Below, piece by piece: positions 1 to 58,249 of a stretch of DNA of 58,249 nucleotides. The notes under the pieces were generated by a model. It ran no database searches. It saw only the letters and a program-made list of their open reading frames with translations, and was not told the DNA's origin. This DNA comes from a virus. Numbering within the stretch: position 1 is the stretch's first letter; each line of letters begins with the position of its first letter. Both the position numbers and the translations under genes were made by a program. Where the stretch lies: the IMG/VR virus record IMGVR_UViG_3300027736_000053, positions 1 to 58,249 of that record; one strand, 5' to 3'.

Positions 1-1
1 T

Positions 2-1651
2 AATTTGATGACCGGTAAACCCGGTGCAGAAACGCTAACTCAACTTACAAATAATATTTCTGCTCAAGTCTCGGCGCAGATATCTAATTTTCAACAGGCT
101 CAAACCTCATTAACTAGTGCGGGATTACTAACAGGTAAAGAGGCTCCCGGCGCCATCGCTGGCGTAATTATGTCCGGGGCTACTGTGGGCAATAAAGAAA
201 CAATTGATGCTATAAAAACTGCTGCTGCTAGTGCCGGTGGAGCCTTAGAAAGTGCTGCTGCTAAATTAGGAGGTCTAGGTAATGATGTAACTAATGCGAT
301 TAAATCTGGTAATTTTTCTGCACAATTAGCCGGCACGGTCACAGGTGGCACCGGATCAATTGCTGCTGCTGTAGGAAGTATGGGCATTGGCTTATCTAGT
401 TTAGCAATTGCATCTAAAGGTGTTGCTGCTGAAGCGTTTGAAGCGATATCAAAATCACTTAAAGGGTTTACCCCCGGGATACCGCAAAATCTATTAGATA
501 TAGCAAAAAAATCAGCTGAACTAGCACAAAAAATTGGCAAACCAAGTGGCAAGCCGGGTGAAACTGCAATGGCACAAGCAGCAGCCGGCCCAACACCAGT
601 GTCAGCAACAGCAATATTAGCCGACGCATCAAAATTAATTGGTCCATTAGCAACCAGTACTGGTATTAATGCTACGATATCCAGCGGAATAGCAGCATTA
701 CCCGGCGGCCTAAATTCAATTTCAACGGTTCTTGATAATGCTAAAGGTGCAATTAATACAATACCGGGTACACAGGGATTAACTAATTTAATAAACACTG
801 CAACAACTGCTTCTACGAACGGAATATCATTGTCTGCTTCTACCTTAGCAGAGCAAGCCAAATCATTAACTGGAGTTGCTAGTTCAATGGGGGTTGATTC
901 TATTACCGGACGAATTCCAGCAATTGACGCTGCATTTGCATCTGGTGGAGTGTCGGGCGGGCTTACTGCGCTTACTGGACAAATATCACAAGCGGGATTT
1001 CCTACTAATCCAGCAGCAATTCCCGGATTACCTGCAATTCCCGGATTACCTGCAATACCCGGAATGCCTGCGATACCTACGATACCAGCGATACCTACAT
1101 TGCCCAAGTATTTAGGATTTGACACATCAAAAATAGGATTAGATAAATTAGCATCATTAACTTTAACAGGATTGCCGGCTGATGCTTCACAAAAATTAAA
1201 CTCAGCAATAAGTGCATTAAGTACTGGAGGAACAATCCCAATAAAATTACCAACTATCGCAATTAATACGTTTGATAGAACGGAGATTACATCAAGATTC
1301 TCATCGTTATTGGGTGATAAAACTATTCCTATACCAAATTTTTCAATGAACATGACTGTTACTAATCTATCGTCGGAACAAATTAAAGAATATGATAAAG
1401 TTAAAGTTGAAATAGCCGCGTTAGATGATATGTTTCTAGCTGATAGATTTACAACATTGAATGCTGAATATGCGTTATCTAATGCTAAAAATAATTTACC
1501 ACAGGGTGATCCTAAAATAGCGTCATTACAGTCAGTAGCAACTGAAGCAAGAGCAAAATTAGTAGCACTAGAACAAAAAATAACCGCATTAAGAAATCAA
1601 CAATTTAAATCAACTACAGAAGCATTGTCTGCAACTCCTAAAACAGTATAA
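2..1651 (+). CDS. Ala/Gly-rich putative tail or baseplate protein, 5' end open
   Basis: The frame is open to the left edge, so the true start may lie outside; within the window the first candidates are TTG at 5 and ATG at 8. The product is rich in Ala, Gly, Ser and Thr. Around residues 337-366 it has a run of proline repeats of the form AIPGLP/AIPTIP. After that comes a more ordered stretch, and the last ~90 residues are charged and helical with coiled-coil character. I do not recognise a named family. Its place directly upstream of the gp25-like and gp6-like wedge genes, with a late-promoter-like box over its stop codon, suggests a structural tail component. The long open frame on the opposite strand here is a by-product of Gly/Ala codon composition. 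Confidence 0.75.
   Translation, partial: NLMTGKPGAETLTQLTNNISAQVSAQISNFQQAQTSLTSAGLLTGKEAPGAIAGVIMSGATVGNKETIDAIKTAAASAGGALESAAAKLGGLGNDVTNAIKSGNFSAQLAGTVTGGTGSIAAAVGSMGIGLSSLAIASKGVAAEAFEAISKSLKGFTPGIPQNLLDIAKKSAELAQKIGKPSGKPGETAMAQAAAGPTPVSATAILADASKLIGPLATSTGINATISSGIAALPGGLNSISTVLDNAKGAINTIPGTQGLTNLINTATTASTNGISLSASTLAEQAKSLTGVASSMGVDSITGRIPAIDAAFASGGVSGGLTALTGQISQAGFPTNPAAIPGLPAIPGLPAIPGMPAIPTIPAIPTLPKYLGFDTSKIGLDKLASLTLTGLPADASQKLNSAISALSTGGTIPIKLPTIAINTFDRTEITSRFSSLLGDKTIPIPNFSMNMTVTNLSSEQIKEYDKVKVEIAALDDMFLADRFTTLNAEYALSNAKNNLPQGDPKIASLQSVATEARAKLVALEQKITALRNQQFKSTTEALSATPKTV
1014..1105 (+). repeat. Proline hexapeptide-type repeats (AIPGLP-like) inside the first gene
   Basis: Tandem 18-base units encode AIPGLP, AIPGLP, AIPGMP, AIPTIP and AIPTLP. 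The first two units are almost identical in DNA, so the array probably grew by slippage or unequal exchange. It forms a Pro-rich spacer between the Ala/Gly-rich N-terminal part and the ordered C-terminal part. Confidence 0.85.
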
Positions 1652-1656
1652 ATATA
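1649..1656 (+). promoter_or_regulatory. T4-type late promoter box TATAAATA
   Basis: A perfect TATAAATA overlaps the stop of the preceding gene and ends 14 bases before the gp25-like start. A purine-rich AAAGGG follows at about 1660-1665 as the ribosome binding site. In T4, late promoters consist of this octamer centred near -10. No -35 element is expected. Confidence 0.65.
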
Positions 1657-1670
1657 ATTAAAGGGATATC

Positions 1671-2120
1671 ATGCCATCATACATTGGATTTAGTACAATT
1701 AATATAGGAAAACCTCAAACTACTAATTTACCTTCTGGCCCGCAGGGAGGGACCGGCAGTGTATTAAATTCAATCGTGTATGGTAAAAAATATCGCACAG
1801 TAGATGAACAATTAGTAATTCAAGATTTTATTAATGCGATGAATATTCAGCAAGGACAAAAAGTAGGTAATCCGGGATATGGAACTACACTGTGGTCCTT
1901 TGTATTTGAGCCTAATACAGCAGATGTTCAAATTCAACTAGAACTTGAAATTAGAAGAGTTGCGTCATTAGATCCTAGGATGTTATTAAATAATGTAACA
2001 GCATTTCCACATGAACAAGGAATATTAATAGAAGTTGAATTAGCAATTGTCCCGTTCAATAATGCTCAAACATTAGGAATTTTTCTAAATAATAACAATA
2101 ATACTGCTGCATTGCAATGA
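1671..2120 (+). CDS. 25: Baseplate wedge protein, gp25-like
   Basis: A 149-residue protein that matches T4 gp25 / the GpW-gp25 family in size, position and sequence style. It has the motif NPGYGTTLW near residues 64-72, then a 'FEPNTADVQ' turn, an amphipathic helix with EIRRVASLDPR, and a final beta hairpin. gp25 in T4 sits in the inner baseplate ring, bound to the gp6 wedge, and helps start sheath assembly. The neighbouring gp6-like gene gives the same order as in T4-like phages. The start ATG has AAAGGG upstream. The C-terminus ends in an Asn-rich tail. The function is known from the family; nothing here is missing or truncated. Confidence 0.9.
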   Translation: MPSYIGFSTINIGKPQTTNLPSGPQGGTGSVLNSIVYGKKYRTVDEQLVIQDFINAMNIQQGQKVGNPGYGTTLWSFVFEPNTADVQIQLELEIRRVASLDPRMLLNNVTAFPHEQGILIEVELAIVPFNNAQTLGIFLNNNNNTAALQ

Positions 2121-2126
2121 TGCTTT

Positions 2127-2138
2127 AATACCGGTATT
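2127..2138. other. 12-base perfect palindrome AATACCGGTATT
   Basis: It lies in the 52-base gap between the gp25-like and gp6-like genes, just upstream of a GATAAATA box. The hairpin would be short (four A/T-rich pairs closing a CCGG loop), followed by TT. It could be a weak terminator or a protein site, but it may also be chance. Confidence 0.3.
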
Positions 2139-2147
2139 TTAGAGTAT

Positions 2148-2155
2148 GATAAATA
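2148..2155 (+). promoter_or_regulatory. Late promoter-like box GATAAATA
   Basis: GATAAATA followed by C, 17 bases upstream of the gp6-like start, with an AAAGAG ribosome-binding stretch between. It differs from the T4 late octamer only at the first base, and the same GATAAATA form recurs at 27613, 28402 and 29662 in this window. Confidence 0.6.
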
Positions 2156-2172
2156 CTTAAAAGAGAATATAT

Positions 2173-5100
2173 ATGGCAACCTCATCACGACAATCAGCTT
2201 TATTTGGAGTAAATGACTGGAAAGCCATTTATCAAACCTTCAAGCAAGCTGACTTCAAAAGTTATGATTATGAAACGTTACGTAAAAGTTTTATTGATTA
2301 CTTGCGGGCTTATTATCCAGAAACATTTAATGACTATGTTGAAAGTTCAGAATTTATTGCCTTGCTTGATGTTATGGCTTTTATGGGTCAGGGACTTGCA
2401 TTTCGTAATGATTTAAATACTCGTGAAAATTTTATAGATACTGCTGAACGTAGAGATTCAGTAATTAAATTAGCAAATTTAGTAAGTTATACTCCTAAAC
2501 GAAATTTAGCAGGACAGGGATATTTAAAAATAACTAGCATCCAAACAACACAAAATATAGTAGACTTAAACGGATTGAATTTGGCTAATCTTGCTGTATT
2601 ATGGAATGACCCTTCTAATTCTAATTGGTTAAATCAATATAATAGTATTATTAATGCGGCATTAATTAACGCCCAGCGGATTGGTCGTCCAGGAAATACT
2701 GCATCAATATTAGGCATAAAAACAGATGAATATGCCTTAAATATTCCGTCGGATAGTTTACCTATTGTGCCGTTTACTTCAACGGTTGATGGTATAAATA
2801 TGAATTTTGAATTAGTAAGCGTTACTAGTGTTAATGAAGATTACATGTATGAATATCCTCCTGCGCCATCCGGAAAATTCAACATGCTATATCGCAATGA
2901 TAAATTAGGATATGGTAGCCCTAATACCGGATATTTCTTTTATTTCAAACAAGGAACTTTACAAAATTTTGATTTTAATTTAGAACAACAAATTTCTAAT
3001 CAGGTCATAGATATAGGAACCATTGAAGGGGTTAATAATACTGACACCTGGTTATATCAACTTAGTACCGATAATATTACTAGTAGATTTTTATGGACAG
3101 AAGTTGAAAATGTATATGCCGATGCATATTTGCAAACGGAATCTAGTCAACGACAGTTATTTTCTGTTGGATCTAGATTTAATGACCAAGTAAATTATGT
3201 GTTTGGTGATGGAGTATTTTCTAAAATTCCTGTTGGACCGTTTAGAGCATATGTACGTGCAGGCAATGCACTAACATATACAATTGATTCTAGCGAAATG
3301 GCAGGGATAAACATTTCTTTTCCATATGTTAATCGTTCAGGTAAAATAGAAACGTTAACGTTTGGCCTACAATTAACTACTCCAGTATCTAATGCACAAG
3401 CAAGAGAGTCATTGGCAAATATTAAACAACGTGCCCCGGCCCGCTACTATACACAAAATCGTATGGTTAATGGAGAAGATTATAATAATTTTCCGTATAC
3501 ATTATATAGCTCAATTATAAAAAGCAAAGCCATTAATAGAAGTTCAATTGGAGTATCAAAAAATTTAGATTTATTAGACCCAACCGGAAAATATTCTAGT
3601 ACTAATAGTTTTGCAAATGATGGTGCTTTATATTTAGACAGTTCTGATGGTAATTTAGTATTAACGGTAACATCATCTGGTACTATTATAAGATTTTTAT
3701 CAGATACTTTATCAGCCGCATTGATTTCTAATCAAGCCCTGCAATATTATATTCAAAATTATCCAATGTATACAGTTGACACAGGACTCAGTTCCGGACC
3801 AACATATTGGAAAACTAAAACAGTAGATGCTAATAGTTTAACTGGGTATTTTTATAATACAACCGGAACAACAGAGATACCAATCCCAGTAGGAATTTAT
3901 TCAACAAACCCAGTTAAATATATAAGTAAAGGGGCATTGATACTGTTTACAGCGCCGTCAGGATATTTTTATGATATTAATAATCGTTTAGTGTCAGGCG
4001 TGTCCGGCAGACCAACTACACTTTGGACTACGGTTTTAACAGTAATAGGTGATGGATATAATTTTGGTACCGGTGGATTTTCTAATGGAACTGGTCCAAT
4101 TATTTTAAACGGATATGTACCGGCTGGATCTATTTTAACAACTATATTACCTGCTTTTGATAATTCATTATCTAATGTAATTATCCAAGAGGCTATCGTT
4201 CGAATGGAATTACAACAAAGTTTTTCTTTGGTGTTTGATAATTCATTAACAATTGATCAAGATAGATGGTCAATTAAACCGTATAATAGTTCTAATTACT
4301 TTGTAAACTTTTTTAGTTCAATTACTAATAATCGGTATACAATTTCTTATAAATCATTAACATATTATTTTGGCAGTGTTGCTGATACTAGATTTACATT
4401 TGAAATTGATGAATTAGTATATGATCCTTTTTCTGGAAAAATATTACAAGATTTTGTAAACATACTGACTACTAATACTCAACCAAATTCAAGTTATCCT
4501 CTTCAAAATAATGTTGAAATTAGTATTCTTGGACAAACAGTTCAATCAGATGGCTATATTGATGACTTTGAAGTTGAGGTTGCAAGTATAGATACCAATG
4601 ATAGAACAATCATTACTAACCCTACATTTTTTAATAGTATTACAGGGTACACTGTGGGTAATGCTAATATTGGTGTATATGTATTTTTTGAATTAGTTGA
4701 AGATGCTATAAATTTATCAAGACAACAAATTATTCCTACCACAACGGTAGTATATCAATATGCAATTAAATCACAAATTGAAGTGGTAAAATATGAATAT
4801 GTTGAAGGACAAATATTTTATGCATATACTGATAATTTATTTTATACTTCTGTGCAAGATGATACCATTTCAACCCCTTATTATACTTTAATAGAACAGC
4901 CGCAATATTCTGTAAAACCCGGTAGACAAGGGCTAGCATTTCAATATAGACACAATAGTAACAACACAACTAGAATTGATCCGGCGACTACTAATATTAT
5001 TGACTTGTATGTAGTTACACAATCATATTATACTGCATATCAAAACTGGATACAAGATTCTACTAATACAATAGTAAAACCGGCAGTACCTACCATTAAT

Positions 5101-5547
5101 GAATTAGAATCAGATTACAGTAAAATACAAGATTATAAAATGCTAAGTGACAGTGTTATATTAAACAGCGTAGTATTTAAACCGTTGTTTGGGGCTAAAG
5201 CAGAACCCGCGTTAAGAGCAACTATTAAGGTTATTAAGACTAGCGGAATAAGTGCTAGTGACAGTGAAATTCGTAGTGCAGTATTAACTACAATGAATAG
5301 TTATTTCAATATCAATAATTGGAATTTTGGAGATACCTTTTATTTCTCGGAATTGAGCGCATATATACATGCTGAAGTTGGATCATTAGTTAATTCAGTA
5401 GTATTAGTGCCAAATGACCCAACAATGTCTTTTGGAGATTTATATGAGATAAAATGTAGACCATATGAAATTTTTGTTAACGCAGCGTCTTCATTAGATG
5501 TAATTGTTATTGCAGCGTTAACTCCAGCCGAATTACAAATAGCATAA
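2173..5547 (+). CDS. 6: Baseplate wedge protein, gp6-like
   Basis: An 1124-residue protein, larger than T4 gp6 (about 660). The N-terminal ~120 residues carry the family signature: a W-K-x-I-Y-Q-T-F helix, then DYLRAYYPE, ESSEFIALLDVMAFMGQ, RNDLNTRENFIDTAERRDS and LVSYTPK. gp6 is the wedge protein that dimerises around the baseplate inner ring and relates to the P2 gpJ family. The middle (about residues 300-900) is a long beta-rich stretch, likely an insertion. The last ~150 residues (SVVFKPLFGAKAEPALRATIKVIK through the NINNWNFGDTFYFSEL segment) look like the conserved C-terminal domain. It follows the gp25-like gene, as expected for a T4-type module. Confidence 0.9.
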   Translation: MATSSRQSALFGVNDWKAIYQTFKQADFKSYDYETLRKSFIDYLRAYYPETFNDYVESSEFIALLDVMAFMGQGLAFRNDLNTRENFIDTAERRDSVIKLANLVSYTPKRNLAGQGYLKITSIQTTQNIVDLNGLNLANLAVLWNDPSNSNWLNQYNSIINAALINAQRIGRPGNTASILGIKTDEYALNIPSDSLPIVPFTSTVDGINMNFELVSVTSVNEDYMYEYPPAPSGKFNMLYRNDKLGYGSPNTGYFFYFKQGTLQNFDFNLEQQISNQVIDIGTIEGVNNTDTWLYQLSTDNITSRFLWTEVENVYADAYLQTESSQRQLFSVGSRFNDQVNYVFGDGVFSKIPVGPFRAYVRAGNALTYTIDSSEMAGINISFPYVNRSGKIETLTFGLQLTTPVSNAQARESLANIKQRAPARYYTQNRMVNGEDYNNFPYTLYSSIIKSKAINRSSIGVSKNLDLLDPTGKYSSTNSFANDGALYLDSSDGNLVLTVTSSGTIIRFLSDTLSAALISNQALQYYIQNYPMYTVDTGLSSGPTYWKTKTVDANSLTGYFYNTTGTTEIPIPVGIYSTNPVKYISKGALILFTAPSGYFYDINNRLVSGVSGRPTTLWTTVLTVIGDGYNFGTGGFSNGTGPIILNGYVPAGSILTTILPAFDNSLSNVIIQEAIVRMELQQSFSLVFDNSLTIDQDRWSIKPYNSSNYFVNFFSSITNNRYTISYKSLTYYFGSVADTRFTFEIDELVYDPFSGKILQDFVNILTTNTQPNSSYPLQNNVEISILGQTVQSDGYIDDFEVEVASIDTNDRTIITNPTFFNSITGYTVGNANIGVYVFFELVEDAINLSRQQIIPTTTVVYQYAIKSQIEVVKYEYVEGQIFYAYTDNLFYTSVQDDTISTPYYTLIEQPQYSVKPGRQGLAFQYRHNSNNTTRIDPATTNIIDLYVVTQSYYTAYQNWIQDSTNTIVKPAVPTINELESDYSKIQDYKMLSDSVILNSVVFKPLFGAKAEPALRATIKVIKTSGISASDSEIRSAVLTTMNSYFNINNWNFGDTFYFSELSAYIHAEVGSLVNSVVLVPNDPTMSFGDLYEIKCRPYEIFVNAASSLDVIVIAALTPAELQIA

Positions 5548-5553
5548 GTAATA

Positions 5554-5561
5554 TATAAAGA
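5554..5561 (+). promoter_or_regulatory. Weak late promoter-like box TATAAAGA
   Basis: One mismatch to TATAAATA, ending 8 bases before the start of the 22-kb gene. No clear Shine-Dalgarno sequence lies in the remaining A/T-rich bases. Weak support; transcription could also come from the upstream promoters. Confidence 0.3.
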
Positions 5562-5569
5562 TTTAAAAA

Positions 5570-6010
5570 ATGGCCACAAGAATTCGTACATTAAATTTTC
5601 TTCCGGAAATATTTAAAACTCCTACCAATGCTCAATTTTTAAAAGCCACGCTTGATCAAATAGTAGCGCAACCAAATACTAAAAAAATACAAGGGTATGT
5701 TGGTGGTGATTTTGGTCCTGGAATTAATCCAAATGATTATTATGTTGTTGAACCTACAAAAACTCGCACCGACTATCAATTAGACCCGGGTGTGGTTTTT
5801 ACTAAAGCAAATGATGCCACTGCAAAAGATTTTATTAGTTATCCAGGCATTATTGATGCTCTTAAGGTAGAAGGTGGGTTAACTAATAATAATAATAGAT
5901 TATTTAATAGTGAGTTCTATTCATGGGATTCCTTTACTAATTTAGATAAAATAATTAATTTTAATCAATACTATTGGTTACCAAATGGACCAAATCCAGT
6001 ATTAATATCA
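5570..6010 (+). other. Conserved N-terminal domain of the giant protein
   Basis: Residues 1-147 are aromatic- and charge-rich, quite unlike the Ser/Thr/Ile-rich modules that follow. Motifs in order: [49 protein letters not shown] and [16 protein letters not shown]. It probably anchors the protein to the baseplate. The first ITC-type module begins only after residue ~320. Confidence 0.7.
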
Positions 6011-9000
6011 AATGCAACAGTTTATGCTGCTGCCGAGTATACCGTAACTACTAGTAGTACAACTGCCGGGTATAGTATTTCTACAATTCAGGGACAACTT
6101 GGTACAACTAATCCATCACTAACTTTATTACGTGGAGGTACATATACTTTTGCAGTTAATCAAACTAGTAACTTTTGGATACAAGGTGCGCCCGGCGTTA
6201 CCGGATATAGTCCTACCCAGCCCAATGTACAAACTAGAGATGTTTTGGGGGTAACTAATAATGGGGCCGAAACAGGATTAATTACATTTACTGTCCCTAA
6301 TAAAAATGCACAAGATGAATATAATTTTTTAGGTAATACTTTAGTTGATGTTGTTAGTACAATCCCGTTTGAACAAGTTAACGGAGCATTACTATCAGAT
6401 TTAGTAGCAATAGACGGAATAACCTCACTTGAAGGGTTAACGGTAATGTTTTATAATACCGGTATACCTGACGAAATTGGATATGTGTCTAACTTTTTTG
6501 ATTATACAAATTTTGACCAAAATACTAATTTAGTGGCTGCATTAACTATATCAGTAACCAATACAACCACCGGTACTAATTTAATAACATGTAATTCTAC
6601 TGCAGGACTAACACTAAATGATACTATAACATTTACTGGAAATATACCATTTGGTGGATTAATACAATATTCTGCAACGATCCCCAATACAATTTACTAT
6701 ATAAAAACAATTGATAGCTCAACAACATTTACTATTTCACAAACATTAGGCGGTGTAGTTTTTCCTTTAACAACAGCCACCGGAACGTTAATTGGTAATA
6801 TTAATGAGGGGTTGCTAGAAGAAGGATATTATACAACAGTCAATGATAATTTTTATACTATCACCTATATTGGGTCATCAAGTGATCCAATTATTAGACT
6901 TGTCCCGGCAGGGCAAATACCCACTAATGAAAAAATAACTGCGGTATACGGAACTGAATGGATAACTAGGAATTTTTATAAAAATATATACGGATATATA
7001 AGTGTATATCCTTATCTAAGCGCAATATTAGATAAATTATATTATCAAGACGGCACCTCACAAAATAAAGTGGGAGTAATTAACCTTATTGATAGTAATA
7101 ATACTTACTCGTTAAATGTTGATGTTGACATCTTAGGTAAACAAAATTTTACTTCTAGTGGAGGTGTTGTATTTACCAATGGACTTAAAGTAATATTTCG
7201 CGGAGATGTATTTCCAAGTTCGTATAGAACAGGACAATATTATGTAGAAGGCGTGGGCACTGCAATTGAATTATTAAAGGTGCAGGATTTAATAGTCCCT
7301 GAGGCATTTACCTCAGGAACATATATTCCATATGATAGCACTGCATATGATATTGGAAATTTTGATTCGGAATTGTATATTCCACTAACACCGGATTATA
7401 TAACAATTGCTAGAAATTCTATTAATAAAAATGCCTGGTCAAGAAGTAATAGATGGTTTCACATTGATGTAATCACAGCAACTGCTACTTATAATAATGA
7501 TCCTGCGTCAATATCAATATACGCTACACAAGAATATAAGGCTAAACGTCCCATTATAGAATTTTATCCAAATATTAATTTATTTAATTCTGGCACTATA
7601 GGTAAGAGTCCTATAGATTTTATAGATGATAGAACTACAGATGCTTTTTCATTAGTTGCAGGAAAGGAAAACTATTACCCAGATGTAACTAGTTATTCTA
7701 CGTATACTACTACTATTAATGGAGTATCTGGTAATTTGTCCGGTACTAGAACTGCAAGTAACACAACAGTTAACACTAACTTAATTACATTAAGTTTAGG
7801 CAATACTGTTGGATTTCAAATAAATGATAAAGTTGTTTTTACTGGTTACCCAGATTTTGGTAATATTTTATCTGGTATAACTTATTATATTTCAACGTTA
7901 GTATCTACCCCGTCAGCATTCATTGGGTATATCTCAACGAATACACTTACTGTTAATTCTATTAGTGCAGGAAGTTTAAAACTAGGAACTTATATTTCTG
8001 GAGCAGGCATAACCGCAGGAACTTATATTACGGCATTTGGATCAGGCTCCGGCGGTACAGGAACCTACACAATTAATAGTACGTTGGTAATTACAACTTC
8101 TGATATGGTTGGAAATACGTATGAATCATTTACTATATCTGAAGATCAAAACGGAGATACATTAATATTGTCTACCGCTAGCGGAACATTTGATGTTGTT
8201 GTAACTCCGTTGTCTACTACTGCAACAGTACTGGCAACTGACATAATCGGCTCAATTGCAGTTGGGCAATATATTACGGATTCTACACAGTTATTGCCTA
8301 AAAATAGTATTATTACTGCTATTAGCGGGACAACTACGCTAACAATAACCATGACATGGAATCAATCAACAATATTTGCATCAACTACTGTTGCTTCAAT
8401 TATAACAACAGATTTACAGGTAGATAACTATGCATTATTTCCCGGAGCAAGAGTTGTTTTTACAGCAGAAACAAATGATAATATAAAAAATAAAATTTAT
8501 GTATCACAATTTTCAATTGTGGCAGGATCAACTACTCCTGTTATAACTTTAACTGAGGCAGAAGATGGATTGGTACTGCCTGGTGAACAAACTGTTGCTT
8601 TCAGAGGATATAATTATCAAGGTATGGATTTTTACTTTGATGGAACTAGTTGGATAGAATGCCAACAAAAAATAACAGTAAATCAACCTCCATTATTTGA
8701 TGTTTATGATAATAATGGAATAAGTTTTGGAAACACAGAAATATACTCAAGTAGTTCATTTGCAGGATCTAAATTATTTGCATACGGAATAGGTTACGGG
8801 ATTGATGATATTATATTAAGTTTTCCACTTAGATATAGTTCAGTAGCCAATGTTGGTGATATAAGTTTTGATGTGTCATTAAATAAAGATACCTTTAATT
8901 ATGTATCGGGAACTACTCCTATAACTCAAAAAATTAATACAGGATATGTTGAAAATACTATTTCGTTTGGCTTAACTAAACGTAATTTAGGGTGGCAAAC

Positions 9001-12000
9001 CGCAATTGCCCCTAGTATTCAATATCAACAGTTTCAATTTAATTGGGTACCGGTAGTAGGGACATTGCCAGTCTTTACGTGTGATATAGCAGTAGTTGAT
9101 TCGGTTGAAGGTAACTGGCCTGTTATTAAAGTGTATGTAGATAATATTTTTCAGGCTGCAGATTCTTACACATATACCACTACTACAACTTCTACCATTA
9201 TAACGTTAAATTCAACTATTATACAAAGTATAGTAGAGATATTAATATTAAGTGACCAAGTAAGCACTACAGCATATTATGGTATTCCATTAAATTTAAA
9301 TAATAATCCATTAAACCAAGATTTAACAACAGTAAATGTAGGAGATATTCGTACTCAATATCGTAGTATATATCAAAACAATCCTAATATTATTGGGGAA
9401 GTCTTTGGGCCTAATAATTATAGAGATTTAGGAAATCTAGTTCCGTATGGTAATGCAATCGTACAAAATAGTGCTGCATTAGTATTGCCTGGCGTGTTTT
9501 TAAGAAAACAAAATTATAATTTATTTAATTCGTTAATGTTTAACAGCAGAAGTTACATTACATTTAAAACTCAATTAATAGATACTGTTAATAATACTGC
9601 ATTTAATGCCTTACCGGAGCCGGCAGCATTATTAGATAATGCGTTAGATATATTAACTGCTTCTAAAATAGATAGCGAGCCATTCTTTTGGAGCGATATG
9701 ATTCCTTCCAAATCAGCATACATTAGTAATACATATTCATTTGCAAATTCATTAGATATTAGTGTATATCAATTAAGTAAGGTATATAATTTTAGTACAG
9801 CAAATTATAATGGTGTATTAGTATATTTGACTAGAACGACCAATAACACAACAAAAATTACTCAATTAATTAAAGGAGTAGATTATTCTATAAGTGCAGA
9901 TTCACCATATGTAACCGTTACCTTAGATTTAATAGCCAATGACATAATAACAATTAATGAATATAATCAAACTTACGGAAGCTATATACCAAACACCCCT
10001 ACTAAGTTAGGATTATATCCAGCAACTATTCCTGGCGTAATACTAGATAGTGCGTACCAAAATCCAACATATTTTATTGTTGGTCATGACGGGTCTTACA
10101 ATAAATTATATGGTGCATATAATTCTACAACCGATACATTAGTTGATTTTAGAGATCAGGTATTATTAGAATATGAAACTCGTGTATATAATAATTTAAA
10201 AGTAAGTGCAATTATTCCAATTAAAGAATATGAAGTATTACCGGGATTTTTTAGAGAAACTGATTATACCAATGATGAGATTTTACAAATTTACTCTGAA
10301 ACATTTTTAAACTGGATAGGGCAAAATAGAATTAATTATAAAAGACAAATTTATAATACCTATAACCAATCTACTTATAACTATTTTCAAAGTGGAAATA
10401 AGATAAACAAAGCTGTAATACAGCAAGGATATTGGAGAGGAATATTTCAATATTTTTATGACACAACCACGCCGGATAAAACTCCATGGGAAATGTTAGG
10501 ATATACTAATCAACCTACGTGGTGGGCTACTAAATATGGTGCAGCACCATATACTAGTGATAACTTAGTCTTGTGGAATGATTTAGCAGAAGGAATTGAC
10601 TGGAATGACGGTAACCCTATTGTAATTGCCGCAGCAGTAAGACCTGAATTATTACAAATATTACCGGTCAATAGTGCAGGTGAATTATTATCTGCATTTG
10701 ATGCTATCGTGGGTAATTACAACAATAATTTATTTCAACGTGATTGGAAAGTAGGTGATGATAGTCCAGCCGAACTTAGTTATCGTAGAAGTAGTTCATG
10801 GCCATTTGATTTGATGCGTATATTAGCATTAACTAAACCCGCAGAATTCTTTAATTTGGGAGTTGATTTAGACAATTACAAATTCAATACTGAATTTGGA
10901 CAATATTTAGTAAATGATAGAAGTCATTTGGTTGTAAGTAATATAGAAATATATGGATCAGGTACTGCCAAAACCAGTTATATTAATTGGATTGTAGATT
11001 ATGCTAAACAAACAGGAGTAGATGCCACCCAAGATCTATTAGATGTATTAAGAGATTTGGATGTTAGGTTAGTGTACCGATTAGCCGGATTTAGTGATAA
11101 AGATTTATTAAAATTTTATGTAGAAAAGGGCACACCTAATAACACCAATGCTTCTTTATTAATACCTGATGAGAGTTATTCGGTATTGTTGTATGATAAT
11201 CAACCGTTTGCTAAAGTAATATATACCGGCGTTATTATTCAAATAACAACGAATGGATATGCAGTTTATGGTAATTCACAAACACAAGCATTCTTTAAAA
11301 CATTTAAACCAATTAACAATGGCATTTATGATAATATAGAAGTAGAAACTCTTACTGTTAGGGTTGCTAGTAAATATTCTCCTGTTGAAATTATTATACC
11401 GTATGGTACTGAATTTTACACAGTTCAAGACGTAGCACAATTTTTAATAAGTTATAGCAAATATTTGGAAAGTGAAGGATTAGTTTTTGCTGAAATTGAA
11501 AATGGAATAGAAATAAACTGGAGACAAATGACCGAAGAGTTTATGTATTGGGCTCAGTTGGGTTGGGAAGTAGGAAGTATAGTTAATGTAAATCCTGCGG
11601 CTACCTATTTAGTTATTTCTCGTGACAGTTCAATTGTACAACCTTTAACTTTCCATCAACAAAATTTTGTATTAAATCAAAATTTATATCCAATTCAATC
11701 TAGAGATTTGAGCATAGTTCGTGAAGATACGACCTTTAGCATAAAGACATTAAATGCAGGCGACACTATATCCTACGGACAATTTAATATATATAATTTT
11801 GAACATGGCATTGTGTTTGATAATGTTACGTTATTTAATGATACTATCTATAATTTAATAACTGGGCTACGTCAAGTAAGAATAACATTAAATGGTACTA
11901 AAACTGCTGAGTGGAACGGCACGATTGATGCTCAAGGATTTATTCTTAATCAAGATAATATACTTGAGTGGAATAAAGAAGTAAAATATACAACCGGTTC

Positions 12001-15000
12001 TATTGTAAAATATAAAAATAGATATTGGATAGCAATAAAAATCAGTCAAGCAAAAGAAATATTTGATGAACAAGACTGGAAACAAACAGATTATAACGAA
12101 ATACAAAAAGGATTATTGCCTAACTCAAGCACACGTTCATATGAAAGTACCTTATATTACAACTCTAATTATGCTAACTTAGAACAAGATTCTGATTTAT
12201 TAAGTTTTTCTTTAATAGGGTATCGTCCTAGAGATTACTTATCCGTTGCGGATTTATCTGATATAACTCAGATTAATGTTTATCAAAATTTAATTAAAGA
12301 AAAGGGAACACTAAATGCAGTAAGTGCTTTTAAGGGTGCAACATTATTGCAAGGCGGAATTAAATATGATGTTTATGAAAATTGGGCTATAAAATCAGGT
12401 GAATTTGGCGGAGTATTAAATGATAATTTTGTTCAATTTAAATTAAATCAAACTTACTTAACAGGTAATCCCTCTATAGTAGGTCTTACTAATGGTATAG
12501 CAAATGAAGGAGTTCAGCAAGAAATTCCTATATATTCATTATTTAATTATGGCAGAGTTATTAATGATGTTAATATATTACCTACTATAAATGCGGGCAC
12601 ACAATCAACTGTGTTCCCTGACGCTGGATATGTAAATTATAATGATATTAAAATGTCATCATATTTCTATTTTAATTTACCTCAGGCTGCTAATCAATAT
12701 GGTAAAGTAATTCCGTTATCAAATTTTTATGTAAGAGATTATACATGGCTGGCTAATTATTTAGGTACTTGGCAAGTATTTACCCCTGCTTCATTGGGTC
12801 AGGTTATATATGCTAAAAATAATTTAAATGGAACTGTTACAATAACATTTAACCAAACTCATAATTTAGAACAATATCAACCGCTAGCAATAGTTAATTT
12901 TAATGATGGTATTAATGGATATTATATCGTAAGTTTAGTAGTAGATCCCAATCGTGTTATTATTAATTTAACATTGAATCCAAGTATTCTTACAGTTACT
13001 GGATTTGGAATTGGATTTAAATTTCAATCACAACGAGTGGCTACCCCGTCTGAAATAATTAATTTACCTTTATTAGACGCTGAATTTATTAAAAATAAAG
13101 TGTGGGTAGATACTAATGAAGACGGTAACTGGGCTGTGTTACGAAAAAATATTAATTATCAATATGAATCTGAAATTCTAAAAGCAACAAGTAATACGTT
13201 TGGTAGTGCTGTGGCATATACTGCTGATATTGGTTATTTAATAAGCGATGCTACGGCCGGCAAAGTATATAGATATGTATACAATAGTGTAGATTTTATA
13301 TATGAAATAATACAAACTATTACTAATGCTTCTTCATTTGGTACAACTATAGCGCATGTAGGAGATATTATAGTAATATCAGAACCAACTACTCCTAAGG
13401 TCTATATATATCAATTACAACATACTGCTGTAATTAATTCTATTACCCCGTATCAAAATACAATAGCGTTGCCCGGAGATGCTATTGCAATATCAGGCGA
13501 TCAAAATTGGATATATATTTCTGATACCTTAAATAATAGTGTATCTGCTTATCGTAAATCTCAAAATACAGGAAAATATGAAATTTCATATGTTATAGAT
13601 GGTAATTCACTTGGATTAACTTCAGTAACAACTGCCGGTAGTTTTACAATAGGAAATAATTATGAAATTAAAACAGTCGGTTCAACTGACTTTACTTTAA
13701 TTGGTGCAGCAGCTAATACAATAGGCGTACTATTTACTGCAACAGGAGTTGGATCTGGTACCGGAACTGCATATGCCGGAGATAATTTTGGATATTCTGT
13801 TGCAACTGATTACTATGGAGATACTATTGTTATAGGTACCCCAAACAAAGATTATAGTGCAACAGTTGATAATTGGGGATATACATACATATTTGATAGA
13901 GTAATGCAAAATATAGAAGTGCAATATACTTCTGCATCTCCATCGATACAAACTTATCAATTAGCATGGACTCCTGTCATCCTTACGACAAATATTATTT
14001 CTACTACGGCTACTGACACGATTACTTGCGCTAGTACAACTGGATTTACTGTACTTACTCCAGCAATGTTTTCTAATACAATGATAGTTGATAGCGGAAT
14101 ATCTGCTGACATAGTGTATTATATTCGGTCAGTGCCTACCGGTAGCACATTTACTATTGCTGAAAACAAATATATTACTAGCGTTGCGTCTACTATTGCT
14201 ACCGATAATTTAATTGTAGTTGATAGTACAACTAATTTTGTTGTAAACAGTCCAATTATTTTTGAAGGTAATGCAGATGTAACTAATATAGTATCCGGTA
14301 CAACATACTTTATTAAAACAATAACTACTGCAGGATTAGCACCGGCTATAACTATATCTGCAACATCAGGTGGCGGAACATTTACTATTGCATCATCAAC
14401 TAATTCACTATCGTTAACAGCAGTTACACTAAGTAGCCCGGTAACAATAAGTACAAAAACTAGAGCAACCATTAATGCCGGGAATTTTTTAATAGGTCGA
14501 ACCTATCAAATTATAACAGTTGGGTCAACTGACTTTATGTTAATTGGTGCAGCATCTAACACAGTCGGCGTAATATTCACAGCAACTGGGGTTGGTTCTG
14601 GCAACGGCACTGCATATGCAGTTATGACAATTAATGTTCAAACTGAACCTTTATTTATTAAAGTAAACGGCACTTTAATTACTGACAAAAATTATGCAGT
14701 TGTGGGAAATAATTTAATAGTTAATAAAACTATTAGGGCCGGTGATTTGGTTAATATAAGTGGGCCGTTATTTACGCTAGTACAAACACTTACTACTGAA
14801 ACTACTCCTAATGTGGGAGTACATTTTGGACAAAGCGTTGCTGTTAACACATATGCATCAGAACTATTAATTGGTGCTCCATTTGAGTTGAGTACACAGC
14901 GAGATGAAGAGGGAGCAGTATTTAGATTTACAAACGGCGGTAGTAATTATGGCGTAATTATAGGAACATCAACTTGTACAGTTACTACCGCACGTAATAT

Positions 15001-18000
15001 TTTATTAAATGGATATTTAATTCCGATTGTGGCAGGTAATGCGATAGCAGTTGCCAACACAATTAACAATGCTAACGTAACTAATATTCAAGCATCTGCG
15101 GTAAATGGCATGCTTATTATTCAGTTAATAAATGTTGATTTAGCAACAGCAAACGATAAATTAATATTATCTGTTGTTGATTCCGCTACGTTAAGTGAAT
15201 TAGGAATTAATTTATACACGCAAACTCAATTTATTAAATGTCCGCATTTATTCGGTCCAACTCAATTTGGAAATGTAGTAAAAGTTAACGCTGCTGGGTC
15301 CTTTGTTGCAAGTGCGCCAACTGGCACCCGATATTTAGCAACTACTTTTGATTTTACTGATGATGAATTCTTAGATAATGACACTTTGTTTGATAATAAT
15401 ACTACGCAGTGGGTAGACCCGTTTTATAATGCCGGTGCAGTATACATGTTTGATTATTTACCGGTGTACAATGCAAGTTTGCTTAATCCGGGCAAGTATA
15501 TCTATGCTCAAAGCACTAATGCATTAAATCAAAGTTACGGTGACCAACCAATGTACGGTCACGCTATTGATTTTACAAACGAATATTTAATCATAGGCAC
15601 ACCAAACTTTAGAGTGGGATATGATAACGGTCAAGTTATTACATATTTAAATACTAGTGGGTTACCTGATTGGAGCACATATAGACAATCAGCACCGGTG
15701 GTTGACATAAGCAAAATAGCAAATATACAATTGTTTAGTGCTGAAACAAATGAAACATTAGACAATTTAGATTATATTGATCCGCTTCAAGGAAAAATAT
15801 TAGGTGCGGCAAGACAAAATATTGATATAATTTCTAATAATGATCCTGCAGGATATAACTCTACAACAGCCCCTCGTGCATTAGTATGGGGAACAGGTAA
15901 GGTTGGCCAAATTTGGCTTAACACTAGTAATATGCGATATGTAAATTATCATCAAGATGATATTTCTTATAATAGTCAATATTGGGGTACATTATTTCCA
16001 GGCAGTCAAGTGGCAGTATATACCTGGGTGTTAAGTAATGTCATCCCTGATTTATATTTAGGCCCAGGTACGCCTTTTGATAACACTAAATATGCTACAA
16101 ACTATACATTAAATGCTACGGGACTTGTAGTCCCTGTGTATTATTTCTGGGCAAGCAACACTAATATAGTATCTACCGCAATAGGAAAAACGTTAGCAGA
16201 CTCTACTATTGCCGGATATATTAATTTTCCAAAGAATTCTGGGATAAGTTATTTTGCCCCACTATTACCAAATGTGTTTGGATTGTATAATGCTACGCAA
16301 TCTATAAATGCAAATGATACTGTATTAAATATAGGATATTCAACTGGAACAAATGATGATCCTGGACACAACCAATACGCATTAGTACGTGCTAATTATG
16401 CCGATGATTTTTTACCAGGCTTCCCTAAATTAAACACCACAGATTTACCTACTAATTTATATGATAAGTTACTAGATAGTATGTGCGGAGTGGATGAATC
16501 GGGGCAAATTGTTCCTAATCCGTTTTTACCAAAAGCAGTACAAACTGGTATATTAGTACGACCATCGCAAAGTTTCTTTTTTAATAGATTTGGTGCATTA
16601 AAAAATTATTTAATGTATGCTAATACTGTGTTAGCACAATTTCCAATTACAGAAACTAGAAGAAGTTTATTTTTAACTGCAACCGGACCATTTTATAATA
16701 CCTCTGATTATTGGGTTTATATTAATTGGTGGGCCCCGGGCTATAGTGATGCTACAAAATCTGCAACAACCGTTAATATATATGCTGATTTGGCAGCGTT
16801 AGATGTGGTAGCCGGCACTATCGCTACAGTAAAACTAAACGGGAACGGTAATTCAGAAACATATATATTAACTTCTTTGGGCAATTGGACACGCATAGGA
16901 CTTAATAATGGAACGATTGAATTTAGTAGCACATTGTGGGATTATTCAATAGATCGATTTGGATTTGGTGATAATTTTTATGACACCACTGACTTTGATT
17001 TATACCCATCTGAAGAAACTAGATTTATTGTTAGAGCATTAAATGAACAACTTTATACAAATGAATTATTAATATTTCGTAATAAAAGTTTGATATTGCT
17101 ATTTGAATATATTCAAAGTGAAACTATTGAATCTCAAAATTATATTCCATGGTTAAATAAAACTTCATTAATTGATGTGTCACACACGATACGAGAGTTG
17201 GTGCCTATTGATGAATATAAAGCAGATAATCAAGAATTTTTAGCAGGTTATATAAATGAAGTAAAACCATACCATGTTGTAATTAAAGAATTTATATTTA
17301 AATACACCGGGGTTGATGTATATGAAGGTGATATAACAGATTTTGATTTACCAGCTGAATATGACATTGAACAAGAACATTATATTAGCCCTCAATTAGT
17401 GTATGGTTACCCCGGCACTATATATCAGTATTCTTATACAGACCCTATATGGACTACTTCTTCATATAATCAATGGTTTACTAATATGGGTGTCAGCATT
17501 ACCGGAGTATTAGATTATCAAATTACAACCTTAACAAGTTATATATCATTAAATTCTGTTGCATTTTCAGTTGCAAATGCATTTGGATTACCTACTACCG
17601 GTGTATTATTATTGGGTGATGAAAAAATAGAATACTCAACTGTTGATAGAAATTTAAGTGTGGTCGCAGGACTAACTAGAGGCATAGGTGGCACTACAGT
17701 ATCTACGCATATACCCGGTGAATTAATTTATATAGATTTGCCATCAGTATTGTTACTTGACAGCGGAAGATCATATACTGAACCTCCTAAAGTTATTGCA
17801 TATATTGACACTACAATTTATCCAGAGCCAATGGTTTTAGCAGAGTTAGTTGCAGTTATGAATTTAGATAAAGTACTGTCAATTACGGTTGTTAATCCAG
17901 GCAAAGGGTATGCAGTATTGCCAACTATTATTATAGATTCAGCAGTAATTATCCCGTTTGAAAGTAGTGCAGTTAGTCTTGTTGGCAATACAATTGATGT

Positions 18001-21000
18001 GTATGCTCCTTTATTAGAAACAGGAGATCTTATTCAATATAAGGTGTCGGCAGGAAATACTGCAATTGGAGGATTAGTAAACAATCAATGGTACTATGTG
18101 AATGTGCTAGAAACTGTGCCAACCGTTATTGTCGCATTGTATTCTAATTATGGAGATGCTATTAATGGTAATATATATAACAGAATACCCTTTTACAGTG
18201 TAGGTTCTGCTACAGGCGGCTCATTAAATCTAGGGGCAAGAGCATCTTGTGTTTCAACTGCATCTCCAATTCGTCAAAATAATATTACACTTAAGTTTGA
18301 CCGCACTACTTATAATTCACAAGTTACTGATTGGGAAAGTAATGTATTTTATGCATCTCCGTTTGCTGGATTATATTATAATAGTCAAACAGTATCAAGC
18401 TCATCTATTACATTAGAAAATACGCAGCCCAATATTCAATCAATTTTAGCAAGCGGACAGGGAATATCTTTTGAAATAGTTAATGTAACTAATGATCAAA
18501 TTATTACTTGGTCATCATTTGCTAGAATCGTTGCAAGCACACTAGCAGCAACTGATATAATAAGATTAACTTTATTAGACAATGGCGCAGGCAATAGTAA
18601 TGCATCAGGCTCTACTCTTGGCTTCTATGTAAGTATGCCGATTAAATTTGTAGGTGCAATGAGGGGAGGATTGGTAGACAGTACAACATATTATGTACAT
18701 TCTATTATAAATGATACTGATTTTAAAATTTCTACAATAGCCGGCGGTGAATTTACCGGTTCAATTTCAACTACCACACTTACTGTAACTACTGTTATTT
18801 CCGGTACAATAAACGTGGGAACTATTATAACTGGTTTAGGAATAACAATTGGAACAACAATTACTGCATTAGGTACAGGCACCGGTGGTATAGGAACATA
18901 TACAATTAATAATAGTCAAACTGTTAGTTCAATTCAAATTAATGGGACTCCTCCGGTATTTGATTTATCTGCCTCTACAAGTACTCCGGGTGCAGCACCA
19001 TTAAATTGCTATACTGCTGATGCAAGTAATACCGCAATATTAACGGTAACGTATCCAGGCATTTCTACAGTTACAGCAACTACTGCAACAACTAATACAT
19101 TGACTATTCCGTTAAATTTAACAGGTAGTGGCGGAACTCAGGGTTTCTATATAAATTTACCAATATATTTTACAGGAACAATGATTGGTGGTATAGATGA
19201 TAATCAAACTTACTATGTAACCACAGTAGTTGACAGTCAAAGATTTACAATGTCGTTAAATCAAAACCCATTAACTTTGTCCATAACCGGAGCAAAGGCA
19301 AGTACAGATCAAATTACATGCGTAACTACAGACTTATTATCAGACATATTAATAGTTAATCAACCTATCATATTTAATTCAATGATTATAACTGCCGGGT
19401 CTTTTGTAATAGGACAAGAATATACTATTGTAACAGTTGGAACAACTAATTGGGACACAGTGGCAGGTATTACTAAAACATATATAGCGGGTGATATCTT
19501 TATATGTGCTAATTCTGGAGCAATATCTGCCGGTAATTATATATTAGGAGAAACTTATATAATTGTTACATTGGGAACAACAGACTTTACTCTAATTGGA
19601 GCAGCATCTTCTGCTGTGGTCACTGGATCAATATCAGGCACAACGCTTAATATTGCCGGTGTTACTTCAGGCATATTAACAATAGGCACATATATTACAG
19701 GGACCGGCGTAACGGCAGGAACATATATTACTGCATTTGGAACTGGAGTTGGATATTCAGGAACATATACAATTAATAATAGTCAAACAGTGTCCCCGGC
19801 AATTACAATTACCGGGCAACCTCTAGAGGGAACTTCATTTATTGCATCTGGGTTAGGTTCGGGTACTGGAACTGCAGGTGCAACAGGTACAGTTGCCGGC
19901 ACATCTTTTGGCGGTATCATATCAGGCACAACATATTATGTAAGCACAATACAAAATATATCATCTACAATTACTATATCATCTCAGCCTAATAGCGGTG
20001 ATTTTAATATTACATCTAATGTAACCGGTTCTGCATTATTAACTAGTCAAACTGATACTGTTGCACTTACTACTGATGTTGGTAATATGACAATTAATAT
20101 TTCGTTACCTGTGAGTCCGGGTCAAGTTAATGGACAATTATTCACTTTATATGATACATCACAGCAATTTCCAAATATTAGTTCCGGGTTAACTGGAGAA
20201 TTAATACAACGAACTGTTACTGATACTATACCTGCTTCAGTAACTGCAGGTGATTTTAGTGTGGGGCAAAGTTATACCATTGTTACTGTTGGTACAACCG
20301 ACTTTACTTTAATCGGAGCAGCATCTAATACAATTGGAGTAATCTTTACTGCAACTGGGGCTGGCTCTGGTACAGGAACTGCTAATTTACCAAATACGGC
20401 AGTGGCTGCCGGGTCGTTTGTAATAGGGCAAACATATGAAATTGCGTACATAGGAAATACAAACTTTATAGTAATAGGTGCTACAGCACAAACAGTTGGA
20501 TTAGTATTTACTGCCACTGGCATTGGGTCTGGCACAGGAACTGCAACTTTGCCTGCTAGTAACAGAATTATTATTGTTAATACCTTAAATGAAATAGGAT
20601 TAACTAATTTTTATGTTAATATGCCAATAAAATTTGGTAGCGCCATTGGAGGATTACTAACAACTACTCAATATTATGTATCGTCTATTGGTATAACAAA
20701 TATTATAGTAACATCTACCTCATCAACCGGTAATGTATTAACTTGTAATAATAGAAATGTTTTATCTGAAAGCATGCCACTACTATTCACTGGATATCCG
20801 TTAGGCGGGATAGAATTAGATGTTGAATATTATGCCACTTTTCTTTATAGTGTGGGAAGTTTTATATTAACTAATCAGTATACTATTACTGTTCTAGGGA
20901 CTACCACACAAGGAAATTGGAATACAATTGCAGGAACATCAGCTATTACATATTCTGTTGGTAGTACTTTTACTTGTGCTAATATAGGTACTGGTTTAGG

Positions 21001-24000
21001 TAACGGCATTGCAAAAAATAATAACCCACATACTTTTTCTGTATCTAATACTCCAGGAGGAAGTATCACCGCGGTCACTACCGAATCTGGTATTATGTAT
21101 GGAACAGGTTCATCATATATACAAGTTGCTACTACAGTGGGAGGATCAGCGGTTACTGTTACAACAGCAGCAGGCCCGGTTATATTAAATCAAACTCCTA
21201 TAGGAATAACGCAAGTTGGAAGTTTTGTAATAAATCAAATTTACACAATTGTAACAGTAGGCACAACAACATCTTTTCAATGGAATGATATTGCCGGAAC
21301 AACCGGGGCTACTTATATTGCGGGTACTACTTTTACGTGTGTTAATGTAGGTGTAGGTTGGGGAACAGGAACTGCTGTAAATTCAGCAATAACTGCCGGC
21401 TCGTTTAGTATAGGGACAACTTATACTATTATTTTTCTAGGGACTACTACACAAGGAAATTGGAATACAATTGCAGGAACATCAGCTATTACATATTCTG
21501 TTGGTAGTACTTTTACTTGTGCTAATGCGGGCACCGGTACTGGAAAGGCTGTTGCATTGCCAGTATTTGATATAAGTTATATCTTAGGCGGATATCGGGC
21601 TATAATTACAAATTCTGGTACCGGATATGCACTTGATAATACTTTAACTATATCTGGGGTAAACTTGGGTGGACTGAGTCCGGCAAACGATGTACTATTA
21701 ACTATTTCAGGTATTAGTACTACTGGAGAAATAGAAAGAGTAATTTGTTCTGGAACGCCAGTTACTGTGGCTCAAAATTATTACTTAAAATCTATTGCAC
21801 TAAATCAGTTTGCAGTATATTCAAATCAATTATTGACCGACTCAGTAAGTGGGATAAATTTTGGATTTAATGGAATAATATCTACTACCGTTACAGCCGC
21901 AACCGCGTCAAATGATCGATTTACAGTAACCAGTTCTACTTATTTTGAAATTTCTGATCCGGTAATATTTACTGGAACAGTTTTTGGAGGAATTGTAGTA
22001 GGAAGAACATATTATATTACTACAATACCTACCGCAACTACAATAACTATTTCTGAAACTGTTTTGGGTACTACTTTTAATATTATTGCTGATTCTACAG
22101 GAACAATGACGATAGCAATGACAGGAGATTATGCTTTCTTGCCAGAACCGATTACATTTGAACAAAGTATTGTTAAATATAATAATAGAGTTTATGCATG
22201 TATTATTAGTAATAATGATACTGATTTTGCATTTGGTAAATGGGAATTATTAGAATCAGGCGATAGAAGACTTAATGCATTAGATAGAATTATAGGTTAC
22301 TATCAACCTACAATTAATATGCCTGGGCTAGACCTAACACAATTACTAGAGGGAATTAGATATCCTAATAGTACATATTTAGGAAATCCATTTGCTCCTG
22401 AGTTTCAATATGAGTTAGACACTGTACTACAAGATTTACCGTTTTATCCAACCGATGTTGATAATATATCAATTACTTGGAACGGGACTACTTATTTAGG
22501 AGCTTCTAATACTCCTAGTTATTCAGAAATTATTACTAGTATTGATGGAAGTGAATGGGCTACCATAAAATTATCTACTAATCCTGTAAATGTAACTGAT
22601 ATAATATATGCAGGTGGATTTTATGTAGTTACTGCTAATAATGCTGCAACCCCTATATATCGTAGTAATAACGGATCTACTTGGACATCAAATGGCCAAT
22701 ATACTCCGTTTGGGGCAACTCCATTTGATGAATTTCCGTATGATTCAACCTCACTTGAGGTGTCATCATTATCATTAAACAGTGTAGCATATTCTGCATC
22801 TCTTCTATTATGGGTGGCTGTTGGGGAAAACATTGTTACTAGTACTGATACATATGCTTGGGCTGAAACATACACTACCCCTGCTAATTATTTAAATGTA
22901 CAATTAGTTACATCATTTAACGGTGTTGCTGGAATAAACTCAACTAGTTTTTCCGGATTTATTTCTGTGGGTAAAGGACAACGTTTGGTTGCCGGATATG
23001 CAATAGATACTAATTTAATAGCAATTAGTGCTACTGGATATAATTGGACATTATTGCCGTCATTGACAACTAAAGGATTTAACGGGATTACTAATAGTAG
23101 CAATCTTATTATTGCAGTTGGAGAAGATGGATTAATCTACTCAAGTGTAAATGGTAATCTATGGCTTGGAGTTTCAGAAACTTTAGTATACGGAACCTTT
23201 GTTACTGGAAATATAGTAACAGTGCAAAGTACTGCTGGATTTGCAGTAAACGATGTAGTTAGATTTACAAGTTCATTTGATAATATTGTATTAAGCACTA
23301 GTTATTATATTAAGGCTATTGTATCTACTTCGGCAGTTACATTAAGTCTTACTTCGGGTGGAACAGCAATTACATTAGGCGGAGGAACACCAAATAATGC
23401 AGTTACATTAACTCAGATGTATCATTATCCTGAATTATATACATTGAATGATGTCTTATATGCTAATTCAATTTATATAACAGTTGGAAATAACGGAACA
23501 ATTAGAACATCGTCTAATGGGTATGCTTGGACTACTAGAATATCAGGCACTGTTGAAAATCTTAACGGTATCTTATATAATACCGATGATTCAGTATGGA
23601 TAATAGTAGGTGATAATAATGTTATATTGCAAGGAACATCAAATGGTACAACTTGGACAAATATATCAGCTTTCCTTACTAACCCTGCAGCGTATACAGT
23701 CCAAGGAGATTCATTTGAATCTGGTTATGCTCCGGAAGAATTAGTTTCCGGGGTAGTTACGGATTCGATGACAATGACTGTGGCAACTAGACCTGGCACT
23801 AATTGGGATGAAACTATATATCAACATGTTGGATATAATGTTGTTACTACAGAACTTACCCCAACATCAAGTAGTCAAACACTATACAGTTTTGCTAATT
23901 TAGTTCCCATACCAATAGAAATTGCTGTTTTTGTAATTGACGGTACAACTAATCTAAGTACTTCACTTTATGAACCTGCTAATTATACGATCAATTGGAT

Positions 24001-27000
24001 AAATTTTACAATCACACTTGCTTCTCCTATATCGTTTAGTCCTGTATTAAATAAATTAAGAATTGATGTATATCAAACGGGTAACGGAGATCAGTTGGTT
24101 AAAGCCAGTACAAAAACTGACCCTATTAGATTAAATTTAGTTACAGGCTGGAATGAAATAGTTGTTAATTGTAATTATAGTGCTACTATATATTCAGGGT
24201 CTGGGTTAATTCAGCCCGGTACATCCCCAATATCTGTAATAGCCACATCAACTAATGCATTGGGAGATAGTATCACATGTGATGATGTTACTGATTTTGT
24301 ATTAAATGGTCCAATAAAGTTTCAGGGAGAAGTATTTGGTGGGGTAGCGGAAGACACTACTTACTATGTTAAGACGGTGAGCTTACTTACAAATCGTATA
24401 ACCATATCACTTACTGCACCTAGTGGCGTAGCAGGTCCCACTTTTGAATTGACTACTGCATTAGGTACAATGCGAGTGCAAATTCAATTTCAATATGGTG
24501 TTACATGGACTGCCCCGTTAACGATTTACAATAGTACCAAATTGGTATTAGGCACTACAGAAACAGTAACCCGTACTAAAGCAAGTAACAATGCAATTAC
24601 ATGTCACACTACTACAGGATTATCAGTAAATGATCAAATCGTGTTTAGCGATACTATGTTTGGAAGTATCATTATTCCGCATACAATTTATTATATTAAA
24701 ACAATTGTAGATGATAACGAATTTACTATTTCAACTAGTCCCGGCGGATCAGTGGTTGTATTAAACGATTTTACCGGCGGTGCAAATTTTATAAGTAGAG
24801 ATTATGCTATTGATATAGCAAGTAACGGTACTTCTGCTAAACTTGTTTTTGCAGGAAAATACAATTCATCAACTCCTACAATATTAACTTCATATGATGC
24901 ATCAGTTGATTATTTGAATTATACTTTGTTTGGAGAAACTACTCCTACTCAATATGGATATACTATTCCGGAAACACAGTTATTCACTGGTAACGGAGCA
25001 ACCACTGTTTTTACTTTAACAAACTATGTGGGAAATGATAATGTTAATAACGCTATCATAGAGGTGTCTGGTTTACGAAAAACAGTTACAACAGACTACA
25101 CGATAAACCCATCGACTAACCAAATAACATTTGTTTCACCCCCTGCTAATACTGCCCCTATTGCAGTTACATCATACAACTTAACTGATAGACAATATTT
25201 TAATACTCAATATGGATTAACTGGTAACACTGTTGTAAGTATTATTGGAATTAACAATTCGATTACCCCGTATATTACTAGTACTAATGTAAGTCAAACC
25301 TTCTATGGAACCAACTATATAACATGTAGTAGTACAAACTTATTTGTCATTGGGCAAACAATACAATTTACTGATTTACCGCTGGCTGGGTTTGGTAATA
25401 TTAAAACTGATGGCACGGTATATTTTATTAAAACAATTGTTAGCGGAACACAATTTACAATATCAGCAACCCCTGATATAAGCACTACCTTTGTACTATC
25501 TCAATCAGGTGGACTAATGGTCGCATATGTTGGCGGTTTACTGGCAGTAAGAGTAACAACTTCAGCCGCACACAATCTTAGTACAAATGATATAGTAAGA
25601 CTTGACGGAATAGTTGGATCTACTCAACTTAATAATAATCAATATAATGTTCATGTAATTAGTTCTACTCAATTTGATTTATATGATTATTATGCGGATA
25701 CCGCAACTTTTACTGGACAGATTGATCCAGTTACAAGTGTAACTGCAGGGTCTTTTGTAATCGGTAACACTTATGTAATAGTTACTCTTGGTAGTACCCC
25801 AACCAACTTTGTAGCAATCGGCGCAACATCTAATACAATCGGCGTAATGTTTACTGCAACGGGGACCGGGGCTAGTAACGGTGACGGAACCGCAATTTTA
25901 GTTGATAATATTTTTACTATACCTGCAGGCGCATTTACTATAAATGCATCTTATATAATTAAAACGGTTGGTACAACTGACTTTACTTTAATTGGTGCCG
26001 CAACTAACACAATCGGCGTAATATTTATCGCAACAGGTGTTGGGGATCCCACTACGACAGGAACTGCCAATATAATTGCAAGTAGATTAACTATTACAGC
26101 AGTAAGATTTGGCAATGTAGGAATTGGAACTTTTATTTCAGGTACAGGAGTTCCGGCTAATACCTATATTACATCAATAGATACTGGCACAGGTGGAGTA
26201 GGTACATATTATGTTAATTGTATTATCAGTGTTCCCTCAACACAAATGTACAGTCAATCTAATGCTTATAATCCAATACTTAATGCTGAAAATTTTCCAG
26301 TCACAAATGTATTTGCATATATATCTGGTGGATATGCATGGGAAGACGGTATATATACTTTAATAACTACTGCTGCTAGTGCAACAGTTGTTCTTAACGA
26401 TAAAATAACAGTAACCTCTACGCTTAATTTAGTAAGAAATACTCCAGTAATATTTACTGAACCGGGAATAGAAATCGGAAAACTGACTTTAGGAGGGCTA
26501 GTAGTTGGTACCACTTATTATGTACATTCAGAAATAATACCAGATGCTACTCATTTTTCAGTATCTGCAACACATGGAGGTGATAAATTTACCCTGACGG
26601 CTGATACGGGCACAATGTATGTAACACAATGGCAACAAACAAATGTGGATAGACTTTGGGTAACAATTAATGGCTATAGAGTGCCTTCATCAAGCTTACG
26701 AATTAATCCTAGTAATGAAATTAGCATATTAGCAAATATAGTATCAGCCGATGTTGTTATTATCACAAGTATGATGCCGTCTGCTACACCAAATGAAGAA
26801 GTATATTTGTTAAATGTAAATAGCACCAATGAAGCAGTTGTACACCGAGCAAATGTTCAAACAAGAACTTGGTTAACACATGCATTATTTAATACGGCTG
26901 ATACCATATATGTAAATGATGTTACTAGAATAACTGATTCTATAATTCAAAATGTTATTGCCCCGGCGCCGGTGTCGGGTGTTATTAGTATTGGATTGAC

Positions 27001-27610
27001 AGCATCTAAAAATATCATATCTGAAGTAACCGTGTTGAATAATACAACTAATGCTATTATAAATCCAACCACATATAGTGTAGTATTAGAGAATTTATCC
27101 CCGATTTTAAAACTTACATCTGGGGTAAGTGTGGGAAATTCGTTAACCATTACAACACTTGAGGGTAATTTAATTTATATTAACGGGGAACAAATCAAAT
27201 TTAATACCGTTAATACTGCAACTACTATTGTTGCCGCGGGTAGTTTTGTAGTGGGAATACTTTATATAATTGCTACTTTAGGTACAACTGACTTTACTTT
27301 AATTGGTGCAGTATCTAATACTATTGGAGTAGAATTTACCGCAACTGATGTTGGTACTGGTACTGGAACTGCTACCTTACTTAGTAATTCAATAACAGGG
27401 TTAACACGTGGAGTAAATGGTACTAGTGAGCAAGCATATATTCCAATATATAGTGAAGTTTTTGGTATTTTAGATAAAAATAAGATGACAAACATATTAT
27501 ATAATCATGAATGGAATCCAATTCCGGGCATTTATAATGTTGCTGAAGGAGATCCTTTACAAATTGCAGAAACTTCAGGTGCAATATTCTTAAAGCAAGA
27601 TGAAACTTAA
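5570..27610 (+). CDS. Giant 7346-residue modular baseplate/fibre structural protein
   Basis: One uninterrupted 22-kb frame. The first ~150 residues ([34 protein letters not shown]) and stretches near 9.3-12.5 kb ([25 protein letters not shown]) and 17.0-17.35 kb ([31 protein letters not shown]) resemble, from memory, a large virion protein that follows gp6 in marine T4-like phages. Between and after them are many short Ser/Thr/Ile/Gly-rich beta modules: 12 copies of a ~46-residue AGSF...GTGTA module, four copies of a GTYITA...GTYTIN module, many ITC...YYV...FTI modules, an FG-GAP-like propeller and a BNR-like propeller. It is likely a virion protein assembled on the baseplate, perhaps a long fibre or whisker. 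Exact role unknown. The start has no good Shine-Dalgarno. Confidence 0.88.
9300..12480 (+). other. Non-repetitive conserved core of the giant protein
   Basis: A ~1060-residue stretch without the small modules, rich in Tyr, Trp and charged residues: [43 protein letters not shown], then a region with [33 protein letters not shown] and [20 protein letters not shown]. Ordered composition and length suggest an ancestral structural core, with the modules as later additions. Confidence 0.6.
13160..15640 (+). other. FG-GAP-like beta-propeller stretch split by modules
   Basis: Several blades follow the integrin-type FG-GAP pattern: [56 protein letters not shown], and [17 protein letters not shown], each followed by a strand ending in Y-x-F or V-Y-x-Y. 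Between blades lie two AGSF modules (13634-13771 and 14477-14614) and two ITC-type modules. The blade motif is seen; the propeller fold is inferred. Confidence 0.6.
17000..17350 (+). other. Conserved block of the giant protein before the long module array
   Basis: About 115 residues with [70 protein letters not shown] and [12 protein letters not shown]. It is charged and aromatic like the N-terminal domain. The dense module array starts about 1 kb after it. I recall a similar block in large virion proteins of T4-like marine phages, but have not checked. Confidence 0.55.
19529..19876 (+). repeat. Module A interrupted by module B (nested repeat)
   Basis: The first half ([20 protein letters not shown] through TLIGAASSA) and the second half ([17 protein letters not shown]) together make one normal AGSF module. 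Between them, at about 19621-19817, lies a complete GTYITA/GTYTIN module. The frame is kept across both joints. Confidence 0.8.
20892..20983 (+). repeat. Near-identical 92-base direct repeat, copy 1
   Basis: Differs from 21435-21526 at a single base by eye (C versus T in the ACTAC(C/T)ACAC stretch). The copies lie 543 bases apart, in frame, in the [12 protein letters not shown] variant of module A. Flanking module sequence is clearly diverged, so this segment was recently copied or converted. Confidence 0.92.
21435..21526 (+). repeat. Near-identical 92-base direct repeat, copy 2
   Basis: Partner of 20892-20983. Recombination between the copies would delete 543 bases (181 codons) in frame. 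Confidence 0.92.
22460..23690 (+). other. BNR/YCF48-like propeller segment in the giant protein
   Basis: Recurring S-x-N/D-G-x-x-W turns: [39 protein letters not shown] and [11 protein letters not shown], alternating with strands such as [36 protein letters not shown] and [10 protein letters not shown]. This is the Asp-box pattern of sialidase/YCF48-type propellers. An ITC-type module interrupts it at about 23190-23410. A carbohydrate-binding or purely structural role is possible. No catalytic residues of a sialidase are recognised. Confidence 0.6.
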
Positions 27611-27612
27611 AA

Positions 27613-27620
27613 GATAAATA
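27613..27620 (+). promoter_or_regulatory. Late promoter-like box GATAAATA
   Basis: It starts two bases after the stop of the giant gene and ends four bases before the ATG of the 51-codon mini-gene, so a T4-like start site would fall on or next to the start codon. Confidence 0.5.
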
Positions 27621-27624
27621 ATGT

Positions 27625-27780
27625 ATGAATACTATTATGGAAGAAAACACTGATAATTCTGATAAAAAAGAAGTTGAATCTAAACCAAATGAATTGGCTG
27701 GGTTTTATTTTTCATCCTCAGTGAAGATAACAGATCCAAATACTAATGAAATATTAGTAAATATACGGGGTGATAATTAA
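27625..27780 (+). CDS. Small 51-residue protein resembling the N-terminus of the next gene
   Basis: ATG at 27625 to TAA at 27780; the next gene starts at the very next base. A second in-frame ATG lies at 27637. The first ~22 residues are acidic and Lys/Glu-rich; the rest reads GFYFSSSVKITDPNTNEILV. This resembles the start of the following protein (GFLKIYDPNSGEILVDK): both have F-x-K-I-x-D-P-N-x-x-E-I-L-V. No clear Shine-Dalgarno precedes it. It may be a small virion subunit or a partial duplicate of the neighbour. Coding is supported by tight packing with no gap on the 3' side and by the shared motif. Confidence 0.7.
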   Translation: MNTIMEENTDNSDKKEVESKPNELAGFYFSSSVKITDPNTNEILVNIRGDN

Positions 27781-28401
27781 ATGTCAGGCATAACCATAAC
27801 ATATAAAATTGAGGGGTTTTTAAAAATATATGACCCTAATTCTGGAGAAATCCTTGTGGATAAGAAAAATGCCATAAATTACGAAAATATGTCAGAAGCC
27901 CTGGCAGATACATTATCTAGCCGCGGGTATGGAGAAATTTATCAAATGGCATTTGGTAATGGAGGGGCTTCCGTAGATGAAACTGGAATTATTACTTATT
28001 TGCCTCCCAATGCAACCGGACAAAATGCTGCATTGTATAATCAAACTTATGCTAAAATTGTAGATGATACAAGTGTTTTTAACTTAGATCCTACTAGAAA
28101 TAAAATGACGGTTTCACATACAACAGGTAAAGTGTATTCTGACATTTTAGTCCAATGTTTATTAGATTACGGTGAGCCATCGGGGCAAATGGCATTTGAT
28201 AACAGCACACAAACAACTGCTTCATATATATTTGATGAATTGGGATTATTAGCAAATTATGGAAATGATAGTCTTGGTAATGTAATTACTAGATTACTAA
28301 CTCATGTAATTTTTCATCCTGTGCAAAAAAGTTTGAATAGGCAAATTCAAATAGATTATACGGTTAGGATTCAATCACTTACTAATTTAGTGACAATTTA
28401 A
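27781..28401 (+). CDS. Conserved T4-like virion structural protein
   Basis: A 206-residue protein: N-terminal motif EGFLKIYDPNSGEILVDK, then NYENMSEALADTL, a central QMAFGNGGASVDETGIITYL stretch, LLDYGEPSGQMAFD, and a C-terminal HVIFHPVQKSLNRQIQIDYT followed by VRIQSL. I recall a close family among structural proteins of marine T4-like phages, located between the giant baseplate protein and the fibres, but I know no assigned name. The start immediately follows the stop of the 51-residue gene, suggesting coupled translation. Function beyond virion structure is not evident. Confidence 0.75.
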   Translation: MSGITITYKIEGFLKIYDPNSGEILVDKKNAINYENMSEALADTLSSRGYGEIYQMAFGNGGASVDETGIITYLPPNATGQNAALYNQTYAKIVDDTSVFNLDPTRNKMTVSHTTGKVYSDILVQCLLDYGEPSGQMAFDNSTQTTASYIFDELGLLANYGNDSLGNVITRLLTHVIFHPVQKSLNRQIQIDYTVRIQSLTNLVTI

Positions 28402-28409
28402 GATAAATA
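28402..28409 (+). promoter_or_regulatory. Late promoter-like box GATAAATA
   Basis: It directly follows the stop codon at 28399-28401. A GGAGAG ribosome binding site lies at 28418-28423, seven bases before the fibre gene ATG at 28431. This is the most conventional promoter/leader arrangement of the set. Confidence 0.65.
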
Positions 28410-28430
28410 AGAATATCGGAGAGATTTAAT

Positions 28431-29660
28431 ATGGCATACACGATTGTAAAAAGTAATGGTACTGTACTAACAACTATTGCTGACGGTACTATAAATACAA
28501 CCAGCACTTCACAGGCATTGCCCGGTAGAAATTATGCTGGGTATGGTCAATCGCAAGATACTAATTTTGTACACCAATTAGAAAATTTTGCTGACACCAC
28601 ACCACCCGCAAACCCTCTGAGAGGTCAATTATGGTATAATACAAACTCTCAAACACTGTTGGTTTGTCCTACAGACGGTGAAACTACTGCTGCAAATTGG
28701 TTATCACTGTCTGCCACGGTAAGTGGCGGAACAACTACATTCGGTGCAGTTACTGTAACGGGTAATATATTGAGTAATAATTTAAGTGCTACTAATAATT
28801 TAACTGCGGCAAATGGAATTTTTACTACTATTACAGTAAGTTCTACTGCTGATATTAGTACAGGTATTGCTAATATAGGCACTGCTAATATAGGAACTAC
28901 ACGAACTTCTATAATTACTACCGGTGCAGCAGCAACCACCGGAACAATAACTGGATTGTGGACATTAAACGGCGGTGCTGGTGGTAATAATGCAAATGGA
29001 TTAATATTAAATACCGGCGGTCTTTATATTAGTAATGCCGGCGGAAATTTATATGGTATTAAAACAGACAAATATATGTACGCCAATGGCGACCCTATAT
29101 CTTTTTCAGGAACATACAGCAACACCAATGTAGCATCATATCTTACAGTATACAGTGGAGATATATTAGCAACTACTATTACAGCAACTACATTAACTAC
29201 CGGGGCAAATACTACTTCGGGTACACTGACTGGTAATTTTACACTAAGTACTGGCTCAAGATTAAATGCGACATATGCTGACTTGGCTGAAAGATTTGAA
29301 TCTGATGCTGAATATGACCCGGGAACTGTAGTTGAATTAGGTGGACAAGCAGAAATTACTGAAGTAAAAATAGATTTAAGTGAAGATGTATTTGGTGTCG
29401 TATCTAATAGTGCAGCCTATCTAATGAATTCAAATGCGGGCCCAGATAAAACTCATCCGGCAATTGCAGTAAGCGGTAGAGTTTCTGTCAAAGTTTTAGG
29501 TAAAGTTAAAAAGGGTGATCGTTTAGTAAGTGCTGGTAAAGGAAAAGCCAGAGCAGCATTTACCGGAGAAGCATCAGCATTTAACACAATTGGGCGGGCT
29601 CTTGCAGATAAAAATACCGATGGTCCTGGAACTGTTGAAGCAATTGTAATGATAAGATAA
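28431..29660 (+). CDS. Tail-fibre-like protein with C-terminal G2-peptidase-like domain
   Basis: A 409-residue protein. Residues 1-85 form a conserved head (TIVKSNGTVLTTIADGTINT, LPGRNYAGYGQ, NFADTTPPANPLRGQLWYNT) that I recall from several fibre proteins of marine myoviruses. Residues ~90-280 are Thr/Gly/Asn-rich beta-repeat shaft. The last ~125 residues, from YADLAERFESDAEYDPGTVV through VFGVVSNSAAYLM, AIAVSGRVSVKVLGKVKKGD and DGPGTVEAIVMIR, match the layout of a Peptidase_G2 / intramolecular chaperone tip. Such domains may help trimerisation or be cut off by themselves. Catalysis here is not shown. Confidence 0.75.
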   Translation: MAYTIVKSNGTVLTTIADGTINTTSTSQALPGRNYAGYGQSQDTNFVHQLENFADTTPPANPLRGQLWYNTNSQTLLVCPTDGETTAANWLSLSATVSGGTTTFGAVTVTGNILSNNLSATNNLTAANGIFTTITVSSTADISTGIANIGTANIGTTRTSIITTGAAATTGTITGLWTLNGGAGGNNANGLILNTGGLYISNAGGNLYGIKTDKYMYANGDPISFSGTYSNTNVASYLTVYSGDILATTITATTLTTGANTTSGTLTGNFTLSTGSRLNATYADLAERFESDAEYDPGTVVELGGQAEITEVKIDLSEDVFGVVSNSAAYLMNSNAGPDKTHPAIAVSGRVSVKVLGKVKKGDRLVSAGKGKARAAFTGEASAFNTIGRALADKNTDGPGTVEAIVMIR

Positions 29661-29661
29661 G

Positions 29662-29669
29662 GATAAATA
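29662..29669 (+). promoter_or_regulatory. Late promoter-like box GATAAATA
   Basis: It starts two bases after a stop codon and ends four bases before the ATG at 29674. There is no room for a Shine-Dalgarno downstream of a T4-like start site. Confidence 0.55.
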
Positions 29670-29673
29670 AAAA

Positions 29674-30624
29674 ATGACTTATGCACAATATGGCACAATA
29701 CAAGCCGCCGATTTTAATGCGTTAGCAGGCGGCGATCCCATTACTTCTAGTGGAACTCTTAATGCTGTTTGGGCAGTAGGTGGTACTACTACAGGGTATG
29801 GACAAACAGCATTAGCAAATGTGGCAGTAGGTAACACTGTATCAGCATCACAATGGGCAGCTTTAGTAGGAAATACTGCAAGTGCTGCGTCACATCAAGG
29901 TACTGCTATAACAAGTGTTAGTGCTCCTGTAACAGGAGGAACAATTACTTATCTATCTGCAATTCCAACAAATTTAACTACGATATATAACTCTAGATTA
30001 AATGCCTCTTCACAAGGTTCAACCACATCAAATGCAGTAACAACAGCAACTACTTGGTCATCATTGGCTACATTCACGCATACCGCAACTTTTGCCAACG
30101 GCAATGCTGCTAGATATTTCTTTAATTCTGGAGGACAATTGGCAATAACTTGCTCTCACCCAGGCGCTGCTACTATTAATTTATTATTTAATAATTTATG
30201 TAGTAATGTTGGTACAGTAGTAATGAGTTCTCCAAGTTCAGGCTCTATAACGGTTTCAGCAGTAACATATAACGGTATTACTAAAATTGGGGGAGGAGGA
30301 TCTACACCTACAATTAGTACCAATTCAGGATATTTTGCAATGACTACTTCTAATGCAAATGTATTTACTCAACTTGCCTCAACCGGCCCATCTGGGTATT
30401 TAAGTACATTTATTCGTATAATTGCCAAATCTAACGGTACACAAGGAGCGTCCGGTGATACAGGCAGTGTAATTACTCTTTATACATTATTTGATGAAGT
30501 TCCTGATGGATTTACAGTAGACGCGGGTTCTGTTGTTACCTTAACTGTTCGTCCACCTGAAACAACTTATTTAGCTAATACATGGGGTACTATTACTCTT
30601 GCAGGGTCAGTAGCGGTATCTTAA
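29674..30624 (+). CDS. Conserved virion structural protein (fibre-associated)
   Basis: A 316-residue protein with YAQYGTIQAADFNALAGGDP at the start, then Ala/Thr-rich sequence, ASAASHQGTAITSVSAPVTGG, TYLSAIPTNLTTIYNSRLNA, a beta-rich middle with ARYFFNSGGQLAITCSHPG, and IIAKSNGTQGASGDTGSVIT near the C-terminus. I recall proteins with this layout in tail-fibre regions of marine myoviruses; no enzymatic motif is visible. It sits between the fibre and the two GWFGGG-blade adhesins. The only candidate start is ATG 29674, four bases after a GATAAATA box. Confidence 0.7.
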   Translation: MTYAQYGTIQAADFNALAGGDPITSSGTLNAVWAVGGTTTGYGQTALANVAVGNTVSASQWAALVGNTASAASHQGTAITSVSAPVTGGTITYLSAIPTNLTTIYNSRLNASSQGSTTSNAVTTATTWSSLATFTHTATFANGNAARYFFNSGGQLAITCSHPGAATINLLFNNLCSNVGTVVMSSPSSGSITVSAVTYNGITKIGGGGSTPTISTNSGYFAMTTSNANVFTQLASTGPSGYLSTFIRIIAKSNGTQGASGDTGSVITLYTLFDEVPDGFTVDAGSVVTLTVRPPETTYLANTWGTITLAGSVAVS

Positions 30625-30631
30625 ACTAATT

Positions 30632-31573
30632 ATGTCAGGTTTTACAATAACGGCTGGGGTTTCTTTTTCTGGTGGATTTACTTTTACAGAGGCACCTGAC
30701 ACGGGAAACACAGCAGGATGGTTTGGTGGTGGCCAATATCCAGTATACTCAACCGTAAACCGAATTACATATGCAACCGATACTGCAACGGCAAGTGTAC
30801 GTGGTCCACTTAGTTTGGCTAGATTTTGGCTAGCCGCAGCAGGTAATACTGATTATGGCTGGTTTGGCGGCGGAACGACTACCTTGCCGAATGAACAGTC
30901 AACAGTAGACCGAATCACATATGCAACCGATACTGCAACCGCTAGTGTTCGCGGTCCACTAAGTTGGGCTAGATGGATGTTAGCCGCAACAGGTAATACT
31001 ACTAATGGCTGGTTTGGCGGTGGCGGCGGCCCAGTGTCAACTGTAGACCGAATAACATATGCAACCGATACCGCAACGGCAAGTGTACGCGGTCCACTTA
31101 GTGCAGCTAACTATCATCTGGCCGCAACAGGTAATACTACTGACGGTTGGTTTGGAGGTGGTGGTGTATATCCCATGTACTTTTCAACAGTAAACCGAAT
31201 CACATATGCAACTGATACTGCAACGGCAAGTGTACGTGGTCCACTTAGTTTGGCTAGATGGTATCCAGCCGCAGCAGGTAATACAACTGATGGCTGGTTT
31301 GGTGGCGGGATTACGCCATACAATGTTTCAACAGTAGACCGAATAACATATGCAACCGATACTGCAACCGCTAGTGTACGTGGACCACTTAGTTCAGCTA
31401 GATATAATTTAGCCGCTGCAGGTAATAATGCTTATGGCTGGTTTGGCGGAGGTAACCCTAGTACCTCAACAGTAGACCGAATAACATATGCAACCGATAC
31501 TGCAACCGCTAGTGTACGTGGACCACTTAGTGGAGCTAGATATAAGTTAGCCGCAGCCGGCGGTATACAATAA
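30632..31573 (+). CDS. Six-blade GWFGGG repeat protein 1 (kelch-like adhesin)
   Basis: A 313-residue protein. A Gly/Thr-rich N-terminus (MSGFTITAGVSFSGGFTFTE) is followed by six repeats of about 45-50 residues. Framework: G-W-F-G-G-G, a variable loop of 5-8 residues, S-T-V-D-R-I-T-Y-A-T-D-T-A-T-A-S-V-R-G-P-L-S, a variable spot at A-R-x-x-L, then A-A-A-G-N-T. The variable loops read QYPVY, TTTLPNEQ, GGPV, GVYPMYF, ITPYNV and NPST. It ends AAAGGIQ. The pattern suggests a six-bladed propeller with variable loops on one face, fitting a receptor-binding or fibre-tip protein. The gene starts seven bases after the previous stop. The fold is inferred. Confidence 0.8.
   Translation: MSGFTITAGVSFSGGFTFTEAPDTGNTAGWFGGGQYPVYSTVNRITYATDTATASVRGPLSLARFWLAAAGNTDYGWFGGGTTTLPNEQSTVDRITYATDTATASVRGPLSWARWMLAATGNTTNGWFGGGGGPVSTVDRITYATDTATASVRGPLSAANYHLAATGNTTDGWFGGGGVYPMYFSTVNRITYATDTATASVRGPLSLARWYPAAAGNTTDGWFGGGITPYNVSTVDRITYATDTATASVRGPLSSARYNLAAAGNNAYGWFGGGNPSTSTVDRITYATDTATASVRGPLSGARYKLAAAGGIQ
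30716..31560 (+). repeat. Six tandem ~140-base blade repeats, array 1
   Basis: Framework segments such as the one encoding ITYATDTATASVRGPLS are nearly identical in DNA, including many silent positions, while loop-coding segments differ in length and sequence. This indicates copying between blades with divergence confined to loops. Confidence 0.88.
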
Positions 31574-31579
31574 TAAATA
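31572..31579 (+). promoter_or_regulatory. Late promoter-like box AATAAATA
   Basis: It overlaps the stop of the first blade protein and ends 21 bases before the ATG of the second. An AAAG stretch lies just upstream of the start. Confidence 0.4.
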
Positions 31580-31600
31580 TAACACAATAAAGATTATACT

Positions 31601-32545
31601 ATGTCAGGCTTTACATTATCAGGTGGACTTTCTTTTTCTGGTGGATTTACTTTTACAGAGGCACCTGCTATTACAAACACAGCGGCGTGGTTTAGCGGCG
31701 GCGCCCCGTCTGTCAGGTCAACAGTTGACCGAATAACATTTGCAACTGATACTGCTGCGGCAAGTGTACGCGGACCACTTAGTGCGGCTAGAATCAGGTT
31801 CGCAGCAGCAGGTAATACTACTGATGGCTGGTTTGGCGGCGGAACTGACGATATAGGTAATAAGTCAACCGTACAACGAATTACATATGCAACCGATACT
31901 GCAACGGCAAGTGTACGTGGTCCACTTAGTTTAGCTAGACAGAGTTTAGCTGCTGCAGGTAATGATACAGATGGCTGGTTTGGTGGCGGTGATCCTAACG
32001 GGTCAAGAGTAGACCGAATCACATATGCAACTGATACTGATACCGCTTCAGTACGTGGATCACTTGGTTTAGCTAGAACATATTTAGCCGCAACCGGTAA
32101 TACTACTGCTGGCTGGTTTGGCGGTGGGTCTTACTTTTCTACTCCACAATCACTTGTAACCCGAATCACATATGCAACCGATACTGCAACCGCAAGTGTA
32201 CGCGGCCCACTTAGTTCGGCTAGAGCATATTTAGCCGCAGCAGGTAATACCACTGATGGCTGGTTTGGCGGCAGTAAGTATGGCCCATATATGTCAACAG
32301 TAGACCGAATCACCTATGCAACCGATACTGCAATCGCAAGTGTACGCGGGCCACTTAGTACGGCTAGAGACTTTATAGCCGCAGCAGGTAATTTTACTGA
32401 TGGCTGGTTTGGTGGTGGGTATGTGGGTTACCAATTGTCAACCGTAGACCGAATTACATATGCAACCGATACTGCAACGGCAAGTGTGCGTGGCGGACTT
32501 AGTACGGCTAGATATCAGTTAGCCGCAGCCGGCGGTATACAATAA
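31601..32545 (+). CDS. Six-blade GWFGGG repeat protein 2 (kelch-like adhesin paralogue)
   Basis: A 314-residue tandem paralogue of the previous gene, with the same N-terminal pattern (MSGFTLSGGLSFSGGFTFTE), six blades, and the same AAAGGIQ end. Loops read APSVR, TDDIGNK, DPNG, SYFSTPQ, KYGPYM and YVGYQL. The first blade has AWFSGG instead of GWFGGG, and the third has the altered framework DTDTASVRGSLG, so this copy is more degenerate. Two nearly identical frameworks with different loops suggest two receptor specificities or hetero-oligomeric tips. Membership of the virion is inferred from position among tail genes. Confidence 0.8.
   Translation: MSGFTLSGGLSFSGGFTFTEAPAITNTAAWFSGGAPSVRSTVDRITFATDTAAASVRGPLSAARIRFAAAGNTTDGWFGGGTDDIGNKSTVQRITYATDTATASVRGPLSLARQSLAAAGNDTDGWFGGGDPNGSRVDRITYATDTDTASVRGSLGLARTYLAATGNTTAGWFGGGSYFSTPQSLVTRITYATDTATASVRGPLSSARAYLAAAGNTTDGWFGGSKYGPYMSTVDRITYATDTAIASVRGPLSTARDFIAAAGNFTDGWFGGGYVGYQLSTVDRITYATDTATASVRGGLSTARYQLAAAGGIQ
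31688..32530 (+). repeat. Six tandem ~140-base blade repeats, array 2
   Basis: Same unit as at 30716-31560. Recombination between the two arrays would delete or exchange whole blades in frame. Confidence 0.88.
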
Positions 32546-32570
32546 TAATTTTATTAAAGGTGTATTTCTA

Positions 32571-32578
32571 TCTAAATA
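32571..32578 (+). promoter_or_regulatory. Late promoter-like box TCTAAATA
   Basis: One mismatch to TATAAATA, ending 15 bases before the next ATG, with a strong AGGAG at 32584-32588. It is the only promoter candidate I see ahead of the coupled block 32594-43975. Confidence 0.5.
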
Positions 32579-32593
32579 CTCTTAGGAGTAGTC

Positions 32594-32899
32594 ATGGATA
32601 CACAGCAATTAATTAGCGAAACAAAAGCCCGATTTAGTCACAATTCTGCTAAAGCATATTTAAAAGACAAATTTACTAGCAAACTTATCGTTGCTGAACA
32701 AGGAGGTCTTTGGACGGCTAAGCCAGAATTAATATCTTTTCTTGGCACTACTAAATCAACAACATTAATAATAATTGATAATTTTGAGAATCCGGTAAAA
32801 GTTAATCGGGAAGAACTACTTAATAAACTTGTTGATACTTATAATACCGCAATGACCGACTGGTATGTTGAATGGACTGAACTAGAGAAAAAACGATGA
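32594..32899 (+). CDS. Conserved small phage protein, unknown function
   Basis: A 101-residue, mostly helical protein: DTQQLISETKARFSHNSAK, YLKDKFTSKLIVAEQGGLW, a hydrophobic TTLIIIDNF strand, and a helix with NKLVDTYNTAMTDWYVEW ending EKKR. I recall similar short proteins next to fibre or baseplate genes of marine T4-like phages, without a known role. AGGAG five bases before the ATG is one of the best ribosome binding sites in the window. Its stop overlaps the next start by ATGA, so it leads a coupled block. A fibre assembly or chaperone role is possible from position only. Confidence 0.75.
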   Translation: MDTQQLISETKARFSHNSAKAYLKDKFTSKLIVAEQGGLWTAKPELISFLGTTKSTTLIIIDNFENPVKVNREELLNKLVDTYNTAMTDWYVEWTELEKKR

Positions 32900-33699
32900 G
32901 TAAAGGCGCATTATTATTTGCGTTTAATAGTCCAAAATATAATTATTTTGAAATGGCAGTAGCAACTGCTAAACGAATAAATCATTTCTTGGATTTACCG
33001 GTTACTATCGTTACTGATATTAACTCTATGCCCATTAAACAATTATATAAATTTGATAATGTTGTGTTGACTACCGGCGACAAAACCAACATTCGTGAAC
33101 ATAGTATATGGTTAAATAAAGGAAGATATAGAGCATATGAGTTTAGTCCGTATGATGAAACTATATTATTAGACACTGATTATATGATAAATTCTAATGT
33201 TTTATTAAAAACATTTGATACTTGCATTGATTTTTGTTGTCATGATACCACTAGTTTTCTGATGAATCCCGGCGTATCACAAGAAGTATTAAGTATATAT
33301 AGTTTTAAAACACTTTGGGCTACTGTAATTACTTTTAAAAAAACACAAAGAGCAAAACATATATTTGAATGTTTAGAAATGGTACAAACTAATTATGATC
33401 ATTATGCTAATATTCATAATTTTATAGGCGGAGTGTTTAGAAATGATTATGCATTAACCTTAGCATTAAGAATTGCTAACGGGCATTGTGATGAAGCACA
33501 TGATGTTATACCATGGAATTTAACTCATGTAGGAAAAAACACATCTATTTACAAAAATTCAAACGATGAATTTAACAGTGAATATACTTGCATGTTTGAT
33601 AATTGGCAACGAGGTAAAATCCGTAAAGAATACATTACTATTACAGATACTGATTTTCATTGTATGAATAAAGATAACTTTGTGGATTTAATTAAATGA
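32896..33699 (+). CDS. GT-A-type glycosyltransferase-like protein
   Basis: A 267-residue protein with a Rossmann-like start (ALLFAFNSPKYNYFEMAVA), a strand at VTIVTD (36-41), and an acidic DTD at 93-95 in YDETILLDTDYM. This fits the DxD metal/nucleotide-sugar site of GT8-like GT-A enzymes. It has no membrane segment or signal peptide, so it acts in the host cytoplasm. The next protein is a diverged paralogue with the same layout. Start and stop are ATGA-coupled on both sides. Donor and acceptor sugars cannot be told. Family assignment is by motif and predicted fold only. Confidence 0.65.
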   Translation: MSKGALLFAFNSPKYNYFEMAVATAKRINHFLDLPVTIVTDINSMPIKQLYKFDNVVLTTGDKTNIREHSIWLNKGRYRAYEFSPYDETILLDTDYMINSNVLLKTFDTCIDFCCHDTTSFLMNPGVSQEVLSIYSFKTLWATVITFKKTQRAKHIFECLEMVQTNYDHYANIHNFIGGVFRNDYALTLALRIANGHCDEAHDVIPWNLTHVGKNTSIYKNSNDEFNSEYTCMFDNWQRGKIRKEYITITDTDFHCMNKDNFVDLIK

Positions 33700-34499
33700 T
33701 ACACTCTAAAGGATTTGTTATATTGGCTCAAAATACAGTAGAAACTGACTATGTATTATGTGCTGTTGCATTGGCAAAAAGTATTAAACGAGTAATGCCT
33801 GATTCGTCTGTAACTTTAATTAGTAATTCTCTATATGTTAAATCTAACTATATTGATAATGTTATTCCGCTACCACACGGCGATTTAGATGAATCTGGAA
33901 AATGGAAACTTGTAAATGATTGGCAAGTATATGAAGCAAGCCCATATGAATATACAATCAAGTTAGAAGCGGATATGTATATACCTAAATCAATTGATTA
34001 TTGGTGGGACACTTTGCAACATAGAGATGTTGTAATTTCACATACTATACGAGATTTTAAAGGGGTCATATCTAATAATACAACTTATAGAAGATTTACT
34101 CAAGATAATAATTTACCAAACTGTTACAATGCTATTACTTATTTTAAAAAATCAGATACCGCCAAACAATTTTTTGAAATTGTTAGAAATGTATTTGAAA
34201 ATTGGAATGAGTATAAAAATATTTTAAAATGTAACCCATTAGAAAACGTTTCTACTGATTGGGCATATTCAATTGCATGCCATATACTTGGTAAAGAAAA
34301 AACTCTGTTACCAGGATTTGATGAAATGAGTATGGTACATATGAAACAATATATAAATGGACTGTTAACAGAAAATTGGACTGATACATTGGTGTATGAA
34401 GTATTGTCGGATAAATTAAGAATAAATTCGTACACCCAATCATATCCATTTCATTATCATATAAAGTCATTTGCTGACAAACTACTAACTAATATATAA
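33696..34499 (+). CDS. GT-A-type glycosyltransferase-like protein, paralogue
   Basis: 267 residues, the same length as the previous protein and aligned with it: QVYEASPYEYTIKLEADMYIP here against RAYEFSPYDETILLDTDYM there. The acidic triad is EAD at 91-93 rather than DTD, so metal binding may be altered. N-terminal strands FVILAQN and SVTLISNS and helix VLCAVALAKSIKRVM fit the nucleotide-binding half. It overlaps the upstream gene by ATGA and the downstream gene by TAATG. Likely role: addition of a sugar to a glycan or to a virion protein. The specific reaction is unknown. Confidence 0.62.
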   Translation: MIHSKGFVILAQNTVETDYVLCAVALAKSIKRVMPDSSVTLISNSLYVKSNYIDNVIPLPHGDLDESGKWKLVNDWQVYEASPYEYTIKLEADMYIPKSIDYWWDTLQHRDVVISHTIRDFKGVISNNTTYRRFTQDNNLPNCYNAITYFKKSDTAKQFFEIVRNVFENWNEYKNILKCNPLENVSTDWAYSIACHILGKEKTLLPGFDEMSMVHMKQYINGLLTENWTDTLVYEVLSDKLRINSYTQSYPFHYHIKSFADKLLTNI

Positions 34500-34852
34500 T
34501 GGATAATACCGAAAATTATACAATATTTTGGGAAGCCCCAAAGTTGATCCCGCCTGAATTTAGATTATATTATGATGATAAGGGCAATGTAATATGCTAT
34601 TCTGGGTCTAGCGAAAAATTAGAAGGAAATTATATAGTAATTGATGCGATGACATTTGCTATGGGTAGACCCGATGTACGAGTAATTGACGGAAGAATAT
34701 CAACAGTTGCTGTTGGGTGTATCGTAACAAAATTAATGCCAAATGAGCATGATGGCATAGAATGTTGCAATGAAGATATTAGTATTGTGTTATCAGCATC
34801 ATATACAGGTAAAAAACAAAAATGGAAATTAAACACATATGAACTCACTTGA
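34499..34852 (+). CDS. Conserved phage protein of unknown function
   Basis: 117 residues, starting with a TAATG overlap. Motifs: NYTIFWEAPKLIPPEFRLYYD, GNYIVIDAMTFAMGRPDVRV, IDGRIST and EDISIVLSASYTGKKQKWKL. Mostly beta, no membrane segment, no catalytic motif. I recall similar small proteins within glycosyltransferase/radical SAM neighbourhoods of marine phages. Its C-terminal 14 bases overlap the next gene. A role as accessory subunit is only a guess. Confidence 0.7.
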   Translation: MDNTENYTIFWEAPKLIPPEFRLYYDDKGNVICYSGSSEKLEGNYIVIDAMTFAMGRPDVRVIDGRISTVAVGCIVTKLMPNEHDGIECCNEDISIVLSASYTGKKQKWKLNTYELT

Positions 34853-35795
34853 CGAAATAGTTGATGTTGCAGATTTAGATTGCATATATTTGTCATATGA
34901 TGAACCACAAAAAGAAGAATTTTGGCTTAAGATAAAGAACATGGTTCCGTGGGCTAAACGAGTAGATGGAGTAAAGGGCAGTGATGCAGCACATAAAGCC
35001 GCAGGAGAAGCAAGCGATACTGAACGTTTTATTCTAATTGACGGTGATAATATGCCTGATGAAAAGTTTTTCAATATGCAATTAAATTTCACAGGAAAAG
35101 ATCCTAAATACAAATTAGCACAATATCGTTGGAAAGCAATTAACAGTATCAACGGATTGAGGTATGGCAATGGCGGAATGAGTTCATGGACTAAAACATA
35201 TGTACGTGAAATGAAAACACATGAGAATCAAACAGAAGGAGATGTTTCACGTATTGCTGACTTCTGCTTAGATAGTAAAGATAGTTTATATTGGTCAATG
35301 TATGATTGCTATAGCACAACATATCCTAATCAGACATCATTCCAAGCATGGAGAGCCGGGTTTCGTGAAGGGGTAAAGATGAGTTTAGACCGTGGTATGC
35401 GCCCAACCGTTAATGAATTCAAAGAAACAGTGGCTACACGAAATCTAAACAATTTGACTATTTGGCAAAACGTAGGCATGGATGTAGATAACGGGCAGTG
35501 GGCAATCATGGGAGCACGTATGGGAACTCATATGACTATGCTTACTGATTGGGATGTACATGCTGTTCAATGGTTTGATAACTATATTGAAATGTGGCAA
35601 CATGTTAAAGATGAAGATCCATTAATATTGTCAGAAACATATGGCATTGAATTAAAAACAAAATTAGGACTACCGATGTGTATATTAGATGCAGACCAAA
35701 GCCAGTTTTTCAAACGACACTATAATGCTGATAAGTACAATGTTGGTCCATTGGTAACCGAGATGGATGTAATAAGAAAGATTGAAGGATGGTAG
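34839..35795 (+). CDS. Glycosyltransferase-like protein with DGD motif
   Basis: 318 residues. After a short N-terminus, IYLSYDEPQKEEFWLKI (16-32) and VPWAKRVDGVKG precede ERFILIDGDNMPDEKFF, with DGD at 68-70, which fits a DxD motif of GT2-like GT-A enzymes. The rest (FREGVKMSLDRGMRPTVNEF, GMDVDNGQWAIMGARMGTHM) is less typical. No membrane segment. It overlaps both neighbours, by 14 and 7 bases, and sits just upstream of the radical SAM series. It may also be a non-catalytic relative. Substrate unknown. Confidence 0.6.
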   Translation: MNSLDEIVDVADLDCIYLSYDEPQKEEFWLKIKNMVPWAKRVDGVKGSDAAHKAAGEASDTERFILIDGDNMPDEKFFNMQLNFTGKDPKYKLAQYRWKAINSINGLRYGNGGMSSWTKTYVREMKTHENQTEGDVSRIADFCLDSKDSLYWSMYDCYSTTYPNQTSFQAWRAGFREGVKMSLDRGMRPTVNEFKETVATRNLNNLTIWQNVGMDVDNGQWAIMGARMGTHMTMLTDWDVHAVQWFDNYIEMWQHVKDEDPLILSETYGIELKTKLGLPMCILDADQSQFFKRHYNADKYNVGPLVTEMDVIRKIEGW

Positions 35796-37207
35796 ATAGA
35801 AATATGCGTTCAGATGCTAGTGAATCTAAAAGAATTCAAGATATTAAAATAAAAATTGAAACTGAAGTTGGTTCCACCTATTGTTTAGCCAAATGGCATC
35901 ATGTAACCATGTATTTGCAAACAGGAGAGACACATAGTTGTTATCACCCAAAACCTCATAAAATTCCATTACATGAATTAATTAATAATCCGTCAGCCTT
36001 ACATAATACTGAACAAAAAAAAACTGAACGTAAATTAATGTTGGAAGGCAAAAAGCCTTCCGGGTGCCAATACTGTTGGAATATTGAGGCTATGGGCCCA
36101 GACTACATTAGTGATAGACATATACGTAACGGGAGTATTTTTACAGAAGAACGGTATGAACAAACAGTTAAAGGACCATGGAATCAAAATATTAATCCAG
36201 AGTACTTAGAAATAAATTTTGGTAATGAGTGTAATTTTAAATGTGGATACTGTCATCCAAAGTATTCTAGTAGATATTTTAATGAAATTAAAGAGTATGG
36301 CCCGGTTACTACCGTAACTAATCACAGATGTGATATTAATTGGATGACATTATATCAACGAGAAGAAGAAAATCCGTATGTAGATGCATTTTGGAAGTGG
36401 TGGCCTGACTTACGCAAAACATTGAATATAATGCGTGTAACTGGAGGTGAACCCACGATGCATCGTAGCACCTGGCAATTATTAGATACTTTGGAACAAG
36501 ATCCCGCGCCTTGGTTAGAATTAAATATCAATAGTAACTTAGGTACAAAAACTATATTATTTGAAAGATTGAGCGATACTGTAAAAAAATTATGTGATAC
36601 AAAAAAGTTAAAATCTTTTATGTTATTTACAAGTTTAGATACCTGGGGTGACAATGCTGAATATATACGGACCGGACTAGATTTAAAATTATGGGAAACT
36701 AATTTTCATACATATTTAACTAAAACTGATAGTCCTATATCATTTATGATAACATTTAATATCTTTAGTGTAACTACATTTACATCTTTGTTGCAGAAAC
36801 TATTAGAATGGCGAGAACAATATCCATGGTATAATCATAGAAATAGTCATAGAATTAGGTTTGACACTCCGTACCTTCGGGAACCAATTCAATATGATAT
36901 GAATATATTACCTAAGGAAGATTTTATGCCATATATGTATGCATCATTAAAGTTTATGCAAGATAATGTAGATGACACCGCTAGCAATAAATTTACTACC
37001 ATTGAATATGAAAAATTTAAACGTGTAGTTGATTATATGGCTGAAACCTTTTACCCCGAAAGTAAATTGATAGAAGGTCGTAGAGATTTTTATAATTGGG
37101 TTAATGAATTAGATGAACGCCGCGACACTGATATGTTAAAAATATTTCCTGAGATGTTATCTTTTTATAAACTATGTCAAACTATAAATCAACTTAATCC
37201 ATTATGA
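35789..37207 (+). CDS. Radical SAM protein with N-terminal SPASM-type motif (1 of 4)
   Basis: 472 residues from ATG 35789; ATG 35804 (residue 6) is an alternative start. An N-terminal C32-x13-G46-x4-C51 and C93-x2-C96 set matches the SPASM/twitch pattern that normally follows the core. The radical SAM C148-x3-C152-x2-C155 (CNFKCGYC) comes next, then GGEP at 219-222 for SAM binding. The core cysteines should bind a [4Fe-4S] cluster that cleaves SAM; the N-terminal set may bind a second cluster. SPASM relatives modify peptides or other substrates. It starts inside the end of the glycosyltransferase-like gene and ends ATGA-coupled to the next radical SAM gene. Substrate unknown. Confidence 0.82.
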   Translation: MVDRNMRSDASESKRIQDIKIKIETEVGSTYCLAKWHHVTMYLQTGETHSCYHPKPHKIPLHELINNPSALHNTEQKKTERKLMLEGKKPSGCQYCWNIEAMGPDYISDRHIRNGSIFTEERYEQTVKGPWNQNINPEYLEINFGNECNFKCGYCHPKYSSRYFNEIKEYGPVTTVTNHRCDINWMTLYQREEENPYVDAFWKWWPDLRKTLNIMRVTGGEPTMHRSTWQLLDTLEQDPAPWLELNINSNLGTKTILFERLSDTVKKLCDTKKLKSFMLFTSLDTWGDNAEYIRTGLDLKLWETNFHTYLTKTDSPISFMITFNIFSVTTFTSLLQKLLEWREQYPWYNHRNSHRIRFDTPYLREPIQYDMNILPKEDFMPYMYASLKFMQDNVDDTASNKFTTIEYEKFKRVVDYMAETFYPESKLIEGRRDFYNWVNELDERRDTDMLKIFPEMLSFYKLCQTINQLNPL

Positions 37208-38406
37208 AAACTCTTGATCAAAATGTTATTTGTCTGATGCCATGGATCCATACACATATATGGCCCAATGGTGATGCATTTCCTTGCTGCATGAGTGATT
37301 CCAAAGAAGTATTTGGAAATGTTCATAAAGAATCTCTTACTAACTTAATGAATAATAACAACTACAAAACGATAAGAAAACAAATGCTTAACGGAGAAAA
37401 ACCCACAGCATGTTCACGATGTTATGAGTTAGAAGACACCGCAGACGCTAAGACATTGCGTATAACCAGTTTACAAGTTTTTAAACATTATTTACCTTAC
37501 TTAACTGAAACTAAAGAAGATGGCAGCATTAATGACTTTAAAATGAGATACTTAGATATTAGATTCAGTAATTTGTGCAACATGAAGTGTAGAACCTGTG
37601 GGCCCAATTTAAGTAGTACTTGGTATGATGACCAAATAAAAATACATCCAAACTATATAACATCTAAATTCATTGATTTAAAATCTAACCCCAATTTCAT
37701 GGATGAGTTGATGCCACATTTAGATACAATAGAAGAAGTATATTTTGCTGGTGGTGAAGCATTAATAACACCTCAACACTATGAGATTTTAGATTATTGG
37801 TTATTAAATGGTCGTACAGATATTAAATTACGATATACTACTAATTTTAGCAATTTTCGGTTTAAAAATCGTTCTATATTGGATTATTGGAAAAAATTTA
37901 AGGATGTTAGAGTTGCTGCTAGTTTGGACACACATGGTAAACTTGCTGAATATGCAAGAAAAGGAACTAATTGGGATGATATTGTGTTGAATCGACAACA
38001 AATGTTACTAATTTGTCCTGACGTTTATTTTGAAATTACCCCTACAGTCAGTATTTTTAGTGTACATAGTTTATTTGAATTTCACCGATCTTGGGTAGAG
38101 CAGGGCTTAGTTAATATAAATAGTATACGGATTAATATCCTAACACATCCTCGCTATTTTTCAATTACTATTTTACCAAATAGTGAAAAAGAAAAGATTA
38201 GAGAAATTTACGCTGAGTATACTCACTGGTTAATTAGCAACAACGCAGCCAAAAGTGTAATACATGCTGTTAACGGAATTATAAATTATATGGATAGTGC
38301 CGACCATACTATTTTATTACCGGAATTTAAAAACCAAATTAAACTTATTGATAATATTAGAAATGAAAATTTTGCAGGACTTTACAATTGGATACAAAAT
38401 ATATGA
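37204..38406 (+). CDS. Radical SAM protein with N-terminal SPASM-type motif (2 of 4)
   Basis: 400 residues. C10-x12-G23-x4-C28 (CLMPWIHTHIWPNGDAFPC) and C70-x2-C73 form the SPASM-like N-terminal part; C125-x3-C129-x2-C132 (CNMKCRTC) is the radical SAM core, followed by AGGEA for SAM binding near residue 182. C29 directly follows C28, so a CC pair is present. It is ATGA-coupled upstream and downstream. Relatives with this reversed order are, as I recall, filed as 'twitch-domain radical SAM' in phage genomes; no function is established there. Confidence 0.82.
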   Translation: MKTLDQNVICLMPWIHTHIWPNGDAFPCCMSDSKEVFGNVHKESLTNLMNNNNYKTIRKQMLNGEKPTACSRCYELEDTADAKTLRITSLQVFKHYLPYLTETKEDGSINDFKMRYLDIRFSNLCNMKCRTCGPNLSSTWYDDQIKIHPNYITSKFIDLKSNPNFMDELMPHLDTIEEVYFAGGEALITPQHYEILDYWLLNGRTDIKLRYTTNFSNFRFKNRSILDYWKKFKDVRVAASLDTHGKLAEYARKGTNWDDIVLNRQQMLLICPDVYFEITPTVSIFSVHSLFEFHRSWVEQGLVNINSIRINILTHPRYFSITILPNSEKEKIREIYAEYTHWLISNNAAKSVIHAVNGIINYMDSADHTILLPEFKNQIKLIDNIRNENFAGLYNWIQNI

Positions 38407-39800
38407 CATCTTTTAACGAAGTGCAGAATGAAGTTGCACCAAACTTATCACCCAATTCAAAAATCCATTGGTTAATTAATAATCAATCTAAGTTTTGTAC
38501 GTTGCCATGGATAAATTTAAACACTAATACAAATGGTAATTTAAAATTATGCTGTAGTATACAAGAGAATACTTTTATTTTAAATGATGACGAAATTCCA
38601 TTTAATTTTGGATATCATAATATAGAAGATATATGGAATAGTTCTTATATGAAATTAGTACGTAATAATACTAAAACTAATGTAAACGTGTTAGAATGCG
38701 AAGAGTGCTATTCAATAGAAAAATTTTCAGGTCACAGCCCTAGGATAGGACAAAATAAACTATGGGGAGACAAACTATATACTGATAACTCATTGTCTAC
38801 CGCGTTGAATGCAGTATTAGAAAAAGATGATAGTAATAATCATTTAACGCAGCTGCCGGTTAGTTTGGAACTTAGGCTAGGTAATCAATGTAATTTACAA
38901 TGTATAACATGTTGGGGAATGAGTAGTTCATTATTACATCAAGAAAGGTCTGAATACTTAGATAAGAACTATCTAGATAGTGATTCGTTGAGTTGGTTAA
39001 AACATAAGTGGGAAAAAGACCGAATTAATGTAGAATCAACTGATGTTCGTAATTGGTTTGAAACGGATATATTTTATAATAACTTTAAAAAAATTGCTAC
39101 AAATCTACGTAGATTATACACGACTGGAGGCGAACCCACATTAATTAAAGCTAATTATAAAATGTTTGATATGTTGCTAGATGCTAATAATACAACATGT
39201 AAGATAGAGTTTACTAGTAATATGACAAGCTGGAATCATTCATTTTATAGTAAATTAGAAAAATTTGAAAATGTTGAAATACAAATGAGTATTGATGGAA
39301 TTGGTAAAGTTGGGGAATATATAAGATATCCAACTGATTTTACTAAGGTTAGAGAAAATATTGACAAGGTTGTTGCATTATCTTCTACTAGACCGGGCTG
39401 GACAATTAACTGTTATACGGTACTACAAGCACTAAATTTTAAACAAGTAATGCCTATTTGGAGTGTATTATATATGCTATCACTTAAATATAATAAAAAC
39501 ATTGGATGGTGGCCAATAACATTAGTGCATCCAAATCATTTAGCATTACATGCAATACCATATGATATTAGAGAAAACTTTATTAAACAAGTTACTACAC
39601 AATCAAAAAATTTCAGAATATCCTATGAAGGACAACCAAATAGATTTGTAATATCATCTCATACATTTGATACATATAAAAATGCTGTACTTAATTCTCC
39701 CTATGATGAAACTTTTAATAGTCAACTAAAATCTTTTATTGAATTTAATGATAAACATCGTAAGTTAAATGGGGTTGAATTATTTAAGGATATAATATGA
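38403..39800 (+). CDS. Radical SAM protein with N-terminal SPASM-type motif (3 of 4)
   Basis: 465 residues from ATG 38403. An upstream TTG at 38388 is less likely because ATG 38403 forms an ATGA overlap with the previous stop, like its neighbours. C32-x12-G45-x4-C50, C51, and C99-x2-C102 make the N-terminal cluster motif. The core C163-x3-C167-x2-C170 (CNLQCITC) is followed by TGGEP near residue 243. The length between the two cysteine sets is greater than in its paralogues. Cytoplasmic, no membrane segment. Substrate unknown. Confidence 0.82.
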   Translation: MTSFNEVQNEVAPNLSPNSKIHWLINNQSKFCTLPWINLNTNTNGNLKLCCSIQENTFILNDDEIPFNFGYHNIEDIWNSSYMKLVRNNTKTNVNVLECEECYSIEKFSGHSPRIGQNKLWGDKLYTDNSLSTALNAVLEKDDSNNHLTQLPVSLELRLGNQCNLQCITCWGMSSSLLHQERSEYLDKNYLDSDSLSWLKHKWEKDRINVESTDVRNWFETDIFYNNFKKIATNLRRLYTTGGEPTLIKANYKMFDMLLDANNTTCKIEFTSNMTSWNHSFYSKLEKFENVEIQMSIDGIGKVGEYIRYPTDFTKVRENIDKVVALSSTRPGWTINCYTVLQALNFKQVMPIWSVLYMLSLKYNKNIGWWPITLVHPNHLALHAIPYDIRENFIKQVTTQSKNFRISYEGQPNRFVISSHTFDTYKNAVLNSPYDETFNSQLKSFIEFNDKHRKLNGVELFKDII

Positions 39801-40768
39801 TAGATAGATTAATAGCAATTAAACCAATGCATAGTCCTTATATTAGTATTACATGGCAGGTAAGTGATTTTTGTAATTTTAAATGTAGTTATTGCAATCC
39901 GGGTAATTGGGCTGGAAAAAATATAAAAAAAAACTCTGAGGAAGATTTAGATAAGATAAAACAAAATTTAAATATAATATTTTTATCCTATGAGACTAGA
40001 GGATATAAAGGATTTAAATTTTTTTTTAGCGGAGGAGAGCCTACTATTTGGCCACATTTACTTCCGCTTATTGAGTGGTTAAAACAACGACTAGATGATC
40101 CTCAAATTGGAATTAACACAAATTTAAGTACTAGTACAGCCTGGTGGAAAGAAAATTATCACTTGTTTCACGATGTAGTTGCTAGTTATCATATTGATTT
40201 TGCAAATACCCCTAGGTACTTAGATAATTTGCTTTTTTTACAAGACAAAGTAAATTACTTATGTAGTAGAATGATGATGCAAGAAAATAGATTTGATGAA
40301 GTGATTTTATTTGGGGAAAAAGTAAAAAAAATGTTGCAAAATTATAATTTAGAATGGGTACCGTTGTTTGATGACATTAATATAAATGTAGGACCATGGA
40401 AATATAGTGAGCCTAGGATGTATGAATTTTTTAAATCTCATAGTTTTGAATCACAAACTGCAATCAATAAACCAGTTGGAAGTAAATGGAAAATGGCTAG
40501 TAAAGAAATTTATAGTTCAGGAAATGAAAAAACATTAAATGGTAATAGAATTGTTGCAGAACGTAATAACTTTTTTTTAGGATGGAAATGTTATGTTGAT
40601 GAAAGTTTATTTATAAATAATACAGGATACATTACCGCCGCGAGCTGCGGTCAAGGACCCTCATTGGGAAATATATATAACATTGTTAATTTAATAGCCG
40701 AACCAATCATTTGTAAAAAACATCAATGTACTTGCGGAACTGATATACTTATAACAAAGGAAATTTAA
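39797..40768 (+). CDS. Radical SAM protein with conventional C-terminal SPASM-type motif
   Basis: 323 residues, the shortest of the series. The radical SAM core C26-x3-C30-x2-C33 (CNFKCSYC) lies at the N-terminus, SGGEP follows near residue 78, and cysteines at 265, 284, 306, 311 and 313 with G277 form a C-terminal SPASM/twitch-like set. This is the usual domain order, opposite to its four neighbours. A start without an N-terminal extension is supported by the ATGA overlap. It could be a partner enzyme for the others. Substrate unknown. Confidence 0.82.
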   Translation: MIDRLIAIKPMHSPYISITWQVSDFCNFKCSYCNPGNWAGKNIKKNSEEDLDKIKQNLNIIFLSYETRGYKGFKFFFSGGEPTIWPHLLPLIEWLKQRLDDPQIGINTNLSTSTAWWKENYHLFHDVVASYHIDFANTPRYLDNLLFLQDKVNYLCSRMMMQENRFDEVILFGEKVKKMLQNYNLEWVPLFDDININVGPWKYSEPRMYEFFKSHSFESQTAINKPVGSKWKMASKEIYSSGNEKTLNGNRIVAERNNFFLGWKCYVDESLFINNTGYITAASCGQGPSLGNIYNIVNLIAEPIICKKHQCTCGTDILITKEI

Positions 40769-42025
40769 ATGGATGACACTTTATATTGTGCATTAGCGTC
40801 AAACTCTATAAGTTTTGGTGCCAATGGTTCAATAAGACCGTGCTGTGCAGTAGATACTAATTATTGGAACGACCGTAATGTAAAACCAACTTCTGTAATG
40901 CTACAGGATAATAGTATAATTAAATGGGTCAATAGTAATGCATTAGTATCCTTGAGGTCAAAATTGTTAAATAACCAATGGGATCCTATATGTAATTTGT
41001 GCCGCGGTCGGGAACGACATGGACAAGAAAGTACTAGACAAATATTTAATAATACATTACAACAACTAGAAAACACATCAAATAAAAACTTGCATGTTTA
41101 TGAATCTGTACTTCCTGATTTATCTAATATATTTTTATTAGATATAACTGTGGGAAATACATGTAACAGTGCATGTTTGATGTGTAATGCCTCTGCTAGT
41201 TCACTTTGGAAAAAAGAACAAGAAATCATAACCGGCAAAAAAATAAATTGGATTACCCCGGACTGGTTTACAGAAGAACAAATACCAAACTTGATTGATA
41301 ATTTACCCAATCTTAGTGCTATACAGTTTTTGGGCGGTGAACCCACAATTAATGAACCACATATATTTTTATTAAAACGATTAATTTCTCAAGGTAGAGC
41401 AAAAAACATAACCTTAGGATATGTAACTAATTTGACAGGCGTATCAGATGAATTAGTAGAGTTATGGAGTCATTTTAGTACTAAGCACATTACTATTAGT
41501 ATAGATGGCGTAGGGCCGGTCAATGAATATATCAGATATCCTTTTACATGGAAAAAAGTAGTATCACAATTGGAAAATTTAAAAGAAATTTCAAACATTC
41601 AAGGAAACTATCACATTGGGCTAAGTCATACTGTAATTTCGTTAAACCTACTTACATTGGATACGTTAATTGATTGGTGGGAAACTCAACTTGAAACTAA
41701 TTCTAATATGTTAAAAAGTTTACCACATATTCAATGTGTTAATAATCCTGGTTATTTTGACCCAGTATATATGCCTGACGAGATGAAAGAAAAAGCTAGA
41801 GAAACTTTACTCAGATTAATTAAGTTAGCAGATGACCGTCATTTGGGTGAAAAATATTCATCTGTTATTAATCATATTGCTACCTCAGTAATATATAATC
41901 AGGTTGATCCTAAAATACAATTATCTAAATGGATAGAAATGCAAAATTTTATTCAATCATTAGATAAACATAGAAACCGGAATATATTTAATTATATTCC
42001 GTACCTTAAGGAATATTGGATATAA
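40769..42025 (+). CDS. Radical SAM protein with N-terminal SPASM-type motif (4 of 4)
   Basis: 418 residues; ATG follows the previous stop with no gap and has AAGGAAA upstream. C7-x12-G20-x4-C25, C26 and C75-x2-C78 form the N-terminal motif, with almost no residues before it. C132-x3-C136-x2-C139 (CNSACLMC) is the core, and LGGEP near residue 190 the SAM site. From about residue 240, SIDGVGPVNEYIRYPFTW closely matches SIDGIGKVGEYIRYPTDF of the third paralogue, so these two are the closest pair. Substrate unknown. Confidence 0.82.
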   Translation: MDDTLYCALASNSISFGANGSIRPCCAVDTNYWNDRNVKPTSVMLQDNSIIKWVNSNALVSLRSKLLNNQWDPICNLCRGRERHGQESTRQIFNNTLQQLENTSNKNLHVYESVLPDLSNIFLLDITVGNTCNSACLMCNASASSLWKKEQEIITGKKINWITPDWFTEEQIPNLIDNLPNLSAIQFLGGEPTINEPHIFLLKRLISQGRAKNITLGYVTNLTGVSDELVELWSHFSTKHITISIDGVGPVNEYIRYPFTWKKVVSQLENLKEISNIQGNYHIGLSHTVISLNLLTLDTLIDWWETQLETNSNMLKSLPHIQCVNNPGYFDPVYMPDEMKEKARETLLRLIKLADDRHLGEKYSSVINHIATSVIYNQVDPKIQLSKWIEMQNFIQSLDKHRNRNIFNYIPYLKEYWI

Positions 42026-42026
42026 G

Positions 42027-43223
42027 ATGACATATAAAATGTTGAATGTTGATCAATTTTATTATCTTGATAATATTAAAGAATTGAGAACAGGTTCTGT
42101 TTGGTTACAACATCTATGTGTGTTTGTAGATAGTGATTATTATTATTATGAATTTAAAGACGGTACTGCTTTTGTAAGATTCCCTATAGAAGAATTAATC
42201 CCGATTGACGACTTACAAAGAATAAAAAATAAAGAAATTAAATTAATTATTAATAATAGCCATGAATCATTCCATCATATTATTCCGGGCATATATGAGG
42301 CATTAATTGTAAAATCTAAGTTACCGCCCGAACAAATTATATTTATGTCCGAATCGGCAAGTATTTTAGATGAAATTAAAAAATATAGTACCTTATATAA
42401 TGTAGCAGATATGAAGTGTGTATGGACACGAATTATGGAATTTGATATACAATCTACTAAAAAAGTAATGATAGCCTCAAACTTGACTGGACCTCGTACC
42501 CTACAAAATAAAATATATATTAAAAAATTTATTAATTTTAATAGAAGATGGCGGCTTCATAGACCGGTATTGGTTGGATTATTATACGCTACTAAATTAA
42601 TAAATGAGGGTTATGTTAGCCTGGCGTTAAGCGATGATAATAGATCTTGGGAAACAGTTTGGCCATCTATGTTACAATATCATGCTAATACTCCTGGTAT
42701 AACCTCTTTATTAAAAAATAATGAAAATGAAATATTAAATTTACCCGGACTATATATAGATACTGATGAATTAATTAATAATAGGGCTGAGTTTGTCAAT
42801 TCTACTAATTATTTGTATGAAGATACTTATTTTAGTGTTGTGTCAGAAACCAATTATTATACTAGTAATGTTGGTGAAAATGGACATCCTACAATGAGTT
42901 ACCACGGCGGCGGTGTACATTTAACTGAAAAAACATTTAAAACTATAGTAAATATGCATCCGGCAATTCTTGTATCACCTCCGCATTCATTAATTAAATT
43001 AAGAGAATTAGGATATAAGACATTTTCTCCATGGATTGATGAAAGTTATGATTTGGAATTAAATGATTCTGAACGCATGTTAAAAATACTAGCAGAAATA
43101 AAAAGGTTATGTGAATTAACTCCAACTGAGTTATCAGAGTTTTTGATTAACCTCAAACCAATTTGTACGTTTAATAAGCACGTATTGTTAACTCAAACAA
43201 TGTTTACTACTTCATTAAATTAA
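42027..43223 (+). CDS. Putative GT-B (GT10-like) glycosyltransferase paralogue 1
   Basis: 398 residues. Around 170-190 FINFNRRWRLHRPVLVGLLY gives the R-x-H-R signature of this group. HLTEKTFKTI at 298-307 and HPAILVSPPHSL, then LGYKTFSPWIDESYD follow. The T-E-K motif, then a hydrophobic strand and a helix ending ESYD, resembles the donor-sugar region of GT10 fucosyltransferases (F/Y-x-T/S-E-K). The same layout recurs in the proteins at 46697, 47833 and 53041. No membrane segment. It follows the radical SAM series by one base. The family link is an inference from short motifs, not an alignment. Confidence 0.55.
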   Translation: MTYKMLNVDQFYYLDNIKELRTGSVWLQHLCVFVDSDYYYYEFKDGTAFVRFPIEELIPIDDLQRIKNKEIKLIINNSHESFHHIIPGIYEALIVKSKLPPEQIIFMSESASILDEIKKYSTLYNVADMKCVWTRIMEFDIQSTKKVMIASNLTGPRTLQNKIYIKKFINFNRRWRLHRPVLVGLLYATKLINEGYVSLALSDDNRSWETVWPSMLQYHANTPGITSLLKNNENEILNLPGLYIDTDELINNRAEFVNSTNYLYEDTYFSVVSETNYYTSNVGENGHPTMSYHGGGVHLTEKTFKTIVNMHPAILVSPPHSLIKLRELGYKTFSPWIDESYDLELNDSERMLKILAEIKRLCELTPTELSEFLINLKPICTFNKHVLLTQTMFTTSLN

Positions 43224-43225
43224 TT

Positions 43226-43975
43226 ATGAAAAAATTATTTGTTGCCGGATGTAGTTTTAGTGATTATACTGGTGTGGATCATGTATACGGTGAATTTTTA
43301 GCAACTAAACTAAATTATGAATATATTCATGAAGGGGCGGGATGCGGAAGTAACTGGAGAATATGGAGAACGATTACTAATCATGTTTTGTCAGGTAATC
43401 TTACGTCGGATGATTTGTTAATAATTCAATATACTGCCATGACACGGAATGAGTTTTGGACCGCACTGAATCAACCACTTGAGACTATTAGAAATTCCGA
43501 CTATTCTCACGCGGCGCAAAGAAAATTTATTGACTTTCGCTCGCAGAATCGAAATATTACCTGGGTGCCCTTAGTAGACACAGGACCCGACTCTGGTCAT
43601 ATTATACGATACAAAATAGGAGCTGAAAAATGGCAAAATAATAAACAAGAATGTGAATTTTTTGAAATGTATGAAAAATATTTTGTCAATGGGCATTTTT
43701 GTAAAGAACAATTTAAAATTCAACATTACATGTTTCAAACAATGTTAATCCGTAATAACATAAAAACTGTATTTACTAACTCATATCGGCAAGGATGTGG
43801 ACTATTTATGTGTTTGCCTGAATTTACTCCGTATATGTTTACTGACCCGTTACCATATAGTGAGTGTATGCAATATGATTTAAACTCGGGCGACATAGGT
43901 CACTTGAATTTAAACGGTCATGAAATTTATGCAAATTGGTTATATTCCCATATAACTTCATGTGACTGGTCTTAA
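43226..43975 (+). CDS. SGNH-hydrolase-like protein 1
   Basis: 249 residues. Block I is GCSFSD with the likely nucleophile S10 at the very N-terminus; EGAGCGSN (about 36-43) can serve as block II; D223-x2-H226 in DIGHLNLNGH is a plausible block V catalytic Asp/His pair. SGNH enzymes are esterases or deacetylases, or O-acyltransferase partners, that act on sugar and lipid esters. No signal peptide, so cytoplasmic. Four SGNH-like genes lie in this block. Its stop overlaps the stop of the oppositely oriented radical SAM gene (TTAA), leaving no room for a terminator. Confidence 0.65.
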   Translation: MKKLFVAGCSFSDYTGVDHVYGEFLATKLNYEYIHEGAGCGSNWRIWRTITNHVLSGNLTSDDLLIIQYTAMTRNEFWTALNQPLETIRNSDYSHAAQRKFIDFRSQNRNITWVPLVDTGPDSGHIIRYKIGAEKWQNNKQECEFFEMYEKYFVNGHFCKEQFKIQHYMFQTMLIRNNIKTVFTNSYRQGCGLFMCLPEFTPYMFTDPLPYSECMQYDLNSGDIGHLNLNGHEIYANWLYSHITSCDWS

Positions 43976-45897
43976 TTTAAAATACGAGTAATTGTAGCCT
44001 TTCCAAAATTACGTTTTCTACCAAAATATATATTTTCTAAAAAATGGTCTTCACTTATAGTTGTATCCTCAGAGGTGTCAAACTGATACCAGGTGGCCTC
44101 TTTTAATTCCTTAGAATCTTGAATATACCCTAAAAAATCATAGTTAAATTTACATTTAATTGGAAAAGAACACAAATCTTGGTAATCAATTACATAGTTT
44201 CTTTGGAATAATAAAAGTTCTTTTTTTATATTTGCTTCAATATTATAATTACTATCTAAGAATTTAGTTAGTAACGAAAATATATAATTTATCATTTTTT
44301 CTTTAACCATATATAACGTAGTACGATGCATTAAATTCCAGCCAAATACTTCAATGTTACCTATTTTAGGATGATTAATGCGTCCGTTAGTCATCCAATT
44401 AGTAAAGTAATGACGAGTTTCTGTTAACTGTGTATTAACCCAACTATCTTTTTTTATCCAATCATATAAGTTTTCATAAAACTCAGAATAATCAATCCCT
44501 TGCTTAGATAAATATCTAGCTATGTAGGTAGTGAGACCGTTAATATGAAATGTTTGAATAAAACTAGACCATACTAGTGTATCTAACATAACAGAATGTG
44601 GTATTGTTTTTGTAGATACAACTACCTCAATACTTTCTTCCATATCAGTGTCCCCATAACTACCGCTCATATAATCATATACTGAAACTGATTCTAATTT
44701 ATATAGTTTTTTCTGTAGCAAATTCATTTCTGCGTTTTCTAGTAATTGACATTGTAAAATATTTATACCACTGTGATTTCCTGCTCGAAATATTTTCCAA
44801 AAAGCCGATTTCCATGATTCTACTGTTTCCCCAGGTAGTCCTAATATCAGTTCTGTATACACTGGAATATTGTTTTTGTCGCATAGTGCAAATATTTCAT
44901 CAATTTTATGCTGGTCTAGATTTCTACGTTTAATATTTTCTAATACATCTTGATCCATTGATTGTACACTTACTGTAAGTCCTTGACCAAAATTAGGAGA
45001 TTCAGTAATTAATTTTTTAACAATTTCTACAACTTCATTCTTTTGATTTTTTGCCCAGGTCATAGAAAAACTTTTCAATTTACCCCAATGATGTTGTACC
45101 TCAATTAGTTTGTCAATAATCATATTATCACGCTCTACAAACATGCCAAAATTAGCATCAGTTATTGTCACAAACCCGCAATGCTCTCCTATCCATTGCA
45201 ATTCGTCATATACACGAGTAAGTTCAAATTTTTTAACTTTATTATAGGTTAAACTTCCCCAATCACAAAATGTACAAGCATAGGGACAACCTCGGTTAGT
45301 TTCTAAGGTAGCATTCCAAATGATGTCAGGGTTTTCTAATATTATTTTGTTAAAAATTCCTAGTAGATACGGACTAGGAATCTCATCTAACTCAGTTATA
45401 CGTTTGGGGTCACCGGTATTAATTAGCCCGGTGCGGGAGTTAATTAATAATCCAGCAATATGTGTATAGTCAGAATCAAACTGTTCTAAAATTTGTTTAA
45501 AGGTAAGTTCTCCCTCCATTTTGATTACTAAGTCAATAAAGGATTCTTTTTGAAAGAAATTAGGATCTTCAATTGCCGGTTCGGGCCCGCCAAATACAAT
45601 CAAACATTTAGGATTAATTGTTTTTATTAATTTAGCTAATTTATAATTATAACGGTGATTCCACACATAGGTAGAAAATGCAACTAAATCATTAGTGCTT
45701 AATTTTACTGCTAATTCTTCTACGGGTTCCCGGCGCCATATTAATTGATCTAATTCCCATGATTCTTTTATCTTCTCACTAGTAAAAGCATAACTTAAAA
45801 TTATTCCCGCAGAATATGGTAAATAATATGCATTAAATTCCTTGGGTCCTTGCTGAAAATTTGGTTGTACAAAACTTATTTTTTTTCTATCTATCAT
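43972..45897 (-). CDS. Cobalamin-type (B12-binding-domain) radical SAM protein
   Basis: 641 residues on the minus strand, the only well-supported minus-strand gene in the window. Residues ~1-165 have the layout of a B12-binding Rossmann domain (KISFVQPNFQQGPKEFNAYY, YSAGIILSYAF, DLVAFSTYVWN, CLIVFGGPEP), but I see no DxHxxG cobalt-ligand motif. The radical SAM core has C204-x3-C208-x2-C211 (CPYACTFC), followed by ITDANFGMF and LILGLPGET. Relatives in this class (BchE, PhpK-like) do methylations, ring formations or similar steps. The last ~200 residues have no clear family. A perfect TATAAATA box lies four bases upstream. Substrate unknown. Confidence 0.8.
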   Translation of the reverse strand: MIDRKKISFVQPNFQQGPKEFNAYYLPYSAGIILSYAFTSEKIKESWELDQLIWRREPVEELAVKLSTNDLVAFSTYVWNHRYNYKLAKLIKTINPKCLIVFGGPEPAIEDPNFFQKESFIDLVIKMEGELTFKQILEQFDSDYTHIAGLLINSRTGLINTGDPKRITELDEIPSPYLLGIFNKIILENPDIIWNATLETNRGCPYACTFCDWGSLTYNKVKKFELTRVYDELQWIGEHCGFVTITDANFGMFVERDNMIIDKLIEVQHHWGKLKSFSMTWAKNQKNEVVEIVKKLITESPNFGQGLTVSVQSMDQDVLENIKRRNLDQHKIDEIFALCDKNNIPVYTELILGLPGETVESWKSAFWKIFRAGNHSGINILQCQLLENAEMNLLQKKLYKLESVSVYDYMSGSYGDTDMEESIEVVVSTKTIPHSVMLDTLVWSSFIQTFHINGLTTYIARYLSKQGIDYSEFYENLYDWIKKDSWVNTQLTETRHYFTNWMTNGRINHPKIGNIEVFGWNLMHRTTLYMVKEKMINYIFSLLTKFLDSNYNIEANIKKELLLFQRNYVIDYQDLCSFPIKCKFNYDFLGYIQDSKELKEATWYQFDTSEDTTISEDHFLENIYFGRKRNFGKATITRILN

Positions 45898-45901
45898 TGT
45901 G

Positions 45902-45915
45902 TATTTATATAAATA
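45902..45915. promoter_or_regulatory. Palindromic divergent late promoter TATTTATATAAATA
   Basis: A 14-base perfect palindrome containing TATAAATA on both strands (plus 45908-45915, minus 45909-45902, overlapping by two bases). It lies between the minus-strand gene starting at 45897 (four bases away) and the plus-strand gene at 45921 (five bases away). It is the whole 23-base intergenic gap apart from a few bases, so it is the only candidate promoter for both genes. Confidence 0.7.
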
Positions 45916-45920
45916 GCATA

Positions 45921-46706
45921 ATGGTTAAACATATTATTACGTCTGGGTGTAGTTTTTCTGATTTTTCAGGAACCTGGGCAACACTATTAAATAAAAAAGT
46001 AAATGCTAACGTTTACGTATGTGGAGTTAGCAGCGCAGGAAATAGTTGGATAGCTAAAAGTGCAATCCACCAAACTAATTTACTTCTGAAATCGGGTATA
46101 GATACAAACGATATTTCTGTTATAGTTATGTGGTCGGGCATAGATCGTAAAGATTTGTTCATATCTGCTGATGAAACAATTGATTATGCCAAACTAGTAT
46201 CAACATTAGGCCCCAATCCAGTAAGTTTAATTGATACTATTCCGGGATCTATAGTCAAATCTAACTATACTGATGGTTACCTATTAGGAACATATCATTC
46301 CTATTTTGAAAATAAAAACATATCACGAATAAAACAAGAATTGGCTATGTATTATTTTTCAGATGAAGCTATGGCGATAGAGTCTTATGAAAATTTTTTA
46401 AGACTACAGTGGTTTTGTGAAAGCAAAAAAATCACACTTATTAACATGACCTTTAAGGATATTATGTATTATCCTACAACAAAGATGTTAACAAAAGATT
46501 ATTATAGGAATATAGCTCCACTAAGTGGAATGCTTGACTTTAATAAATGGTTATTTTGGAAAGATACTGGGGGACTATTTGAGTATGTGAGAGATAATTC
46601 CCTTAAATTAGATAAAGATGAGTTACATCCAGCAATAAACTCACATGAACATTTTCTTGATAATTTTCTAATACCAAAACTGAAAATAAATAATATATGT
46701 TATTAA
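45921..46706 (+). CDS. SGNH-hydrolase-like protein 2
   Basis: 261 residues from ATG 45921. A longer frame begins upstream, but it would cross into the opposite gene and the promoter palindrome, so 45921 is chosen. MVKHIITSGCSFSD places the candidate nucleophile S11 in block I, exactly as in SGNH protein 1. GVSSAGNSW may be block II, and D233-x2-H236 (DELH) block V. No signal peptide. The next gene starts inside its last ten bases, suggesting coupled translation. A start only five bases after the TATAAATA box suggests a near-leaderless mRNA. Substrate unknown. Confidence 0.65.
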   Translation: MVKHIITSGCSFSDFSGTWATLLNKKVNANVYVCGVSSAGNSWIAKSAIHQTNLLLKSGIDTNDISVIVMWSGIDRKDLFISADETIDYAKLVSTLGPNPVSLIDTIPGSIVKSNYTDGYLLGTYHSYFENKNISRIKQELAMYYFSDEAMAIESYENFLRLQWFCESKKITLINMTFKDIMYYPTTKMLTKDYYRNIAPLSGMLDFNKWLFWKDTGGLFEYVRDNSLKLDKDELHPAINSHEHFLDNFLIPKLKINNICY

Positions 46707-47806
46707 AACATTCTTGTAGGTTGCCGGTCGGACATTTTAAAAAATATATTGACGATGATTCAATTGTTCCAACGGAAGTGGTTTTATTAAATTATCAAGA
46801 ATGGGAATACACTTCAATTGGAGTAGATCCAACGTTTGAAGAATTAGTTGACTATGTAAATAAACATAATTCCTCAATGACTATCATTAATGGATCAATC
46901 GAAGCCTCCCCTTTATTATATGATAACACCAATGAAAGATATAAAAATATAAAACCTGTCATATATTGGCCTACTTATTTCTTATCATCCTGGTACTATA
47001 AATGTAAGAGAGAAACAAATACTTCACATTTATCAGAAGATGAGTTGATTAAGGAATACAATCAAGAATTTAATTACTTATATATGAGTTTAAACAACAA
47101 ACCACATTTTCATAGATGTTTGCAATTTGATTTGTTGGTAAAAAGTGATTTGTTAAAAGACGGGGCAGTGACATGGAATAGTTGGTTTAATGCCGAAGGG
47201 AGAAAACTAGAAACAAGTTTTTATTATCCTTTTAAATATTGGAACCCGGAGTTATTAATATTAGATGACACTGACATATATTGGGGTTGGGGAACAAAAT
47301 TACCAAAAGAAATTAAAAACTCTTTTATGCAATTAGTCAATGAAACGGCAGGGCATGTTATTATTTTTAGCGAAAAAATAGTGTTCCCGTTGTTTTTTAA
47401 CAAATTATTTTTAGTGTCTGGTGCAGTAAATTATCACAAGGAATTACAAAAATTGGGTTTTGTTTTATATGATGATGTATTTGATTATTCATTTGATTCA
47501 GAACCAAATGCGGAAATTAGATACACAATGATAACTGCTAATTTAGAAAGATTGCGCGGATACACAAAAGAAAAGTTAAATGAACTTTACACATTGTCTT
47601 TGTCAAAGATTGAGCATAACAAAAGAAATTTAATTACCATTTCAAGTCAGACTAAATTTATCCCCAACTATATTGTTGATCTATGTGAAAATAATCCAAA
47701 CTTTATAAATGATATGGATTGTTATCATTTTTATAAATTTATTAAAAGTGTTGAAGAAGAAACGTTAGATGAAAAAAGAACGATGATTGGGCTAATTAAA
47801 TTATAA
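46697..47806 (+). CDS. Putative GT-B (GT10-like) glycosyltransferase paralogue 2
   Basis: 369 residues, overlapping the previous gene by ten bases. The signature is weaker than in the other three: MSLNNKPHFHRCLQFDLL near 131-148 takes the place of the R-P-H-R segment, and FSEKIVFPLFF with S225-E226-K227 the place of the T/S-E-K motif, followed by LFLVSGAVNYHKELQKLGF and YDDVFDYSFD where relatives have IDESYD. The order of elements is kept. It may be a diverged or inactive relative. No membrane segment. Function unknown; placement in the family is tentative. Confidence 0.5.
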   Translation: MLLKHSCRLPVGHFKKYIDDDSIVPTEVVLLNYQEWEYTSIGVDPTFEELVDYVNKHNSSMTIINGSIEASPLLYDNTNERYKNIKPVIYWPTYFLSSWYYKCKRETNTSHLSEDELIKEYNQEFNYLYMSLNNKPHFHRCLQFDLLVKSDLLKDGAVTWNSWFNAEGRKLETSFYYPFKYWNPELLILDDTDIYWGWGTKLPKEIKNSFMQLVNETAGHVIIFSEKIVFPLFFNKLFLVSGAVNYHKELQKLGFVLYDDVFDYSFDSEPNAEIRYTMITANLERLRGYTKEKLNELYTLSLSKIEHNKRNLITISSQTKFIPNYIVDLCENNPNFINDMDCYHFYKFIKSVEEETLDEKRTMIGLIKL

Positions 47807-47820
47807 TATGAAGGTATGTA

Positions 47821-47828
47821 TATAAATA
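47821..47828 (+). promoter_or_regulatory. T4-type late promoter box TATAAATA
   Basis: A perfect octamer ending four bases before the ATG at 47833. No Shine-Dalgarno can be placed between a T4-like start site and the ATG. Confidence 0.6.
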
Positions 47829-47832
47829 TACA

Positions 47833-49197
47833 ATGGTAGACATTAATTTTATATTTGACGAAGAGTTACCTGAATGTAACACATCCTCAGAGTATATTAT
47901 ACGCCAACTGTTTAAGAATGAACTTGGAAATTTACTATCAAGTCCCGATAACATACGTACTCTTGGTGGCAACATGACCTTCAGGAGTTCATTAGTAGCC
48001 AGGCAGTTATTTATGCATAATAATAATGCAAGTAGAGATGTTAATATGGTCGCAATAAACGCCACTCAGTGGAATTCACTCACGCAAGTAGATACAAGTA
48101 AAAAATATATTATTCATATAGGAGTTGCAGATTCTCCCGTTGATTGGACGGATAATTTTAAACAGGGAACTTTTAAATCACTTAATAGTAATTATTTACA
48201 TGATCTGCAAAATAACAAAGCATTATTATTAATAGACCAAACTTTGGAAGGAAATCACGAAAAAAACTTGTGGGAATGGTTTCATATACAATGTCAACTG
48301 TATAAGATAAACCCGGCGGCGATCATTTATATGAGTGGAAATCAAAGAATATCAGAAGAGTATGACATTTGGCACCAAAAGCACCATCTATCATCCAAAA
48401 TTAAAACTATCCCGTCTATTGCATTATCCACTGTTATTAAAGAAACCTATTATAGTGATAATCTTAATATTATATTTGAAAACGTATTAGCCTATAAAAA
48501 AAATAATATCACAATGATTTCATTGTATGATTGTATTAATTTTGCTCTCAGACCACATCGAACTATTAATTTTTTGCATTTAAAATATGCAAATTTAATT
48601 AATGACGGCAAAATAAGTATGGAATCCTTACAAAAAATTCCTTCTTGGCTTACTCCCACTTTGCGCCAACTGTATACCTCGGGGTTGCCCATTAATTACC
48701 TTAAAAATAATAAAAATGATCCAGCGACATGGACAATGGGTGATCCTTCAAAAATACCATTTGGTAATGCGGTCAGCAGAATACAACACGAAGTATATAA
48801 AAACACGTGGGTATCTTTAATTCCGGAAACAACTTATTATGATGACTACCCCGCGTTTATTAGTGAAAAAACTTTTAAACCTATAGCATGTCTGCAACCC
48901 TTTATTATACTAGGCTCTAAAGGTATATTGAAATATTTAAGAGCTCAGGGATATAAAACTTTTGACGGATTTATAGATGAATCGTATGATGAATGTGATG
49001 ACGGTCAACGATTTATGGCCATAATCAACTCTCTTAAAAAGATACAAAGTATTCCAAATAAACTTGAATGGTATGCCTCTATGAAAGATATTTTAAAACA
49101 TAATCAACAATTATTGTTAAATACATCTTTTATGTCATTAGAAAATAAAATAATTGTCAATTACTATAAAAATAGTTTTAAGGAACCAAATGTTTAA
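47833..49197 (+). CDS. Putative GT-B (GT10-like) glycosyltransferase paralogue 3
   Basis: 454 residues. FALRPHRTINFLHLKYANL starts at residue 237, giving R240-P-H-R243; the donor-site-like ISEKTFKPIACLQPFIILG has S344-E345-K346, followed by LRAQGYKTFDGFIDESYD. These are shared in the same order with the genes at 42027 and 53041. The N-terminal ~200 residues are specific to this copy. No membrane segment. The next gene begins inside its last eight bases. Activity as a glycosyltransferase is inferred from motifs. Confidence 0.55.
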   Translation: MVDINFIFDEELPECNTSSEYIIRQLFKNELGNLLSSPDNIRTLGGNMTFRSSLVARQLFMHNNNASRDVNMVAINATQWNSLTQVDTSKKYIIHIGVADSPVDWTDNFKQGTFKSLNSNYLHDLQNNKALLLIDQTLEGNHEKNLWEWFHIQCQLYKINPAAIIYMSGNQRISEEYDIWHQKHHLSSKIKTIPSIALSTVIKETYYSDNLNIIFENVLAYKKNNITMISLYDCINFALRPHRTINFLHLKYANLINDGKISMESLQKIPSWLTPTLRQLYTSGLPINYLKNNKNDPATWTMGDPSKIPFGNAVSRIQHEVYKNTWVSLIPETTYYDDYPAFISEKTFKPIACLQPFIILGSKGILKYLRAQGYKTFDGFIDESYDECDDGQRFMAIINSLKKIQSIPNKLEWYASMKDILKHNQQLLLNTSFMSLENKIIVNYYKNSFKEPNV

Positions 49198-50095
49198 CGA
49201 TTTAAGAGATACTGTAGTTACGGGAGATAATGTCATTATTGCTTTGGGTGATAGTTTTACACAAGGAATAGGTGCATATAGTATAGAATCATGGAAAAAA
49301 TCATTAGAAATTGGTAAGGGTAATGTTTTTAATCTGTCCGGCAAATATTTTAGAGAAGAACAACATAAAAATAATTGGGCCACTCAGTTGAGAGATAATC
49401 ATTTACCGGACTATAAAGTTTGGAATTTAGGTATAAATGGTACAGGTAATAGAGGTACTATAAAAGAAATGTACTTAAATCCGTTGCCAACTAAGTTGGG
49501 TAATGTTATAGTAATATTAATGGCTACGGGACTTGAACGATTTGATTTTCTTAAAAAAAATAGAGTAACCTGCGGACTTTACAATCATTCTAAGTGGCAA
49601 ACAATTTGGCCGGTTACCTCAGAACGAGGACTAGTTTCGGAAATAGAAAAAGTTTATTTAAATGAATTATATTCTCCTAGGGTAGTAGCAACTGAATTTT
49701 TATTAAATGTGGCTGAAGCCCAATATTTTTGTAAAGCTAATAACTATAAATTTATGTTCGCTTCAGCATTTGATTCAACTATATACAAACGCGGCTTAAT
49801 CGATGACTTAGATGACGACCCAGATTATATAAATATTATTGATTGGGATAATTTAATAACACCCGGTATAACAAAAACATACAAATCATTCAAAACATAT
49901 ATGGATTTATTATGTTTTCATGAAAATGATACCAGATTTAGAACGTTCTTTGAATTACAAAATAATAACATAGTAGAAAACATGCAATTACCATTAAAAT
50001 ATATAACTCCATGTGGTCATTGGACTATTGAAGGGCAAGCATTTGTTGCATCTAATCTGGCTGATGAAATAAAAACTAGAAATCTAGAAATCTAG
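49190..50095 (+). CDS. SGNH-hydrolase-like protein 3
   Basis: 301 residues from ATG 49190, chosen because AGGA (49181-49184) lies six bases upstream and the start overlaps the previous stop; an upstream TTG at 49154 is less likely. GDSFTQG with S22 is block I. LGINGTGNRG (~83-92) with N and G may serve as blocks II/III. At the C-terminus H277 lies in TPCGHWTIEG, where the usual Asp three residues before the His is Pro. So a Ser-His dyad is possible, or activity is lost. Substrate unknown. Confidence 0.65.
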   Translation: MFNDLRDTVVTGDNVIIALGDSFTQGIGAYSIESWKKSLEIGKGNVFNLSGKYFREEQHKNNWATQLRDNHLPDYKVWNLGINGTGNRGTIKEMYLNPLPTKLGNVIVILMATGLERFDFLKKNRVTCGLYNHSKWQTIWPVTSERGLVSEIEKVYLNELYSPRVVATEFLLNVAEAQYFCKANNYKFMFASAFDSTIYKRGLIDDLDDDPDYINIIDWDNLITPGITKTYKSFKTYMDLLCFHENDTRFRTFFELQNNNIVENMQLPLKYITPCGHWTIEGQAFVASNLADEIKTRNLEI

Positions 50096-50104
50096 CAACT
50101 TAAT

Positions 50105-51106
50105 ATGAATATATTTATAACCGGGGTCGCAGGATTTTTAGGAAGTCATTTGGCTGACCGAATGTTAGCACTTGGGCATGTAGTAAGTGGTAATGATTCT
50201 CTAATAGGCGGACATATACACAATATTCCAAAAGATATAACATTTTTTAATATTGATTGCTGTGATTTTAAATCAATGTCTAACATAATGAAAAACATAG
50301 ATATTGTGATTCATACTGCGGCTACAGCACATGAGGGATTAAGTGTATTCAGTCCGTCATTTATTACTCGTAATATTTTTGAAGCCAGTGTTAGTACAAT
50401 TAGTGCAGCAATTTCTTGTAAAGTTAAACGCTTTTTATTTTGCAGTAGCATGGCTAGGTACGGAGAACAGGTTCCGCCGTTTATAGAAGAAATGGTAAGT
50501 ATTCCCGTGGACCCGTACGGTATTGCTAAAGAAGCGGTTGAAAAAACATTGCGTCTACTTGCTAACACACATGGTATGGAATGGAATATTGCTGTCCCAC
50601 ACAACATTATAGGCCCTAGACAAAAGTATGATGATCCATTTCGTAATGTCATGAGTATTATGATTAATCGTAATCTACAAGGTAACCCGGCAATAGTTTA
50701 TGGCGACGGAAGTCAAACACGATGTTTTAGTTATGTAGATGACTGCATCAATTGTTTAGAGAAGATGGCACTATCTCCTGGTATTACCAATCAATTAATT
50801 AATATTGGTCCAGATGAAGGTGTGGTTACTATTAAAACACTTGCTAACATGGTTGCAGAGGAATGCGGATTTACCGGAGATATTGTGTATATGCCTGACC
50901 GGCCTCAAGAAGTCAAATACGCTTACTGTAGTTCTGATAAAGCAAGAGAACTACTTGGATATAAAACAACAGTAGATTTAGCAACTGCGATCAAATACAC
51001 AGCAGACTATATCCGTGCCTCAGGGACTAGACCGTTTGATTATTCATATCCTTTAGAAATCATAAATAATCTAACTCCAAAAACTTGGTCTGACAGGTTA
51101 ATTTAA
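50105..51106 (+). CDS. NAD-dependent sugar epimerase/dehydratase (extended SDR)
   Basis: 333 residues. G7-x2-G10-x2-G13 (GVAGFLG) binds NAD(P); HTAATAHEG fits the N-x-A-A-like strand; S114/S115 in FCSSMARYG with Y138-x3-K142 (YGIAK) form the catalytic set; IGPRQKYDDP and GDGSQTRCFSYVDDC are typical of nucleotide-sugar epimerases and dehydratases. UDP-glucose 4-epimerase-like or UDP-glucuronate-related enzymes have this size. The precise reaction cannot be told. It lies two genes before the UDP-sugar dehydrogenase, which suggests a shared nucleotide-sugar pathway. Confidence 0.88.
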   Translation: MNIFITGVAGFLGSHLADRMLALGHVVSGNDSLIGGHIHNIPKDITFFNIDCCDFKSMSNIMKNIDIVIHTAATAHEGLSVFSPSFITRNIFEASVSTISAAISCKVKRFLFCSSMARYGEQVPPFIEEMVSIPVDPYGIAKEAVEKTLRLLANTHGMEWNIAVPHNIIGPRQKYDDPFRNVMSIMINRNLQGNPAIVYGDGSQTRCFSYVDDCINCLEKMALSPGITNQLINIGPDEGVVTIKTLANMVAEECGFTGDIVYMPDRPQEVKYAYCSSDKARELLGYKTTVDLATAIKYTADYIRASGTRPFDYSYPLEIINNLTPKTWSDRLI

Positions 51107-51116
51107 AAAGGGATAT

Positions 51117-51821
51117 ATGTCCAATAAACAACATTTGCTATTGCATTGGGTACTTGATACCCCAAACAAACAATTAATTTGTAAAGTTAACGATGACTTA
51201 ACATACATTGCTCATAATGGCGGGCATGATGGATTTACAAAAATATACAAAGGTGTTACTAGCGAAGTAACATTGGTTGAATGGGTTCCTGATGAAAAGT
51301 TATGGATTAGTGAACAGTACGGTGAGCAAGTAGGCTATTATCAACCTGATCCTAATCGAGTAAAAAAACATCCTATACGTGGTTATGATCAAACTTGCTT
51401 TAATGGATTAGGACCTGACGGAGAATATCTTGATCATATGCAACGTATGCAGATCCTAATGGAAGGCTACGACCAGGCTACAATTTGGCACAAAATTAGG
51501 TCTACTGACCGAACCCCATTTTTTTTATTCAGTACACCTGATAAAGGATTGACTATATACAAACGAGCCCCTGCTGAAAGAGTTAGATATCCTGAGGCTC
51601 AACAAGATTCCAGCCTTTGGTGGCATGATCATCCACAACCCTGTGCTCAACAACCCTATAGCAAGAGTTATCAACTGAGTTCATACAATGAATTAGAAGC
51701 CGACGGCTGTCCTAAATCTATTGTTGATAAGTGCAAACTTGGCGAGTGGGATGCACCCGAACATCCAGAATTACAAGTATACTATATTTATCCAAAAACT
51801 ATAGAAGAAAATTTTAAATAA
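51117..51821 (+). CDS. Conserved phage protein of unknown function
   Basis: 234 residues, ATG preceded by a strong AAAAAGGG. N-terminal half beta-rich (TYIAHNGGHDGFTKIYKG, VTLVEWVPDEKLWISEQYG), central Asp/Gly-rich GYDQTCFNGLGPDGEYLD, then helix HMQRMQILMEGYDQATIWH, and a His/Trp/Pro-rich C-terminal region (SLWWHDHPQPCAQQPYSKSY). His and Cys could bind a metal, but I know no family with this arrangement. It sits between the two nucleotide-sugar oxidoreductases. It could act in the same pathway, but that is guesswork. Confidence 0.7.
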   Translation: MSNKQHLLLHWVLDTPNKQLICKVNDDLTYIAHNGGHDGFTKIYKGVTSEVTLVEWVPDEKLWISEQYGEQVGYYQPDPNRVKKHPIRGYDQTCFNGLGPDGEYLDHMQRMQILMEGYDQATIWHKIRSTDRTPFFLFSTPDKGLTIYKRAPAERVRYPEAQQDSSLWWHDHPQPCAQQPYSKSYQLSSYNELEADGCPKSIVDKCKLGEWDAPEHPELQVYYIYPKTIEENFK

Positions 51822-51844
51822 CTTACAATGAAATAGAAATAACC

Positions 51845-53041
51845 ATGAAAAAAATAGCAATGATTGGGGTTGGGAAACTAGGACAAGACTGTGCTGAAGT
51901 TATGGCACAATACTATGATGTAGTAGGATATGATATCGCAGCCCGTGTAACAACTTTTCCTATGAAAAATTCCATACAAGAAGCCGTTCTAGAAAAAGAT
52001 ATTATATTTATTGCAGCCCCTACTCCACATGACCCCATGTATGGTGGAGAAACTCCCTCTAGTCAGTTACCTAATAAAGATTTTGACTATTCTATAGTTA
52101 CTAACATCTTAGCAGAAGTTAATAAGTATGTAAATAAAAGCCAATTAATTGTATTGATTAGTACTGTGTTACCGGGGACAGTTCGTAATATATTAGAACC
52201 TTGCATTACTAATGCTAGATTTATTTACAACCCATATCTTATAGCTATGGGTACTACTAAGTGGGATATGGTAAATCCTGAAATGGTTATCATTGGGACC
52301 GATGATGGTAGCGTGACCGGCGATGCAAAAGAATTAATTGAGTTCTATAAAGTGTTTATAGAGAATGATCCTAGGTATGAAGTAGGAACATGGGATGAAG
52401 CCGAATCTATTAAAATCTTCTATAATACTTTTATATCTACAAAAGTTGCACTGGTCAATATGATACAAGATGTTGCTGAAACAAATGGCAACATCAACGT
52501 AGATGTTGTAACTAATGCATTATCAAACAGCACACATAGGATCACTGGACCTGCATATATGATAGCCGGTATGGGAGATGGCGGAGCGTGTCATCCTAGA
52601 GACAATATTGCATTGCGTTTTTTAGCAAATAGATTAGACTTAGGATATGATCTGTTTGATGCTATAATGAAAGCAAGAGAAGTACAGGCAGAACGAATGG
52701 CTAAAAAATGTTTATCAATGGGCAAAAATATAACAATTATTGGAAAAGCATACAAGCCGCGTGTAGCGTATACCAATGGTAGTTCTAGTATGTTGGTAGG
52801 ATATTATATTGAATCTTTGGGCGGCACTGTTAATTATTATGATGAAAATACCGGCGATATGGATTTAAAAGAGCAGTGGACAGAAGTATACCTAATAGGA
52901 TATTGGGAACCGTATGTTACTGAAATTGTAAATAAAATAATTAATCAAAATAATATAATGATAATTGATCCATGGAGAAAAATTAAAATTAACTCTAATA
53001 ATATAATACATTACGGCAATACTCGGGGTAGGTCTACTTAA
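51845..53041 (+). CDS. UDP-sugar 6-dehydrogenase (UDP-glucose/GDP-mannose dehydrogenase family)
   Basis: 398 residues. N-terminal NAD site G8-x-G10-x2-G13 (GVGKLG); STVLPGT (106-112) and an E187/K190/N194/K200 set in WDEAESIKIFYNTFISTK; catalytic C249 in GGACHPRDN (family consensus GG-S/A-C-F/L-P-K-D); C-terminal GKAYKPRVAYTNGSSS corresponds to the UDP-binding region. All key residues I can place are present. It likely oxidises UDP-glucose or a relative to the uronic acid in two NAD steps. The start has no strong Shine-Dalgarno; the stop overlaps the next ATG by one base. Confidence 0.88.
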   Translation: MKKIAMIGVGKLGQDCAEVMAQYYDVVGYDIAARVTTFPMKNSIQEAVLEKDIIFIAAPTPHDPMYGGETPSSQLPNKDFDYSIVTNILAEVNKYVNKSQLIVLISTVLPGTVRNILEPCITNARFIYNPYLIAMGTTKWDMVNPEMVIIGTDDGSVTGDAKELIEFYKVFIENDPRYEVGTWDEAESIKIFYNTFISTKVALVNMIQDVAETNGNINVDVVTNALSNSTHRITGPAYMIAGMGDGGACHPRDNIALRFLANRLDLGYDLFDAIMKAREVQAERMAKKCLSMGKNITIIGKAYKPRVAYTNGSSSMLVGYYIESLGGTVNYYDENTGDMDLKEQWTEVYLIGYWEPYVTEIVNKIINQNNIMIIDPWRKIKINSNNIIHYGNTRGRST

Positions 53042-54165
53042 TGATGAGTTATATTGAATCTGTGTTAATAGAAATTTGGCCTGAATTAATGCCGCATTTA
53101 AATACATTACACATTATTGATTGTCAATTACATACTTCTTTTCCGTTAACAGAAAACAGTATAGTTGTAAAAAATATTACAGATGCTATAGCAAAGGGAA
53201 AATTAAAAATTTTATTTTATATGCCTTCTGAAGGCCCGGATATTGTAACAGTGACTAAACTTAATCAAATTGCCGACCTACTTCAAGGTATATGTAATTC
53301 TACTGATTTAATATATTTAACAGGGGCAGTAGACGGTAAAAAAGCATATGAATCGGTATATATATCAGAAAATTGGAAAAATAAACTTGTAGTAATTACA
53401 GTCAATGCCAATTTTCATGGCAAATTGTTACCCCCCACTCTACCACATAGTAGATTGGGATATCATATTAAATATAAAGAAAAAATATTTTTATGTTTTA
53501 ATAGAATGCCTAGACAGCACAGATTGGATTTGTTAGAAATGATGTTAACACATAATTATGTCAATTTAGGGTTTTACTCATTTTCTTTTGACTTGATAGA
53601 GTCTCTAGCAGTTCATCATTACTTTGACGAACCCGATAGATATATAACTATAAAAAATAATAAAAATATGTTTCCATTAGTATTAAATATGACATCAGAA
53701 AGATCAAATCCAATAGATTTAATTATTGACGATTTTCAATATTTTGAAGAAAGTTATTTTAGTATAGTTACAGAAACAGCATTTTATGATAAACAATCCC
53801 ATGGTATTAATTCTACTTTTATAACTGAAAAAACAATGAAGTGTTTTACAACATTTCATCCATTTATTATGATAGGACGGCCCCATTCATTATTAGCATT
53901 AAAAAAATTAGGATATCAAACATTTAATCCTATGATTGATGAATCATATGACTCTATTGAAAATGATGATGACCGATTATCAATGATATTTTTAGAAATT
54001 CATAAATTAATGTCAAAGACCCCTGCCGATTGGATTGTTTGGCAAACACAAATCAAAGAAATAGTTATACATAATAATAATATTTTTAAGTCATCGGGTA
54101 CTAATTATAGTTCAATAAATAATATTAAAGATGTTATATACGGGGATACATATAATTTTAGATAG
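53041..54165 (+). CDS. Putative GT-B (GT10-like) glycosyltransferase paralogue 4
   Basis: 374 residues; start codon overlaps the previous stop (TAATG), with a second ATG directly after. LCFNRMPRQHRLDLLEMML has R158-Q-H-R161; FITEKTMKCFTTFHPFIMIG has T262-E263-K264, then LALKKLGYQTFNPMIDESYD. Closest in layout to the gene at 42027. Cys at 152 precedes the R-P/Q-H-R element. No membrane segment. Its coupling to the UDP-sugar dehydrogenase suggests it may use the uronic acid donor, which is an inference from position. Confidence 0.57.
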   Translation: MMSYIESVLIEIWPELMPHLNTLHIIDCQLHTSFPLTENSIVVKNITDAIAKGKLKILFYMPSEGPDIVTVTKLNQIADLLQGICNSTDLIYLTGAVDGKKAYESVYISENWKNKLVVITVNANFHGKLLPPTLPHSRLGYHIKYKEKIFLCFNRMPRQHRLDLLEMMLTHNYVNLGFYSFSFDLIESLAVHHYFDEPDRYITIKNNKNMFPLVLNMTSERSNPIDLIIDDFQYFEESYFSIVTETAFYDKQSHGINSTFITEKTMKCFTTFHPFIMIGRPHSLLALKKLGYQTFNPMIDESYDSIENDDDRLSMIFLEIHKLMSKTPADWIVWQTQIKEIVIHNNNIFKSSGTNYSSINNIKDVIYGDTYNFR

Positions 54166-54173
54166 GAAAAATC

Positions 54174-54272
54174 ATGTTTATAATGCGTTGGGTTAAAAAT
54201 ATAATTAGAGAATATAAACATCGTAAACGACTTAAAGAGTTACGGAAAAGAGATCCGTTTATATACAAATGA
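54174..54272 (+). CDS. 32-residue basic microprotein
   Basis: ATG 54174 to TGA 54272, with AGGA at 54164-54167 six bases before the start. Its stop overlaps the next ATG as ATGA (54269), exactly like the coupled genes elsewhere in this block. The product has a hydrophobic N-terminus (MFIMRWVKNIIREY) followed by a very basic helix (KHRKRLKELRKR) and ends DPFIYK. It could be an amphipathic membrane- or nucleic-acid-binding peptide, or mainly serve to couple translation. I recall short phage proteins ending RKRDPFIYK-like, but have not checked. Confidence 0.75.
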   Translation: MFIMRWVKNIIREYKHRKRLKELRKRDPFIYK

Positions 54273-55126
54273 TAATATATTGCAATGGGGATAGTTTTAC
54301 GGCAGGAGCAGACTTAGGTGATTACTTATTACCTGGCTACCCCGGCGGAACACCCACGAGCCCATGGGAGCCCGGGCAGCTGCCGCCCAGCATTGAGATA
54401 TGTAAAAATTGGCATAAAAAAACACATGATACCTCGCACCAACTTGAGAAATTAAGACAAATTAAAATGGAGGAGATACGAAATGAAGAATTTAATATGG
54501 CCTGGCCAAATAAATTACATAAATTATCGGGATATCCAGTTATAAATAATGCACAGAGTGGTTCTTCAATGGATCGAATAGCTAGAACCACAGTGTCTGA
54601 TTTAATTTCTTTAAAAGAAGAACATGCTAATATTATATCAATAATTGGACTTACTGGAATAGATAGATCGGAATTACCCTCTACTCATAAAAGTAAATAT
54701 AAGATGTGGGCAGATATAATTCATCATAGACCTAATCTTCATCCTGACTATAAGGGTATCCTTGATTTTAAATTACAATATGAAACAGATTATCATTGTT
54801 ATACAAATTTTTATAAAAATGTAATTCTAGTAAAGAATTTTTGCTTTGTAAACAACATACGATTGTACTTTGTATTACCTATGCCGCTGCCCCCTAAATT
54901 TTGGCGCAATGAGTCAAGTTCACCCAATTCTGATGTAAAATTTTCTTATATTGATATAAAAAATATAAAAAATTTAGAAAACTATGCTAATTTAGTGCCT
55001 GATATAAATATGACTGATATTGCAATGAGTTGCAAGCTGCCGGAAGTTTATACGCCCGGCGGTCATTTTGCAGAATCTATACATGAGATTGTTGCTGATA
55101 AACTTTTTAATATAATTAAACAGTAA
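54269..55126 (+). CDS. SGNH-hydrolase-like protein 4
   Basis: 285 residues, ATGA-coupled to the microprotein. Block I is CNGDSFTAG with S9 at the N-terminus. NNAQSGSSMDR (about 94-104) matches the block II/III area with Gly and Asn. IGLTGIDR lies in the next strand. The C-terminal His is H266 in TPGGHFAES; as in SGNH protein 3 the usual Asp at -3 is replaced by Pro. The Pro/Gly-rich insert near residues 20-45 (LLPGYPGGTPTSPWEPGQLPP) is unusual. No signal peptide. Confidence 0.65.
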   Translation: MIIYCNGDSFTAGADLGDYLLPGYPGGTPTSPWEPGQLPPSIEICKNWHKKTHDTSHQLEKLRQIKMEEIRNEEFNMAWPNKLHKLSGYPVINNAQSGSSMDRIARTTVSDLISLKEEHANIISIIGLTGIDRSELPSTHKSKYKMWADIIHHRPNLHPDYKGILDFKLQYETDYHCYTNFYKNVILVKNFCFVNNIRLYFVLPMPLPPKFWRNESSSPNSDVKFSYIDIKNIKNLENYANLVPDINMTDIAMSCKLPEVYTPGGHFAESIHEIVADKLFNIIKQ

Positions 55127-56608
55127 ATGAATTATATAGGAATTAGTAATGGATTTCATGATGCCGGTATTACAGTACTTGATAACATTGGAAATATTCT
55201 ATTTGCCGGACATAGTGAACGATATAGTAAACAAAAGCACGATAAAGAATTGTCTCCGCTGTTATTGACAGACGCTCTATCATATCTTACTGACAAGGAA
55301 TATGAACTTCATTATTATGAAAGACCATGGCTTACTTCATTACGACAACTTAGGGCCGGACAACCAGGTGACTTCAGAACTATTAAAAATCGTATTGGTA
55401 AAAAAATAGTAAATCAGTTTAATACTAAAAAAATAACAACACATGCTCATCATCTTAGTCATGCTGCTGCAGGATTTCAAACAAGTCCCTACGAAAAAGC
55501 CACAGTGGTAATAATAGACGCTATAGGAGAATTTGATACTATTACTATATGGAATGCATATTATGATATGTTTGGTGTCGCACAATATGATAAACAATGG
55601 AGTATGCAATACCCGGATAGTATTGGTCTATTTTATTCAGCAATGACTGAACGAGTTGGGTTGCGCCCACTTGATGAAGAATATATTTTAATGGGTATGG
55701 CAGCATACGGAGAACCAATTCATCTGAATGAAATGATGGATGAAATAGTAGATAGCAAAGATATATTAACCTTCAAGCAAAATCTACATACTGGTGTTAG
55801 TAAAGATTTCTTACAAGATGCGGATCATATGAACATTGCTAGTAGTAGTCAACATTTAGTAGAACAGATGATTGCTAGAGTAATGAGTAAAGCTAGAATA
55901 ATAGGCCATAGTAAAAATCTAGTATACGGCGGCGGGGTAGCATTAAATTGTTTGGCCAATAGACTGCTGGGGAATTTCTATGAAAATATTTGGATTATGC
56001 CTAATCCCGGTGATTGCGGTAGTTCTTTAGGGGCTGCTGCATTGGGTTACCGTAAACAACTTAATTGGAAAAATGCATATTTAGGATATAATATTAGCGG
56101 TCCATATCCTGTTGATAAATTATTAAATGAACTATCTACTAATGGCATTGCTGGAGTTGCTAATGGTCGGGCTGAATTTGGACCTAGGGCATTAGGAAAT
56201 CGTAGTCTATTAGCGGACCCTAGAGGAAATACAATAAAGGATAAGGTAAATGAAATCAAACGCAGACAAAAATTTCGACCTTTTGCTCCGGTCATTCTCG
56301 AGGAGTTTGCTTATCAATATTTTAATATGCCTACTCACTGGGATAATAGTAGGTATATGCAAGTCATCAGTACCTGCAGGAATCCTGAGTTATTTCCTGC
56401 TATTGTACACCATGATGGGACTAGCCGTGTACAAACTGTCCCAAAAGATGGCTCAGGAATTAGAGAACTATTAGAGAAATGGTATGTTTTAACAGGATGC
56501 CCGATGTTATTAAACACTAGTTTAAATATTCGAGGTAACCCTGTAGTAAATGACAGAATAGATGCTGACCACTTTGAAATATTATATGGGGTAACTATTT
56601 GTTCTTGA
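55127..56608 (+). CDS. O-carbamoyltransferase (NodU/CmcH/TobZ family)
   Basis: 493 residues, somewhat shorter than the usual ~570 of this family. It carries THAHHLSHAAAGF with H108, H109 and H112 (metal and carbamoyladenylate site of the Kae1-like half), GGGVALN with G268-G270, GRAEFGPRALGNRS at 347-360 and FRPFAPVI, all signatures of NodU-type enzymes. The C-terminal YrdC-like part is reduced, ending in LLNTSLNIRGNPVV. It would transfer a carbamoyl group from carbamoyl phosphate, with ATP, to a sugar hydroxyl. ATG follows the previous stop with no gap. In this neighbourhood a sugar substrate is most likely. Confidence 0.88.
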   Translation: MNYIGISNGFHDAGITVLDNIGNILFAGHSERYSKQKHDKELSPLLLTDALSYLTDKEYELHYYERPWLTSLRQLRAGQPGDFRTIKNRIGKKIVNQFNTKKITTHAHHLSHAAAGFQTSPYEKATVVIIDAIGEFDTITIWNAYYDMFGVAQYDKQWSMQYPDSIGLFYSAMTERVGLRPLDEEYILMGMAAYGEPIHLNEMMDEIVDSKDILTFKQNLHTGVSKDFLQDADHMNIASSSQHLVEQMIARVMSKARIIGHSKNLVYGGGVALNCLANRLLGNFYENIWIMPNPGDCGSSLGAAALGYRKQLNWKNAYLGYNISGPYPVDKLLNELSTNGIAGVANGRAEFGPRALGNRSLLADPRGNTIKDKVNEIKRRQKFRPFAPVILEEFAYQYFNMPTHWDNSRYMQVISTCRNPELFPAIVHHDGTSRVQTVPKDGSGIRELLEKWYVLTGCPMLLNTSLNIRGNPVVNDRIDADHFEILYGVTICS

Positions 56609-56645
56609 TATATGTTAATAAAATAAAAGTAACCTAGTTGCTTAG

Positions 56646-56653
56646 TGTAAATA
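56646..56653 (+). promoter_or_regulatory. Late promoter-like box TGTAAATA
   Basis: One mismatch to TATAAATA, ending four bases before ATG 56658, the same spacing as at 27613, 29662 and 47821. An in-frame TAG at 56643 prevents a start further upstream. Confidence 0.45.
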
Positions 56654-56657
56654 TAGA

Positions 56658-58249
56658 ATGCGAGATGTATTTTATTACGGTGAAAAACCAAATATCCACC
56701 CAAAAGAAAAATTTGCAAACTCATTAGAAGAGGCAAGACACAAATCTACTACTGATCATTTTTGGATAATTAATGAATTTTGTAATTATAAAAATTTTGA
56801 TTGGGATTGGGATTTTGAATTCTTAGCAGATAACGATGTATGGGCGGAGGAACACAATAATGTATGGCCTAGCGTCCATCAAAAAGATAGCGGCACATGG
56901 TTATGTCCCAAACAAAAATCAGAGATAATTATATATCGTGCTGATGTTGATTCACTTACTAGAAAAAAAGAAAAAAATTCTTGTTGGTGGATATTTCCTG
57001 ATGTTGATATTAATGCCTTTGATTTTAGTTGGCATCCAGATGCTACTGACCCACCGTTTATATATGCATGGGGAAGTAAATGGAATTATCCGGTACTTGA
57101 ACAGGTATTAACTTATACAGTACCCGGGGCTACTGAATATAAATATATGCCTGAATTAGTTAAGTTGTTACCAAATAAAACTAATTGGGAAATTCCAGAA
57201 GATGTTGATATCAATACCTTTGATTTTAGCTGGCGGCCCAACCCAACCAGTCCGCCGTTTATATATCAATTTGGTACACAATGGCAAAAAACAGGTGGAC
57301 CACGATATATAGTTGAAAATGCAACAGAGATATCATATATAGATTTGTTTAAATGCACTATTAAACCAAATAAAACCAATTGGGAAATCCCAGAAGATGT
57401 TGATATCAATACCTTTGACTTTAGTTGGCATCCAGATGCTACTGTTTTACCGTTTATATATGAATTTGGTACACAGTGGCAAAAAACAAGTGGACCACGA
57501 TATATAGTTGAAAATGCAACAGAGATATCATATGTAGATTTGTTTAAATGTACTATTAAACCAAATAAAACCAATTGGGAAATTCCAGAAGATGTTGATA
57601 TTAATACCTTTGATTTTAGTTGGCATCCAGATGCTTCTGCTCCGCCGTTTATATATGAATTTGGTACACAATGGCAAAAAACAGGTGGACCACGATATGT
57701 AGTTGAAAATGCAACAGAGATATCAGAAGAGATATCATATATAGATTTGTTTAAATGTACTATTAAACCAAATAAAACCAATTGGGAAATCCATGAAGAT
57801 GTTGATATTAATGCCTTTGACTTTAGTTGGCATCCAGATGCAAATAGTCCACCGTTTATATATGCGTGGGGAAATAAATGGAATGAAGCGGCACTTGAAC
57901 CGGTATTAACTTATACCGCGCCAGGAGCCACTGAGTATAACTATATGCCTGAATTAGTTAAGTTGTTACCAAATAAAACTAATTGGGAAATCCCAGAAGA
58001 TGTTGATAGTAGTACCTTTGATTTTACTTGGCGTCCAAACCCAACCAGTCCGCCGTTTATATATGAATTTGGCACACAATGGCAAAAAACAGGTGGACCA
58101 CGATATATGGTTGAAAATGCAAAAGAGATATCATATATAGATTTGTTTAAATGTACTATTAAACCAAATAAAACCAATTGGGAAATCCATGAAGATGTTG
58201 ATATTAATGCCTTTGACTTTAGTTGGCATCCAGATGCAAATAGTCCACC
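56658..58249 (+). CDS. Long repeat protein, 3' end beyond the window
   Basis: Open without a stop for 530 codons from ATG 56658 to the right edge. Residues 1-115 form a Trp/Asp-rich head: VFYYGEKPNIHPKEKF, TTDHFWIINEFCNY, FDWDWDFEFL, WAEEHNNVWPS and SGTWLCPK. From residue 115 on, 65-69-residue units each open with DVDINxFDFSWHPxxxxPPF. Units start at 57000, 57201, 57396, 57591, 57798, 57999 and 58194. Type A has YAWGSKW...PGATEY...MPELVKLLP; type B has YEFGTQWQKTGGPRY...ATEISYIDLFKC; the order is A B B B A B then A-like. I recall repeat proteins like this in aquatic phages, with no known function. The mutual match of the units at protein level in this frame shows it is coding. Confidence 0.85.
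   Translation, partial: MRDVFYYGEKPNIHPKEKFANSLEEARHKSTTDHFWIINEFCNYKNFDWDWDFEFLADNDVWAEEHNNVWPSVHQKDSGTWLCPKQKSEIIIYRADVDSLTRKKEKNSCWWIFPDVDINAFDFSWHPDATDPPFIYAWGSKWNYPVLEQVLTYTVPGATEYKYMPELVKLLPNKTNWEIPEDVDINTFDFSWRPNPTSPPFIYQFGTQWQKTGGPRYIVENATEISYIDLFKCTIKPNKTNWEIPEDVDINTFDFSWHPDATVLPFIYEFGTQWQKTSGPRYIVENATEISYVDLFKCTIKPNKTNWEIPEDVDINTFDFSWHPDASAPPFIYEFGTQWQKTGGPRYVVENATEISEEISYIDLFKCTIKPNKTNWEIHEDVDINAFDFSWHPDANSPPFIYAWGNKWNEAALEPVLTYTAPGATEYNYMPELVKLLPNKTNWEIPEDVDSSTFDFTWRPNPTSPPFIYEFGTQWQKTGGPRYMVENAKEISYIDLFKCTIKPNKTNWEIHEDVDINAFDFSWHPDANSP
57000..58249 (+). repeat. Seven tandem 195-207-base repeats, two unit types
   Basis: Spacings between unit starts are 201, 195, 195, 207, 201 and 195 bases, all multiples of three. 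Type B units are nearly identical in DNA. The fourth unit has an extra 12 bases at about 57721-57732, a duplication of the GAGATATCA-like segment that adds E-E-I-S. The array continues past the window. Confidence 0.92.

Follow-up and report, generated by a model that had tools for sequence, protein, structure and literature searches.

Phage islands that combine tail fibre genes with glycosyltransferase (GT) and radical SAM (rSAM) cassettes are an already known type, as in the host-recognition clusters of pelagimyophages, the T4-like phages of SAR11 (PMC7029224). Like the island analyzed here, those clusters are large and variable, lie by the tail fibres, and contain several GTs, a UDP-glucose dehydrogenase and, in some genomes, rSAM cassettes; however, the rSAM genes there are additions separating two genomes, and the description includes no conserved module of ordered paralogues with fixed GT partners (PMC7029224). 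Many rSAM genes also occur in the T4-like marine viral genome TARA_ERS488813_N000010, but its 12 genes (versus approximately 20 in each of our records G001 and G006) were discussed as Fe-S metabolism, without a glycan link (PMC5332604). In the cultured Vibrio phage K566, four twitch rSAM genes, two of them above the curated cut-off of 170 bits for NF033640 (N_Twi_rSAM, twitch domain-containing radical SAM), are interleaved with two GT8 genes and one GT4-like gene. This island of K566 and K567 (VPK566_0302-0314) has been published only as an anti-defence island with a glycosyltransferase and a lipid A gene; it resembles our locus in having four twitch rSAMs among GT8/GT4-like GTs, but identity is about 25% and the gene order differs (PMC12028318). 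Mycobacteriophage GTs glycosylate capsid and tail proteins (Freeman et al. 2023, as cited in PMC12619734), and butirosin synthesis involves BtrN, a radical SAM dehydrogenase of the twitch type (PMC9012708; PDB 4M7S/4M7T). The published mentions of phage rSAM genes that we found treat them solely as metabolic or variable-island genes, and we found no published description of the conserved GT-rSAM module reported here.

The window, that is, the whole stretch of 58,249 nucleotides analyzed here, comes from a very large, uncultured, aquatic phage. It had no DNA-level match in known phages, and a tblastn search of 50,697 phage records gave no match to g14, g18, g13, g10, g30 or g33. As in the pelagimyophage-type clusters, a variable island that holds both tail fibres and GTs lies in a structural region; those clusters are located between VrlC and gp14, and the present window is a fragment. 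We confirmed the observation of an earlier note on this DNA that rSAM and glycan-enzyme genes form a block behind fibre genes: between 32,594 and 58,249, directly downstream of conserved fibre/baseplate genes, six rSAM genes are mixed with GT-like, SGNH-like, epimerase, UDP-sugar dehydrogenase and carbamoyltransferase genes. The gene coordinates given there were correct and all six rSAM genes encode CxxxCxxC, but the island does not stop where the note had ended it and continues into g33 (56,658 to the window end); relatives carry an additional B12-rSAM of 735 to 748 aa downstream. Near-total overlap had been claimed for the junctions from 32,594 to 43,975; 8 of 11 overlap, and the other 3 abut within 0 to 2 nt. 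The genes are as follows.

g5, 27781..28401, plus strand: conserved virion protein upstream of the island (86 to 89% identity in five relatives)
g6, 28431..29660, plus strand: fibre-like, with a weak Peptidase_G2 (autoproteolytic chaperone) match
g7, 29674..30624, plus strand: fibre-like
g10, 32594..32899, plus strand: 101-aa orphan, where the coupled run begins
g11, 32896..33699, plus strand: GT-A-like by motif (LLDTDY)
g12, 33696..34499, plus strand: GT-A-like by motif, distant g11 paralogue
g13, 34499..34852, plus strand: 117-aa orphan
g14, 34839..35795, plus strand: GT-A-like, heads rSAM clusters
g15, 35789..37207, plus strand: N-terminal-twitch rSAM enzyme
g16, 37204..38406, plus strand: N-terminal-twitch rSAM enzyme, auxiliary-cluster domain matching BtrN
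g17, 38388..39800, plus strand: N-terminal-twitch rSAM enzyme, start at TTG 38388 or ATG 38403
g18, 39797..40768, plus strand: rSAM enzyme with a C-terminal Cys-rich extension (C265, C284, C306, C311, C313)
g19, 40769..42025, plus strand: N-terminal-twitch rSAM enzyme
g20, 42027..43223, plus strand: GT-B-like, g30 family
g21, 43226..43975, plus strand: SGNH-like (weak DUF6071)
g22, 43972..45897, minus strand: B12-binding rSAM enzyme
g23, 45861..46706, plus strand: SGNH-like (weak DUF6071), likely start ATG 45921
g24, 46697..47806, plus strand: possible GT-B, C-terminal motif resembling g20/g30
g25, 47833..49197, plus strand: GT-B-like, g20/g30 family
g26, 49154..50095, plus strand: GDSL/SGNH-like, under cut-off
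g27, 50105..51106, plus strand: NAD-dependent sugar epimerase/dehydratase
g28, 51117..51821, plus strand: protein without assigned family
g29, 51845..53041, plus strand: UDP-sugar dehydrogenase
g30, 53041..54165, plus strand: GT-B-like
g31, 54269..55126, plus strand: SGNH-like (weak DUF6071)
g32, 55127..56608, plus strand: O-carbamoyltransferase (accessory)
g33, 56658..58247, plus strand: Trp-rich repeat protein, truncated where the window stops

The island probably encodes a production line for an unusual sugar coat, carried by the virus or by its host. More specifically, we favor, tentatively and at somewhat less than an even chance, a phage-encoded cytosolic glycoconjugate pathway with radical tailoring, made of a conserved core and variable decoration and acting on a fibre or baseplate protein of the virion. 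Nucleotide sugars would be converted by the dehydrogenase and here also by the epimerase, and the GT-A-like and GT-B-like enzymes would build a short glycan on the acceptor. The twitch rSAMs would then perform successive radical steps on the sugars, such as oxidation, epimerization or similar, the B12-rSAM enzymes may C-methylate, and the SGNH-like and carbamoyltransferase enzymes would attach the final groups. The step of least certainty is the acceptor, for which our best guess is a candidate fibre or baseplate protein from the genes immediately upstream, the alternative being a host surface glycan; the expected benefit would be changed adsorption or virion shielding. The mix of twitch rSAM and GT genes in K566, an independent case, speaks for this pathway.

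We next consider the rSAM enzymes, five of which had been called SPASM type. Four of the five are instead N-terminal-twitch members of NF033640 by score (g15, 301; g16, 385; g17, 253; g19, 276 bits), each with CxxxCxxC and a BtrN-type auxiliary-cluster domain of four cysteines (g15, C32/51/93/96; g16, C10/28/70/73; g17, C37/55/104/107; g19, C7/25/75/78). The SPASM class, with a C-terminal domain, two auxiliary clusters and about seven cysteines, was rejected for these four, in which the domain is N-terminal with four ligands; g16 passes Pfam SPASM, yet over residues 10 to 74. The fifth, g18, is not a member (39 bits) and lies above the Pfam Radical_SAM cut-off (31.2 versus 29.5). In g16, the auxiliary domain matches that of the aminocyclitol dehydrogenase BtrN (E value = 5.5e-6, four cysteines conserved in position), but the domain is C-terminal in BtrN and N-terminal to the radical SAM domain here, and only that domain matches by sequence. 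The single cobalamin-type enzyme held up, with g22 passing Pfam B12-binding and Radical_SAM (37.7 and 39.3 bits). The KedN5 C-methyltransferase subfamily (NF033712) was rejected for g22 (232 bits against a cut-off of 700, N-terminal two thirds only), as was an antiviral, viperin (pVip) role for g15 to g18, which scored 16.7 to 35 bits on NF038283 against a curated NCBIfam cut-off of 180; PADLOC viperin matches were weak and partial.

Most characterized SPASM relatives are peptide modifiers (PMC9012708), which counts against glycan tailoring and favors a RiPP-like fibre maturation, in which the rSAMs would modify side chains of a virion polypeptide (crosslinks, epimerized or methylated residues) and the GTs would glycosylate those sites. 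The adjacent fibre genes fit this reading, as does the B12-rSAM of relatives, whose best model is a RiPP C-methyltransferase (109 bits, below the cut-off of 282). However, a search for RiPP precursors saw no conserved short genes other than g10 and g13, and the place of g13 is filled in other phages by longer proteins and is not one family; moreover, the auxiliary domain is structurally closest to BtrN, an enzyme with an aminocyclitol substrate, and the module in its fibre-free form (see below) has no obvious adjacent protein substrate. We therefore regard peptide modification as unlikely.

For g11, g12, g14, g20, g24, g25 and g30, there was no Pfam match even at an E value of ≤1, and their GT assignment was therefore made from motifs and folds. 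Three GT-A-like proteins had been proposed; in favor stand the motif of g11 and g12 and the fold of g14, whose DGD motif is invariant across 27 sequences and whose predicted structure best matches GT-A enzymes in Foldseek (E value = 1e-4, with a low TM-score of about 0.3). The GT of mycobacteriophage Che8 is among these weak fold matches; we know of no radical SAM module in mycobacteriophage virion glycosylation. The label GT10-like for g20, g24, g25 and g30 did not stand, and these proteins are at best GT-B-like: GT10 fucosyltransferases gave no Pfam match at an E value of ≤1, and the g30 model (pLDDT 85.6) matched other GT-B enzymes, weakly (E value = 7e-4, TM-score 0.3 to 0.4). TM-scores of 0.3 to 0.4 are low and count against the glycan assembly reading. 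Compared by sequence with solved structures, g11/g12, g14, g13 and g20/g30 had no meaningful match, and profile comparison of g11/g12 with the GT8 of K566 gave a weak hint. DNA bases are a frequent glycosylation target of phage GTs, and the enzymes could in principle hypermodify phage DNA; however, the cassette has no base-synthesis or DNA-modification gene and is located in the tail rather than the replication region, making this very improbable.

The epimerase g27, the dehydrogenase g29 and the carbamoyltransferase g32, all named in the earlier note, score above profile cut-offs. g29 has the NAD-binding and central domains of UDP-glucose/GDP-mannose dehydrogenase (UDPG_MGDP_dh; 58.7 and 60.4 bits) and GGACHPRD with the catalytic Cys, and g32 has both Carbam_trans domains (121.8 and 153.1 bits; Nol-like carbamoyltransferase) and matches phrog_1601 (1e-92). 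The four SGNH-like proteins (g21, g23 and g31, DUF6071; g26, GDSL) fall under cut-off, but a relative within the same module passes DUF6071 (L224:17430-18158). The dehydrogenase is present in all five mapped relatives, and a uronic acid is therefore plausible for the group; the proposed carbamoylation would be plausible only for some, with the closest relatives, G001 and G003, lacking g21, g23 to g28, g31 and g32. The carbamoyltransferase, the epimerase and several SGNH and GT-B genes are accessory, and the variable decoration set differs among close relatives. The BtrN-like domain and the carbamoyltransferase, epimerase, B12-rSAM and GT genes are also typical of clusters for diffusible, sugar-derived specialized metabolites (aminoglycoside-like), and for one jumbo cyanophage cluster that includes carbamoyltransferases, a secondary metabolite was the predicted product (PMC7824862). 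This product, in place of a glycoconjugate, is improbable given the fixed position behind fibre genes, the differing decoration genes of close relatives and the lack of a recognized exporter or resistance gene.

To assess conservation, we compared 80 viral loci centred on g14. Upstream, g11 and g12 were present in all 80, g6 and g7 in 79, g10 in 74 and g13 in 72, and of the 70 testable loci, 68 had an rSAM gene no more than 4 kb downstream. g10 and g11 overlapped in 72/72 adjacent pairs, and the overlapping junctions from g10 to g15 were conserved. A GT-B-like gene accompanied 73/80 g16 loci and 35/37 close g18 loci. In a tree of 159 twitch rSAMs, the g15, g17 and g19 groups had support of 99 to 100; the paralogues are distinct orthologous clades whose order is retained. 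These results show that a conserved core, g10 to g15, lies behind the fibre genes and is co-inherited with GT-like genes, as is the ordered g16-to-g19 set, often with a B12-rSAM. The idea of a single system survived the comparison that was to count against it: dozens of divergent phages have the genes side by side, in one order and following the same fibre genes. As a whole, the earlier interpretation was partly supported. In phages, a conserved gene neighbourhood can also stem from joint inheritance of a structural region, here that of g5 to g7, which counts against the fibre link.

The set g16-g17-g18-g19, with the GT-B-like gene, B12-rSAM and SGNH genes, was also found without GT-A or fibre genes (L217, L224, L231 and L264), and the g16, g17 and g19 groups of the tree each mix members of fibre-linked and fibre-free loci. 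The rSAM genes are therefore a unit of their own, for whose retention fibres are dispensable. The acceptor might instead be a host surface glycan (LPS or O-antigen), remodelled during infection through cytosolic lipid-linked precursors and host export, which would block other phages and prevent trapping of virions on debris. The pelagimyophage cluster has been interpreted in this way in the literature (PMC7029224), as have the GT clusters of jumbo cyanophages (PMC7824862); furthermore, the lipid A palmitoyltransferase PagP adjoins the rSAM/GT island of K566, published as replacing an anti-defence island, and by analogy suggests a host-surface role. Against it, 79 of the 80 loci keep the core GT-rSAM run linked to virion genes, and the cassette lacks a transmembrane protein, an initiating phosphoglycosyltransferase and a flippase: no transmembrane segment was predicted in g10 to g33, so it encodes no flippase or membrane polymerase. 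We consider host-glycan remodelling rather unlikely, though it is the most probable alternative to the virion glycan that we favor. Bacterial homologues were a poor substrate guide (only 23 loci, most standing alone).

Late expression of the block could not be supported from sequence signals. The T4-type late promoter TATAAATA was not enriched relative to 8-mers of the same letters across 256 genes (9 genes; best permutation, 13) and occurred 15 times in the window versus 23 expected; sigma-70 and terminator scans were near chance level.

NF033640-type rSAM enzymes are numerous in aquatic viral contigs and, to our knowledge, have no assigned function; our analysis shows that they form conserved, ordered sets linked to GT genes. 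Should the product be a glycan of the virion or of the host surface, this would give a reason why some phages hold approximately 20 rSAM genes, supply radical enzymes that modify sugars for use in chemistry, and open phage coat chemistry to test in cultured Vibrio phage K566. A bolder version, in which at least five non-interchangeable twitch/B12 rSAMs act in sequence on phage-built sugars to yield a new class of carbon-skeleton-modified virion glycan, is doubtful; if true, it would be a kind of virion modification not previously known.

Whole records carried up to approximately 20 rSAM genes each, and g14-like genes clustered with twitch rSAM genes across 11 whole records of 178 to 400 kb. 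In a placement test, 14 of 20 g14-like genes had a twitch rSAM gene no more than 3 kb away, against an expectation of 2.9, and none of 20,000 random placements did as well, indicating that the association is not a chance pile-up. Second g14-like/rSAM clusters, which begin with double-domain g14-like proteins, occur at other sites of the same genome (G001 and G011), and g33 has a g14-like domain at its C-terminal end in two relatives.

The island (about 32,594-58,249) is real, conserved and functionally coherent, and it is conserved across relatives rather than being a chance pile-up of genes. With the genes of the window numbered in order, all five mapped relatives (viral records G001, G003, G004, G005 and G007) kept the run g4-g5-g6-g7-g10-g11-g12-g13-g14-g15-g16-g17-g18-g19, in which g6 and g7 are fibre-like, g10 and g13 are small orphans, g11, g12 and g14 are GT-A-like, and g15 to g19 are radical SAM genes. 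An extra radical SAM gene was inserted between g15 and g16 in three of the five, and downstream of g19 came g20, g29, g30 and then a second B12-radical SAM gene. Flanking the cassette in the window are the following:

5570-27610: g4, one 7,346-aa open reading frame with baseplate genes on one side and fibre genes on the other
30632-32545: g8 and g9, built of repeats with WFGGG and DRITYATDTATASVRGPLS
56658-58247: g33, with Trp-rich repeats (DFSWHPD, FIYEFGTQWQKTGGPRY)

Neither g8 nor g9 was present in the five mapped relatives, and the g33 counterparts of two relatives have a g14-like domain added C-terminally. Counterparts of g4 measured about 3,800 to 5,100 aa in the stretches fetched, against 7,346 aa in the window; the length of this gene may vary strongly among relatives.

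A scan for relatives of g14 returned at least 587 loci. Among the best 80, which include several near-duplicates of one phage so that the effective number is below 80, both g11 and g12 lay upstream of g14 in 80, g6 and g7 in 79, g10 in 74 and g13 in 72. Of the 70 loci testable for a following radical SAM gene, 68 had one no more than 4 kb downstream of g14. The gene overlaps g10/g11/g12/g13/g14/g15 were kept across g14 loci. In whole records of 178 to 400 kb, 14 of 20 g14-like genes lay within 3 kb of a twitch radical SAM gene (random expectation, 2.9). In G001, G011 and G018, double-domain or paired g14-like genes stand at the head of a cluster, which in G001 and G011 is a second one, separate from the fibre-linked cluster. 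The second radical SAM cluster of G001 (L016:2564-19180, i.e., G001:2564-19180) holds a two-domain g14-like protein, about 10 radical SAM genes, two QueC-like PP-loop proteins and, by eye, an aminotransferase-like gene. A contig filed under a Rhodobacteraceae MAG (L279) is a phage contig with a complete fibre-GT-radical SAM cassette.

The closest relatives, G001 and G003, are without g21, g23 to g28, g31 and the carbamoyltransferase gene g32, and other mapped relatives have g32, or different SGNH and GT genes, at the corresponding place. This is reasonably read as a pathway that stays constant while its finishing enzymes vary. The carbamoylated uronic acid product proposed in the earlier note is possible for this phage and some relatives but does not extend to all.

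Searches of Pfam, NCBIfam and PHROGs confirmed that the block contains six radical SAM genes as well as an epimerase/dehydratase, a UDP-sugar dehydrogenase and a carbamoyltransferase. The SPASM label that had been attached to g15, g16, g17 and g19 did not hold. All four are members of NF033640, whose architecture places an auxiliary iron-sulphur domain N-terminal to the radical SAM domain; in the PDB, a profile built from g16 and relatives matched BtrN alone at E ≤ 0.01, via the auxiliary domain (E value = 5.5 × 10−6), and the four cysteine positions of this domain were kept in all four window proteins. This N-terminal placement, the BtrN match and the four positions mark them as twitch enzymes, each with a single predicted auxiliary cluster, and not as two-cluster SPASM enzymes. 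The B12-type protein, g22, combines a B12-binding domain with a radical SAM domain (Pfam). No Pfam family was found for the GT-like proteins of the window. AlphaFold models, with alignments of 26 to 27 sequences, had GT-B-type structural neighbours for g30 and GT-A-type neighbours for g14; because the TM-scores were low, these fold classes are likely but not proven.

The radical SAM set forms a separate unit. A tree of 159 sequences kept the g15, g17 and g19 groups apart (99 to 100% SH-aLRT support); in it, g16-like proteins formed further groups, and members from fibre-linked and fibre-free loci shared the same groups. Loci of the L224, L231 and L264 type have the order g30, g16, g16-like, B12-radical SAM, g17, g18, g19, SGNH-like, adjoined by a nucleotidyltransferase-like gene and in some by a DNA-ligase-like gene (both by eye), and no GT-A or fibre gene was found in their neighbourhood. 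A GT-B-like gene was present in 73 of the 80 g16 loci and in 35 of the 37 close g18 loci; GT-A-like genes were present in 51 and 28, respectively. The GT-B-like protein is thus the constant partner of the set, and this speaks for a sugar or glycan, rather than one particular fibre, as the substrate. In Bdellovibrionia MAGs (L271:9860-15809; also L270), a g16-like, a g18-like and another radical SAM gene adjoin a methyltransferase-like gene and a carbamoyltransferase, possibly a cellular form of the module.

We infer both the chemistry of the island and its acceptor. A simple hydropathy scan predicted no membrane segment in any protein from g10 to g33, so the cassette lacks a flippase, membrane polymerase or lipid-initiating enzyme. 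Together with the linkage to fibre genes, that result points towards an acceptor in the cytosol, for example a virion protein. The virion acceptor is only moderately ahead of the host surface, because the module also exists in a fibre-free version, an LPS reading has been published for similar islands (PMC7029224), and PagP adjoins the radical SAM/GT island of the cultured Vibrio phage K566. The T4-type late promoter motif, sought as a sign of late expression, showed no enrichment. Two overlapping TATAAATA motifs on opposite strands (45902-45915) lie exactly between the divergent genes g22 and g23 and are not significant overall. Beside the cassette of G001 (L020:1697-5519; G001:140697-144522) are porin-like (by eye), phosphate-binding-protein-like, metallophosphoesterase and GT4 genes, possibly host-derived.

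The window, 58 kb long, is part of the genome of an uncultured tailed phage, probably a jumbo phage, because related contigs reach 211, 231 and 303 kb. Its baseplate wedge gene g3 (2173-5547) has its best similarity, about 33% identity, to those of myophages of 355 to 470 kb (such as GAP32, Serratia phage BF, XbC2 and Phosso), and no near-identical DNA was found among 50,697 phage records.

This kind of island is already known, and the ordered multi-enzyme radical SAM module inside it appears to be undescribed: we found no description of the conserved module in the open-access literature. In isolated phages, g10, g13, g14, g18, g30 and g33 had no detectable counterpart. In pelagimyophages, tail fibres share an island with GTs and added radical SAM cassettes (PMC7029224), and one T4-like marine genome has 12 radical SAM genes (PMC5332604). 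GT and carbamoyltransferase clusters are described in jumbo phages, with radical SAM unmentioned (PMC7824862), and in aquatic "moraphages" four GT groups belong to the core, with virion glycosylation mentioned for them (PMC12619734). Among cultured phages, the closest parallel is Vibrio phage K566/K567. Its island, published solely as a replaced anti-defence island, combines two GT8 genes and one GT4-like gene with four genes for twitch radical SAM enzymes, of which two score above the NF033640 cut-off. In K566 (L015:14470-27256; VPK566_0302-0314), the island also carries a Tyr/Ser/Gly-rich protein and PagP.
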